A stretch of DNA of 43,726 nt from an uncultured Lentisphaerota bacterium. Its GTDB lineage: Bacteria > Verrucomicrobiota > Kiritimatiellia > RFP12 > UBA1067. The notes under the pieces were generated by a model. That model saw nothing but the letters and a program-made list of their open reading frames with translations, had not been told where the DNA came from and made no database searches. Positions 1-43,726 of this stretch are shown in pieces. The position numbers were made by a program, and so were the translations under genes. Within the stretch, counting starts at the first letter, position 1. The number at the start of each line of letters is the position of its first letter. The DNA is taken from NCBI GenBank assembly GCA_946413265.1, contig CAMKJU010000027.1:1-43726 (forward strand), in the 5' to 3' direction.

Positions 1-1635
1 GAGGGCATAGCCCGTCACGACCACGTCCACTTCGCGGCACGCCTTGTTGAAGAGGCTGCCCGTGAGGCGGGTCGCTCCCTGATGGAGATACACCTTCAGC
101 GATGGCGCGAAGCGCGCGAGCTCGCGCGTCCAGTTGGTCGTCACCGAGACGGGGGCGACGACGAGCGCGGGGCGCGACGCCTTGCGGTGGAGGATGAAGG
201 CGATCGTCTGCGCCGTCTTGCCGAGGCCCATGTCGTCCGCAAGACACGCCCCGAATCCCCACTTCGCGAGGAAAGCAAGCCAGCTCGCACCGCGCAGCTG
301 GTAGTCGCGCAGCGTACCGTGAAAACCGGCGGGCGCAGCCAGCACGCGGAAGCGCTGTTCGCCACGCAGCTCGTTGATAAGGCCACGCAGCCAGCCGTGC
401 GCGCGCACGCGGTCCACGCGGAGCCCCCCGGCGCGACGAAGCCCGAAGGCGAGCGCGATGGCGTCGTGAACGGACACCTTCTTCCCCTTCACGTCGCGCA
501 GCGCGCGCAGGGCTTCGCGCAACACGGCGCGGTCGACCTCGATCCAGCGGTCGCGGAAAAAGACGAACGGCGAGTTCTGGTCGAGGAGGAACTGGATTTC
601 CTGTTCAGTGACGACCTCTCCATCCACGCGAATCGTGAGTTTCGTCGTGACGGGCGCGGACGGCTCGTCCGAGACGGGCGCGAGGTCGGCTTCGGCAGCC
701 ACATGCTCGCCGAGCAGTCCGGGCGGCGGTTCCACCGCGTAGCCGGCGCCGGCGAGTGCCTGCGCGCCAGTGCGGAGGAACGACTCCGCCGCCGCGCGGT
801 CGAGTTCGGCTTCGGTGCCACGGAGCGCGGCGAGCGGGGGAAAGAGGGAGGCAGCCTGTCCGAGGGAGATAAGACCCGCGCGCGTGCGGGGCACGGACGC
901 AAGGCGCAGCCGCCATACGCCGTCCTCTTCGGCGGGTGGTTCGAGGGAGAAGCGCAGCGCGGCGCGGTCTGCGGCGGAGACGCGCAGCGGCGCGCGCCAC
1001 ACGGCGAGGTCGTGCATGAGCGCGCGGATGTCGTCCTCGTCCGGCCATGCGATGCGCCCGTCGTCGCTGCGTAGCGCGAAGAGCCAGGCATCATTGATGG
1101 TATCCGGACGCGCCGCTCCCGTTTCAAGCGGGGTGCGTCCGCCGAAGCGCGCAAGGCCGTCCACGAGCCACGCGAAGAACGCGCCGCGCGACGTATCGAG
1201 CGGCAACCACCGCGCGGCGAATCCGCCCACCTCCTCCACGAGATGCGGCAGGTAGGCGCCGTCGGCGACAGTGCGTGCGGCGGCACGGAACGTCTCCGCC
1301 GCCGCAAGCACGTCATCTCCAAGGAACACGCCTGCCTTGAAGCAGCGCGTCCGCACGTCGGAAAGGAACATCAGGAGATTGCGCATGGAGGGGATGACGC
1401 ACTCCCCTTCTAATCGGACCTCATCCTTGAACCAGACCACCTCGCACACCGCCTCTAGCAACTCATCCCCGACAAGCTGCACGAGGTTGCCTTCCACCCC
1501 CACGGACCTCTCCCCGCGAAACGCAACCATCGGCCCGCTCGGCGAGCGGGCCCTACCAGCGGTCGCCCTCGCTGGTAGGGACGCCTCGCCGAGGCGTCCG
1601 CAGGGGAAATAAATGTCCAGGTGCAGGGTCAGCAT
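1..1635 (-). CDS. SNF2-family DEAD/H-like helicase, C-terminus beyond the window
   Basis: The frame is open for 545 codons from an ATG at 1635 to the window edge, so the C-terminal half is missing. Residues 466-474 read ADDMGLGKT, the Walker A motif of SWI2/SNF2 ATPases, followed by ALVVAPVSVTTNW (motif Ia region) and VVVTGYAL near the edge. The roughly 450 residues before it look like the long N-terminal region of bacterial RapA/HepA-like SNF2 proteins. The family uses ATP to translocate on DNA and remodel protein-DNA complexes; the target here is unknown. The ATG overlaps the rpe stop codon (shared ATGCTGA), so translation is probably coupled. Residues 11-35 are encoded by two inverted REP-like hairpins and look like an added loop in the N-terminal domain. 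Confidence 0.9.
   Translation of the reverse strand, partial: MLTLHLDIYFPCGRLGEASLPARATAGRARSPSGPMVAFRGERSVGVEGNLVQLVGDELLEAVCEVVWFKDEVRLEGECVIPSMRNLLMFLSDVRTRCFKAGVFLGDDVLAAAETFRAAARTVADGAYLPHLVEEVGGFAARWLPLDTSRGAFFAWLVDGLARFGGRTPLETGAARPDTINDAWLFALRSDDGRIAWPDEDDIRALMHDLAVWRAPLRVSAADRAALRFSLEPPAEEDGVWRLRLASVPRTRAGLISLGQAASLFPPLAALRGTEAELDRAAAESFLRTGAQALAGAGYAVEPPPGLLGEHVAAEADLAPVSDEPSAPVTTKLTIRVDGEVVTEQEIQFLLDQNSPFVFFRDRWIEVDRAVLREALRALRDVKGKKVSVHDAIALAFGLRRAGGLRVDRVRAHGWLRGLINELRGEQRFRVLAAPAGFHGTLRDYQLRGASWLAFLAKWGFGACLADDMGLGKTAQTIAFILHRKASRPALVVAPVSVTTNWTRELARFAPSLKVYLHQGATRLTGSLFNKACREVDVVVTGYAL
1532..1599. repeat. REP-like hairpin pair in inverted arrangement (BIME-like), inside the SNF2 gene
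   Basis: Two palindromic units face each other. The first (1532-1552) has the stem GGCCCGCTC/GAGCGGGCC with loop GGC and is followed by CTACCAGC. The second (1579-1599) has the stem GGACGCCTC/GAGGCGTCC with loop GGC and is preceded by GCTGGTAG. Both stems are perfect but differ in sequence. The GTAG tetranucleotide beside the foot of the stem is the hallmark of REP elements moved by RAYT transposases. The insert adds about 25 residues to the helicase without a stop or frameshift. Confidence 0.8.
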
Positions 1636-2288
1636 GCGGCGGCGTCACAGGCGGCGCGGAGGGCGGAAACGGCGGACGCCATGTCCGCCTGCTTGAAAAG
1701 AAAGCTTCCGGCGACCAGTTGGTTTGCGCCGGCGCGCACCGCGTCGAGGGCCGTCTGGGCGTTCACGCCGCCATCCACCCTGATGTCGAGGTGCGGTGCG
1801 CGCGCGCGGAGAGCGGCGACCTTCGGGAGGCAGTCCGCGATGAAGGACTGTCCACCGTAGCCGGGATGGACGGTCATCACGAGCACCTCGTCGCAGAGGG
1901 CGAGGTAGGGGTAGACGGACTCCACGGGCGTCTCGGGGTTCAGCACGATTGCCGGACGCACACCGAGTGCGCGGATGCGCGGGAGTTCGGCGTGGAGGTC
2001 GCAGTCCGCCTCCACGTGGATCTGGATCGTCTGCGCGCCGGACTTTGCGAAAACCTCGAGGTAGAGGTCGGGCCGCGTCATCATCAAATGCACATGGCGG
2101 TAGAAAGCTGGTTCCACGCGGCGGCAGAGCTTCACGATGTCCGGACCGAACGAAAGGTTGGGAACGAAGTGCGCGTCCATGATGTCAAGGTGGAGCGCAT
2201 CGGCACCCGAACGGAAGGCGCGCGTGATATCTGCGGCCAGCGCGCCATAGTCGGCGGCGAGCAGTGATGGAAGAATCTGAACGGCCAT
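1629..2288 (-). CDS. rpe: Ribulose-phosphate 3-epimerase
   Basis: This 219-aa protein has the normal length for Rpe, the TIM-barrel enzyme that interconverts D-ribulose 5-phosphate and D-xylulose 5-phosphate in the pentose phosphate pathway. Visible signatures are LDIMDAHFVPN near residue 34 (metal-binding His and Asp), MTVHPGYGGQSF near residue 138 (metal His and phosphate loop), RVDGGVN near residue 172 and VAGSFLF near residue 190. The ATG at 2288 has GGAGAG just upstream. The gene lies between tRNA-Gly and the SNF2 gene, overlaps the latter by 7 nt, and is expected to act in the cytoplasm. Confidence 0.96.
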   Translation of the reverse strand: MAVQILPSLLAADYGALAADITRAFRSGADALHLDIMDAHFVPNLSFGPDIVKLCRRVEPAFYRHVHLMMTRPDLYLEVFAKSGAQTIQIHVEADCDLHAELPRIRALGVRPAIVLNPETPVESVYPYLALCDEVLVMTVHPGYGGQSFIADCLPKVAALRARAPHLDIRVDGGVNAQTALDAVRAGANQLVAGSFLFKQADMASAVSALRAACDAAAC

Positions 2289-2309
2289 GACTCTCTCCAG
2301 ACAAAAAAA

Positions 2310-2383
2310 TGGAGCGGGCGATGGGAATCGAACCCACGTAAGAAGCTTGGGAAGCTCCTATTCTGCCATTGAATTACGCCCGC
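2310..2383 (-). tRNA. tRNA-Gly (anticodon CCC)
   Basis: Read on the minus strand, the acceptor arms GCGGGCG and CGCCCGC pair, the T arm contains GGTTCGATTCC, and the 3' CCA is encoded. The anticodon stem GGAGC/GCTTC encloses the loop TTCCCAA, giving anticodon CCC for glycine. It lies 2 nt downstream of tRNA-Ser and is probably processed from the same transcript. Confidence 0.95.
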
Positions 2384-2385
2384 CT

Positions 2386-2475
2386 TGGCGGAGAGGGAGG
2401 GATTCGAACCCCCGATACCTTGCGGTATGCATGATTTCGAGTCATGTGCATTCAACCAGGCTCTGCCACCTCTCC
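2386..2475 (-). tRNA. tRNA-Ser (anticodon CGA)
   Basis: A 90-nt class II tRNA. The acceptor GGAGAGG pairs with CCTCTCC, the anticodon stem CATGA/TCATG encloses CTCGAAA (anticodon CGA), there is a long variable arm (TACCGCAAGGTA), the T loop is GGTTCGAATCC, and the 3' CCA is encoded. The long variable arm and anticodon agree with serine. Confidence 0.96.
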
Positions 2476-2491
2476 GTGGAAAGCGGGTTAT

Positions 2492-2520
2492 AGTTTACCA
2501 AGTCCCCGCCCAGCCGTCAA
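2492..2520 (-). promoter_or_regulatory. Sigma70-type promoter for the tRNA-Ser/tRNA-Gly pair
   Basis: On the minus strand, TTGACG (2520-2515) is followed by a 17-nt spacer and TAAACT (2497-2492). The mature tRNA-Ser 5' end is 16 nt downstream of the -10 box. Five of six -35 bases and four of six -10 bases match consensus with ideal spacing. Confidence 0.7.
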
Positions 2521-2557
2521 GAGTCCACAAGCGGAATTTAAAACTCCCAAAAAGGGA

Positions 2558-3421
2558 TCAGTCCGCGCGAACGCGGAAAAAGGCATTGGTGGACGAGGAT
2601 GGAAGCAGATAGACCGTACTTGTGGTGAAGCCGGCATCTGCGGGGACGGAAATGGCGTTCACGGGAACGTCCGAGTCAGGGAACGTAAACGAACATGGTT
2701 TCCAGTCCTTCTTCGTGAGGTCGGTCGCCTCCTCCACCGAGTAGGCGTGTCCGCCGATCGCGTCGAAGGCCAGAGTCGTACCAGCAGTTCCGGTTGCTCG
2801 GGAACGCGACCCTCCCGCAGTGTTGCGCGTGAACGCCGTGATTTTCAGCACGTCTTCGGGATCGAACGGATTGGTGCCGGAAAGCGCCTCGGTGATCGTG
2901 GAGACGCCGTCGCCGTCGTAGTCCTTTGTCGGATCGAACGTCTCGCCCCGCCGCCAGTAGTCGCTGTCTTCCCACTGCGCTTTGAGTTCGGCATAGAGCA
3001 CGTCGTCGATTCCGTCGCCGTTTGCATCCTCCCCGAGAACGATATCGACCTCCCGGAGTGCGCCCGGCGCACCGGCTGTCGCACCGACGACCACGCCGTT
3101 CCAGACCTTGCCAATGTCGTCCGTCACGGAGATTTCAAGCGCGTCGTTCTGCACAGCATAGCCATTTGCGGAAGCGGTCGCCAACGGTACCGAGAGCACA
3201 TAGTTGCGGCGCGAATCGGCACGGAAGAACGTCTTGGTCTTGCCAAGGGCGTTGCCCGAATCGTCGGCGACCTCGATTGTCGCCGTGCGGTCACCGTCGA
3301 ACGCCTTGTGGGTTGCGTCCATCACCCTTCCAAGAAAGGTGTACGGCGTGACGGCGGCGGGCGGATTCGCCGCGAACGCCATGAATGGCACAGAGCACAA
3401 CAGCATGATTGAACGTTTCAT
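2558..3421 (-). CDS. Secreted protein with calcium-binding-type loops
   Basis: A 287-aa protein, not assigned to a named family. It starts with a Sec signal peptide (MKRSIMLLCSVPFMAFAA). The middle carries two Asp/Gly-rich loops, DANGDGIDD near residues 132-140 and DYDGDGVST near 168-175, of the EF-hand/thrombospondin type 3 kind that bind Ca2+. The C-terminal region runs from YSVEEATDL to a terminal FFRVRAD, a layout seen in PVC-bacteria surface proteins. A longer frame extends to 3607, but the ATG at 3421 has a strong AGGAGG six bases upstream and begins the signal peptide. It is 11 nt downstream of the 2881-aa protein's stop codon and is the last gene of the exported cassette, so it probably works with that protein outside the cell. 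Confidence 0.85.
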   Translation of the reverse strand: MKRSIMLLCSVPFMAFAANPPAAVTPYTFLGRVMDATHKAFDGDRTATIEVADDSGNALGKTKTFFRADSRRNYVLSVPLATASANGYAVQNDALEISVTDDIGKVWNGVVVGATAGAPGALREVDIVLGEDANGDGIDDVLYAELKAQWEDSDYWRRGETFDPTKDYDGDGVSTITEALSGTNPFDPEDVLKITAFTRNTAGGSRSRATGTAGTTLAFDAIGGHAYSVEEATDLTKKDWKPCSFTFPDSDVPVNAISVPADAGFTTSTVYLLPSSSTNAFFRVRAD

Positions 3422-3432
3422 GGTTACCCTCC

Positions 3433-6400
3433 TTAGTTTCCGCTTGTGGAGTAGGTTTTGAGGCCGATCTTGATGTCGGTGACGCCCGCGAAGTCGAGCT
3501 TGCCGTCGCGGTTGGAATCGACGCCGTTGATGAATGCCGAGAGCGCCGCGGCGCGGTCCGCGCCGAGCGAGCCGGCGGGGATGATCAGGAGCCACTTCGT
3601 GTTCCACGCGCTGCGCCCGACGAGGCGCGTGCAGTCGAGCGAGTCGTCGTTCGGGTCCTTGCCCGCGTCATCGTAGTAGGCGCGGAAGGACGGGTGCTTG
3701 CGGATGCGCGCGCCGAGGTCGTTGCCGCCCGTCGCACCGTCGTAGAGCGGAGTCCAGTCGGGATCGTCCAGCTGCGTGGAACCGATCACGTAGGGTGCGG
3801 GGATGGTCTGATCGACGACCTTCCACGAGAGGATGGTGCTGCGGTCGCCCACGGCCCTCATGCGGTCCTCGCCGACGGGCACGAGATAGGCGGTCGGCGT
3901 CTTCGCGAGGGAGTCGTCGTCGTAGCCCTCGAAGTGGATGCCTGCCGAGGCGATGTGGGTCGCATAGTACGTGGAATCGAGCGCGGAGTCGCCACCGACG
4001 AGCTTCTGCCCGAAGAAGTTGTAGCCGTGGGCGATCAGCGACGGGAACGGGATCACGAGCCCGGGCTCCTTCTGCTCCGACGAGCCGGCGAGCGGCTGGC
4101 AGTAGTGGCGGAACTCGGGCAGCGCGTTGAGATCGCCGACGACGTACTTCCGGAGTTCCGTCTTCCACGCCTTGTCGCCATCCTCCTCGTCGTAGATGCG
4201 GAAGAGGTCGTGGCGGAGCGAGAACCAGGTGGCGTACGGCTGCGGGTTGTTGATGCCGAGGCGCGGCTTGAGGACGAGCCAGTTGGCGTCCATCTCCGCG
4301 AGGATCGCGGCAAGGCCGCCGTCGCCCTTCGCGGCGTCGGAGGCCGCGATCGGGTCGCCGTCGTCGTCGAATTCGCCCAGGGTGCGCGCGCCGACGATGC
4401 GGGCGATGAAGGCGTCGCCGCTCTTGCGGTCGGACGAGAGGAGACCGGTCTCGTAGTCGTATGCCTGCACGGCGAGATACGCATACTTCTGCGCGAGTTC
4501 GAACTGCGCCGAGTAGCGAGAGAGCGCGTTGTTGCGCGCAAGGCGGAAGAACATCTCGCTGTAGCGCGTCTTCGTGAGCGAGTCGACGGCCTGCTGGCGA
4601 ACGAGCGTGCGCTCGTCGAGGAGACGCTCCGCCTCGGCGATGACGGTCTCGACGGCGCACTGCGCGGTCTGGAGCTCGACGAACGCCGAACGCACCTCGC
4701 CCGCCGCGTCGTTCACCTTCTCGGCGGCGGCGAGCATCCGCTGATAGTACTCGTCGTACTTGTCGACGTATTCGCTCGCCATCTCCAGCTGGTCCAGCAG
4801 CACCTGCAAGAACGTGTCGAACCCGTTGTTTTCGACCAAGGCGTTCTTGGCGGCGACAAGGGCCGTCGCCTGGGCCGTCGTAGCCGCAAGGCGCGGCACG
4901 TTCTGGACGGCGGCTGCGGCGGCCTGCGGATCGACGTTCACGGTCATTCCCGCGCCCACCACCTTCGGGACGGAGTGGAGGACGGCGTCCGAAGCCGCGC
5001 CCGTGAGGCGCATGGAGACTTCAAGCGTATTCGCCGCGATTTTGCTTGCGGTGTCCGTCCAGGCCGAGACCGCGTCCTTCGCGTACTTGATTTCCGTCAG
5101 CGCAAGGATGGCTTGGTCGCGGCCGAACTTCGACCAGATCGTCGTGTTCTCGTAGTCAAACTGGTGGATGGCAACGTCCCACGCCGCAATGGCGGACTTG
5201 AAGTTCGCGTAGGCGGCGATCAGGTTGCCGAGCTCGTCCTGGATGCGCCCCTGCGCCCGGCGCTTGCCCGTGACAGTGGACGGCTTCAGGATGATGCCGG
5301 CGGCGGACTTCTCGAACTCGAGCGTCATCTGCCCGGTCTTGTCGTAGAAGTTATACATTTTCACCACTCCGTCAGCGGCGCCCCCGGTGTACTTCGACAC
5401 GTCGAACTTGTAGATGGCCTTCGTGACGGACTTGACGTCCTCGCCCGCTGAAAGGCCGCACGTCTCCGGCTCCATCCAGGCGTAGTGGACGAGGTCGGGA
5501 CCGTCGTAGCCCTGCACGTACGTCCCGCTCGGCCCGATGTCACCCTCGTACGGATAGCCGAAGTACTCGATCAGCGCGTTCTTCTTCTCCAACTCCATCG
5601 TCTCGAGCTGGTTCTCGCGCGAGAACTGCGACTCCTGCAGCATCCGGATGCGCGACCCGTAGAACTGCGCCTTGTCGAGGAGCTTGCGCGCGTTGGCGAG
5701 CGCGGTGCCGGCGCGCTCGCGGATCTGCTCGAAGTGCGTCTTCGCGTCGTCTCCCTCGCCGATCGGCGTGAGGTCGAACGGAATCGCGGCCGAAGCGAGG
5801 CCGAGCGGATTGAGCCCCGCGTCCATCTGGTCAACCTTCTTCTGGATGGAGGGAATGAGCGAGGCCAGCGAAGCGAGCTCCGGCACGGTGGAGCGGTCGA
5901 TCCGCTTCAGGCCCTCGTCCTCGAAGTCGATGGACATCCCGCTCTCGGCGGCGACGAGCCATTCGCCGCCCTCGACCGTCCAGATGGCGGAGGGGTCCTT
6001 TTCGTCGGCGATGGAGACGTCGCCCGACGGCGCGGAATCCGCAATCGGCCGCAGGTAGAGCGCGAGTCCCTCGGAAAGCGGAGAGACGAACTCGCGTTTC
6101 TCGAGGAGGTCGGCGTCCGTTCTGTACACGTCCTCCCAGAACCTGACCTCGCCGATCTCCCCAGCATACCCCTCGCCGAGCAGCAGGAAGCGCAATTCCG
6201 CACCCAGCGAGCCGACGACCGCCTCCTCGACGATCTTCGCGCCGGACTTGTCGAACAACGTCACGGTCGCCGCGCCGCCGCGAGACCGGATCGCCACGAG
6301 CGTGTTCTCGCCGGACGCGACCGTGCCGATCTCGACGCTGTCGAGTACGATGTCGGACGGCTCCGTGGTCTCGACCGTGGACTCATACACGTACGGCAGG

Positions 6401-9400
6401 AACTCGCCCGTGTCCGGATCCCGCCACTTCGCACAGGCCCAGCCGTCCCAGACGGGCGCGTCTGGAGCCTCGTCCACGCCCTGGGCAAGCTGCAGACCGG
6501 CGTTGTACCCAGCGGGCAGGGCGACTGGTACGCTGTTGGTGCCGTAGAACACGCATTCGAGGATCCGGGTGCCATTCGTCACGGCGAACGTCACGGACGA
6601 ATCGGCGTTGGCGGACTCCGTCAGGTTGGTATAGGCGTAGTGGTAGATCGTGTTCGTGACGGTCGCGGAGATCACGCTGAGGCGCTCGAACACCAGCTTG
6701 TTCCCGTCCGCGAGGCTGAACCCGAACGCCGAGTTCTCCCCCATCACGGTCAGGAGATTGGCGTCGTCGGAAGGCTGCGCGGACACAGGCACGATCTGGA
6801 ACTCGACCGTCCACTGTCCATCCGGGTCGAGATCCCCATACGATTCCTCGTCCTCGTCGGCCAGAAGCATGATGAAGTCAGACTCGTTCCGGAAGGCGTA
6901 GCGCCAGAAGTTGCCGCTCTTGGGCTCGACGGGCAGGAGCGCATTCCCCACGGCCCAGTTGCAGAGCGCCCCGAATCCGCCGCGCGACGCCCACTCGCCG
7001 TAGCCGAAGTTCCGGGTCTTGTCGTCGTCGAGGTAGCCCGCGCCGGACGCGCCGCCGTTGTCCCGATACGCCTTGCGCGCCGTGCGGTCCACCGTCTCGG
7101 CGGCGACCTTGGCGACATTGTACGCGGCCTTTACGAACTGCGCCTCGTCGTAGTAGTCCACGTTCACCACGGCGTCCGCCACCGTCATCTCGCCCATTGC
7201 GGGCGCGCCCCACGTGAAGTGCGGATTGCGCAGGAGGCGGTAGTAGCCGGAGAGCGCGCTGAGGTAGTGCCCGTAGGCGTCGCCGTGGCCCTGCGGATAC
7301 ATGTCGGCCGCGTCGTTCTCGTCGATGATGCCCTTGTTGTTGCCGCTGATGTCGTAGTTGACGGCGTAGGCCACCTCGCCCGCCGTGATGCCCTTCGTGA
7401 AGTTCCACACGAGGCGGTTGTAGTAAGGCGAGATGCGCGTGGAGGGCGCGTTGTCGCCGCTCCGGCCGCGCAGGAGCGCGAGCTCCTCGTCGAGGAGCGT
7501 CGGCACCTGGTTGTCGAACGCGAAGAGCGCGGTGGAGAGCGCCCCGTAGTCGAGCTCGAAGCCGGTCATCTCGACGTTGTTGAAGTTCGCGCCGAAGCCG
7601 ATCGTCGGGTTCAGCGCGTCGATGTACGCCTCGTCGCCGAGCGTGTTGTAGAGGTCGGCGAGGCGGGCGACCGCGAGCTGGAGCTGCTTGTTCGCGTCCA
7701 GGTCGTCGATGCCCATCTGGAGCGACATCGACTCCGCCTTGGAGAGCAGGGTCTCGTAGAGCTGGATGAGGCCCGTGTCCTTCAGCGTGTCGTTGTTGAG
7801 CGCCACGTCGCCCTCATAGGGCTTGCCGGCCTGCACGATCATGGAGACGGGCGTCTCCGCCTCGTTCTCCGCGAGGTCGCGCATCCGCTGCGCGAACGGC
7901 GTCACGTTGTTGAGGACGCGCTGTACCCACCCTTCCGCGAGCGCGGGCGGATCGGTCCACGCCGACCATGCGTCACCCATCGCCGCGTAGGCGGGCGAAT
8001 TCGCGTCCTTGGCCCGGTAGCGGACGGCGTAGTACGTGTTCACCATGTTCTCGAGCGTGTCGCCCTGGTGCCCGATCGTGAAGCGCGTGAGGCCGGCCGT
8101 CGGCTCGAACTTCGCCGTGTACTCGCCGTCGAAGTCCGTCGGCACGGTGCCGTTCGCGTGCGGGCGGCACTTCTTCCATTCGAACACGTACTGCTCAGGC
8201 TCGCCGGCGAACGCCTCGCCGTAGATGATCGAAAGCTGCTGCGAGAGGAGGTTGAGCGGGTCTTCGCGCGTGACGACGCGGCCCGTGTAGTACTTCGGGA
8301 CGACCTTGACGAGGTGCATTGAGATCGGGTCGCCCTGCGCGACGTTCATGAGCGCGTTCGTGGCGTCGTTTTCGATGAGCGTCACGTAGTTCGTCGCGCC
8401 CATCGTGAAGAGCGCGTAGTGGTCGCGCGGCGAATAGACGATGCGGTCCTCGTTCGCGGACACAGCGTCGTGCGGGCTCGGCTTCGCGCACTTCGTCGCA
8501 AGCGCGGCGATGGCGGTGCGCCACGCCTTCTTGCCGGCGGTGGAGGCGGTCGAGTCGAGAAGCGACGAGAGAACCGCGCGCTCCGAGTCGTTCAGCACGT
8601 TCACGTGCAGGAGCGAGACGCCCGCCGAATTGTCTTCCATCTCGCCCTCGAGCTTCAGGCAGCGCGTGACGTCCGCCGTCGTGTCGAGATAGAACCGCTT
8701 GGAGATCGACGGAGGCAGCCCGTCGAACGTCCAGCGCCCCTTGCGGAGCGTTCCGTTCCCGCCCGCGCCCTGCTTGATGCCGAGGTCGGCGATCGCGTCT
8801 GCGACGGTCGCGTAGGTCGTCTTCGGGAAGCCGCTCGCCTGCGCCACGGTGGGGTCGAACAGCATCGCCGTGGCATTGCGCGCCTCCTCCGTCGCGGGCC
8901 ACACCACGCCCACGGACTTGCAGTTCCACACCTCCGGGAGACCCGACGCCGCCACGGTGAGCGTGCGTCCGATCTCGATCTCCGGGACGGCGTCCGGCCA
9001 CTTCACGCGCCACGTCCACGGATGCGGCATGGCGGACAGGACCGACGGGGAACTCGGCAGGCCGCCGAGGAGCGAGAGCCACGGAATCGCCGTCCCGATC
9101 TTGGGCCAGCTCGCCTGGTCGAGGGCCGGGAACGCGAAGCCCTCCTGCATGCGGTAGTACATGCGCATCGTCGCCGTGCCGGCGGCGCGCGCCCAGAGCT
9201 GGTTCTTGCGGTCGCGGAACGCAGGCGCCGTCGCCACCGGCTCGTCCCACGAATCCTCGGGACACCACGGATCGTCGAAGAAGTCGATCGGGTGCGGGCC
9301 GGGGAACGCCTTCCCCGCCACGCAGTCGGCGGCGAGTTCGGGGTAGACGCTGTTCGTGACCGCCACGTCGAACCACTGCATCGCCTTGCGCCCGCCCTTC

Positions 9401-12078
9401 ACGTACTCCACGAGCACGCCCGGCGCGGACGACGCCTCCGTGTTCAGGTCGGCGCGGAGCGCCCACGCCACGTAGCCGCCCGAGCCCGCGCGCACGATGG
9501 CGTGCTCCTCGTTCGGGTTGTAGCCCGTCTTGCCGCGGTCGTTCTGCACGTAGATCTTCGGCGCGACGTCGCCGTCCGCGTCGATCACGCCGGTCCCGGC
9601 GGCCGGCGGCCCGTTCTCCTCGGCCAGGCACCCGCGGGCGGTGCACACGGTTCCGAGGACCTTTTCGACGAACGTGCGCCTGTCGGTCCCAGTCACGACG
9701 AGATCCGTCCCGTCCACGAAAGAGAAACACCCGGTGAGGTTGTTCTCGCGCCCCGAGTGGACCTTGAGCATTTCCAACCTGATCTCGTCGGCCGACAGCG
9801 CGCGGTTCCAGAAGAGCACCTCACCCACCGTCGTCCCCGAGCGGGTGAAGGCGGTCGGCGCGGACATGGCACCAATCGCGCCCGAGCAGACGCCGGAGAG
9901 GATCCCCTCCGTTGAGCCGTCCCCCGAATAGACGCTCTGCCCGTCCACGAATACGACCGTCCCAGTTGTCGAGAGGCACACTGCCACGTGGAGCCATCCG
10001 GCATTCCCCGGAAGCTGCACGGGATCCGTGTAGTCGACATAGCGTGCGTCCTCGAAACGCTCGAATTCGAGATAGGTCGAGCCGTTACGCCTGTAGACGT
10101 CTACAAGCGCAACCGTGAGATCCTCCCGAGGCGCGCCAAAGCCAAATCCGACCACGTTGCGCGAGAGACCGCTGGGGACATATTCGCCGGGCTTCACCCA
10201 GAACATGACCGTGCCGCCGTCGCTCTCGTCGAAGTACTTGCGCCCGGGAAGCGCCGCCGTTGAGTTCGTCTCGGAGAGGTACAACCCCATGTTGTGCGAG
10301 AAGATCGATTCCGACGCGCTGCCGAGCTGCGAGGCGAGCACGATCTGCGGCGTCTCGCCCGGTTCCGGCCACCGCACGGAATAGACCTGCGGCAGGGTGG
10401 GGATCACGAGCGGCTTTTCCATTCCCTCTTCCTGGATCGCGGTGTTCCACCAAACCTCGATATTTCCACTCGCTCTCACGGCGTAGATGACGGACTCGTA
10501 CTTGTTGGTGTCTGAGGACACCCCGGCGATGTCGGTCGAAACGCCGCCTGCGGTGTCCGGCTTCGGCGCAACGTAGAGGTCCGGATTCCAGATCGGCGCG
10601 GAAGCGGTTTCGTAGATGTAGCCGGGGCTGGAAACGTCGCATGCCGGGTTGAACCCCGGCGCCGTGCCGGCCACGCTTCCGCCGCGCAGCTGGAGCTCGA
10701 CGCCGACGCGGATTTCCTCCGCCGCGAGCGTGAAGTAGTTGGTGTTCGTGCGCATGATCGAATGGATCGGCACGAACCACACGTTGTCGTCCGCCGCGAG
10801 CTTGAGGAGCGAATACCCCTCGCCGAGTGTCGTGAACGTGCCGTCTCCGGTAACCGCGTGGGCGTGTCCCTCCGGTTCCTGGTAGTCCATGAGCGTGGCA
10901 GAGTAGCCAGACGGCACGTAGATGGGGCACCCGGGGGCAGCGGCGGTGCCGCGCACGAACACGGTCGCGTCCTCCGGCCAGTCGCATGCGTACTGGTCCA
11001 GCTCGAACGGCCAATCGACCTCCATCTCGTCCGTCTCCATCCAGTAGACCTCCATGTTCGACGGATAGTCCTTCGTCGGGCGGAGCGGATAGACGTTGCC
11101 GTTCTTGGGGCTGTAGGAATGCATCCCCTTGTGCTGGTAGTAGTAGTCGCCGCGGTTGTCGGACGGCTGCACGTAGGTTGGCTGGGGGCGGAGTCCGGCC
11201 ACGTCGTAGCCGCGCCCGTCGGGCTTGAGGGGCCGCCCAATCTCGCCCTTGAGGCGGTTCACCTGCGGACGGCACACCTCGACCACCTGCACGTGGAGCA
11301 GCCGTTCGAACGTGCCCGAGTCGTAGTAGGCCATCACGACCTGCCCCTGGAGCTGTCCGTAGGCGTAGAGCGTCTTGGTCGAGGGGTCCAGGCAGAGCCC
11401 GCTCACGATCTTGTTGGTGATGACCTGCTGGATGCCGGCGGCGACGTTCGTGACGCTACCGTAGCGGGGCGTCAGGATCTCGTCGCTCCCAAAGAACTTC
11501 ACGAACTTGCCGCTCAGGTCGATTCCCGGGCTGTTGTACGGGTAGTCCGTCCAGTAGATGCGGCGCGGGCGCCCGGAGCACGACATCGACACGTTGTACG
11601 TCATCGGACGGACCAAGCCGTCGGCGAGATACCATGTGAACGTCTGGACGCCGCCACGCGCCGCGAACAGGCGGTGGTCGTCCTCGTCGAAGATGAACTT
11701 GTCGCGCGCGTCGGCCGGCAGCGCGAGGTAGGCGTCGTACGTCGTCGCCCAGTCCACGCCGTCCGGCGGCTCGATCTCGTCGGCGAGATAGTAGTCGGGC
11801 TTGGCGCGCTCCAGCGGGAATCCCGCCTCGGCGCATTCAAGCGCCATGCGCGGCGCACCGAGGAACTCGACGCGCGAAACGCCGCCCGTCGTCGCGGCGA
11901 TGGACATCGCCGGACAGGCGTTGTTCGCCGCAAGCCATGCATTGTCGGCCGCGTCGCCCGACAGGTAGATCGTCGGCGCACTTGGAATGCCCAGCACGTA
12001 AGTGGGGTTTTCCGCCCGCGCCGGGAGGGCCGCGCCTGTCGCGGCCACCGCCATCATCAGCAAGAGCAATCGTCTCAT
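3433..12078 (-). CDS. Giant exported LamG-domain protein (2881 aa)
   Basis: The N-terminus MRRLLLLMMAVAATG..ARA is a Sec signal peptide. Two concanavalin-like LamG jellyroll regions can be seen, at about residues 610-785 (GTVMFWVKPGEY .. GEVLFWNRALSADEIR) and 1750-2005 (WTVEFQIVPV .. GEVRFWEDVYRT). Residues about 2115-2172 and 2420-2515 are charged, helical and probably coiled coils (EYVDKYDEYYQRML, EAERLLDERTLVRQQ). The last 370 residues form a mixed region ending in DSNRDGKLDF, an EF-hand or dockerin-like loop. The two LamG domains suggest glycan or protein binding at the surface. No catalytic motif was recognised. The order of helical bundle then beta-rich tail resembles, only loosely, the C-terminal part of Tc-toxin A proteins. 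An AAGGA ribosome site precedes the ATG. No stop or frameshift interrupts the 8.6-kb frame. Confidence 0.88.
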   Translation of the reverse strand: MRRLLLLMMAVAATGAALPARAENPTYVLGIPSAPTIYLSGDAADNAWLAANNACPAMSIAATTGGVSRVEFLGAPRMALECAEAGFPLERAKPDYYLADEIEPPDGVDWATTYDAYLALPADARDKFIFDEDDHRLFAARGGVQTFTWYLADGLVRPMTYNVSMSCSGRPRRIYWTDYPYNSPGIDLSGKFVKFFGSDEILTPRYGSVTNVAAGIQQVITNKIVSGLCLDPSTKTLYAYGQLQGQVVMAYYDSGTFERLLHVQVVEVCRPQVNRLKGEIGRPLKPDGRGYDVAGLRPQPTYVQPSDNRGDYYYQHKGMHSYSPKNGNVYPLRPTKDYPSNMEVYWMETDEMEVDWPFELDQYACDWPEDATVFVRGTAAAPGCPIYVPSGYSATLMDYQEPEGHAHAVTGDGTFTTLGEGYSLLKLAADDNVWFVPIHSIMRTNTNYFTLAAEEIRVGVELQLRGGSVAGTAPGFNPACDVSSPGYIYETASAPIWNPDLYVAPKPDTAGGVSTDIAGVSSDTNKYESVIYAVRASGNIEVWWNTAIQEEGMEKPLVIPTLPQVYSVRWPEPGETPQIVLASQLGSASESIFSHNMGLYLSETNSTAALPGRKYFDESDGGTVMFWVKPGEYVPSGLSRNVVGFGFGAPREDLTVALVDVYRRNGSTYLEFERFEDARYVDYTDPVQLPGNAGWLHVAVCLSTTGTVVFVDGQSVYSGDGSTEGILSGVCSGAIGAMSAPTAFTRSGTTVGEVLFWNRALSADEIRLEMLKVHSGRENNLTGCFSFVDGTDLVVTGTDRRTFVEKVLGTVCTARGCLAEENGPPAAGTGVIDADGDVAPKIYVQNDRGKTGYNPNEEHAIVRAGSGGYVAWALRADLNTEASSAPGVLVEYVKGGRKAMQWFDVAVTNSVYPELAADCVAGKAFPGPHPIDFFDDPWCPEDSWDEPVATAPAFRDRKNQLWARAAGTATMRMYYRMQEGFAFPALDQASWPKIGTAIPWLSLLGGLPSSPSVLSAMPHPWTWRVKWPDAVPEIEIGRTLTVAASGLPEVWNCKSVGVVWPATEEARNATAMLFDPTVAQASGFPKTTYATVADAIADLGIKQGAGGNGTLRKGRWTFDGLPPSISKRFYLDTTADVTRCLKLEGEMEDNSAGVSLLHVNVLNDSERAVLSSLLDSTASTAGKKAWRTAIAALATKCAKPSPHDAVSANEDRIVYSPRDHYALFTMGATNYVTLIENDATNALMNVAQGDPISMHLVKVVPKYYTGRVVTREDPLNLLSQQLSIIYGEAFAGEPEQYVFEWKKCRPHANGTVPTDFDGEYTAKFEPTAGLTRFTIGHQGDTLENMVNTYYAVRYRAKDANSPAYAAMGDAWSAWTDPPALAEGWVQRVLNNVTPFAQRMRDLAENEAETPVSMIVQAGKPYEGDVALNNDTLKDTGLIQLYETLLSKAESMSLQMGIDDLDANKQLQLAVARLADLYNTLGDEAYIDALNPTIGFGANFNNVEMTGFELDYGALSTALFAFDNQVPTLLDEELALLRGRSGDNAPSTRISPYYNRLVWNFTKGITAGEVAYAVNYDISGNNKGIIDENDAADMYPQGHGDAYGHYLSALSGYYRLLRNPHFTWGAPAMGEMTVADAVVNVDYYDEAQFVKAAYNVAKVAAETVDRTARKAYRDNGGASGAGYLDDDKTRNFGYGEWASRGGFGALCNWAVGNALLPVEPKSGNFWRYAFRNESDFIMLLADEDEESYGDLDPDGQWTVEFQIVPVSAQPSDDANLLTVMGENSAFGFSLADGNKLVFERLSVISATVTNTIYHYAYTNLTESANADSSVTFAVTNGTRILECVFYGTNSVPVALPAGYNAGLQLAQGVDEAPDAPVWDGWACAKWRDPDTGEFLPYVYESTVETTEPSDIVLDSVEIGTVASGENTLVAIRSRGGAATVTLFDKSGAKIVEEAVVGSLGAELRFLLLGEGYAGEIGEVRFWEDVYRTDADLLEKREFVSPLSEGLALYLRPIADSAPSGDVSIADEKDPSAIWTVEGGEWLVAAESGMSIDFEDEGLKRIDRSTVPELASLASLIPSIQKKVDQMDAGLNPLGLASAAIPFDLTPIGEGDDAKTHFEQIRERAGTALANARKLLDKAQFYGSRIRMLQESQFSRENQLETMELEKKNALIEYFGYPYEGDIGPSGTYVQGYDGPDLVHYAWMEPETCGLSAGEDVKSVTKAIYKFDVSKYTGGAADGVVKMYNFYDKTGQMTLEFEKSAAGIILKPSTVTGKRRAQGRIQDELGNLIAAYANFKSAIAAWDVAIHQFDYENTTIWSKFGRDQAILALTEIKYAKDAVSAWTDTASKIAANTLEVSMRLTGAASDAVLHSVPKVVGAGMTVNVDPQAAAAAVQNVPRLAATTAQATALVAAKNALVENNGFDTFLQVLLDQLEMASEYVDKYDEYYQRMLAAAEKVNDAAGEVRSAFVELQTAQCAVETVIAEAERLLDERTLVRQQAVDSLTKTRYSEMFFRLARNNALSRYSAQFELAQKYAYLAVQAYDYETGLLSSDRKSGDAFIARIVGARTLGEFDDDGDPIAASDAAKGDGGLAAILAEMDANWLVLKPRLGINNPQPYATWFSLRHDLFRIYDEEDGDKAWKTELRKYVVGDLNALPEFRHYCQPLAGSSEQKEPGLVIPFPSLIAHGYNFFGQKLVGGDSALDSTYYATHIASAGIHFEGYDDDSLAKTPTAYLVPVGEDRMRAVGDRSTILSWKVVDQTIPAPYVIGSTQLDDPDWTPLYDGATGGNDLGARIRKHPSFRAYYDDAGKDPNDDSLDCTRLVGRSAWNTKWLLIIPAGSLGADRAAALSAFINGVDSNRDGKLDFAGVTDIKIGLKTYSTSGN

Positions 12079-12090
12079 CGGTGGCGATCC

Positions 12091-13080
12091 TTACTTGACG
12101 CGCATGATGAAGCACAGCGCGTAGTACGGCGGACGGTTCTCGTGCGCCTGGCCGTTCCCGACCGAGCTTGTGGCATAGACGCCGCTGTACAAGGAGCCGC
12201 CGATCTTCGAGTCCGCATCGTAGCGCGTGGACGTGTAGCGCATAAGCGTGGAGCATCCGGACTCTATGTTTCTCAGCTGGTCGTCGCCCACGTACTCGTG
12301 GTAGTGCCTCGGCATCTCGTTCGTCGTCAATTCGACCGACTTCTGGCCACCCCTGTTCCCCACGTTGTATTCATCGCCAGCGCCAACGATGAAGCGGTTG
12401 CGGAGGTCGGGGGTGTTGTTGCTTCCATTGCAGAGCTTCCAGCCGTCAGGGATGTTGGACGCCGAGCCGCTCCACATGACGATACCGCCGATGGGAATCG
12501 TGCCGTAGCCAGAGAAGGCGCCGGCCGTCCCGGCGGAGATGTTGCCGGTCACCGAAAGGCTCGTCGCCGAGACCGCGCCCGCGTTCACGCCGCCCTGCAC
12601 GGCAAGCCCGCCCTTGAGTGTCGTCTGCCCTTCCACGGTGAAGTCGCCGCTCGCCGCCGCCGCGTCGGCCGCATGGATGGCGTACGGCACCGCGAGGAGC
12701 GCCTGGCGCGGCGAAATCTCGCCGGAGGAGTTGTCGACGGTAAGGCCGATGTAGAGCGTCGTACCGGACTTTTGCGCGAGGATGGCCGCGAGCCCCGTTG
12801 ACGTCACTCCGTCAATCTCGCTACCCGCCGCGTCGGTGATCGCCGTGTTGAAAAGTCCGTTCGCGTCGAGGAGCACGTTGTATGCGCGGCCCCAGAGCGG
12901 CGTCTCCGACGTCGGCCCGTCGTAGATGCGGAACTCGACCGTGCGGTTCTTGTTCGCGGGCACCGCGCCGCCAACCTCCTTGATGATACCCTGATAGGTG
13001 AACGCGGCGGGAGCCGCAGCACAGGGCAGCGTCGCGACCGCAGCGACCGCGAACATAATTCCAATGATGAGCTTCTTCAT
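12091..13080 (-). CDS. Exported protein with phage tail-collar domain
   Basis: A 329-aa protein with signal peptide MKKLIIGIMFAVAAVATLPCAA. Residues about 25-140 form a beta-rich region starting FTYQGIIKE. Residues 150-195 are a short repetitive beta segment like a fibre shaft. Residues 197-329 carry the Tail Collar signature: GGIVMWSGS, IPDGWKLCNGSN, TPDLRNRFIVGAG, the histidine cluster PRHYHEY at 257-263 and the terminal ENRPPYYALCFIMRV. In phages this domain caps trimeric tail fibres; many bacterial chromosomes carry exported versions of unknown role. No phage genes lie nearby. The ATG at 13080 has AAGGAGAG upstream and starts the signal peptide; a longer frame to 13263 is not supported. 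It lies 12 nt upstream of the giant protein gene, so the two are probably co-translated. Confidence 0.87.
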   Translation of the reverse strand: MKKLIIGIMFAVAAVATLPCAAAPAAFTYQGIIKEVGGAVPANKNRTVEFRIYDGPTSETPLWGRAYNVLLDANGLFNTAITDAAGSEIDGVTSTGLAAILAQKSGTTLYIGLTVDNSSGEISPRQALLAVPYAIHAADAAAASGDFTVEGQTTLKGGLAVQGGVNAGAVSATSLSVTGNISAGTAGAFSGYGTIPIGGIVMWSGSASNIPDGWKLCNGSNNTPDLRNRFIVGAGDEYNVGNRGGQKSVELTTNEMPRHYHEYVGDDQLRNIESGCSTLMRYTSTRYDADSKIGGSLYSGVYATSSVGNGQAHENRPPYYALCFIMRVK

Positions 13081-13127
13081 TTTCTTCTCTCCTTTGCTAA
13101 TAAAATCGTTTCGACAGAAAATCGCCC

Positions 13128-14879
13128 CTACTGCAGCACGAGCTCGGTCTGGGGGCTGACGCGCTTGATAGACATGTCGCCGACGAGCGTGATCGGGCCC
13201 TGCCGCATGAGGTTCGTGAGCGTCCAGCGGCACGTACCGCCCTTCGTCTCCTCCGGGTTCCACGCCGCCTCGCCGCCGTTCAGGTCGAGCGCGAGCGTGA
13301 TCTCGTTCTGCACCGAGAACGTCTCCGGCTTCACGTCGCCCTTGTAGTTCGAGAACACGTCACCGTTCGGCGCGGGCGTCTTGAAGTCCCACTGGAGCCC
13401 GTCGTGCTGCGGGTGGAGCGGATGCCGCAGGAGGCTCGTCGCCCCGCCGCCCGCCACGGTGAACGCGAACTTCATGCCGCCAGCCTGGCCCGTCGCCCCA
13501 TCCCTGCCCGTCGCCTCGATGACGGGCATCTCCGTGGGCAGGCACACCGCACTGATGCGCATCGCGACACGGGCCGTCGTCGGGACCGTCGCCGTCCCCG
13601 CAAAGAGACGGTAGGCGTACGTGCCGTCCGCCGCCGTCTCGCCCGCCGCCACGACGCGCTGCAGGAGGCGCACCGTGCCGTTCGCGTCAATGTGGATCGG
13701 AAGGCGCAGCTTCACCGTACCGCCCGTCTCCGTCTCCATCGCCTTGTCCGGCACGACGATGCGGTTGAAGGCGACATCCGCCACCCACAATCCGCCCGGC
13801 CACGCCTTGTTCGCGGCGGAGGCTCCGGACGTCTCACCGACGAGCGGAACGTCCACGCGCATCTTCGACTTGCCGTCCACGTCCGTCACGCGCAGCAGCG
13901 CGCCGAAGGGCCTACCCTTCACTTCCGAATCAAACACTCCCCTGTCAATGCCAAATTCGATTTTCCACGTCTCGCCGGCGGCGAGGCGCTTTGTCGCAAT
14001 CGGCGCGTCCGCGCCGCCCACCGCAGACCATGTCGCGTTCGTAATCGCCACAGCCGCGTCGCGGATGTGCACTGCGCCGCGCGGCAGCACCACGTCTCCA
14101 TAAGAGGACGACGTCTCCATCGCGACGGACACCGTGCGGTCCTCCTCGCCGTCATTGCGGATGAACAGCGTCGCCTTCGACGAACCGCTTCCGAAGTCAA
14201 GCCCGCCCATCGGCGAGACGTTCAGCACGCCAGACCAGTCGCTCTGCGTGTCAGTCGCCACGAGCAGCACGTCGCCGTCCGACACTTTCGACGTGTCGTA
14301 CACCCGCGTGATGCTCGGCGACGCATTCTCGTCGTTGCCGGCGAATTTGTAGAAACCGCTTTTTGTGAAGTTTCCGTCAAAGCCCTCGAGATAGTCGCTC
14401 GGCGCGATCTTCGCGTCCGGCTGAAGCGAGAACCCCACGAAGTTATAGACCTCGTTCGTATCCGTGACGTGCCACGTCATGCGCGGTGCGGCGGGGACGC
14501 CCTGCACGGACACCACAGTCTGTTCATCGTTCGTGCTGAATGCGAGGCACACCGTGCCGGCGGGTATGTACTTTATCTGCGACGCCTCCGGGATGCCACG
14601 ATGCCACATCGCAATGGGCTTCATCGACAGACCCTGCGAATCCCACGTCTGCGAGAACTGGCGCGTGGCGAGGAAAGACGCCGGATCGTAGAATCCAACC
14701 GATTTCACCGGCCAATCCGCAAAAACCTCATCCAGCGACACGGCCGGCGACACCTCGACATAGACCGCGTTCCAACCTCGCTTCAATTTAATCGTCTGTG
14801 TGACCACCACTTGGGCGTGTACGGCAAACATCGCCGCACACGCTACGGCGAGAACGCCTCGTGTCAATGTTTTTTTCAT
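13128..14879 (-). CDS. Exported beta-rich protein of unknown function, first gene of the giant-protein cassette
   Basis: A 583-aa protein with signal peptide MKKTLTRGVLAVACAAMFAVHAQ, followed by IKLKRGWNAVYVEVSP. The rest is rich in short beta strands, Gly, Thr and Val, as in stacked Ig-like or jellyroll folds. The C-terminal part has HPLHPQHDGLQWDF and ends VSPQTELVLQ. No enzyme motif or named domain was recognised. It is 47 nt upstream of the tail-collar gene in the same direction and begins the run of four exported proteins. No good Shine-Dalgarno sequence is visible before the ATG at 14879, and tRNA-Leu ends only 39 nt upstream, so transcription may come through the tRNA. Confidence 0.82.
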   Translation of the reverse strand: MKKTLTRGVLAVACAAMFAVHAQVVVTQTIKLKRGWNAVYVEVSPAVSLDEVFADWPVKSVGFYDPASFLATRQFSQTWDSQGLSMKPIAMWHRGIPEASQIKYIPAGTVCLAFSTNDEQTVVSVQGVPAAPRMTWHVTDTNEVYNFVGFSLQPDAKIAPSDYLEGFDGNFTKSGFYKFAGNDENASPSITRVYDTSKVSDGDVLLVATDTQSDWSGVLNVSPMGGLDFGSGSSKATLFIRNDGEEDRTVSVAMETSSSYGDVVLPRGAVHIRDAAVAITNATWSAVGGADAPIATKRLAAGETWKIEFGIDRGVFDSEVKGRPFGALLRVTDVDGKSKMRVDVPLVGETSGASAANKAWPGGLWVADVAFNRIVVPDKAMETETGGTVKLRLPIHIDANGTVRLLQRVVAAGETAADGTYAYRLFAGTATVPTTARVAMRISAVCLPTEMPVIEATGRDGATGQAGGMKFAFTVAGGGATSLLRHPLHPQHDGLQWDFKTPAPNGDVFSNYKGDVKPETFSVQNEITLALDLNGGEAAWNPEETKGGTCRWTLTNLMRQGPITLVGDMSIKRVSPQTELVLQ

Positions 14880-14918
14880 GCTGATTGTCCAGATAGCCTG
14901 TTCTGTTCAAACTTTTTC

Positions 14919-15002
14919 TGGTGGGCGCGGGGGGACTTGAACCCCCACTCCTTGCGGAACTGGAACCTAAATCCAGCGTGTCTGCCATTTCACCACGCGC
15001 CC
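14919..15002 (-). tRNA. tRNA-Leu (anticodon UAG)
   Basis: An 84-nt class II tRNA. The acceptor GGGCGCG pairs with CGCGCCC, the anticodon stem CTGGA/TCCAG encloses TTTAGGT (anticodon TAG), the variable arm is TTCCGCAAGGAGT, the T loop is GGTTCAAGTCC, and the CCA is encoded. It lies directly upstream of the exported-protein cassette and reads in the same direction. Confidence 0.96.
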
Positions 15003-15014
15003 GGAGAGGGATAT

Positions 15015-15023
15015 AGTATATCA
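15015..15023 (-). promoter_or_regulatory. Extended -10 promoter for tRNA-Leu
   Basis: The minus strand reads TGATATACT, a TGn extended -10 with TATACT, 12 nt before the mature tRNA 5' end. The TGA of the extended element is also the stop codon of the gene at 15021-15488. No good -35 box is visible, which is usual for extended -10 promoters. The same TGATATACT occurs upstream of the gene at 29908-30837. Confidence 0.6.
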
Positions 15024-15488
15024 CATTTTTCCGTCGGGTGTAACCGCATACGGCGGTTCATGGGAAAGAAGCCGCTCCGCCAGTTCGCGCGCACCTGCGT
15101 GATGCCAGGCGTCCAGTGTCACGCGACGGCCGTCCTTCGCGCACACGACGAGAATCTGCTTCGGCTCCCATTTTCCTACGTCCAAGTGGTCTATAGCGTC
15201 AAACTTGAGCGGCACGCCACATGTGAGCGTACCCGTCATCTGTTCTTCGTCCCACGAAAGCGTCGCGCGCCAGTTGAGGAACACGCGGAATGCGACCACG
15301 AACGACATCAACGCCAGCAGTGCCGCCGACGTGTACTGGAACTCCACCGTCGTGTGGTGCGCTCCGTCCGCAGGCAGGTACGGATAGACAAAGATCGCGT
15401 CATACAGGAAGTAGAGCGACAGGCCGAAAAAGAGGGCGGCCACACCAAGATGACGGATGGCGTATTCTTTGTTGAGAGAGATTTTCAT
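15021..15488 (-). CDS. Small two-TM membrane protein with PH-like C-terminal part
   Basis: A 155-aa protein. Two hydrophobic helices lie at about residues 13-32 and 50-70, followed by a soluble domain of about 80 residues (LSWDEEQMTGTLTCG .. FDAIDHLDVGKWEPKQILVV .. DGRRVTLDAWHH). This order of two helices then a small beta domain resembles bacterial PH-domain membrane proteins, but the match is by layout only and the function is unknown. Its ATG overlaps the stop codon of the Nif3-like gene by the 4-nt ATGA, so the two are translationally coupled. Its own stop lies in the tRNA-Leu promoter. Confidence 0.75.
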   Translation of the reverse strand: MKISLNKEYAIRHLGVAALFFGLSLYFLYDAIFVYPYLPADGAHHTTVEFQYTSAALLALMSFVVAFRVFLNWRATLSWDEEQMTGTLTCGVPLKFDAIDHLDVGKWEPKQILVVCAKDGRRVTLDAWHHAGARELAERLLSHEPPYAVTPDGKM

Positions 15489-16183
15489 GGGAGCCTCGGA
15501 GGTTGCAGGTTGGGGATGTCTGGACGTGGAATGAACACAGTATCAACTCGGAGAGACTTTTTCATCGCCTTCGCGAGAGCCTTCACGCCGAAAGTCTCCG
15601 TGGCGTAGTGTCCGGCGCATATCATCTGCATGCCCGCGTTCTCCGCCATGATAACCTCGCCCCACGACGCCTCGCCTGTGATGTAGATGTCGCAGCCGAG
15701 GTTCTTCGCGTCTGCGGCGAACTCGCCCGCGCCGCCGGAGCAGACACCGACCTTCTTCCCGTTCGGCAACGTACCCGTGCAGCCTATCGTCTCGCCATGG
15801 TACACGAAGGCGGGTTTGAGGTTCTTGAGTCCCAGATAGCGCGCAAGCTCGTAGTTGTTGCCGTAGGCGTGGCTCGCATCAAGCGGCAGGTGTACGCCGT
15901 AAAGCGCCACGTTGTGCCGCATGGCCGCCGCGACCACGTTGTACACGCCGTCAACGATCCGCGCGATGCCTCCACCCCACGAGATGCCGTGGTGTACCAC
16001 GGCGAGCTGCGCGCCCGCCTCGGCCGCAGCCTCTATGAAGGTAACGGACGCATCGACGCCGAAGGCGACCTTCTTTACGTCGTCCCCCGTGCGCGCGATC
16101 TGCACGCCGTTGTTGGAGACGTCCGAGAACGATTTCACGTCCAAGACATCGTCAAGCCATTTTGTAATACGCTCTAGTTTCAT
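15485..16183 (-). CDS. Nif3-like dinuclear metal center protein (YbgI/Nif3 family)
   Basis: This 232-aa protein has the length of single-domain Nif3/YbgI proteins, which form toroidal hexamers with two metal ions per subunit. The metal-site signatures are present: VVHHG with His64 and His65, YGVHLPLD with His98 and Asp102, and CAGHYATE with His192 and Glu195. The cellular substrate of the family is not settled; GTP cyclohydrolase type 2 annotations are often carried over without proof. The protein is predicted cytoplasmic. It lies 16 nt downstream of the HEAT-DUF1080 gene and overlaps the next gene by 4 nt. Confidence 0.92.
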   Translation of the reverse strand: MKLERITKWLDDVLDVKSFSDVSNNGVQIARTGDDVKKVAFGVDASVTFIEAAAEAGAQLAVVHHGISWGGGIARIVDGVYNVVAAAMRHNVALYGVHLPLDASHAYGNNYELARYLGLKNLKPAFVYHGETIGCTGTLPNGKKVGVCSGGAGEFAADAKNLGCDIYITGEASWGEVIMAENAGMQMICAGHYATETFGVKALAKAMKKSLRVDTVFIPRPDIPNLQPPRLP

Positions 16184-16199
16184 CTTTTACCTCATACGC

Positions 16200-18023
16200 C
16201 TAGCGTCGAAGGCGGATATTGCGGAACTCTACCTTCATCGGCGGACCTTGGTGGAGTTGGAGCGCGATGTGCCCCTTCGACGGGAAGAACGCCTCACGCG
16301 GGTCTACCACCGATGTGGTGCGCACGCCGTTGATCCACACCGTAATCGTGCGCCCTTCCACCTTCACGCGCATGTCGTTCCACTGCTCCACGCGGTAGAG
16401 GTCCTGGAGCGCCTTGCCGTCCGCAAAGCGCTTGACAGTCTTCTTGCCCGCCGCGTCGATCGTCACGTCCGACCCGCGCGCGCCGATGAGGTGCTGCTTG
16501 GGATGGTAGAGGAAACCCACGTAGTTTCCGCCGCCGTTCATGTCCGCCTGGTAGCCGTTGTCGCCGATGAACTGCGGCTTGCAGCGCAGCTGGATGCCGC
16601 TGTTGGCGCCCTTTGAAAGACGGAACTCCGCGCGGAGCTCGAAGTCGGTCAGCTCCTCGGCGGTATAGACGAGGTGGTGGTTGGGCTTGCACAGGTGATC
16701 TGGCGTGGATTCGCCGGTGATCACGCCGTCCTTGACGGAGAAGTAGCCGTCCTTCTGGCTCCAGCCCGTGAGGTCCTTGCCGTTGAAAATCGGACGGAAC
16801 AGCACCATGTCCGCCCCGGGCACGATGCCGCGCCGGTCGAGCGTGTCGATAATGCGCACGAGCGCGGTCCGCTCGTCGCCCGTCGCCGCTTGTGCGGCTG
16901 AGACGAGCTGCTTCGCCAGCGATTCGGGAAGGCGGTAGTCCGTAAACTTGATTTGGCTGCTCTCCTGCACGATGGCCGAAAGTTCAGGCCCGTCGCCGAG
17001 ACGGTACGTGAGATGGAGCTCCTTGTGCTTGCCCGGCGCGGGGTCGAACGGGAAGCCGCCTTGTCCCGCCAGATGGTTGCTCGCCATGATGGCACGCGAG
17101 CCACCCCCGACAAGCGCACGTACCATCCCAATGATGTCTGTAACCTGACGCGGAGTCCCGAAGAATCCGTATTCGGCCTTAATGACCGTTATCGGCGTCG
17201 TGTCCATCTCAAACGCGCGCGCGACGACGCGGATGATGCTTCCAGACAGACGGTCCGCCTTCGGGAACTCCTTCAGCAGGGCCAGCAGCTGCGGCAGGTC
17301 TTCCGGATCGCACAGCGTGGCGAACGCCTTGAACGCCTCCATGCGAAGTCCCTCGTGTTTCGTCGTGCGCGCGAACGCAAGCAACCTAGACATCTCCACG
17401 CGTACGCGGCGGGTACCCAAGACGTCCAGCGCGAGCCGGGCCTTCTTCACATCTGCACCTTCCAACAGACCCAGCAGGACGTCCACAATACCGTCGTTCG
17501 GGAAGCCGACCAGATTACGGCGTGCGAGCGTGGCCGCGGGACCCGTACCGAGCGCCGTCTCCACGAGCGCCGGCACGGCGGCGAGGTCGCCCTTCTGGAC
17601 GGCGTTCTTCGGCGGAAACGCGGTCAGTTTCTCGCTCGCGCCGGCGTAGCCGTCCGGGATTGGGTTGGTGCGCGCGCGAAGCGACTTTTCAATCCCGCCG
17701 CGGCGTTTGGCGTCCGTGACGACGGCGAGCGCACGCTTCAACGCAGTTTCGGCCTCGCCGCCGGGGATGTTCTCAAGCGCGTAGCGGGCGGCGAGAAACA
17801 ACGCCGGTTCGGTGGCATCCGTCAGAAGCGCCGCGAGCGCGGGCACGGCGGCGGTCGTACCGACGTGGCTGAGTTCCTGGCAGGCCGTCACTTTGTCGTT
17901 GAGGCCGTTTTCCTTCAGCACGGCCAGCAGCTCCGGCTCGGTCATGCGGAACACAGGCTCCTTCAGCTCCGCCGCCGACGCGACGAGCGAAACGAGGAAA
18001 CAGATCAAAAACGTTTTCTTCAT
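16200..18023 (-). CDS. Exported HEAT-repeat protein with C-terminal DUF1080 domain
   Basis: A 607-aa protein with signal peptide MKKTFLICFLVSLVASAAE. Residues about 25-300 contain alpha-helical HEAT-like repeats (AAVPALAALLTD, DLAAVPALVETAL, DLPQLLALLKEF). Residues about 405-605 are a DUF1080 domain, now also called 3-keto-disaccharide hydrolase, with the typical opening FNGKDLTGWSQKDGYFSVKDGVI and SGIQLRCKPQ, NYVGFLYHPKQHLIG and the closing PMKVEFRNIRLRR. The fold is a LamG-like jellyroll acting on or binding sugars outside the cytoplasm. It follows a Tat-exported Gfo/Idh/MocA oxidoreductase, and oxidation of sugars to 3-keto forms followed by cleavage is a known pairing of these families. 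Separated from that gene by 93 nt holding 7-bp tandem repeats. Confidence 0.9.
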   Translation of the reverse strand: MKKTFLICFLVSLVASAAELKEPVFRMTEPELLAVLKENGLNDKVTACQELSHVGTTAAVPALAALLTDATEPALFLAARYALENIPGGEAETALKRALAVVTDAKRRGGIEKSLRARTNPIPDGYAGASEKLTAFPPKNAVQKGDLAAVPALVETALGTGPAATLARRNLVGFPNDGIVDVLLGLLEGADVKKARLALDVLGTRRVRVEMSRLLAFARTTKHEGLRMEAFKAFATLCDPEDLPQLLALLKEFPKADRLSGSIIRVVARAFEMDTTPITVIKAEYGFFGTPRQVTDIIGMVRALVGGGSRAIMASNHLAGQGGFPFDPAPGKHKELHLTYRLGDGPELSAIVQESSQIKFTDYRLPESLAKQLVSAAQAATGDERTALVRIIDTLDRRGIVPGADMVLFRPIFNGKDLTGWSQKDGYFSVKDGVITGESTPDHLCKPNHHLVYTAEELTDFELRAEFRLSKGANSGIQLRCKPQFIGDNGYQADMNGGGNYVGFLYHPKQHLIGARGSDVTIDAAGKKTVKRFADGKALQDLYRVEQWNDMRVKVEGRTITVWINGVRTTSVVDPREAFFPSKGHIALQLHQGPPMKVEFRNIRLRR

Positions 18024-18043
18024 TTTTCAACCTTTTAGTTTTT

Positions 18044-18119
18044 GAGGACAGAGGACAGAAGACAAAAGACAAAGGATCTTTTTAATCTCGAACCACTAAC
18101 CACTAGCCACTAATCACTA
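18044..18119. repeat. Two arrays of degenerate 7-bp tandem repeats
   Basis: Plus strand 18044-18071 holds four 7-mers (GAGGACA, GAGGACA, GAAGACA, AAAGACA). 18092-18119 holds another four (ACCACTA, ACCACTA, GCCACTA, ATCACTA). They fill most of the 93-nt gap between the oxidoreductase stop and the DUF1080 gene. Read on the coding strand, the second array begins with the oxidoreductase stop codon TAG and repeats TAG every 7 nt, which closes all three frames. Confidence 0.8.
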
Positions 18120-19406
18120 AACGATCTCCCAGCCCGCGCGCTGCGTGCGGGAAAGCATGCGGTTCGCCTCGTCGTCGCCGATGAAACGCTCCTTCACGGG
18201 ATCCCACTTCATGTCGCGGCCGAGCCACTGGGCGATGTTGGCGCAGTGGACCGTCGTCATGGAACGGTGCATCATCACGGGGTTCGCAACGGTCTTCGTG
18301 CGCGTCCTCACCGAATTGAAGAACTGGCGCATGTGGTTCTGTCCGGTGTAGCCCGTGCGCACGCAGTAGTCGGCGAGGATCTTGTCATAGTCGGCGAGGA
18401 GCGACGGACGCGACGCCTCCGGACGCGAATAGCCGTCCGCGCACGACACCCATCCCTCCGTGCCCACGTACCTCACGCCGCACGACCCATGCCAGCCCTT
18501 GAGCACCGACACCATTTCGATGCCGTTCGCGAAGCGCATCCGCTGTCCGTCCGGCACGGGGCCGTTCACGTACTGGTAGTACACCGGTGACGTCGATTCG
18601 GCGCCGACGGCGTCATGGCACTGCGCGAAGGTGTGCGAGCCCCATTCACCGATCCGGCCGGTGTAGAGGTCGTGGTCGCGATGCCATCCGCTTGGCAGGT
18701 ACTTGTGGTTGTAGGGACGCCACGGACACGGCCCGAGCCACGCGTCCCAGTCGATGACGTCGCGCGGCGGCAACGGCTCGGCCGGCAGCCAGTCGCGGTG
18801 GAGAACGCTTGCCCACGGAGCCAGATGGGCGTACACGGTATGGACCTTGCCAAGGCGTCCAAGACGCATGAGCTCGTTACACACGACGAAGTTCGGTTCG
18901 CTCAGGCGCTGCATTCCGGCCTGATAGACGCGGCCGTACTTGGCCGCCGTCGCCACGACGGCCTGCCCTTCGCGGATGGTCATGGAAGCGGGCTTCTCGG
19001 TGTAGACGTCCTTGCCCGCCTTCATTGCGGCGATGGAGACGCCCGCGTGCCAGCGGTCGCCCGTCGCGGTGTGGATCACGTCGATATCGGGACGCGCCAG
19101 CAGCTCGCGCATGTCGATGTAAGTTTTGCAGTCCTTGTTGCCGTAATGCGTATCGACGATTTTCTTCACGGCTTCACGGCGTGGCTTCCACACGTCGCAG
19201 ATGGCGACGAACTGTACCTCCTTCTCCGGCAGCACCCAGCTGCGCAGGACGCCCTGTCCGCGTCCGCCGAGGCCGATGCCGGCCACGGTGATGCGGTTGG
19301 ACGGCGCGACGGCGCCGTCACGTCCGAGTGCCGACGCAGGTACGAGCCACGGCAGCGCAATCGCACCGCCAGCCCCACTGAGAAACGATCTTCGGGAAAT
19401 CTTCAT
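18117..19406 (-). CDS. Tat-exported Gfo/Idh/MocA-family oxidoreductase
   Basis: A 429-aa protein. The N-terminus MKISRRSFLSGAGG..ALPWL is a twin-arginine signal. The Rossmann motif VAGIGLGGRGQGV lies near residue 41, followed by AICDVW, DIDVIHTATGDRWH and the family EKP motif (VYTEKPASM). The C-terminal half has the HRDWLPAEPLPP..WDAWLGP and GRIGEWGSHTF segments common in large PVC members of the family. The family oxidises or reduces sugars using a tightly bound NAD(P); the substrate is unknown. The ATG at 19406 is preceded by GAAAGGA and begins the Tat signal, so the longer frame to 19481 is rejected. Its own promoter lies upstream, and the DUF1080 gene follows. Confidence 0.93.
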   Translation of the reverse strand: MKISRRSFLSGAGGAIALPWLVPASALGRDGAVAPSNRITVAGIGLGGRGQGVLRSWVLPEKEVQFVAICDVWKPRREAVKKIVDTHYGNKDCKTYIDMRELLARPDIDVIHTATGDRWHAGVSIAAMKAGKDVYTEKPASMTIREGQAVVATAAKYGRVYQAGMQRLSEPNFVVCNELMRLGRLGKVHTVYAHLAPWASVLHRDWLPAEPLPPRDVIDWDAWLGPCPWRPYNHKYLPSGWHRDHDLYTGRIGEWGSHTFAQCHDAVGAESTSPVYYQYVNGPVPDGQRMRFANGIEMVSVLKGWHGSCGVRYVGTEGWVSCADGYSRPEASRPSLLADYDKILADYCVRTGYTGQNHMRQFFNSVRTRTKTVANPVMMHRSMTTVHCANIAQWLGRDMKWDPVKERFIGDDEANRMLSRTQRAGWEIV

Positions 19407-19449
19407 GTAGTCCTTTCTATTCAAGATCACCTTGTATTCAGTGCCGCTT

Positions 19450-19478
19450 ATGATACCAAAACCGAGCCCTCCCGCCAA
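19450..19478 (-). promoter_or_regulatory. Promoter for the Gfo/Idh/MocA oxidoreductase gene
   Basis: The minus strand shows TTGGCG (19478-19473), a 17-nt spacer, then TATCAT (19455-19450) preceded by TGG as an extended -10. It lies 44 nt before the ATG. DNA upstream of the -35 (19485-19530) is T-rich on this strand, like an UP element. Confidence 0.55.
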
Positions 19479-19550
19479 CACCTAAAACACACAAACAACA
19501 ACACAAAACAACACAAAAACGAGAAACCCCTATTCATCATTCAAATTCCA

Positions 19551-19640
19551 TTCCGCACCGTAATCGCACATCTCCACCATTCCCCGTTCCACTCCTCCTG
19601 GATTGCGGTAAACGCGACACGGCGAGATTACGGTGCGGAA
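19551..19640. repeat. 15-bp perfect inverted repeat with 60-nt spacer
   Basis: Arm 1 is TTCCGCACCGTAATC at 19551-19565 and arm 2 is its exact reverse complement at 19626-19640. It lies just after the end of miaB and before the oxidoreductase promoter. No T-run follows, so it is not a clear intrinsic terminator. No gene is visible in the 60-nt spacer. It may be a structured RNA, a MITE remnant or a regulatory hairpin. Confidence 0.6.
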
Positions 19641-19650
19641 CGAAAGAGCC

Positions 19651-21054
19651 TCAGATCTCGCCGATTAGTATCTGGGGATGTGCTTCGCGGATGCGGACTT
19701 GAACGAGATCGCCGATTCGCACGGGACGCGACGGCTCGAACACGACAATGCGGTTGCCGCTGTCGCGTCCACTCCAACGCGCGGCGTTGCGGAGGGACGG
19801 ACCTTCCACCAGTACCTCGCGCACGGTTCCCACGAGACGGTCGTTGCGCGCCTGTCCGCGCACCTGCTGATCCGCGAGCAGCACCTGGTCACGCCGCTCC
19901 TTCTCCTCCGTCGGCACGTCGTCGGGAAGTGCCGCCGAGCGCGTGCCGGGACGCGGCGAGTATTTGAACACGAACGCATTGTCAAACCCCGCCTCCTCCA
20001 TGAGCGAACGCGTCGCCTCGAAATCTTCTTCCGTCTCGCCGGGATAGCCCACGATCACGTCGGTCGTCACGGCGAACTCCGGGTCGAACGCCCGCAGCTT
20101 CGCGACGGCGGCAAGGTACTCGACGCGCGTGTAGCGGCGGCCCATCTCCTTCAGCACGCGGTCGCTCCCGCTCTGTACGGGCAGATGCAGGTGGCGGCAC
20201 ACCTTCGGGAACTCGGCGTAGGCGCGCACGAGCTCGTCCGTGCAGCCCTTCGGGTGCGCGCTCGTGAAGCGGATGCGCGCGAGGCCGTCGACGGCGTTCA
20301 GCGCCTCGAGGAGACGCGGAAACGCCTCCGTGTAGCCGCCGGGGCTGGGCGGGTCGTCCGGACCCCATGCCGGATTGCGCACGCCGTAGCGCAGGACGCT
20401 CTGCCCGAGCAGGCACACCTCCTTCACGCCGCGCGCGGCGAGCGCGCGCACCTCGGCCACTACCTCGCGCGCGGGACGCGAGTATTCATGCCCGCGCACG
20501 TCAGGGACGATGCAGTAGCTGCAGCGGTTGTCGCAGCCAAGGAGCACGGTCACGTAGCTTTGGAACGACGCGCCGCCCGCGTGCGCGTCCATGCCCGTCG
20601 GCACCTCGTCGTCGTCCGGCAGTTCAAGGATGCGCGTCTCGCCCGCGAGACAGCGTTCCACGAGACGCGGAATCGCGCCGAACCGGCGCGGCCCCACCGC
20701 GAAGTCGAGCTTGGGAAGGGATTTGAAAACATCCGTACCCATGCGTTTGACGGCGCAACCCATGAGACCCACGATTTTAATGGCGGCGGTCGCGGGGCGA
20801 CACGCCCTACCGGCTTCGGCGGTCGCGGGGCGACACGCCCTACCGCGTCCTTCCTTAGCGGCAATCAGGTTGCCGCATTTGCCCACGGCCTTACGTTCGG
20901 CCATGTCACGGACGGTGCAGCTGTTGACGATCACGATGTCCGCCTCGGATTCGTCCGCGGCCTTTTCATAACCGGCGGCGAGCATGAGGGCCTCGACGGC
21001 CTCGCTGTCACGGACGTTCATCTGGCAACCGTAAGTATGGACGAGGAATTTCAT
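19651..21054 (-). CDS. miaB: tRNA-2-methylthio-N6-dimethylallyladenosine synthase
   Basis: A 467-aa radical SAM methylthiotransferase that adds a methylthio group to i6A37 of tRNAs. The N-terminal MTTase domain has its three cluster cysteines, Cys10 (TYGCQMN), Cys46 (NSCTVR) and Cys100 (LMGCAVKR). The radical SAM motif is CDNRCSYC with Cys174, Cys178 and Cys181. The C-terminal part from about residue 400 is a TRAM domain. Residues about 69-91 (GRACRPATA repeated) are encoded by two 33-bp REP-like units and sit between a helix and the strand leading to Cys100, where other MiaB proteins have a short loop. The core motifs are intact, so the enzyme is probably active. The ATG overlaps the SDR stop codon by 4 nt. 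Confidence 0.95.
   Translation of the reverse strand: MKFLVHTYGCQMNVRDSEAVEALMLAAGYEKAADESEADIVIVNSCTVRDMAERKAVGKCGNLIAAKEGRGRACRPATAEAGRACRPATAAIKIVGLMGCAVKRMGTDVFKSLPKLDFAVGPRRFGAIPRLVERCLAGETRILELPDDDEVPTGMDAHAGGASFQSYVTVLLGCDNRCSYCIVPDVRGHEYSRPAREVVAEVRALAARGVKEVCLLGQSVLRYGVRNPAWGPDDPPSPGGYTEAFPRLLEALNAVDGLARIRFTSAHPKGCTDELVRAYAEFPKVCRHLHLPVQSGSDRVLKEMGRRYTRVEYLAAVAKLRAFDPEFAVTTDVIVGYPGETEEDFEATRSLMEEAGFDNAFVFKYSPRPGTRSAALPDDVPTEEKERRDQVLLADQQVRGQARNDRLVGTVREVLVEGPSLRNAARWSGRDSGNRIVVFEPSRPVRIGDLVQVRIREAHPQILIGEI
20785..20845. repeat. Two tandem REP-like units inside miaB
   Basis: Two direct 33-bp units, starting at 20785 and 20818, carry GGCGGTCGC, loop GGG, GCGACACGCC and CTACCG. The period of 33 bp is eleven codons, so each unit adds the same peptide (GRACRPATAxA) to MiaB. 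The stems are imperfect compared with the copies at 28702 and 30701 (CACG in place of CCG on one arm). The GTAG tetranucleotide is present on the minus strand at the foot of each stem. Confidence 0.82.
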
Positions 21055-21701
21055 GGTTCGGCAAGAAGGGATTGTCCGCCATCGACGGGAATGACCGCAC
21101 CCGTGGTCGATTCGGCGGAAAGAAGATAGGCGACCGCGTCGGCGACTTCGGACGGCGTGGGATGGCGTCCGAGCGGCGTCGCGCCGGCACGTTCATGACA
21201 GTGTTCGGGCGGCAGCACAGGACCAGGCGCGACGGCATTCACGCGCACACGGCCCGCGAAACGCAGGGCGTCGGCACGTGTCGCGTCAAGCAGGTCGCTC
21301 TTCGAGCGAAGGTAGGGCGTGTCGCGCTTGTCGCGACCTATTACGCGGCAATCGAGAATGTTCACGACCGCGCCACCACCGTGTGCGGCGAGCAGATCCG
21401 TCAGCGCGCGCGGGGCGTCCACGTTCACGGCGCGGAGGCGAGCCTCCACATCTGGAGACAGTTCCGCATCGTGTGAAAAGAGGCCCGCGTTGTTCACGAC
21501 GGCGCAGAGGTTAGGGGCGGCGGCGCGTGCGGCGGCGAAGAGACGGGCGGGCCCGTCGGGTTCCGCGAGGTCGACCGCAAATGCGGCGTCGGAAGAGGTG
21601 CGCGAGGCGGCGATCACGTTCCAGCCGCGCGCGCGGAGCGCGTCGGCGATGGCTTTCCCAAGGCGGCGCGCGCCGCCGGTCACGAGAACGGTTCCAGCCA
21701 T
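21051..21701 (-). CDS. Short-chain dehydrogenase/reductase, FolM/pteridine reductase-like
   Basis: A 216-aa protein with the SDR cofactor motif VTGGARRLG at residues 7-15, NNAG at 70-73, and the catalytic Tyr130 and Lys134 in YLRSK. Asp117 (VNILD) stands where classical SDRs have Ser, as in pteridine reductases and FolM. VRVNAVAPGP and VIPVDGGQSL complete the family pattern. It probably reduces a pterin or similar carbonyl substrate with NADPH in the cytoplasm; the exact substrate is not shown. The start at 21701 is chosen because it begins the Rossmann fold (MAGTVLVTGG); a longer frame runs back through the upstream gene. Its stop overlaps the miaB ATG. The DNA coding for the active-site Tyr matches 15 bp of the MiaB repeat unit. 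Confidence 0.88.
   Translation of the reverse strand: MAGTVLVTGGARRLGKAIADALRARGWNVIAASRTSSDAAFAVDLAEPDGPARLFAAARAAAPNLCAVVNNAGLFSHDAELSPDVEARLRAVNVDAPRALTDLLAAHGGGAVVNILDCRVIGRDKRDTPYLRSKSDLLDATRADALRFAGRVRVNAVAPGPVLPPEHCHERAGATPLGRHPTPSEVADAVAYLLSAESTTGAVIPVDGGQSLLAEP
21311..21338. repeat. Possible degenerate REP-like unit over the SDR active site
   Basis: The plus strand GGTAGGGCGTGTCGC at 21311-21325 is identical to 15 bp of the miaB repeat unit and includes GTAG. It is followed by GCTTGTCGCGACC, which can form a short GTCGCG/CGCGAC stem. The encoded residues RDKRDTPYL contain the catalytic Tyr and the spacing is normal for the family, so chance similarity in GC-rich DNA is a real alternative. 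Confidence 0.35.
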
Positions 21702-21705
21702 GGCG

Positions 21706-22563
21706 TCAGTGGTCGTGGTGTCCTTCGCCGTGCCAAGGGATGAACGCAGGCACCTGCTCGATGCCGGCGGCGAGGCGCTGGCGTACCGCCTCATAGACGA
21801 GGATCGTGGTGGCGGCGGAGACGTTGAGCGAGTCCGCGAGGCCGAGCATCGGAATGCGCACGCGCAGGTCCGCCGCATCCATCCATTTCGCCGTGAGGCC
21901 ATATTGCTCGGCACCCACGGCGAGCGCCACGTTGCCCGTAAGGTCGACCTCGAAGTGGAGTTTCTCCGCATGCGGAGTCGCGGCGAGAATCTTGAAATCG
22001 TGGGCCTTCAGCCAAGCGAGAGCCTCGTCAGAAGAGGCTTCCACAACGGGGACGGAAAAGAGCGTGCCCGTGGAGGCACGCACGACGTTCGGGTTGTGGA
22101 TGTCCGTCGTACGGTCGCACACGATTACGGCGCAGGCATGCGCGGCGTCCGCGCTGCGGAGGATCGTCCCGAGGTTGCCGGGCTTCTCGATCGACTCGGT
22201 CACGATCACGAGCGCGTGCGGAGGCAGGTCGAGGTCTCCAAGGCTGCGTGCCACGTGTGGTCCCACCATCAGGAGACCGTCGGGGCGATCCTTGTAGGCC
22301 ATCTTTAGGAACGCGGGCTTAGAGCAGGTGAACACCTCCGCACCGCGTGCCGCACAGTCCGCCACGAGCTGCGGCTCGTTCTCGTGCTTGAGGTAGAGGT
22401 CGGGGCAGTGGAAAATCGCGTGCGGACGGTATCCGTTGTCAAGCGCGCGGCGGCACTCGCGGAAACCCTCCACGATCATCTCGCCCGTCTCCTCGCGGAA
22501 CGAGCAGTTCCGCAGCTTGACGACGTGCTTGATCTTCGGGTTGGAGGGCGATGCGAGTTCCAT
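21706..22563 (-). CDS. TrmH/SpoU-family RNA 2'-O-methyltransferase
   Basis: A 285-aa protein with a short N-terminal substrate-binding domain (residues 1-105, IVEGFRECRRAL) and a C-terminal SPOUT knot. The SPOUT motifs are present in order: IEKPGNLGTILRSADA near residue 125 (motif 1), LAVGAEQYGL near residue 213 (motif 2) and IPMLGLADSLNVSAATTIL near residue 238 (motif 3). The family methylates ribose 2'-OH in rRNA or tRNA with S-adenosylmethionine; the target nucleotide cannot be read from sequence. The C-terminus WHGEGHHDH is His-rich and may bind metal. It lies 4 nt upstream of the SDR gene and in the same run as miaB, so two RNA-modifying genes share this operon. Confidence 0.93.
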   Translation of the reverse strand: MELASPSNPKIKHVVKLRNCSFREETGEMIVEGFRECRRALDNGYRPHAIFHCPDLYLKHENEPQLVADCAARGAEVFTCSKPAFLKMAYKDRPDGLLMVGPHVARSLGDLDLPPHALVIVTESIEKPGNLGTILRSADAAHACAVIVCDRTTDIHNPNVVRASTGTLFSVPVVEASSDEALAWLKAHDFKILAATPHAEKLHFEVDLTGNVALAVGAEQYGLTAKWMDAADLRVRIPMLGLADSLNVSAATTILVYEAVRQRLAAGIEQVPAFIPWHGEGHHDH

Positions 22564-22595
22564 GTGCGGGATGTTCCTAGGGATCGTGGCTAGTC

Positions 22596-23477
22596 TCAGC
22601 GGCCACTTTCAATCAGTTTTCTCAGTTCGTCATCCTTCGCAATGGTTTTTCGGTGCTCGATGACCTGACGGTAGTCCTGTCGGTTCTCAACAAGGTCGTC
22701 GCAGACTTCGCGGCTGAGATAGACGATGCCCTTGCTGCGCAACGTGGCGTAGAGCTGAGCGCCGTCGTCCGCCTCGCGCATTGCCTCGGGCAGTACGGCC
22801 AGGAGGCCGCGCACGAGCCGCGAATCAACGGTCACGGGCGAATAGCGCGTGCCAAAGAATATCACGTTACCCTCGCGCAGCTTTCTGTCAAAATATGAAC
22901 GCCTGTCGTTGATACGCTTCAATAGAACCTGCGAATCTTCGTTCGGCTTGAACGATGCATCTGCGGCCTCCTCTGCTTCGGAAAGCGCAGTCGACCTTGG
23001 CGCAGCGGGCGGTGCCGACACAGACGGAGCCGGAGTCGGATCCGGAGCCGGCGCCGGAGGAGTGTCGTCAAAGAGGTCGTCCACGTCCTGGACCACAACT
23101 GGGCGAGCAGGCGTCGGCGTTGTGCGCTTAGGCACAACAGGCTGCGCCGCAGCGGCCTGTGCCGCAGCAGCCGCAGCGGCCTGCTGTGCCGCAATAACAC
23201 CACTCTGCGTGGCAAGGAACGCCCGCCATGGCACCACCTGACCCGTAATCTGAGTGCCGTGGTTGACGAAGAGCGCCGTGCCGGAACGCATGAGGACGTA
23301 TGGCGGCTTCACGTAATGCCCGTTCACGAACACCATGCCTGTGCGGATGGGCTTGCCTTTCACGGCTTTCAGGTACTTGTTGGCACTGGCTGGGACCTCT
23401 TCGAAATCCCTGACTGCCGCTTCCGCAGCCACCACTAACAGGCCAATCAAGCCGATTGCCACACTCAATCTCTTCAT
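22596..23477 (-). CDS. Exported protein of unknown function with Ala/Pro-rich linker
   Basis: A 293-aa protein, not recognised. A signal peptide (MKRLSVAIGLIGLLVVAAEA) is followed by a small domain at about residues 25-90 (VFVNGHYVKPPYVLMRSGTALFVNHG). Residues about 95-165 are low-complexity Ala/Gln then Pro/Ala. A charged helical C-terminal domain (about 175-290) includes LLKRINDRRSYFDRKL and VIEHRKTIAKDDELRK. The layout suggests two periplasmic domains joined by a flexible linker. It lies between a TMEM43-like gene (39 nt upstream) and the TrmH-like gene (32 nt downstream), so it is probably co-transcribed with both. Confidence 0.75.
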   Translation of the reverse strand: MKRLSVAIGLIGLLVVAAEAAVRDFEEVPASANKYLKAVKGKPIRTGMVFVNGHYVKPPYVLMRSGTALFVNHGTQITGQVVPWRAFLATQSGVIAAQQAAAAAAAQAAAAQPVVPKRTTPTPARPVVVQDVDDLFDDTPPAPAPDPTPAPSVSAPPAAPRSTALSEAEEAADASFKPNEDSQVLLKRINDRRSYFDRKLREGNVIFFGTRYSPVTVDSRLVRGLLAVLPEAMREADDGAQLYATLRSKGIVYLSREVCDDLVENRQDYRQVIEHRKTIAKDDELRKLIESGR

Positions 23478-23516
23478 CTTTACTCTTCCCTACTTTTTGC
23501 GTCGTTCCGTACGTTA

Positions 23517-24815
23517 TCAGGCAACAGCAACGGCAGCCTTTTTCTTCTTCAAAAAGACCATGACAAGCAACGCGACGCCAGCAACTACGAGAGGAATGCC
23601 TATCAGCGGACGGTAGTAGATCCACGCGACGCCAATCGTGAGCAGCGCGCACGCGCCAGAAACTAATGCGGCCGCAAGCGACGTCCCCATGGCAACAATG
23701 CCGTTCAGGATCGGTATCACGTCCACGAGCGTGTCGATCGGCCCCAAGACTTTCTTGAGCCCGAAGTACATCACAAGCAGGCCCACGAGACGCAGCAGCC
23801 ATGTGATCTTGGAATTCATCGACTGTGCGTCTGCGAATATCTTCGCCGCCGGCACGCGGCCGTCGCGGACGAACGACAGCGTCTCGCCGTCGGATGCCGC
23901 CCACGGTGAGAGCGAGCTGCCATCCTGCCGCTCCACAATGGTCACTTCATGAGGCAAGATTACGCTAAACGTCACGCGCACATCGCCGGGAACTGGGGCC
24001 ACCGCAACCGAACGTCCACCGGTGATCGCCGTCGCTGCCGCATTCGCCACGGCCGCAGTCACGTTCGTCGCGGCCCGTGCGGCGGCCAGCAGCGGAGACA
24101 TGCCCGTGGATGCGGAAGTCTGAGGCGCAGTACCCGCGAGTGCCGCGTTGTACGGCACGTAGATGACGCCGTTCTGGTACTGTCCGCCAGGTACGGTCTC
24201 CGGCACCTTGAAGTCCATGGGGAACGAGAACTTTTTCTTTTCGCCCATGCGCTTCACATGTTTTTCGTTAAGCGTGAATGCGCCGAGAGTGACGTTCGCG
24301 GCAATCCTGTCCTCGTTGCTGAACGGCATGGCCGAAGGCGGATTGGCCGAGCGCTTAGACGCATCATGGAATTCAGCGGAATTGACAGGGCTGGAACGCC
24401 ATTCGTTCGAATAGGAGTAGGTCATCTTCTCCACGGTCTTGTCGCCCCGCTTCTCGCGCGTCGTCTCGGAATGCTCGACCGTCTGGTAGACCTCCACCGT
24501 GCGCATGAGACGCAATGCGTTGTTGGTGATGCCGAAGGCCTCGTCGGATAGGATATCCTTCGTGTCGGCCTTGCCGCTCACATGCACGAGCTTGCCCTCG
24601 TTCTCGGGGTCCACCTTGTCCGCCGATATATCTATGACGGCACCGGCACCCTCCTTGAGGCGTTTCGCCGTATCTACCGCACGGCCCTCGTTCATGAAGA
24701 GGATGGGGAACCCCGCAACGAAGAGTGCCAATCCCGCCAGCACGCCCTTGAATGATGATCCCAGGCGCTGTACCCAGGACGGATTTTCCACAACGCGTTC
24801 TTCAGTGACTGCCAT
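23517..24815 (-). CDS. TMEM43 (LUMA)-family membrane protein
   Basis: A 432-aa protein. The N-terminal helix at about residues 24-42 (FKGVLAGLALFVAGFPILF) is followed by NEGRAVDTAKRLKEGAG, and then DPENEGKLVHVSGKA and LRLMRTVEVYQTVEHSETT, which are typical of the TMEM43 family. The C-terminal 100 residues hold several hydrophobic segments and end with a Lys-rich tail. The family occurs from bacteria to animals and its bacterial role is unknown. The start at 24815 is chosen because MAVTEER begins the conserved region and GGAAA lies upstream; the upstream TetR gene ends 1 nt before it. Tight coupling to a TetR regulator suggests a regulated envelope or stress function. Confidence 0.87.
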   Translation of the reverse strand: MAVTEERVVENPSWVQRLGSSFKGVLAGLALFVAGFPILFMNEGRAVDTAKRLKEGAGAVIDISADKVDPENEGKLVHVSGKADTKDILSDEAFGITNNALRLMRTVEVYQTVEHSETTREKRGDKTVEKMTYSYSNEWRSSPVNSAEFHDASKRSANPPSAMPFSNEDRIAANVTLGAFTLNEKHVKRMGEKKKFSFPMDFKVPETVPGGQYQNGVIYVPYNAALAGTAPQTSASTGMSPLLAAARAATNVTAAVANAAATAITGGRSVAVAPVPGDVRVTFSVILPHEVTIVERQDGSSLSPWAASDGETLSFVRDGRVPAAKIFADAQSMNSKITWLLRLVGLLVMYFGLKKVLGPIDTLVDVIPILNGIVAMGTSLAAALVSGACALLTIGVAWIYYRPLIGIPLVVAGVALLVMVFLKKKKAAVAVA

Positions 24816-24816
24816 A

Positions 24817-25452
24817 TCAGTTTCCTTTCTCTCTCTTGGTTTGGGGCTTGTTTGTGCCGGTTCCGGCGATGGACTGCACCATCGCCGAGAAACGGAGCTT
24901 TGATTTCTCTGCGTCCTGCTCGACGCCGAGCAGAATGCGCAAAACGACGCTTTCGAGGAGCGCAAACAGCACCTCAGACGTTAGGCGCGGGTCGACGTTC
25001 GCCGACAGCTCCCCGCGGCGCGCGCCCTCCTCGAGCAGGCGGAGGAACAGTTCGCGCAGTCCTCCAGTGAACTGGGCGATGCGCGCGCGCATGTCCTCGC
25101 CGCGGCGCACCATGTCGATCACGAAGGCGTAGATGGCCAGCAGGAACTGCTTGCGCTCGAAGAGCGTGTCGATCACGGTGTCCGACACGCGGTTGAGCCG
25201 CTCCGGCACCGGCAGCGGCTGCGCCGCTATGGCGGCGCTGGACACCTTGATCTGGTGCGTGCAGCCGTGGATCGCCTCGTCGAAGATCTCGCGCTTCGTA
25301 GTGAAATAGCGGTACAGCGCGGTACGCGCAACCCCCGTCGCCTCGGAAATAGTGAGGAACGAGACTTTTGCATAGCCAAGCCTGGCGAACAGTCCCATAG
25401 ACCGTTCGACGATGAACTGCCGACGCGCGGCATGATCGATGCGCTTTGCCAT
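24817..25452 (-). CDS. TetR-family transcriptional regulator
   Basis: A 211-aa protein. The helix-turn-helix is at about residues 12-56 (IVERSMGLFARLGY..SFLTISEATGVARTALYRYF, then TTKREIFDEAI), followed by an all-helical ligand-binding region ending in a Lys-rich tail. The start at 25452 is chosen because MAKRIDHAARR directly precedes the DNA-binding domain. The -10 box TGGTATAAT ends only 9 nt before this ATG, so the mRNA would be leaderless or nearly so. It is divergent from the MATE gene and 1 nt upstream of the TMEM43-like gene, and probably represses both directions through the palindrome at 25462-25474. Confidence 0.92.
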   Translation of the reverse strand: MAKRIDHAARRQFIVERSMGLFARLGYAKVSFLTISEATGVARTALYRYFTTKREIFDEAIHGCTHQIKVSSAAIAAQPLPVPERLNRVSDTVIDTLFERKQFLLAIYAFVIDMVRRGEDMRARIAQFTGGLRELFLRLLEEGARRGELSANVDPRLTSEVLFALLESVVLRILLGVEQDAEKSKLRFSAMVQSIAGTGTNKPQTKREKGN

Positions 25453-25474
25453 GTGCGGAATATTATACCATAAT
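25446..25474 (+). promoter_or_regulatory. Promoter for the MATE gene
   Basis: TTGCCA (25446-25451), a 17-nt spacer and CATAAT (25469-25474) match consensus at five of six positions each. The MATE ATG is 22 nt downstream with GAGGGG as the ribosome site. The element overlaps the TetR start codon and the TetR -10 box, so the two promoters interfere directly. Confidence 0.65.
25462..25474. promoter_or_regulatory. Candidate TetR operator on overlapping divergent -10 boxes
   Basis: The palindrome ATTATaccATAAT covers the minus-strand TetR -10 (TATAAT at 25467-25462, with extended TGG) and the plus-strand MATE -10 (CATAAT at 25469-25474). A repressor bound here would block both promoters. It is short, and the assignment rests on position only. 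Confidence 0.4.
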
Positions 25475-25496
25475 CGCACGGCGGTGAGGGGAAAAT

Positions 25497-26870
25497 ATGA
25501 TACAATGGATGGCAATGGACTTCAAAGGCACTTGGACTCCCTACTGGAAGGTGTTGAGGCTTGTCTGGCCACTCGCGCTGGGCATGGCCAACAACGCCCT
25601 AATGCAGTTCACCGACCGCGTGTTCCTCGCGCGCGAGTCGGCGGCGTCTCTGGAGGCCATCCTCCCCGCATCTATGCTCGCGTTCACGTTCGTGTGTTTC
25701 TTCCAGTCGATCGCCGCCTACTCGGGCACGTTCGTGGCGCAGTACCACGGTGCTGGCAACCCGCGCGGCGCCGCCGCAAGTTGTCGCGCCGGTCTCCTGC
25801 TCTCCCTCGCCGCCGGCATCGTGCTCGCTCTGCTCATCCCGCTGGGACGCATCATCTGCGATTGGTGCGGACATCCCCCCGACGTCCTCGCCCGCGAAAA
25901 AACTTACTACACGATCGTCATGTCCAGCGGCTTCTTCCTCTGCGCCGCCATGGCCGTGCAGAGTTTCTTCACCGGCATCGGACGCACCCGCCTCGTGTTC
26001 TGGGTCAACCTTCTCGGCAACGCCGCGAACATCCTGCTCGACTACCTGCTCATCTTCGGCTGCGGTCCAATTCCCGCATCGGGCATCGCCGGCGCCGCCG
26101 GCGCCACCGTCATTGCCCAATTCCTCCAGTTCGCGGTTCTGACCGCGTTCGCCTGGCCGCACATCTTCGTACGCCGCGCCCCCGACGCCCCGTCCGCTCC
26201 CGGCGAACATCTCATCTGGCGCATGCTCCGCTTCGGCACGCCGGCCGGAATCTATTCCGTGCTGAACATCCTCTCGTTCGCCGTGTTCGTGTTCCTCACT
26301 GGACGCGTTGGCGACATGGCCCTCGCCGTCTCGAACGCGACGTTGACGGTCAACTACCTGATCTACGCGCCGATCGAGGGCTTCGCCATCGGCGCGAGTA
26401 CGCTCGTGGGACAGCACCAGGGCGCGGGCGATTCTATCGGCGCGGCGCGCGACGCCCGCCGCGCGCTCATCCTCGCCGAAATCTACATTACCGTCGCGGC
26501 GCTCGCGGCGCTCGCCTTCCACGGGCCGATTCTCGACCTGTTCGTGGCCGACACCGCCACGTTCGACCATGCCGCGTTCCGGTCGCTCGGTTTCACGCTC
26601 TTCTCGCTGATGATGGCGTGGCAGTGCTTCGATTGCGCCGACGTGGTGCTCTCCGGCGCGCTCAAGGGCGCGGGCGACACGCACTTCGTCATGTTCTGGA
26701 TGCTCTTCTGCGCGTTCGGGTTCTGGATGCCACTGCTCTTCCTCGTCTATTGGCTGCACCCCACGATGCCGGCGCTGTGGTCCACGATGATCGCCTATGT
26801 CGCGCTGATCTGCGCAGGCACGTGGATCCGCTGGTACCGCGGCCCCTGGCGCTCCATCAAGCTCGTGTAG
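25497..26870 (+). CDS. MATE-family efflux transporter
   Basis: A 457-aa integral membrane protein with about twelve hydrophobic segments arranged as two similar halves, the usual length for NorM/DinF-type MATE antiporters. Typical segments include VWPLALGMANNALMQFTDRVFLA near residue 24, SFFTGIGRTRLVFWVNL near residue 156, GFAIGASTLVGQHQGAG near residue 297 and GALKGAGDTHFVMFW near residue 388. The family exports cationic drugs or metabolites across the inner membrane using a Na+ or H+ gradient. It is the only clear plus-strand gene in the window and is transcribed away from a TetR regulator, the common arrangement for a drug-inducible pump. Confidence 0.94.
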   Translation: MIQWMAMDFKGTWTPYWKVLRLVWPLALGMANNALMQFTDRVFLARESAASLEAILPASMLAFTFVCFFQSIAAYSGTFVAQYHGAGNPRGAAASCRAGLLLSLAAGIVLALLIPLGRIICDWCGHPPDVLAREKTYYTIVMSSGFFLCAAMAVQSFFTGIGRTRLVFWVNLLGNAANILLDYLLIFGCGPIPASGIAGAAGATVIAQFLQFAVLTAFAWPHIFVRRAPDAPSAPGEHLIWRMLRFGTPAGIYSVLNILSFAVFVFLTGRVGDMALAVSNATLTVNYLIYAPIEGFAIGASTLVGQHQGAGDSIGAARDARRALILAEIYITVAALAALAFHGPILDLFVADTATFDHAAFRSLGFTLFSLMMAWQCFDCADVVLSGALKGAGDTHFVMFWMLFCAFGFWMPLLFLVYWLHPTMPALWSTMIAYVALICAGTWIRWYRGPWRSIKLV

Positions 26871-26944
26871 GAGCGGATGGGCGCATCGCAAGAACGTCAA
26901 CAGGGAAAGGGGTTTGGGACAAAATACGCCGCTCCCCTCAACGG

Positions 26945-28135
26945 TTAGTCGCCAAAGACACGGTCTGTGCCACGCACGAGGAACGGGCGGTTGAGTCCGT
27001 CCGCGAGGTACTCGCGCACGGCTATGAACAGCGGCTCCATCAGTTCGTCGAACGTGTAGGTGCGCGTGGGCTTGACCTTCGGCGGCTTGATCGGACGGTC
27101 GAACGACACGGAACATTCGAGCGTGAGCGTAAGCGCGCCGGAGGCGAGCGCCAGCACGGTGTTGAGGTTGATCGTGCTGGTCGGCGTGCGGTTCGCGCCG
27201 ATCTTGCCTGCCCTGAGCCCCGCCGCGTGGATCGCCGCGTTGATACGGTCTGAGATCGCGTTCACCCGCTCGACCTTGGCGGGAAGGTCCACCGCGCTCG
27301 GCGTGATGGCGCTCGGCGCGTATTCGTAGGAGTGTCCGTTCAGCACGGCGTCAACGCGCCAGCGCGCGACGAGGTTCAGGATTCCGCGCGCCTCCGCCGT
27401 ACGGATGTCGCCCGGCGTGGCGTCGTGCATGATGTTGTAGCCGTCGGCGTTGGGGTAGCCGCCGGGATACGACACCTTGTCGAGCGGAAGCGGGAACCAC
27501 GACTTGCTCCCGCGCCATCCGACGAGCGAACCGTCCTTCCACGTGCCCTGCGACGCGGCGCGGAAGTCGTGCCACGCGACGCCGCGTAGATGGTCGGGCG
27601 AGATGGCGCGTCCGTCCATGTTCGCGCAGGGTACGATGATGAAGCGGTACTTCGCGATGAGGTCGGTGAGCTCGCGGTGCGTCTTGCCGCGAAAGTCCCT
27701 GCCGGTCTCCAGTTCCTGGATGAGGTTCATCGTTCCGGCCACGCATTCGGGCTCCGCGCCGTGGACGCCCGCGAGGAGAAGAAACGTCTGTTTCGCCGGA
27801 GGGGGATTTCCCATGTAGTTCTTCCACGTGGTGGAGGATGCGCCGGCGGACCAGTTCGTCTGCGGCGGCGCGTCGGGGAAGTCGCCGTAGAAAAGCGCAT
27901 ACACGGGATAGCCCAGCGGCGTGTGCGCGATGATTTCCCTGCGCGAACATTTCGTCGCCCGCTCGCAGATGTCGATGATCTCCTGCGGACGCACCTTCCA
28001 GAAGTCGGGGCGCGGTTCGAGTCCGGGCAGCTCAATCGGCTTGAACCGCGTCGGCCTGATATCCGCACCTGCCTTGGCGAGGAGCGGCAGCGCCGCGCCA
28101 ACCGCCATGCTGGCCATGAATTCTCTTCTGTTCAT
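26945..28135 (-). CDS. Exported M14-family zinc carboxypeptidase-like protein
   Basis: A 396-aa protein with an N-terminal Tat-like signal (MNRREFMASMAVGAALPLL). The M14 zinc site is visible as GVHGAEPE with the HxxE pair near residues 124-127, PCANMDGRA, and the third ligand His in LNGHSYE. LTLECS near the C-terminal end supplies the probable catalytic Glu. The family removes C-terminal residues from peptides or cleaves amide bonds in peptidoglycan; the substrate cannot be told from sequence. The ATG overlaps the stop codon of the ASCH-RadC gene by 4 nt (ATGA), so the two are translationally coupled. It converges with the MATE gene across a 74-nt gap in which no clear terminator is seen. Confidence 0.88.
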   Translation of the reverse strand: MNRREFMASMAVGAALPLLAKAGADIRPTRFKPIELPGLEPRPDFWKVRPQEIIDICERATKCSRREIIAHTPLGYPVYALFYGDFPDAPPQTNWSAGASSTTWKNYMGNPPPAKQTFLLLAGVHGAEPECVAGTMNLIQELETGRDFRGKTHRELTDLIAKYRFIIVPCANMDGRAISPDHLRGVAWHDFRAASQGTWKDGSLVGWRGSKSWFPLPLDKVSYPGGYPNADGYNIMHDATPGDIRTAEARGILNLVARWRVDAVLNGHSYEYAPSAITPSAVDLPAKVERVNAISDRINAAIHAAGLRAGKIGANRTPTSTINLNTVLALASGALTLTLECSVSFDRPIKPPKVKPTRTYTFDELMEPLFIAVREYLADGLNRPFLVRGTDRVFGD

Positions 28136-29061
28136 CGTTTACCGCCTTTCATTTCCCATGTAGATAACTCCTTTGTCGTGTTGACGATTGCGAACTTGGA
28201 GTCCGATCCAAGTATCAAATGGTCGAGTAGCGAGACGCCGAGCAGATTGCCTGCCTCGCGGAGCTTCGCCGTCATGGCGATGTCCGCCATGCTCGGCGTC
28301 AGGTCACCAGACGGATGATTGTGCGCGACGACGATGGAACGCGCGCCCGCCTTGAGCGCTTCGCGGAACACCTCGCCGAGATCAACCGCCGCCGTACCAG
28401 TCTGAGCGCCAAGTGAAACAAGTACCGGCGCCGAGAGCGCACGGCCGGCATCGTCGAACGGCAACATGAAGAATCCTTCGCGCGCACCCGCGATAGGAAC
28501 CGCTGCGTGAAAAAGTCGCGCCGCATCCTCCGCCGTCGCAACCTGTTCGCCTACGCATCGTGAAAGGGAATCCGCCGCCGTCACCTGCATAGCCAGCGAT
28601 TTTGGTATCTGCCACATCCCCACATTGCCCCTGCACGGAATCGGCTGGTCGAAACACACAACTTCGGTCAAATCCCACCAATACTCATATCCCTCGTCCC
28701 ACTGGTAGGGCGGTCGCCCCGCGACCGCCGCATCGGCCGGATACTGCCTTCGCTCATCTCCTCCTTCCAACCGCAAATCATTCCGCCCCCGCGCCTCATA
28801 ATCGCACGCCCCCACGATCTTCCCCGGCCACTCCTTCACGTCGCCCCATGCGGGAATGCGCTCAAACTCCTCCTCCAGCAACGCATGCGCCGCCCACTGC
28901 AAGAAATTACCGTACTCCTCCTTGCAAAACGACTTCGAGCAACTGACCGCACACCTCCCCTTCGCGGGCACGGGCATCACGCTGCGGTTCTCCACGCGCT
29001 TGATTCCAAGCATGATGAGAACCGCATACGGCCCTGTGCATGTAAAGGCGGAGGTGGTCAT
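28132..29061 (-). CDS. ASCH domain fused to RadC/JAMM domain
   Basis: A 309-aa protein with two parts. Residues about 10-152 are an ASCH domain of the PUA-like beta-barrel fold, recognised by YAVLIMLGIKRVENRS, PVPAKGRCAVSCSKSF, and the closing GNVGMWQIP; such domains usually bind RNA or modified bases. Residues about 165-295 are a RadC-type JAB1/MPN domain with the metal motif His247-Asn-His249-Pro-Ser-Gly and Asp260 (HNHPSGDLTPSMAD), then LLDHLILG. RadC-like proteins are common in mobile and defence regions. Residues about 108-120 are encoded by a REP-like hairpin inside the ASCH part. It lies 126 nt after the DUF3990 cassette and is coupled to the carboxypeptidase gene downstream. Confidence 0.88.
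   Translation of the reverse strand: MTTSAFTCTGPYAVLIMLGIKRVENRSVMPVPAKGRCAVSCSKSFCKEEYGNFLQWAAHALLEEEFERIPAWGDVKEWPGKIVGACDYEARGRNDLRLEGGDERRQYPADAAVAGRPPYQWDEGYEYWWDLTEVVCFDQPIPCRGNVGMWQIPKSLAMQVTAADSLSRCVGEQVATAEDAARLFHAAVPIAGAREGFFMLPFDDAGRALSAPVLVSLGAQTGTAAVDLGEVFREALKAGARSIVVAHNHPSGDLTPSMADIAMTAKLREAGNLLGVSLLDHLILGSDSKFAIVNTTKELSTWEMKGGKR
28702..28729. repeat. REP-like hairpin inside the ASCH-RadC gene
   Basis: Plus strand CTGGTAG is followed by a perfect 9-bp stem GGCGGTCGC/GCGACCGCC with a 3-nt loop (CCC on this strand). It is identical to the copy at 30701-30728 in the opposite orientation. It encodes AVAGRPPY within the ASCH domain, keeping the frame open. Confidence 0.85.
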
Positions 29062-29187
29062 TAGTTCTTCACTTCTTCGACGTACTCCAAATCTATACCC
29101 ATCACCTGTCTTACGACTTCTCGAACACGGCAGTAGTTATTATCATTATTCTGGACATCGCCTGGCGTACATATTCCAGGCGCTCTG

Positions 29188-29409
29188 TTACACGCGGCAT
29201 TTGACTCCACGCTCCTCGCAGAGCATGTCGTATAGATAGATCGGACCCTCTCGATAGAGGCCAGTCAAAGGATCTTCCATCTTTCGATGTAACTTGGACT
29301 TGTAAACCATGTCAAAGGCATCCGACATGGACACCCCCTCATAACGAACGACACATTCCACAAGATCGGATGTCGCTCCATCCAGAAGAATCTGCTGTTC
29401 ACTGCTCAT
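29188..29409 (-). CDS. 73-aa protein of the DUF3990 cassette
   Basis: A small acidic, helical protein. Residues such as LLDGATSDLVECVV, SMSDAFDMVYKSKLHRKMEDP and TGLYREGPIYLYDML form a pattern I associate with short proteins found next to DUF3990 genes in gut bacteria; this is from memory and unverified. It overlaps the 3' end of the DUF3990 gene by 11 nt, so translation is coupled. Its size and place suggest a partner or antitoxin-like role, but nothing in the sequence proves it. Confidence 0.72.
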   Translation of the reverse strand: MSSEQQILLDGATSDLVECVVRYEGVSMSDAFDMVYKSKLHRKMEDPLTGLYREGPIYLYDMLCEERGVKCRV

Positions 29410-29911
29410 GCCAAACCTCCTTCAATGTCAGAAACCTTGTAGAACGCGGCGTATGGAACGAATATTGCATAACGCGCCATGGTGCCTCCTGCATCGCCTT
29501 GAGTACGTCATCCTGTTTCATCATGCCACTGCGATACAGACGAATCATGTTTCGTATCTTGTCATCAGCAATGAAACCGATTACTACGTCGTATAGTTTG
29601 TCGATATTATGGTCAGGCGCGGAACGATCAAAACAACGGTTAGCCAAGACGAAAGACATCCAATCTGTGTCCATGGATTCAAAACTCCTGATAGCCATAC
29701 CTGCTATGGATGCCGCGTCAAGGTCAAACTCGTACACGCTGATTGTCTTTATCCCATCGCCCTGCCTTCTAGTTACAAGAGAAGCCATCGAACGGGCAGA
29801 ATCCATATCAGGCGTCAAATAAAAGCCCTGCCCGAAATCAGTACCTCTCCGCCCCTTCATTGGAATCGGCTTTGTCACATCGCAGTTCGACCCATGATAG
29901 AGGGTTATCAT
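29399..29911 (-). CDS. DUF3990 protein, ADP-ribosyltransferase-like
   Basis: A 170-aa protein whose first 35 residues carry the DUF3990 signature: LYHGSNCDV with His6, KGRRGTDFGQGFYLT with Tyr31, then a helix starting DSARSMA. The His in HGS and the Tyr in GFYLT are arranged like the H-Y part of the ADP-ribosyltransferase active site; a third catalytic residue was not assigned with confidence. The family is uncharacterised and often stands in small overlapping gene sets that look like toxin-antitoxin units. The ATG overlaps the stop codon of the upstream fusion gene by 4 nt, and the 73-aa gene overlaps its 3' end by 11 nt. Predicted cytoplasmic. Confidence 0.86.
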   Translation of the reverse strand: MITLYHGSNCDVTKPIPMKGRRGTDFGQGFYLTPDMDSARSMASLVTRRQGDGIKTISVYEFDLDAASIAGMAIRSFESMDTDWMSFVLANRCFDRSAPDHNIDKLYDVVIGFIADDKIRNMIRLYRSGMMKQDDVLKAMQEAPWRVMQYSFHTPRSTRFLTLKEVWHEQ

Positions 29912-30837
29912 TTCAGCATTCCCCCATTGTTACGGCAAACCTTGGCAAGATCGTCAACGAGAGATTCCATTGGGAGACAACTCAAAGGTTCATGGTAGTC
30001 GTCAAGATAGGCGAGCCCTTTATATTTCTTCAAATACGCGTATGCATCACTTGACGAGAGGGAGTAAGCGCGTCCAAACTCTCCAATGCTCATGACTATG
30101 CTCTCGATTTTCCCAAGAAGAGGCGACATGCCGACGACAGGTGTCCATTGCAAAAAATGACATTGCACCGCCGCTTCGCAGACGCGGAGGCGGTTGCGCG
30201 GGACTTTGGCGAGATCGGAGGGAAGGTAATGCTCGAGGGGCGCGAATTCGCCGTCGGCCTTGAACTGCTCGATAGCCTTCTTCACCTTCGCCGAACGTCC
30301 GCCGAAGTCCGCCGTGCGCGCGATCACGAAGGGATCGTCGAGACGAGAGCCGTAGTCGAGATGCTTCGCACTGAAGACATAGTAGCGCGAGCCGTGCGGC
30401 GCGCCCGGTGGTCGCGCCCTACCACCTCTGCGTCTCTGCGCCTCTGCGTTAAAAGCTCCGCTTGCAGGATAACTGTATTCATCGACAAGTTCCTCACGGG
30501 TCTTGATGCCGATGAATTCCGCTTCAAACACATGCCGCGTACCCTTTACATCCGCGTAGAGCCAAAGTTCCTTGATGGCCGCAAACGACTTTTCATCGAA
30601 CTCGTCCCCGTCCTTCACGGGGTAGTTGTAGATGCCGTGCCGCTTGATCCAGGCGAGCTGCTTAGCCTTGTACGTGCCGACAAGGACGGCAGCGGCGCAC
30701 GGCGGTCGCGGGGCGACCGCCCTACCGGCGTCATTCGTGGACATACGCCCGCCCGTAGTTGGTGGCGGCGCGCTCGGCGAGCGCGCCCTACCAGATGTGA
30801 CCTTATGCGGTTTTCTCTTCAAAAGTCTCTGTGCCAT
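29908..30837 (-). CDS. Fusion of an unknown domain with a DUF3791-like C-terminus, carrying REP-like insertions
   Basis: A 309-aa protein starting at the ATG at 30837 (MAQRLLKRKP). Residues about 51-225 are one unrecognised conserved-looking domain (LVGTYKAKQLAWIKRHGIYNYP .. VIARTADFGGRSAKVKKAIEQF .. RLRVCEAAVQ). Residues about 243-309 (GKIESIVMSIGEFGRAY .. DAYAYLKKYKGLAYLDDY .. VDDLAKVCRNNGG) match the DUF3791 pattern, normally a separate gene of about 70 codons that precedes DUF3990. Residues 15-48 and 130-148 are encoded by three REP-like units and an AEAQRRR-type repeat, so the N-terminal part has been enlarged twice. A GTG start at 30930 is rejected because the extended -10 lies downstream of it. 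Confidence 0.75.
   Translation of the reverse strand: MAQRLLKRKPHKVTSGRARSPSAPPPTTGGRMSTNDAGRAVAPRPPCAAAVLVGTYKAKQLAWIKRHGIYNYPVKDGDEFDEKSFAAIKELWLYADVKGTRHVFEAEFIGIKTREELVDEYSYPASGAFNAEAQRRRGGRARPPGAPHGSRYYVFSAKHLDYGSRLDDPFVIARTADFGGRSAKVKKAIEQFKADGEFAPLEHYLPSDLAKVPRNRLRVCEAAVQCHFLQWTPVVGMSPLLGKIESIVMSIGEFGRAYSLSSSDAYAYLKKYKGLAYLDDYHEPLSCLPMESLVDDLAKVCRNNGGMLK
30398..30450. repeat. Degenerate REP-like unit joined to an AEAQRRR-type repeat
   Basis: 30398-30424 holds GGCGCG, a degenerate centre, CGCGCC and CTACCA. It is followed at 30425-30450 by CCTCTGCGTCTCTGCGCC and CTCTGCGTT, a sequence built of 8-9-bp steps. On the coding strand the pair encodes NAEAQRRRGGRARPPGAP in the middle of the domain, between SYPASG and SRYYVF. 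Peptides of the form NAEAQRRR are a known sign of this intergenic-type repeat in PVC and other genomes. Confidence 0.7.
30701..30794. repeat. Two direct REP-like hairpins near the 5' end of the fusion gene
   Basis: Unit 1 (30701-30728) has the stem GGCGGTCGC/GCGACCGCC with loop GGG and CTACCGG. Unit 2 (30767-30794) has the stem GGCGCGCTC/GAGCGCGCC with loop GGC and CTACCAG. Both are perfect 9-bp stems with 3-nt loops; the stems differ in sequence. They encode GRAVAPRPP and GRARSPSAP, and the frame stays open. Confidence 0.85.
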
Positions 30838-30872
30838 AAATCGTTCATTCTCACTTTCAAGTGCCACCGCAT

Positions 30873-30881
30873 AGTATATCA
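30873..30881 (-). promoter_or_regulatory. Extended -10 promoter for the DUF3791-fusion/DUF3990 cassette
   Basis: The minus strand TGATATACT is identical to the tRNA-Leu extended -10. It lies 35 nt upstream of the ATG at 30837 and supports that start. No -35 match is seen at the expected distance. Transcription could continue through the DUF3990, 73-aa, ASCH-RadC and carboxypeptidase genes. Confidence 0.5.
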
Positions 30882-30977
30882 AAAATGCGCTCCCCTGCTC
30901 CACTGCGGAAGACGTCGAATAAAAGTTCACACTTCATTCGTTCTACGTTCGTTGCAACGGCGCGAGGCTACTTCCTA

Positions 30978-33233
30978 TCAGAAAATACCGCTCTGGGGCT
31001 GGATGGTCGTGGTGAACGGACGCAAGGGCGCGTCCTTGCCGATAGCGATCATGCCGCCAACAGGCCCTTCGCGGTTGAAAAGAACCGTGACCTCGACGGT
31101 TCCGCCGGAGGAGGCGGGCAACATGACGATCACGCCGTCCATGCCGTCCTTGACTACCTTCCGCGTCTGCGGGGCGGACGAAACGGACGTGTCCGCCGCC
31201 GTGAGGACGTGCAGGAACCGGTCGCGCGGGCGCGGCGCGCCGGGCGCAACCTCAAGCCGCCACGCGCCGTAGTAGGGGCCGCGTCCCGTGCGCTTCGACT
31301 GCTGCGCGGCGGACGCGAGAAACGCCTCGTCCGGCTCCCAGTTCCTGCCGTTCGACCAGAACTCCTTGCCGGCCCCGCCGATCTTCTCCAGCTTCGCATC
31401 CGCGGGCAGAATCGTTTCGCAGAAAAGACGGCCCTTGCCGCAGTCGGCGACGGCACACCTGCCGTCCACGCGGGGCTCGTTCACGAAATGGAGCAGCCAC
31501 GCCTTGCCGTCGTTCGCATTCGCCGCGCCGACGCGGTCATAGACGACGAACGTGTCGGGCAGGAGATGGACGAACTGACGGACGGCTTCGGTGCATTTGC
31601 TTCCGTAGAGGGATGTGGCGTCCGAGGCGATGTAGGTGAATTGGCCGTTCGTCTCGAAGGCGAGCACTTTCGCGCTGCCTTTGTACATGCCGCCGTCGTT
31701 GAACTTTCCCTCGGGTCCGTTGTAGACGGGGCCCCAATAGGCAGGGATGGGTTCCTTCGGACGGCGGATGAGGATGCAGTTGTGGGCAATGGTCTGCGAA
31801 TAGTAGTAGCGCAGGTTCCAGTCGGTCTCCACGCCGCGCGTGCCGGAGTCGATGGCAAGGAAGTCGTGCTTGTAGATGGTGAAGTTGTTCTCGTCATAGT
31901 GCTTGTGCTGACGGAGCGACGCGCCGGCGGTGAAGGTGCAGTAGGTGGAGTCGGGTTTCCAACCCGAACGCATGATGAACTGCCCGAGCCCCTCGAAGTG
32001 GCGCGCGTGGAGCGGCAGGTTCTCGAGTTCGGCGTCCGAATACGGTTTCACGCCGTCGTCCCCTCCGCCGAAAAGGAAGGGATACACGGGCCAGGTATTC
32101 AGAATGTACTGCGCAGGCGCGCGATCGCGCAGCGAGGCGGCGAGGCGGGCCGCGGCGGGGTTCGCTTCGCGGAAGAAGTGGATGCACTGCGCCGTATGTT
32201 CGTAGAGGCGTCCCACGCTGAGAGCGTTCTGCGTGTGCGGATCGTCGCCGAATCCGCAATAGAGCGGCATCGACGGATCGGACGCGTTTGGAATCCACGT
32301 CCAGTAGATCCAGTTGGGGAAGAGCGCGAGACCGGGATACTTGGACGCGAGGTTCTCGCCCGTGGCGGAGAGCCACGTGTGGAAGAAGTTGAAGTGTGCC
32401 CATGGGTACGCCCCCATGGAGTATCCGGGGACGGCGGAGCTGAGCGCGCCGTCGTCGCCCGCCCCGTCGTTGCGGAACTTCAGCAGCTTGAGGCAGAGGT
32501 TGTGTCCGCGCCGCAAATGCGACGTGGCGAGGTTGTCGCAGAATCCGTCTCCGAACGACGCGAGGCCGGAATACCAGAGGAGGCTCGGCACGCCGTAGAA
32601 TCCGCTCTCGATGCCGCCCAAGTCACGGCGGATGATCGCGGGCTTGCCCTTCCCCGGCTGGATGTCCTCGATGTGCTGCACAAGCGGGACGATGATCGCC
32701 TTGCGCTCGTCGGGGGTGAGTCCCTCCCATATCCAGTCGTAGGCGCACAGCGCGAGGATGCGCGAGGTGGAGTACCAGTTGACGGCGCGCCGGTTGGCGT
32801 ACGCGGCATGGTACGCGGCCACGCTGGACTCCAGCATGCGCCGCGCCTTGTCGAGATACTTGCGCTCGCCCGTGAAACGCCACGCGAGCGCACACTCCGC
32901 CGCCTGCGACCCCCACTCCTTCACGTTCTTGATCGGCGTGGCCGCCGTGGTCTTGAGCGTGCCACCAGCGGTCTTCACCTCGCGGAACTCGACGGGACCG
33001 TAGTCCGAGCATACCGGCTTCTCGGGGTACTTGTCGCAGCGCTTCAGCAGGGCGTCGCGCGCCGCGCGCGCGGGGCCTTCGGCGCGCACCTTCACCTGCG
33101 GCCACGTCTCCGCGTTGAAGAACATCCGCGGATGGCCCCTGCGAATGGACGCCATCCAGGCGTCGTCCTGTCCGGCCCCCATGCACACCATGGACGCCAA
33201 CGTAAGCGCCGCACTCGCTATCAGTATTCTCAT
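30978..33233 (-). CDS. Exported heparinase II/III-like protein
   Basis: A 751-aa protein with signal peptide MRILIASAALTLASMVCMGAG. Residues about 40-420 are a helical toroid-like region (CALAWRFTGERKYLDKARRML, RILALCAYDWIWEGLTPDERKAI). From about residue 440 the beta-sandwich part typical of heparinase II/III lyases begins (ASLRQHKHYDENNFTIYKHDFLAIDSGT). The family cleaves uronic-acid polysaccharides by beta-elimination in the periplasm or outside the cell; the substrate is not determinable here. The longer frame to 33647 runs into deoC and is rejected; the ATG at 33233 begins the signal peptide. It is the last gene of the GH63-like/GH27 operon, 47 nt after deoC. Confidence 0.88.
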   Translation of the reverse strand: MRILIASAALTLASMVCMGAGQDDAWMASIRRGHPRMFFNAETWPQVKVRAEGPARAARDALLKRCDKYPEKPVCSDYGPVEFREVKTAGGTLKTTAATPIKNVKEWGSQAAECALAWRFTGERKYLDKARRMLESSVAAYHAAYANRRAVNWYSTSRILALCAYDWIWEGLTPDERKAIIVPLVQHIEDIQPGKGKPAIIRRDLGGIESGFYGVPSLLWYSGLASFGDGFCDNLATSHLRRGHNLCLKLLKFRNDGAGDDGALSSAVPGYSMGAYPWAHFNFFHTWLSATGENLASKYPGLALFPNWIYWTWIPNASDPSMPLYCGFGDDPHTQNALSVGRLYEHTAQCIHFFREANPAAARLAASLRDRAPAQYILNTWPVYPFLFGGGDDGVKPYSDAELENLPLHARHFEGLGQFIMRSGWKPDSTYCTFTAGASLRQHKHYDENNFTIYKHDFLAIDSGTRGVETDWNLRYYYSQTIAHNCILIRRPKEPIPAYWGPVYNGPEGKFNDGGMYKGSAKVLAFETNGQFTYIASDATSLYGSKCTEAVRQFVHLLPDTFVVYDRVGAANANDGKAWLLHFVNEPRVDGRCAVADCGKGRLFCETILPADAKLEKIGGAGKEFWSNGRNWEPDEAFLASAAQQSKRTGRGPYYGAWRLEVAPGAPRPRDRFLHVLTAADTSVSSAPQTRKVVKDGMDGVIVMLPASSGGTVEVTVLFNREGPVGGMIAIGKDAPLRPFTTTIQPQSGIF

Positions 33234-33280
33234 GTTCTTTGTCTCACTCTCCGCACAAGGGCACATTGCCCCGTGCGCAA

Positions 33281-33946
33281 TCACGCCTCGGCAAGGATCT
33301 TGCGGGCGGAGCCCACGCCCACGCCGAAGCGGCGCGCGCCAACATCGTAGAGCGACTGGAGCGTGGCGAGCGAGCGGATGCCGCCTGCCGCCTTCACCTG
33401 GCAGCGCCCCGCCACGGTCTTTGACATGAGCGCGATGCGCTCCACCGTGGCGCCGGTCGGTGCCCAGCCGGTGCCGGTCTTCACCCACGCCGCGCCCGCC
33501 TCCACGCACCATTCGCACGCACGCGCGATTTCCTCGTCCGTGAGCCAGTGGCACTCGAGGATCACCTTCACGGGACGCCCACCTGCCGCCGCCACAACTC
33601 CAGCCACGTCGTCCACGTAGGCGGACTTGTCCCCCGCCTTGAGCCAAGTGACGTTGTTCACCATGTCCACCTCGTCGCAGCCGAACTCCACGAGCTCGCG
33701 CGCGGTCGCGGCCTTGATGCGCGACGTCTCCGATCCGCCGGGAAAGCCGGAGACGGACGCCATCGGCACCTTCAGACCCATCGCGTCAAGCCGCGCGCGC
33801 AGGTACGGCACGTGCGCGGGCAGACAAAACACCGCTGCGCAGCCGAACTCCGCCGCCAGCTCGCAGCACGCATCAATGTCCTGAAGCGTGTTCTGCGCCT
33901 GCACGGCGGAAACATCCATCATCTTCGCTATTTCTTCTACTGTCAT
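33281..33946 (-). CDS. deoC: Deoxyribose-phosphate aldolase
   Basis: A 221-aa TIM-barrel aldolase that reversibly cleaves 2-deoxyribose 5-phosphate to acetaldehyde and glyceraldehyde 3-phosphate. The key residues are visible: Asp95 in EVDMVNN, the Schiff-base Lys156 in VKTGTGW, and Lys185 in VKAAGGIR. VKVILECHWL and VGVGSARKI also match. Length is normal for the family. It lies 10 nt downstream of an iron-type alcohol dehydrogenase that could reduce the acetaldehyde it makes, a reasonable metabolic pair. Cytoplasmic. Confidence 0.95.
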   Translation of the reverse strand: MTVEEIAKMMDVSAVQAQNTLQDIDACCELAAEFGCAAVFCLPAHVPYLRARLDAMGLKVPMASVSGFPGGSETSRIKAATARELVEFGCDEVDMVNNVTWLKAGDKSAYVDDVAGVVAAAGGRPVKVILECHWLTDEEIARACEWCVEAGAAWVKTGTGWAPTGATVERIALMSKTVAGRCQVKAAGGIRSLATLQSLYDVGARRFGVGVGSARKILAEA

Positions 33947-33956
33947 CGTCTTCTCC

Positions 33957-35150
33957 CTACAGTGCCAGTTTCAGGATTTCGGCAAGGGCCTCCGCCGTAA
34001 CGGGCGGGTTCGAGGCGAGCACGCCGTCCGCGTTGAAGCTCACGGTGCGCACGCCCTCGATAATGCCAGGAATATCCGCTTCCGCCACGCCCTTCTCGCC
34101 CAGCGTCACCGGCACGCCGCTCGCCTTGATGAAGTCGCGGAACGCGGCGATGCCGGCGTCCGCCAGCTCGGCGTCGGTCTTGCCGTGGGGACAAATCCCC
34201 ATCGCCTTCACCGCAAACTGCGCGTAGCGGGCGGGCTTGAGCGCCTTATGGTACGTCATCCACGCAGGCATGACGATCGCGAGCGACGACCCGTGGTTGA
34301 TGCCGTGGCGGCTCGTGAGGACGTGTCCCACCTGGTGCATGGGCGTCCAGGCGTCGCCCGGCGAGGCCCAACCGTTCAGACCACACGTCGCGCACCACAT
34401 GAGCTCCGTGCGCGCGTGGGCGTCCTGCGGGTTCGCGAGCGCCTTCGGGAGGTTCTCGACGATTGTGCGCATCAGCGCAAGCTGCCAAGCGTGGAGGAGG
34501 TCGCTCTCATCCTGTCCGTTGATGTAGATCTCGAGCACGTGGCTGATCGCGTCGATTGCGCCGCACGCCGTCTGGAACGGCGGAAGCGAATAGGTGAGCT
34601 CCGGGTCAAGGATGGCCGTCTTTGCGAAAAGGCAGTCTGCCCAGATGTAGCTCTTCTGTCCGCGCGTCGTCGAGCTGACCACCGAGCACATGTTCATCTC
34701 GCTGCCCGTCGCGGGGAGCGTGGGGATGAGGAGGAGCGGCAGCGCCTTCTCCGGCGGCTGCGCCGTCACGTTCGAGTGGCTGGCGTACACCATGTTCCAC
34801 AAATCGCCGTGCGTGTAGAGCACGCCCGCCGCGATTGCCTTCGCGGCGTCCATCGCCGAGCCGCCGCCCACACCGATCACGAGGTCCGCGCCGAACGCCT
34901 TCGCCGCGTCCACGCCGCGCGCGACCATCTCGATCGGCGGGTTGGGCACGACCTCCAGGAACTCCTGCGACGCGACGCCCGCCGCGTCCAGCAGCCCCTT
35001 CAGATTGGCGAGCGTGCCCGTGACGCTCGCGTCGCCGTACGAGACGACGAATGCGCGTTTTCCGAGCTTCGCGGCCTCTTCGCCGGCTTGCTTCAACGTC
35101 CCGAGGCCGAACACGACCTTGACGGGATTGTGGTAGGTAAAGTTATTCAT
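33957..35150 (-). CDS. Iron-containing alcohol dehydrogenase (butanol dehydrogenase-like)
   Basis: A 397-aa group III alcohol dehydrogenase. The nucleotide motif GVGGGSAMDAAKAIA is near residue 96. The metal-binding region is present as CGAIDAISHVLE near residue 200 and HQVGHVLTSRHGINHGSSLAIVMP near residue 280, which supply the Asp and three His ligands. NNFTYHNPVKVVFGLGTL at the start is typical of BdhA/YqhD-type enzymes, which reduce aldehydes with NADPH or NADH. The ATG at 35150 has AAGGA nine bases upstream; the longer frame to 35204 is not needed. It lies between the GH27 and deoC genes with short gaps, so it is likely co-transcribed and may reoxidise NAD(P)H. Confidence 0.94.
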   Translation of the reverse strand: MNNFTYHNPVKVVFGLGTLKQAGEEAAKLGKRAFVVSYGDASVTGTLANLKGLLDAAGVASQEFLEVVPNPPIEMVARGVDAAKAFGADLVIGVGGGSAMDAAKAIAAGVLYTHGDLWNMVYASHSNVTAQPPEKALPLLLIPTLPATGSEMNMCSVVSSTTRGQKSYIWADCLFAKTAILDPELTYSLPPFQTACGAIDAISHVLEIYINGQDESDLLHAWQLALMRTIVENLPKALANPQDAHARTELMWCATCGLNGWASPGDAWTPMHQVGHVLTSRHGINHGSSLAIVMPAWMTYHKALKPARYAQFAVKAMGICPHGKTDAELADAGIAAFRDFIKASGVPVTLGEKGVAEADIPGIIEGVRTVSFNADGVLASNPPVTAEALAEILKLAL

Positions 35151-35170
35151 GTCATTCGATCCTTCTTTTA

Positions 35171-37297
35171 TTACTGTTTTTTCGCCCGGGGACACTCGGC
35201 GCACGGCGGCGCGGAGGGTGCCTTGTAGCCGGGCTTGTCAACGGGACGCTTGTCCGCATACATCATGTACACCGCGTTGTCGCGTATGTCGCTGAGACCG
35301 ACGCGCAGACCCGCGCCGTTCTCGGGGAAGAGGCGGACGAGCTGCGTGGCGTGCGCCAGGACGTCGGAGGTGTACTGGCTGGAGAACGTGCCGAGATCCT
35401 TCTGACGCCAGAGGTCGCGCACGCGCCAGCGTCCCACGAGGCCGAGGGAGTCGAAGTCGACCGTGATACGGGTGGGGATGGCGTAGGTGTTGAAGAGCGC
35501 GAACACGAGCGAACCGTCGCTCATCGGCTTCGCCCAGATTTCCGCGCGGGGTCCCTTCGCCACGCACGCGGCCTGCGCACCCAGTTCGTCCTGGCTCGTC
35601 TCGATCACCTCGTCGTTCGTGAGCAGCGAGCGGGTGAAGTCGTCCAGCTGCGTGAGGTCGCAGCCGATCAGGAGCGGCGAACAGAGGATCGCCCATAAGG
35701 ACATGTGGGTGTACTGCTCGTTCGGCGTGAGGCGCGTGGGACGCAGATGCCCCCAGCCGAGGCGGCCCACCACGAGCATGTCGGGGTCGTTCCAGGCGCC
35801 CGGACGTGCGTAGGGCCACGAGTCGGCCTGCTGGTGCAAGATGCCGTTCATGGAGTTCCACGTATCGGTGATGTCGCCCGTGGTGCGCCAGCAGTTTCCG
35901 CCCACGCTCTCGCCCCATGTGGAGACGTAGCCCATGCCGTACTGGCAGAGGGAGAACACGATGTCGCGGCCCTGCGCCTTGAGGGCCTCGCCCATGAGAC
36001 GGTAAGGCAGCATGAGGCGTCCGTGTCCGGAGCCGACGGCCACCCGGCCGTAGCTGCACCAGTCGTACTTGAGGTAGTCGTAGCCCCAGTCGGCGTACGT
36101 CTTCGCGTCCTGCCACTCGTGTCCCCAGCTGCCCACGCATCCGCCGCAGGTGTAGGGCCCGGGCGAGGAGTAGAGGCCGATCTTGAGTCCCTTGGAGTGC
36201 GCGTAGTCGGCGAGGGCCTTCATGCACTTGAAGCGCTTGTTGACGGCGATGGAACCGTCGGGGTTGCGCTCGGGCCCCTGGAGAGTGGGATCGTTCTTGG
36301 CGGAGGGCTTGTTCTGCCAGTAGTCGTCGATGTTCACGTAGCTCCAGCCGTGGTCGGCGAGGCCGCTTCCGGCAAATGCGTCGATCGAGCCGCGGATGTC
36401 CTTTTCCGTCACCGCGCTGGCGAAGCAGTTCCAGCTGTTCCAGCCCATCGGCGGCGTGAGCGCGATCTTGTCGCCCACTTCAAGGCGCAACGTGCGCTTC
36501 GCCGTGCCCTTCGCGTTGGAGGCCGTGAACGTGATCACGTAGCTGCCGCGCGTCGACACGGCGCCGCTCAGGATGCCCGTCTTCTCGTCGAAGACGGCGC
36601 CGGCGGGCAGGTTCTCGGCCTTGAGCGTCATCGGACGCTCTCCCGTAACGGGAAGCCGCCACACGATGGGATGTCCGGGCCGCACGCCGAACACCTTCGC
36701 GCCGTTGATGCGCGGCGAGGCGGGGGGCGGCGGGGTGAGGATGCCCAGCTGCTCACGGCCGAGCGGCACGGGCACGGGACGCGTCCCGTCCTTCATCGTG
36801 AAGTATGCGTTGGCCCAGTCGGCGTGGTCGTAGTTGTCGCCGTCGCCCGCCGTCGAGACGAGCAGTTCCACCGTCTTCGCGCCCGCGAGGTCGGCATGGA
36901 CGTGCACGGGGTCGCGCTTCCCCTTGAGGACCCCCGTCTCGGCTACCGTCCGCCCGTCGGCCTTCACGAGGAAGCGGATGCTCGCGGCGCCATTCTCGCC
37001 GGGGAACACCTCGGCGTCGATGCCCACGTCCGCGTCGAACGCGACAGCCTTGCCCGCGACGTCGTAGACCGCGATGGACTCGGCGTGCGTGCCCACGCCG
37101 CGCTCGAACTTCTGCGAACCGATCTGCAGACTGCCGCCCCCCACGGTCTTGTTCCGGCGCGGCGTCTGCCAGCCGCACATCATCTCCCTGACCGACAGCT
37201 CGTCCAGCCACACGCGCGCGTCGGCGTACGCGGCCCCGGCGAGAAGCACGGCAGCAAATGCCATGTTTATACCACTGATTGTTTTTCTTGTCGACAT
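35171..37297 (-). CDS. Exported GH27 alpha-galactosidase with NPCBM and He_PIG domains
   Basis: A 708-aa protein with an N-terminal hydrophobic signal (about residues 10-25). Residues about 28-170 form an NPCBM carbohydrate-binding domain (VGGGSLQIGSQKFERGVGTHAES). Residues about 195-275 are a putative-Ig He_PIG domain (LPAGAVFDEKTGILSGAVSTRGSYVITFTASNAKG). Residues about 280-660 are the GH27 barrel with TPPMGWNSWN, the nucleophile Asp412 in YLKYDWC, the probable acid/base Asp478 in DITDTWNSM, and WNDPDML near residue 504. It hydrolyses terminal alpha-galactosides outside the cytoplasm. The start at 37297 has AAGGAAG upstream. The C-terminal 80 residues are the usual beta-sandwich followed by a Cys/Lys tail. 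It lies in the middle of the sugar operon. Confidence 0.93.
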   Translation of the reverse strand: MSTRKTISGINMAFAAVLLAGAAYADARVWLDELSVREMMCGWQTPRRNKTVGGGSLQIGSQKFERGVGTHAESIAVYDVAGKAVAFDADVGIDAEVFPGENGAASIRFLVKADGRTVAETGVLKGKRDPVHVHADLAGAKTVELLVSTAGDGDNYDHADWANAYFTMKDGTRPVPVPLGREQLGILTPPPPASPRINGAKVFGVRPGHPIVWRLPVTGERPMTLKAENLPAGAVFDEKTGILSGAVSTRGSYVITFTASNAKGTAKRTLRLEVGDKIALTPPMGWNSWNCFASAVTEKDIRGSIDAFAGSGLADHGWSYVNIDDYWQNKPSAKNDPTLQGPERNPDGSIAVNKRFKCMKALADYAHSKGLKIGLYSSPGPYTCGGCVGSWGHEWQDAKTYADWGYDYLKYDWCSYGRVAVGSGHGRLMLPYRLMGEALKAQGRDIVFSLCQYGMGYVSTWGESVGGNCWRTTGDITDTWNSMNGILHQQADSWPYARPGAWNDPDMLVVGRLGWGHLRPTRLTPNEQYTHMSLWAILCSPLLIGCDLTQLDDFTRSLLTNDEVIETSQDELGAQAACVAKGPRAEIWAKPMSDGSLVFALFNTYAIPTRITVDFDSLGLVGRWRVRDLWRQKDLGTFSSQYTSDVLAHATQLVRLFPENGAGLRVGLSDIRDNAVYMMYADKRPVDKPGYKAPSAPPCAECPRAKKQ

Positions 37298-37322
37298 AAG
37301 TACTTCCTTTCTGGTGTTGTTG

Positions 37323-40286
37323 CTATTTATCGTAAACCTTGCGGCCGGCGCGGATGGCCTCGTAGACGCGGCGTTCGGATTCAAGACGGCGCTGGTAGCG
37401 GACCTCGCGCGCCTGGTCGACGGCGCAGGGCACGAAGCCCTCCATGTCGCAGCGGGGTTTCGCGCGTAGCCGTTCCTGGCCCTTCCTGATGAGCGCAAGC
37501 GCCTCGTCGTAGGCGGGCTTGCCCTTCACGCCTTCGAGAATGCGGGAGCATTCGGGACGGTCGAAGTCGAGCTGTTCGCGCTGCCGGGCGCGGTGTGAAA
37601 TGGAAATGCCGCGTCCGCAGAGCTTTTCGAGGCGCTCCATCTCCCCGAAGGTGAGCGGCATGCGTCCGCCGGGGTTGTCGGGGTAGGCGCACTCGTACTG
37701 CGGATAGTACGGCGCATTGAGGTCCATCCACGTGATGACGCGCCCGCGCTCCTCGTCGGTCAACTGCACGCCGCCGTGTCCGTAGAGCTTCTTCGTGAGC
37801 CGGGATGCGTGCGAGCCCCAGCTGTACGCCGGCTGGATGGAGGCCGGGCCGCCGCCAATGCACGTCACGTAGCCGAGCGCCCAGAGGTCGACGTAGCTCG
37901 TGCAGAAGAACGCGCCCCTGTCGCCGCTGAGGTTGATCTTGTTCCCCGCCTTCTTGCCGTAGTCGTGGCAGCTGACGCACTTGGCGGTGAAGACGGGCTG
38001 CACCTCGCGCTGGAAGCTGTAGAAGTGCGGGGGCGTGCCCTTCTCGAGGCCCGCGAGGTTGTACGAACCGTCGAGCTTGGACGGCGCGCGCTGCATGGCA
38101 AGCGGCTTGGCCGTGACGGGCGCGGCTTCGCCCACGCGGTTTTCGTGGCATCCCACGCAGCCGTACTTCTCGCCCGGCTGTAGGTACGCGCCGGAGCGCA
38201 TCGACTGCACCATCTTCCCCTCCGCGTCCAATGCCTGGAAATAGACGAACGTGTTCGCGGGCACCTCGAAGTAGGCGCTGCCGTCCGCCTCCACCGGCAC
38301 CGTGCCGAGGATACGCTTGTTCTCAAACGAGTGCCAGTTCATCGCGGCCGCCTCCTCGCCATGGCCGAACCAGCCGCGGCGCGGCGTCCACGAGCGCTTC
38401 TCGGGCGACTCCACCACGCGGATCGCCTTGACGCTTCCCGGCGCCACGCCCTTCATGTGCGTGCCCACGTAGATGTTCTGCACGTAGAAGAGGCCCGGCG
38501 CGGTCGGCGACGCGAACGTGCGCTGCTCGCTCTGCACGACGGGTTTCTTCGACGGACGCAGCACAATGGGCGAGTGGCACCCCGGCGCCTCCGCGTGGAA
38601 CACCACCTCGTTGCCGTGCAGGTCGAGATAGACGAGCGCGGTCTCCTCCCCGCGTCCGGTCATGCGCACGGCGATGAAGTGCTCCGCGTCGAGCGGGAAC
38701 GGGTCGGCGTACTTGAGGCGGATGCCGCGCGTGGAGTCGAAGTCCTCCTTGCCGCCCGCGTGGATGCGGTCGCGGTACGAGGCCGGCCACGTGCGCAGGA
38801 CAGGCTCCTTGCCGTCCACGCCCTTCGCCCGGTCGATGATGCCGAGCGCGCCCCACGGACGGTCATGGCAGCTGCTGAGCACCGCGATCACCTTTGAGCT
38901 GTCGTTCGGGTCGATGGCGCGCGCGTTGAGCACGCCGCCGGGGCTCGTCGTGTTGTTGCCCCAGTAGATCGCGTGGCGCGTGCCGTCGGGGTTGCACACC
39001 CAGAGGCCCTGCGCATCGCCGAAGTTGCGGTCCACGTACTCCCAGCGGTCGTAGATGATGCGTCCGTCGGGCAGCACGGAGGAGTGTCCCTCGAAGAGCG
39101 TCGAGACGCCGATCTGGTGGATGTTGGCGCCATCCGGCTTCATGCGGTAGAGGTTCGCCATGATGTGGCGGTTGCACATGCAGTACTTCGGGTTGCGCGT
39201 GGAGCTGAAGAGAATGTCGCCGTCGGGCAGCCACACGGGGTCGATGTCCGTGACGCCCTTCTCGCGCGTAAGCTGCGCGAGGCCCGTTCCGTCTGCGTTG
39301 ACTGCGTAGAGGTGGTAGTCGTCCGTCTTACCCTTGCGCATGGAGAACACGATACGCCGTCCGTCGTAATCGACTTCCGGATCGCGCACGGTGCGCGCCG
39401 GCTCCTCCGGCACGATCACGCGCACTACCCCTGTTTTCGGATCGAGCGCCTTCAGCGCTCCCTGCGTGCGGTATTTGCTCTCGTTGATCTCGCCGCACTG
39501 GAAGAGCGTCGCGGTGTTGTGGTGGTCGGGCGCGTACTGCGCGCGCGTCACGTACGCGATCTCGTGCGCGTTGACGATCGGGTTCTCGCGCACGAGCGCC
39601 TTCAGGAGGAACGCGTCAAACGCCTTCGTGGATTTAGAGGCGGTGGCGGACAGCTCCTCCAGAAGCTTCGCGGCGGGATACGACGCGAACTTCGCGCCCA
39701 GTTCGCGCACGGCGGCGGCGGCGGACGCCACGGCCTCCTCCGACGGCATCCGACGTTCCTCGAAGTCCGACGCGCCGCGCACACCCTCGCAAACCACATC
39801 GTCGATCGTGACGTGCCCCCAACCGCTTGTCGCGTGGTCCACGATGCGGAAATAGACGTCCTTGCCCACGAACTTCGGCACGTTCCACGTCACCGTACGC
39901 ATCGGCTCGCCGTTCTCGCCCGTGGCGGAGACGATCGCCTTGCCCGTCGCGCGGTCCACCAGCTCGAAGCGGGCGTGCTCGCCGCCGCCGATCTTGAACG
40001 TGATGGTCGGGCCCGTCAGACGGATCGTCGGCGACTCGACCACGCCCGTCTGCCTGTCGGCCGAACGGTTGTTCTTGTCTTCAAGGGTCGAAACGAAGTA
40101 CTTCCCGCCCTTCGTGTAGGGCTTGCCCGTGTTGTGTTCCTTCGCGCGGTCGGTCACGATCCGCTCGAACGCGCCGGACGTCACCTTCCATCCCTGCAGG
40201 TCGCCTGTCTCAAAATCGTAGACGATACGCTCCGCCATCATCGGCAGCGCCGTCGCAAGCGTAGCTATAATCACCGTGCTTTTCAT
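37323..40286 (-). CDS. Exported multidomain cytochrome c related to hydrazine synthase alpha (HzsA-like)
   Basis: A 987-aa protein with signal peptide MKSTVIIATLATALPMMA. Residues about 20-170 are a beta-sandwich (YDFETGDLQGWKVTSGAF .. WGHVTIDDVVCEG) like the N-terminal sugar-binding part of some GH32 proteins. Residues about 280-650 are WD40/PD40-like blades (GRRIVFSMRKGK, PDGDILFSSTRN) belonging to the HZS-alpha middle-domain family. Two haem motifs CVGCH (near residue 708) and CVSCH (near residue 768) follow. PVC genomes hold many such homologues outside anammox bacteria, so hydrazine synthesis is not implied. Electron transfer in the envelope is a fair guess. It is 25 nt before the GH27 gene and 16 nt after the GH63-like gene; its presence in a glycan operon is unexplained. 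Confidence 0.85.
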   Translation of the reverse strand: MKSTVIIATLATALPMMAERIVYDFETGDLQGWKVTSGAFERIVTDRAKEHNTGKPYTKGGKYFVSTLEDKNNRSADRQTGVVESPTIRLTGPTITFKIGGGEHARFELVDRATGKAIVSATGENGEPMRTVTWNVPKFVGKDVYFRIVDHATSGWGHVTIDDVVCEGVRGASDFEERRMPSEEAVASAAAAVRELGAKFASYPAAKLLEELSATASKSTKAFDAFLLKALVRENPIVNAHEIAYVTRAQYAPDHHNTATLFQCGEINESKYRTQGALKALDPKTGVVRVIVPEEPARTVRDPEVDYDGRRIVFSMRKGKTDDYHLYAVNADGTGLAQLTREKGVTDIDPVWLPDGDILFSSTRNPKYCMCNRHIMANLYRMKPDGANIHQIGVSTLFEGHSSVLPDGRIIYDRWEYVDRNFGDAQGLWVCNPDGTRHAIYWGNNTTSPGGVLNARAIDPNDSSKVIAVLSSCHDRPWGALGIIDRAKGVDGKEPVLRTWPASYRDRIHAGGKEDFDSTRGIRLKYADPFPLDAEHFIAVRMTGRGEETALVYLDLHGNEVVFHAEAPGCHSPIVLRPSKKPVVQSEQRTFASPTAPGLFYVQNIYVGTHMKGVAPGSVKAIRVVESPEKRSWTPRRGWFGHGEEAAAMNWHSFENKRILGTVPVEADGSAYFEVPANTFVYFQALDAEGKMVQSMRSGAYLQPGEKYGCVGCHENRVGEAAPVTAKPLAMQRAPSKLDGSYNLAGLEKGTPPHFYSFQREVQPVFTAKCVSCHDYGKKAGNKINLSGDRGAFFCTSYVDLWALGYVTCIGGGPASIQPAYSWGSHASRLTKKLYGHGGVQLTDEERGRVITWMDLNAPYYPQYECAYPDNPGGRMPLTFGEMERLEKLCGRGISISHRARQREQLDFDRPECSRILEGVKGKPAYDEALALIRKGQERLRAKPRCDMEGFVPCAVDQAREVRYQRRLESERRVYEAIRAGRKVYDK

Positions 40287-40302
40287 TGTTTTACCTCTCT
40301 CC

Positions 40303-42096
40303 TTATTTTTTCTGAAGCTCATGGGCCAGCACGAGAAACGCGGACGCGGTCCAGGTGTAGGCGGGATCGCGGCGGGCCTGGCCAGTTTTCGCGTCGAAGT
40401 TCTCGGAGAAGCCCGACTTCATGATGAGCTTGCAGAACTTGAGCGAAATCTCGTCTGCGAGCGCATCCTCGCCGCACGCGCGCAGTCCCTCCACTGCGAT
40501 AAGCGTGGACGGTCCCCAGATCGGCCCCTTCCAGTAGCCGTCGGGATGGTAGTGCCGGCTGTTGACCGACTCCGAGGCGAGTCCCCAGTCAGTGATGAAG
40601 CCTTTGGTCTTGATGTCGTCGATCATCTTCGCGCGACACTTCTCGGGAAGGCGCTTCCCGAGGATCATCGGCAGGCGCGTGACGAGCGAGAGCGAGTCGC
40701 GGTCGAAACCGCCGTCGCGCAGACGCCGCACGCGCGGCGCGCCGTCTTCGTCGAAGAGGATCTTCACCGTCGCGTCGAGCATCTTCTTCGCGCGCGCGGT
40801 CCACTGCGCGGATTCCGCCTCCCGGCCCAGCGTCTTCGCGATGTCTGCGAGACACTCCATCTGGAGAATGAGGAACGCCTGGAGGTCGGGCGTCTCGAGC
40901 GGCGGACGGTTCATGCAGATCGCCGTGGAGTTGTCCCAGCCGGAGTCGCAGCCGTCAAGATATTCGGCGAGGCCGTTGTGGTCGAAGTCGCGGCGCGTGA
41001 GCCACCAGTTCGTCCACTTGCCGATGAGGTTGTAGGCGATCTCCAGCTTGTCCTTCGAGAACTCCTTCATCGCGCGCAGCTTCGAGAACACCCAGCCGTG
41101 TACGGGCGGCTTGACGGCGAGCCAGAAAATCTGCTCGTCTGAGACCATGTCGGGCATCATGCCCTCGGGCGTCATGAAGTCGAACATACAGCGGAACTGC
41201 TCCCACGCGGCGTCCTGGTCGTGGTAGCCGAGGCTGAGCGAGTTGATCGCGTGGTCCCAGCTCCACGTCTTGTTCATCCAGTTGTTGCTCATCAGCATCA
41301 TCGGACGCCTGAACAGCCCGCGCGGACCCGCGATGGTCGTCCAGAAGAGAATCGCCGCCTCGTGTCGTGCCCATTCAAACTCTTTCGGCACGGAGGGAAG
41401 CGAGGCGTACATCCGCTCGAAGCTCGCCTTCTGTTTCGCGACAGCCTCCGCGAACGTCCCCTTCACCTCGTTGCCGTCCCAGTCGCCCGTGTGGATGTCG
41501 AGGAGCGCCACCTCGATGCCGTCCTTCGACGGATGGACGCGCACGGTGTTGCCGTGGTCCGGGTCACGCACGCCCGTGCGCGTGTCCATCAGAATGCGGT
41601 CGGCGTTGAAGTGCATGTAGTCGATGGTGCGCCCGAACGTCGAGGGGAAATCGTACTTCTGGCGCGGGAACTGGTACTCAAAGCGGATGTGCATCTCCGG
41701 CGACTTCGAGCGCACGAGCACCACATCGGGACGCAGATACGCAAACTCGATCACTCCCTTTTCCGTCTTCGCCTCCAGCCAGCCTTCGCGCATCACGCAC
41801 TCCGTCACCTCCACGTCCTTGCCGCCGACGGACGGCACGAGACGACAGAAGTTCTCCCGCCAACAGGTGCTGACGTTGCGTATCCAGAGACCCGGATAGG
41901 TGTTGAACATGTACTTCCCCTTCTCGCACCTGCCCACCGTCAGAAACGACCCCGGCACGCTGTACGGGAACCCGGGGTTGCCCACCTTCACCGGTTCGGC
42001 GAACGACATCAAAGCGCAGGCAAACACCGTCAGTGCGGCGAGAACTCGCACGCCGCACACATGTATCTTCCGGAAAACATGGTAGTCCATAATCAT
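40303..42096 (-). CDS. Exported GH63/MGH1-like glycoside hydrolase
   Basis: A 597-aa protein with a signal segment (HVCGVRVLAALTVFACALMSFA). Residues about 28-230 are a beta-rich N-terminal domain. From about 240 the (alpha/alpha)6 barrel of clan GH-G enzymes begins, with WARHEAAILFWTTIAG, the acid-containing TWSWDHAINSL near residue 280, PEGMMPDMV, CDSGWDNSTAICM, and GYWKGPIWGPSTL near residue 517, all typical of GH63/GH37/MGH1-like proteins that remove alpha-glucosyl residues. Exact substrate is unknown. The ATG at 42096 has GGAAAG upstream; an internal ATG at 42090 is possible. It is the first gene of the six-gene operon that starts from the TTGACA/GATAAT promoter. Confidence 0.88.
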   Translation of the reverse strand: MIMDYHVFRKIHVCGVRVLAALTVFACALMSFAEPVKVGNPGFPYSVPGSFLTVGRCEKGKYMFNTYPGLWIRNVSTCWRENFCRLVPSVGGKDVEVTECVMREGWLEAKTEKGVIEFAYLRPDVVLVRSKSPEMHIRFEYQFPRQKYDFPSTFGRTIDYMHFNADRILMDTRTGVRDPDHGNTVRVHPSKDGIEVALLDIHTGDWDGNEVKGTFAEAVAKQKASFERMYASLPSVPKEFEWARHEAAILFWTTIAGPRGLFRRPMMLMSNNWMNKTWSWDHAINSLSLGYHDQDAAWEQFRCMFDFMTPEGMMPDMVSDEQIFWLAVKPPVHGWVFSKLRAMKEFSKDKLEIAYNLIGKWTNWWLTRRDFDHNGLAEYLDGCDSGWDNSTAICMNRPPLETPDLQAFLILQMECLADIAKTLGREAESAQWTARAKKMLDATVKILFDEDGAPRVRRLRDGGFDRDSLSLVTRLPMILGKRLPEKCRAKMIDDIKTKGFITDWGLASESVNSRHYHPDGYWKGPIWGPSTLIAVEGLRACGEDALADEISLKFCKLIMKSGFSENFDAKTGQARRDPAYTWTASAFLVLAHELQKK

Positions 42097-42127
42097 GTTC
42101 TTTCCATTTGAACGGGAAAGCAGCAGT

Positions 42128-42156
42128 ATTATCCCAAACTGAATGCTTAGTGTCAA
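42128..42156 (-). promoter_or_regulatory. Near-consensus sigma70 promoter for the GH63-like operon
   Basis: The minus strand shows TTGACA (42156-42151), a 17-nt spacer and GATAAT (42133-42128), a perfect -35 and five of six -10 bases. The start codon is 31 nt downstream. It is the best promoter in the window and probably drives the six genes down to 30978. Confidence 0.8.
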
Positions 42157-42203
42157 TTCACATTTCGGGCCAATGCGGCGAAATGATCCTTGAATATCGT
42201 CTC

Positions 42204-42842
42204 TCACCGGACGAAATTCGTGAGTGCGCCGCTTTCGTTCGCGGGCGGAAGGATGCCGGCGTCGCGTCCGGCCTTCTGGCACTTCATCACATAAACCATG
42301 TTGCGAGCGAGGTTACGAAGCGTCTGCAAGCCCTCCGGATCGCCTGGCACGTCAACCTTGGTGAGCGCGTGGAACTCGTTCCAGTAGGAGCTGCCCACGA
42401 CGATCATCTGCGAGATGGTGGCGTACTTGTTCAGGACGTCGAAACTCGCGCTCGTGCCCGCACGGCGCGCAACGACGATGCTGGCGCACGGTTTGTGGTG
42501 GAGCGCCGCGTAGCCGTCCGCGCGCATCGTCGAGAAAAAGAGACGGTCGAGGAAACTCTGGATACGGCCGCTCGGATGCGCGTAGTAGACGGGCGAACCG
42601 AACACGAAGCCGTCCGCCGTCTTCGCCTTCTCGGCGAACGCGTTCACGGCGTCGTTCGCGAAGACGCAGCGCTTCAGCTCCGCACACTTGTTGCACGCCA
42701 TGCAGTCGGCGATCGGCTGTGCGCCGATATCGACGATTTCTGTCTCCACGCCCTCGGCGGCGAACGTCTTCGCCATTTCCTGAAGACCGGCCTTCGTCGA
42801 ACCTTCGTTGTTCCATGAACCATTCAGCATCAGTACTTTCAT
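42204..42842 (-). CDS. Flavodoxin-fold NAD(P)H-dependent FMN reductase with Cys cluster
   Basis: A 212-aa protein. The N-terminus KVLMLNGSWNNEGSTKAGLQEM is the FMN phosphate-binding loop. Near residue 48 there is CMACNKCAELKRC, a cluster like that of iron-sulfur flavoproteins, and GFVFGSPVYYAHPSGRIQSFLDRLFF is the second flavin loop. The family uses FMN to move electrons from NAD(P)H to quinones, metals or other acceptors. Two ATG codons are possible (42848 and 42842); the second is preferred because AGGA lies at 8 nt rather than 2. It follows the patatin gene by about 25 nt in the same direction and ends before the GH63-like promoter. Confidence 0.9.
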   Translation of the reverse strand: MKVLMLNGSWNNEGSTKAGLQEMAKTFAAEGVETEIVDIGAQPIADCMACNKCAELKRCVFANDAVNAFAEKAKTADGFVFGSPVYYAHPSGRIQSFLDRLFFSTMRADGYAALHHKPCASIVVARRAGTSASFDVLNKYATISQMIVVGSSYWNEFHALTKVDVPGDPEGLQTLRNLARNMVYVMKCQKAGRDAGILPPANESGALTNFVR

Positions 42843-42869
42843 TGGCATTTTCCTTTCAAAGTTCTTTGG

Positions 42870-43712
42870 TTATTGGGCTTCGTCAAACGTCACCTTGGCA
42901 GTTTCGCCGGCCTTGCGGCCGATATCGTAGATGCGTTGCATCACATCCGGGTCGTGACAGACGCGGGAGATTGCGAGCGGTTCCTTCGGCGCGATGAGGA
43001 TGGCCTTGCCGGCGGCGACGCGCGAGTCGATGTACTCCAGCGTTTCGTTGTACCAGACGTAGCGGTTCTTCAGCGCCTGGTAGATGGCCGGGTGGCGGTT
43101 CAGAAGCGGCATGAGGAGGCACATTCTCTTTTTCGGGAACTTGCGGTAGCCGTGGGGGCGCGTGGTGATCACCACGTTTTGCTCGTAACCAATCGACTCG
43201 AAATAGCGGAGCGGAATGCCATCCGAGAGGCCGCCGTCGAGGTACAGTCCGCCGTCGATCGCGACGGGGCGCGAAACGAGCGGCATCGAGGCGGAGGCGC
43301 GTATCCAGTCGAACGCACGCGCGTCGGCCTTGTCGAGCCGCTTGTACACCGCCCTTCCCGTTGCGCAGTCGGTGGCGACGACGTGGAACTCCATTGGGTT
43401 TGTCTCGAATGCCGCGGCGTCGAACACGTCAAGTTCCATCGGGAGCGTCCGGTAGCAGAACTCCGCGCCGAACAGGTCGCCCGTCGTCAGGAGAGACTTC
43501 CACGAGCAGTAGCGCGGATCGCGGGCGAAGCGCTTGTTGTAGCGGATGACGCGGCCGATCTGTCCGCTCTTGTAGTTGCACCCGAAGCACGCTCCGGCGG
43601 ACACGCCGACGATGCCGTCGAACGTGACGCCGCGCTCCATCAGGACGTCGAGGACGCCGGCCGTGAACAGCCCGCGCATCGCCCCGCCTTCAAGTACAAG
43701 CCCGCGTTTCAA
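42870..43712 (-). CDS. Patatin-like phospholipase (YjjU-type)
   Basis: A 280-aa protein. The oxyanion loop LEGGAMRG is at residues 7-14, the nucleophile Ser38 is in GVSAG, and the catalytic Asp159 is in YLDGGLSDG. ASASMPLVSRPVAIDGGLY is typical of the bacterial YjjU group of acyl hydrolases. It probably hydrolyses membrane lipids or lysophospholipids; the protein lacks a clear signal peptide, so it may act from the cytoplasm. The start codon is TTG at 43712, supported by GGAGG eight bases upstream and an in-frame TGA two codons before it. The rest of the region to the right is not in the window. Confidence 0.92.
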   Translation of the reverse strand: MKRGLVLEGGAMRGLFTAGVLDVLMERGVTFDGIVGVSAGACFGCNYKSGQIGRVIRYNKRFARDPRYCSWKSLLTTGDLFGAEFCYRTLPMELDVFDAAAFETNPMEFHVVATDCATGRAVYKRLDKADARAFDWIRASASMPLVSRPVAIDGGLYLDGGLSDGIPLRYFESIGYEQNVVITTRPHGYRKFPKKRMCLLMPLLNRHPAIYQALKNRYVWYNETLEYIDSRVAAGKAILIAPKEPLAISRVCHDPDVMQRIYDIGRKAGETAKVTFDEAQ

Positions 43713-43726
43713 TGTTCATCCCTCCA

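Follow-up and report, generated by a model that had tools for sequence, protein, structure and literature searches.

In-frame GTAG hairpins in predicted protein loops of an uncultured Lentisphaerota bacterium: a high-copy repeat family that is likely mobile

Hairpin units and host genes in the window

The window, that is, the whole stretch of DNA analysed, consisted of 43,726 nt from an uncultured Lentisphaerota bacterium, likely a member of the Kiritimatiellae living in animal guts. It contained six strict units (GTAG, 9-bp stem, and 3-nt loop), each 25 nt in length, and five of the six had a perfect stem. The units, a second short repeat joined to one of them, and the two host genes were located as follows.

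1532..1556, minus strand: GTAG hairpin unit, perfect stem GGCCCGCTC; spacer upstream of the SNF2 gene
1575..1599, plus strand: GTAG hairpin unit, perfect stem GGACGCCTC; spacer, the GTAG ends facing the 1532 unit
28132..29061, minus strand: host gene ASCH-RadC, 309 aa; ASCH-like N-terminus and RadC JAB domain
28705..28729, plus strand: GTAG hairpin unit, stem GGCGGTCGC; lies in frame within ASCH-RadC, coding for ..AVAGRPPY..
29908..30744, minus strand: host gene with C-terminal DUF3791, 278 aa from the called start; frame open to 30930
30398..30422, minus strand: GTAG hairpin unit, stem GGCGCGACC with one A.G mispair; in frame in the DUF3791 gene
30423..30454, minus strand: second short repeat (TTTTAACGCAGAGGCGCAGAGACGCAGAGGTG), contiguous with the 30398 unit; codes for NAEAQRRRG
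30701..30725, minus strand: GTAG hairpin unit, stem GGCGGTCGC; N-terminal tail of the DUF3791 protein
30767..30791, minus strand: GTAG hairpin unit, stem GGCGCGCTC; upstream of the called DUF3791 start at 30744

Three units were inside called genes, namely 28705 in ASCH-RadC and both 30398 and 30701 in the DUF3791 protein. The RadC JAB domain of ASCH-RadC was a PF04002 match (residues 176–290), while the N-terminal part, which had no match in the Pfam search of the host protein, is presumably ASCH, as judged by its motifs. The 1532–1599 pair lay between the ribulose-phosphate 3-epimerase gene (1629–2288) and the SNF2 gene; the pair as part of a coding SNF2 N-terminus was rejected, the called start being at 1530. 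Two weak palindromes in MiaB, one with GTAG at 20218 (two mispairs and a 4-nt loop) and the other at 20272–20307, were also rejected as units. Because this stretch aligned gap-free with the solved MiaB 7mjz, they likely represent ancestral protein residues that pair by chance; no orthologous stretch could be found among the relatives' sequences fetched.

A previous sequence-only reading had described eight units at four genes, instead of which six strict units were found, with MiaB and SNF2 as non-hosts. Its design of a 9-bp stem, a 3-nt loop, and a GTAG foot fitted all six, and the four stem sequences that it named were correct and perfectly paired. The placement of every unit in a stop-free gene frame could be retained for 28705, 30398, and 30701, but not for the 1532–1599 pair in the spacer or for 30767 upstream of the called start.

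Copy number and stem pairing

The pattern GTAGGGNNNNNNCNCCGNNNNNNCC was present in 285 copies in the 4.70-Mb genome, compared to 0 in the reversed control, which supports the GTAG units as a REP-like, high-copy hairpin family, as had been proposed. The units occurred as pairs and arrays besides singles. At least 15 matches were observed in 23 of the 40 genomes searched, own genome included, against a control maximum of 6. Covariation was evaluated at 100 places of the own genome, which were picked irrespective of the six inner stem pairs and represented 28 distinct sequences. Inner stem pairs were Watson-Crick in 87.5%, whereas re-dealing the arms 1000 times produced a mean of 49.6% and a maximum of 62.5%. 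Pairing was therefore maintained while the sequence changed, and a lack of covariation, which had been named as an outcome against the proposal, was not observed.

Distribution between genes and spacers

Using gene calls from a home-made finder, 73 of 106 units in 41 sequences of the own genome were wholly inside called genes and 32 were in spacers. A second set (80 loci on other MAG contigs) gave 113 of 165 units in called genes and 50 in spacers, so neither set had the mostly extragenic placement of a strict REP. Per base, units in the 41 own sequences were approximately 5.4-fold denser in spacers, and genes are thus not preferred on that measure. A predominance of copies between genes had been named as a refuting outcome; most sampled copies lay in genes, but the spacers were richer per base. 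The strong class, defined by coding scores of more than 10 on both flanks, included 50 of the 106 own units and 82 of the 165 in the second set; that no strong unit has the TAG frame is not evidence, because gene calling forces this.

Reading frame and length differences

The proposal that units in genes are in frame was supported by two analyses. In a test that did not use the gene caller, 99 of 106 unit clusters with a strong coding signal on both flanks kept phase and 7 did not; random positions kept phase in 1582 of 1662 cases in the same test. Among the 30 homologous unit sites that differed in length, 29 differed only by multiples of three, and the exception was a single site with a difference of 515 nt. 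Ordinary spacers, taken as the control because few spacer units have flanks that can be aligned with relatives, showed only multiples of three in 14 of 35; their 105 comparisons comprised 55 of zero, 22 multiples of three, and 28 others. The few spacer comparisons with a unit consisted of five in one analysis (three multiples of three and two zero) and eight in another (six multiples of three, four of them at one likely coding site, and two zero), and since these alignable sites also show only multiples of three, the length test at unit sites stands without a proper spacer arm.

Host proteins and predicted loops

Units were present within Pfam matches to Hsp33, the DALR domain of ArgS, Glycos_transf_3 (pyrimidine nucleoside phosphorylase), an EcoRI-type methylase, NTP_transferase, and Glycos_transf_2. 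Arginyl-tRNA synthetase (ArgS) had one match in the genome, and this carried two units. The unit peptides were insertions relative to the solved ArgS and phosphorylase, and the ArgS orthologue of G010 lacked the insert. AlphaFold2 models gave pLDDT values below 50 at residues 98–118 of ASCH-RadC, where the unit occupies 111–119, and at residues 1–15 and 108–115 of the DUF3791 protein, where the units occupy 7–15 and 108–116. These three units are thereby predicted to lie in disordered segments of both proteins.

Turnover at homologous sites

Comparison with relatives revealed different sequences at the same sites. At the 28705 site, other stems were present in four relatives (G010, G012, G013, and G001). 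The 30398 site carried other stems or a shorter loop, the latter unit-free in G005; the adjoining 30423..30454 stretch had a GCCGCAAAGAACGCAAAGAA-type repeat in relatives, and in G010, G012, and G013 the 30701 stretch was shorter by 36 nt. At the ASCH-RadC loop, a unit-coded 6-mer could be observed in 55 of 87 homologues and nowhere else in those proteins (33 of 120 homologues were left out, lacking the boundary motif). The same ancient residues in close relatives had been named as evidence against insertion; instead, the ASCH-RadC and DUF3791 relatives carried other hairpins, short repeats, or shorter loops.

A wholly different hairpin in a relative or paralogue was found at five sites, with both arms changed and pairing largely kept. 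Large stem differences numbered 18, of which seven came from one array, whose copies are not surely pairable, and 11 from four sites. Only one of these four, the L106/L108 paralogues, matched on both sides: there the position of the hairpin base on both sides and the orientation were constant while both arms had changed. The fifth site was that of the L103 paralogues. Elsewhere, homologous sites had additional hairpins, short repeats of other kinds, or a loop of reduced length. Clean empty sites were few, and a single-step insertion was not caught because most unit-free relatives carry other sequence in the loop.

Linkage to Y1 transposases

The sequence-only reading had named RAYT transposases as the mover. 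Y1_Tnp genes were present, but no GTAGGG unit was found in 31 Y1-transposase loci (with up to 1.5 kb of flank, less where a contig ended), nor within 1.5 kb of a Y1 gene in 20 stretches, where the nearest was approximately 1.7 kb away. The scanned loci were part of the Y1_Tnp matches in the own and related genomes, the two scans shared some genes, and a linked gene could fall in an assembly gap. A REPtron arrangement, with units of one family on both sides of their cognate Y1 gene, was not seen in the loci scanned, and RAYT as the mover is not supported. The 31 loci contained three other GTAG hairpins (two at L049 and one at L067), compared to one in the reversed control. Clustering of Y1 proteins, from which four loci (L277–L279 and L284) were left out after being missed by the motif filter, revealed no clade with a plain link to copy number.

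In two relatives (L049 and L295), Y1 genes were flanked by GTAG hairpins of other stem sequences. A different palindrome, GCCGCCAAGATGGCGGC, was also short and high-copy, with 36 places at one mismatch or fewer in the own genome. Its copies lay on both sides of the RAYT-like Y1 gene C41, and the RAYT-linked repeat seen in the own genome is therefore GCCGCCAAGATGGCGGC and not the GTAG family.

Proposed origin of the in-frame units

The 25-nt GTAG hairpins form a high-copy family, with most sampled copies in predicted genes and nearly always in frame, and they are likely non-autonomous mobile units. Single units would move and insert almost anywhere, surviving where the added stretch is stop-free, a multiple of three in length, and placed in a dispensable loop, so that the frame rule would arise from purifying selection and not from targeting. 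The copying enzyme may be an HUH Y1 protein (TnpA-REP/RAYT-like) that works on single-stranded DNA and whose gene is now unlinked, lost, or missing from the assembly. After a unit has lodged, its site would become a landing pad for the exchange of whole hairpins. The units are predicted to be translated into short peptides such as GRAVAPRPP, GGRGATALP, and AVAGRPPY, which would be merely tolerated. A wider proposal is held more tentatively, at somewhat short of an even chance: in this bacterial lineage, a palindromic mobile repeat would have its main home in genes, the landing pad at a lodged unit would see whole hairpins and other short repeats swapped in place and in frame, and many proteins, including essential enzymes, would have loops encoded by mobile DNA.

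Chance pairing in GC-rich coding sequence, or gene calls that extend across spacers, has a negligible probability as an account of the whole family. Weak palindromes do occur, as in MiaB, and the 1532–1599 pair had been overcalled as coding; however, the copy number against the empty control, the placement within Pfam matches, and the absence or difference of units in orthologues already refute this explanation. It is also very improbable that removal at the RNA level, or ribosome bypassing, keeps the units out of the protein. Mobile bypassing elements exist in yeast mitochondria, and hairpins inside the single-copy ArgS and many unrelated proteins would suit removal, yet removal needs neither a stop-free frame nor multiple-of-three lengths, with which 29 of 30 sites and 99 of 106 clusters comply.

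Two further explanations concern the turnover itself. The units could be a selected tool, in which exchange of hairpin cassettes diversifies loops to the benefit of the host. The whole-stem differences at five sites and the unit peptides in the ASCH-RadC loop of most scored homologues are in line with this, but many hosts are housekeeping enzymes, the loops are predicted to be disordered in both models made, and unrelated short repeats occupy the same loops, which leaves the explanation improbable. Independent insertions at hot spots, without exchange of the resident hairpin, deserve more weight and are a serious, if doubtful, possibility. IS608-type HUH enzymes choose short cleavage sites, according to the accessible part of PMC8266576; several unrelated repeat families occur in the same loops, and G005 has a shorter, unit-free loop at 30398. 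The constant position and orientation at L106/L108, with both arms changed, argue for exchange, whereas the remaining sites do not decide between the two because they are matched on one side only. Under the preferred reading, loops that the proteins can do without appear to be rewritten again and again by units that are likely mobile.

The differing hairpins at the same sites in relatives amount to a natural, replicated record of the places at which proteins accept inserted peptides. With them it can be tested how short palindromes turn over when no transposase is linked to them, and whether REPs of bacteria steadily supply new sequence to proteins, a matter left open in the accessible part of earlier work on intragenic repeats (PMC3733652).

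Comparison with known systems

GTAG palindromic repeats are described in the accessible part of PMC3733652 (Di Nocera et al. 2013) as having a GTAG foot, a stem of 5–13 bp, and a loop of 2–20 nt, and as occurring as singles, dimers, and clusters. Units of the present family agree with this superfamily, with GTAG at one end outside the stem, a 9-bp stem, a 3-nt loop, and many copies as singles and as dimers or clusters. The same source reports that some GTAG repeats are intragenic, including in tRNA synthetases as here, with most intragenic ones in Opitutus terrae (Verrucomicrobia), and that recB of two Xanthomonas species carries different REPs at about the same site. The contrast with intergenic REPs drawn by the sequence-only reading holds in that most sampled copies are in genes, but it is weaker than claimed because intragenic GTAG repeats are in print there. 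Known REPs are mostly intergenic and often near RAYT genes in that account, whereas in the present case most sampled copies were in called genes, none was found near Y1 genes in the loci scanned, and several homologous sites carry wholly different stems.

The group 3 REP of S. maltophilia, with GTAG, an 8-bp perfect palindrome, and a 3-nt loop, is cleaved by a known TnpA-REP (PMC8266576, accessible part); its architecture is almost that of the present units, but their cognate enzyme was not found in the loci examined. The GCCGCCAAGATGGCGGC palindrome likewise resembles the GTAG units in being short and high-copy, and differs in having copies on both sides of the RAYT-like gene of the own genome. 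Rickettsia palindromic elements are similar in being palindromic and in frame inside unrelated protein genes. They differ in that RPE-1 is longer and that RPE-4 and RPE-6 are filed with CGTC-tagged repeats in the accessible part of PMC3733652, while the foot here is GTAG, which was also the search criterion. Such hairpins in Kiritimatiellae had no report among the matches listed. Intragenic GTAG repeats themselves are known; what is new here is a lineage in which most sampled copies lie in genes and hairpins turn over in place.

Abundance and stem pairing of the GTAG hairpins

The draft genome GCA_946413265.1 (4.70 Mb, 92.8% complete), in which the window constitutes the whole of contig C27, was searched with the pattern GTAGGGNNNNNNCNCCGNNNNNNCC. 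A total of 285 places were found, distributed as 152 and 133 on the two strands, while the same pattern read backwards as a control gave no match genome-wide. The sequence-only reading had counted eight palindromic units in the window; six have the strict design (25 nt, GTAG foot, 9-bp stem, 3-nt loop). The pattern was matched in 37 of 40 genomes, our own included, with at least 15 matches in 23 of the 40. Low per-genome counts carry little weight, since the reversed control reached up to 6, and never more, across these genomes. An exact 27-mer from the commonest unit, scanned against named genomes, was present in at least 95 stretches. The 80 among the matches listed were titled Kiritimatiellae (34), 'uncultured bacterium' (34), Verrucomicrobia (7), Lentisphaerae (3), Bacteroidales (1), and Saccharofermentans (1); all 34 Kiritimatiellae titles name gut sites of goat, sheep, yak or roe-deer. 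Our own genome is therefore likely to come from a gut member of the Kiritimatiellae.

Stem pairing was evaluated at 100 places in stretches of our own genome, selected on foot, loop, and stem ends only. Watson-Crick pairs made up 87.5% of the six inner stem positions across the 28 distinct sequences, compared to a mean of 49.6% and a maximum of 62.5% when the arms were re-dealt 1000 times, bearing out the proposal that pairing is kept while the stem sequence changes. Perfect stems were seen in 12 of the 28 and an A.G mispair at pair 7 in 8.

Placement in genes and reading frame

Genes were called using a hexamer gene finder trained on our own sequence. The own sample comprised 41 sequences (746,959 bases), the window and 40 stretches mostly picked for holding the first 100 places listed, on the largest contigs. 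Its 106 units lay wholly in called genes (73), in spacers (32), or at an edge (1), against 4492, 364, and 144 of 5000 random 25-mers. A second sample, the 80 listed 27-mer loci (of at least 95) selected through the GGCGGTCGC type, held 165 units (genes 113, spacers 50, edge 2), against 4118, 579, and 103 of 4800 random 25-mers. Units are thus more often in genes than not, though spacers of the own sample are about 5.4 times denser per base. The claim that every unit in the window lies in a reading frame was not confirmed, site 1532 being a spacer.

A test independent of gene calls revealed 106 unit clusters with strong coding signal on both flanks: phase was kept in 99 and changed in 7, and opposite-strand coding flanks were not found among them. 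At 1662 random positions, phase was kept in 1582, changed in 68, and on opposite strands in 12. Homologous sites, anchored by both flanks, were compared across sequences from our own genome, from related genomes, and from other MAGs. Length differed at 30 of 45 sites, including spacer site 1532 and edge site 30701-30791, and by multiples of three only at 29 of the 30, the exception being a 515-nt gap; ordinary spacers measured likewise gave 14 of 35. In-frame presence within genes was therefore upheld, and selection removing frame-breaking copies would be a simple account of the frame and length rule.

As a separate observation, 132 strong in-gene units (coding score > 10 on both sides; own and other MAG loci, orthologues counted repeatedly) used the five open frames unevenly (56, 34, 21, 14, 7), frames encoding arginine-rich peptides being rarest.

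Different hairpins at homologous sites, and their possible replacement

Comparison of units at the same site (n = 53) showed 26 identical, 9 with 1-3 base differences, and 18 with 4-8; in the last group, one to three pairs had both of their bases changed. Seven of the 18 came from one ambiguous array and the other 11 from four sites:

28705, window, ASCH-RadC gene; position matches on one side only
30398, window, DUF3791 protein region; position matches on one side only
L088 10567, unit in locus L088; position matches on one side only
L106/L108, paralogues with 87% flank identity; positions match on both sides

A fifth case of different hairpins was a rhamnosidase-like paralogue pair in locus L103 (83% identical). 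Block replacement fits the two-humped distribution better than point mutation. The resident hairpin may have been exchanged in place, or lost before a new one was inserted.

Host proteins

The ASCH-RadC unit site is a loop flanked by conserved ...CDYEA and WDEGY. The loop carries GGCGCGATC (G010, G012), GGTCACGCG (G013), GGCGCGGAC (G001), GGCGGTCGC (G000), or a decayed unit version (G005). Both boundary motifs were present in 87 homologues from the best 120 of 1006 found; a known-unit-coded 6-mer occurred in the loop of 55 of the 87, and a search outside the loop in these 87 found none. The 30398 loop of the DUF3791 protein holds other short repeats in relatives (LAAKNAKSAKN, GRVERVERVDGR) or a short form (YPAKGKAHGEKYLLF). 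AlphaFold2 placed the unit loops at pLDDT < 50 (model means 82.5 for ASCH-RadC and 80.9 for the DUF3791 protein); low values also occur without a unit at residues 297-309 and 196-206, respectively. At window positions 30423-30454 and in relatives, the repeats CGCAGAGGCGCAGAG, GCCGCAAAGAACGCAAAGAA, and CAACTACC occupy the same protein loops with the frame open, and short repeats in unit loops encode, for example, NAEAQRRRG and LAAKNAKSAKN.

By Pfam analysis, units lie inside the regions that match Hsp33, ArgS (DALR domain), a pyrimidine nucleoside phosphorylase (Glycos_transf_3), an EcoRI-type methylase, NTP_transferase, and Glycos_transf_2. Further hosts, among them Tex, DprA, M1 peptidase, and beta-galactosidase, carry units within a domain or between domains; part of the host proteins had no Pfam match. 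ArgS has one match in our own genome and two units in the gene. Both are absent in G010 and G005, which are 51 nt shorter at the site, while G012 has both plus 36 nt with a CAACTACC-type repeat. Against solved structures, the unit peptides of ArgS and pyrimidine nucleoside phosphorylase are insertions, and the DprA unit falls outside the aligned part.

A divergent, short second RNA polymerase (L081:3358-8319, contig C7) was also observed, additional to a stronger rpoB match on C65; its beta and beta' parts share a single frame of 1653 aa, and it has a GADFDGD motif. Our own copy and that of G012 (L176 near 12346) hold different palindromic inserts in the same loop.

Candidate mover

Two Y1_Tnp genes were found in our own genome. 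The suggested link of the units to RAYT transposases found no support in gene neighbourhood, as no GTAGGG unit lay within 1.5 kb of either gene or of the examined Y1 genes of relatives. A RAYT-like Y1 gene (C41:28124-28842) has GCCGCCAAGATGGCGGC on both sides, a sequence present at 36 places in our own genome with at most one mismatch; in open frame this palindrome encodes AAKMAAFP. Two Y1 genes of relatives are flanked by GTAG hairpins with other stems:

L295:2773-3682, Y1 gene, genome G029
L049:1388-1733, Y1 gene, genome G023

These loci are likely REPtrons, and because of them a putative RAYT-type mover of the GTAG units is plausible.

Comparison with known repeat systems

Among the papers listed by the literature searches, none dealt with such hairpins in Kiritimatiellae. 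GTAG repeats are described as mostly intergenic and often close to RAYTs, with intragenic copies also on record, the GTAG number being highest in the Verrucomicrobia species Opitutus terrae (Di Nocera et al., PMC3733652), and a 2025 survey describes REPs as by definition seldom overlapping protein-coding regions (PMC12306157). The S. maltophilia REP cleaved by its own TnpA-REP (PMC8266576) matches the present units in architecture. The present analysis adds a lineage whose genes hold most sampled copies of a GTAG repeat, a cross-genome frame test with a control, distinct whole hairpins at the same homologous site, and protein loops common to several repeat families.
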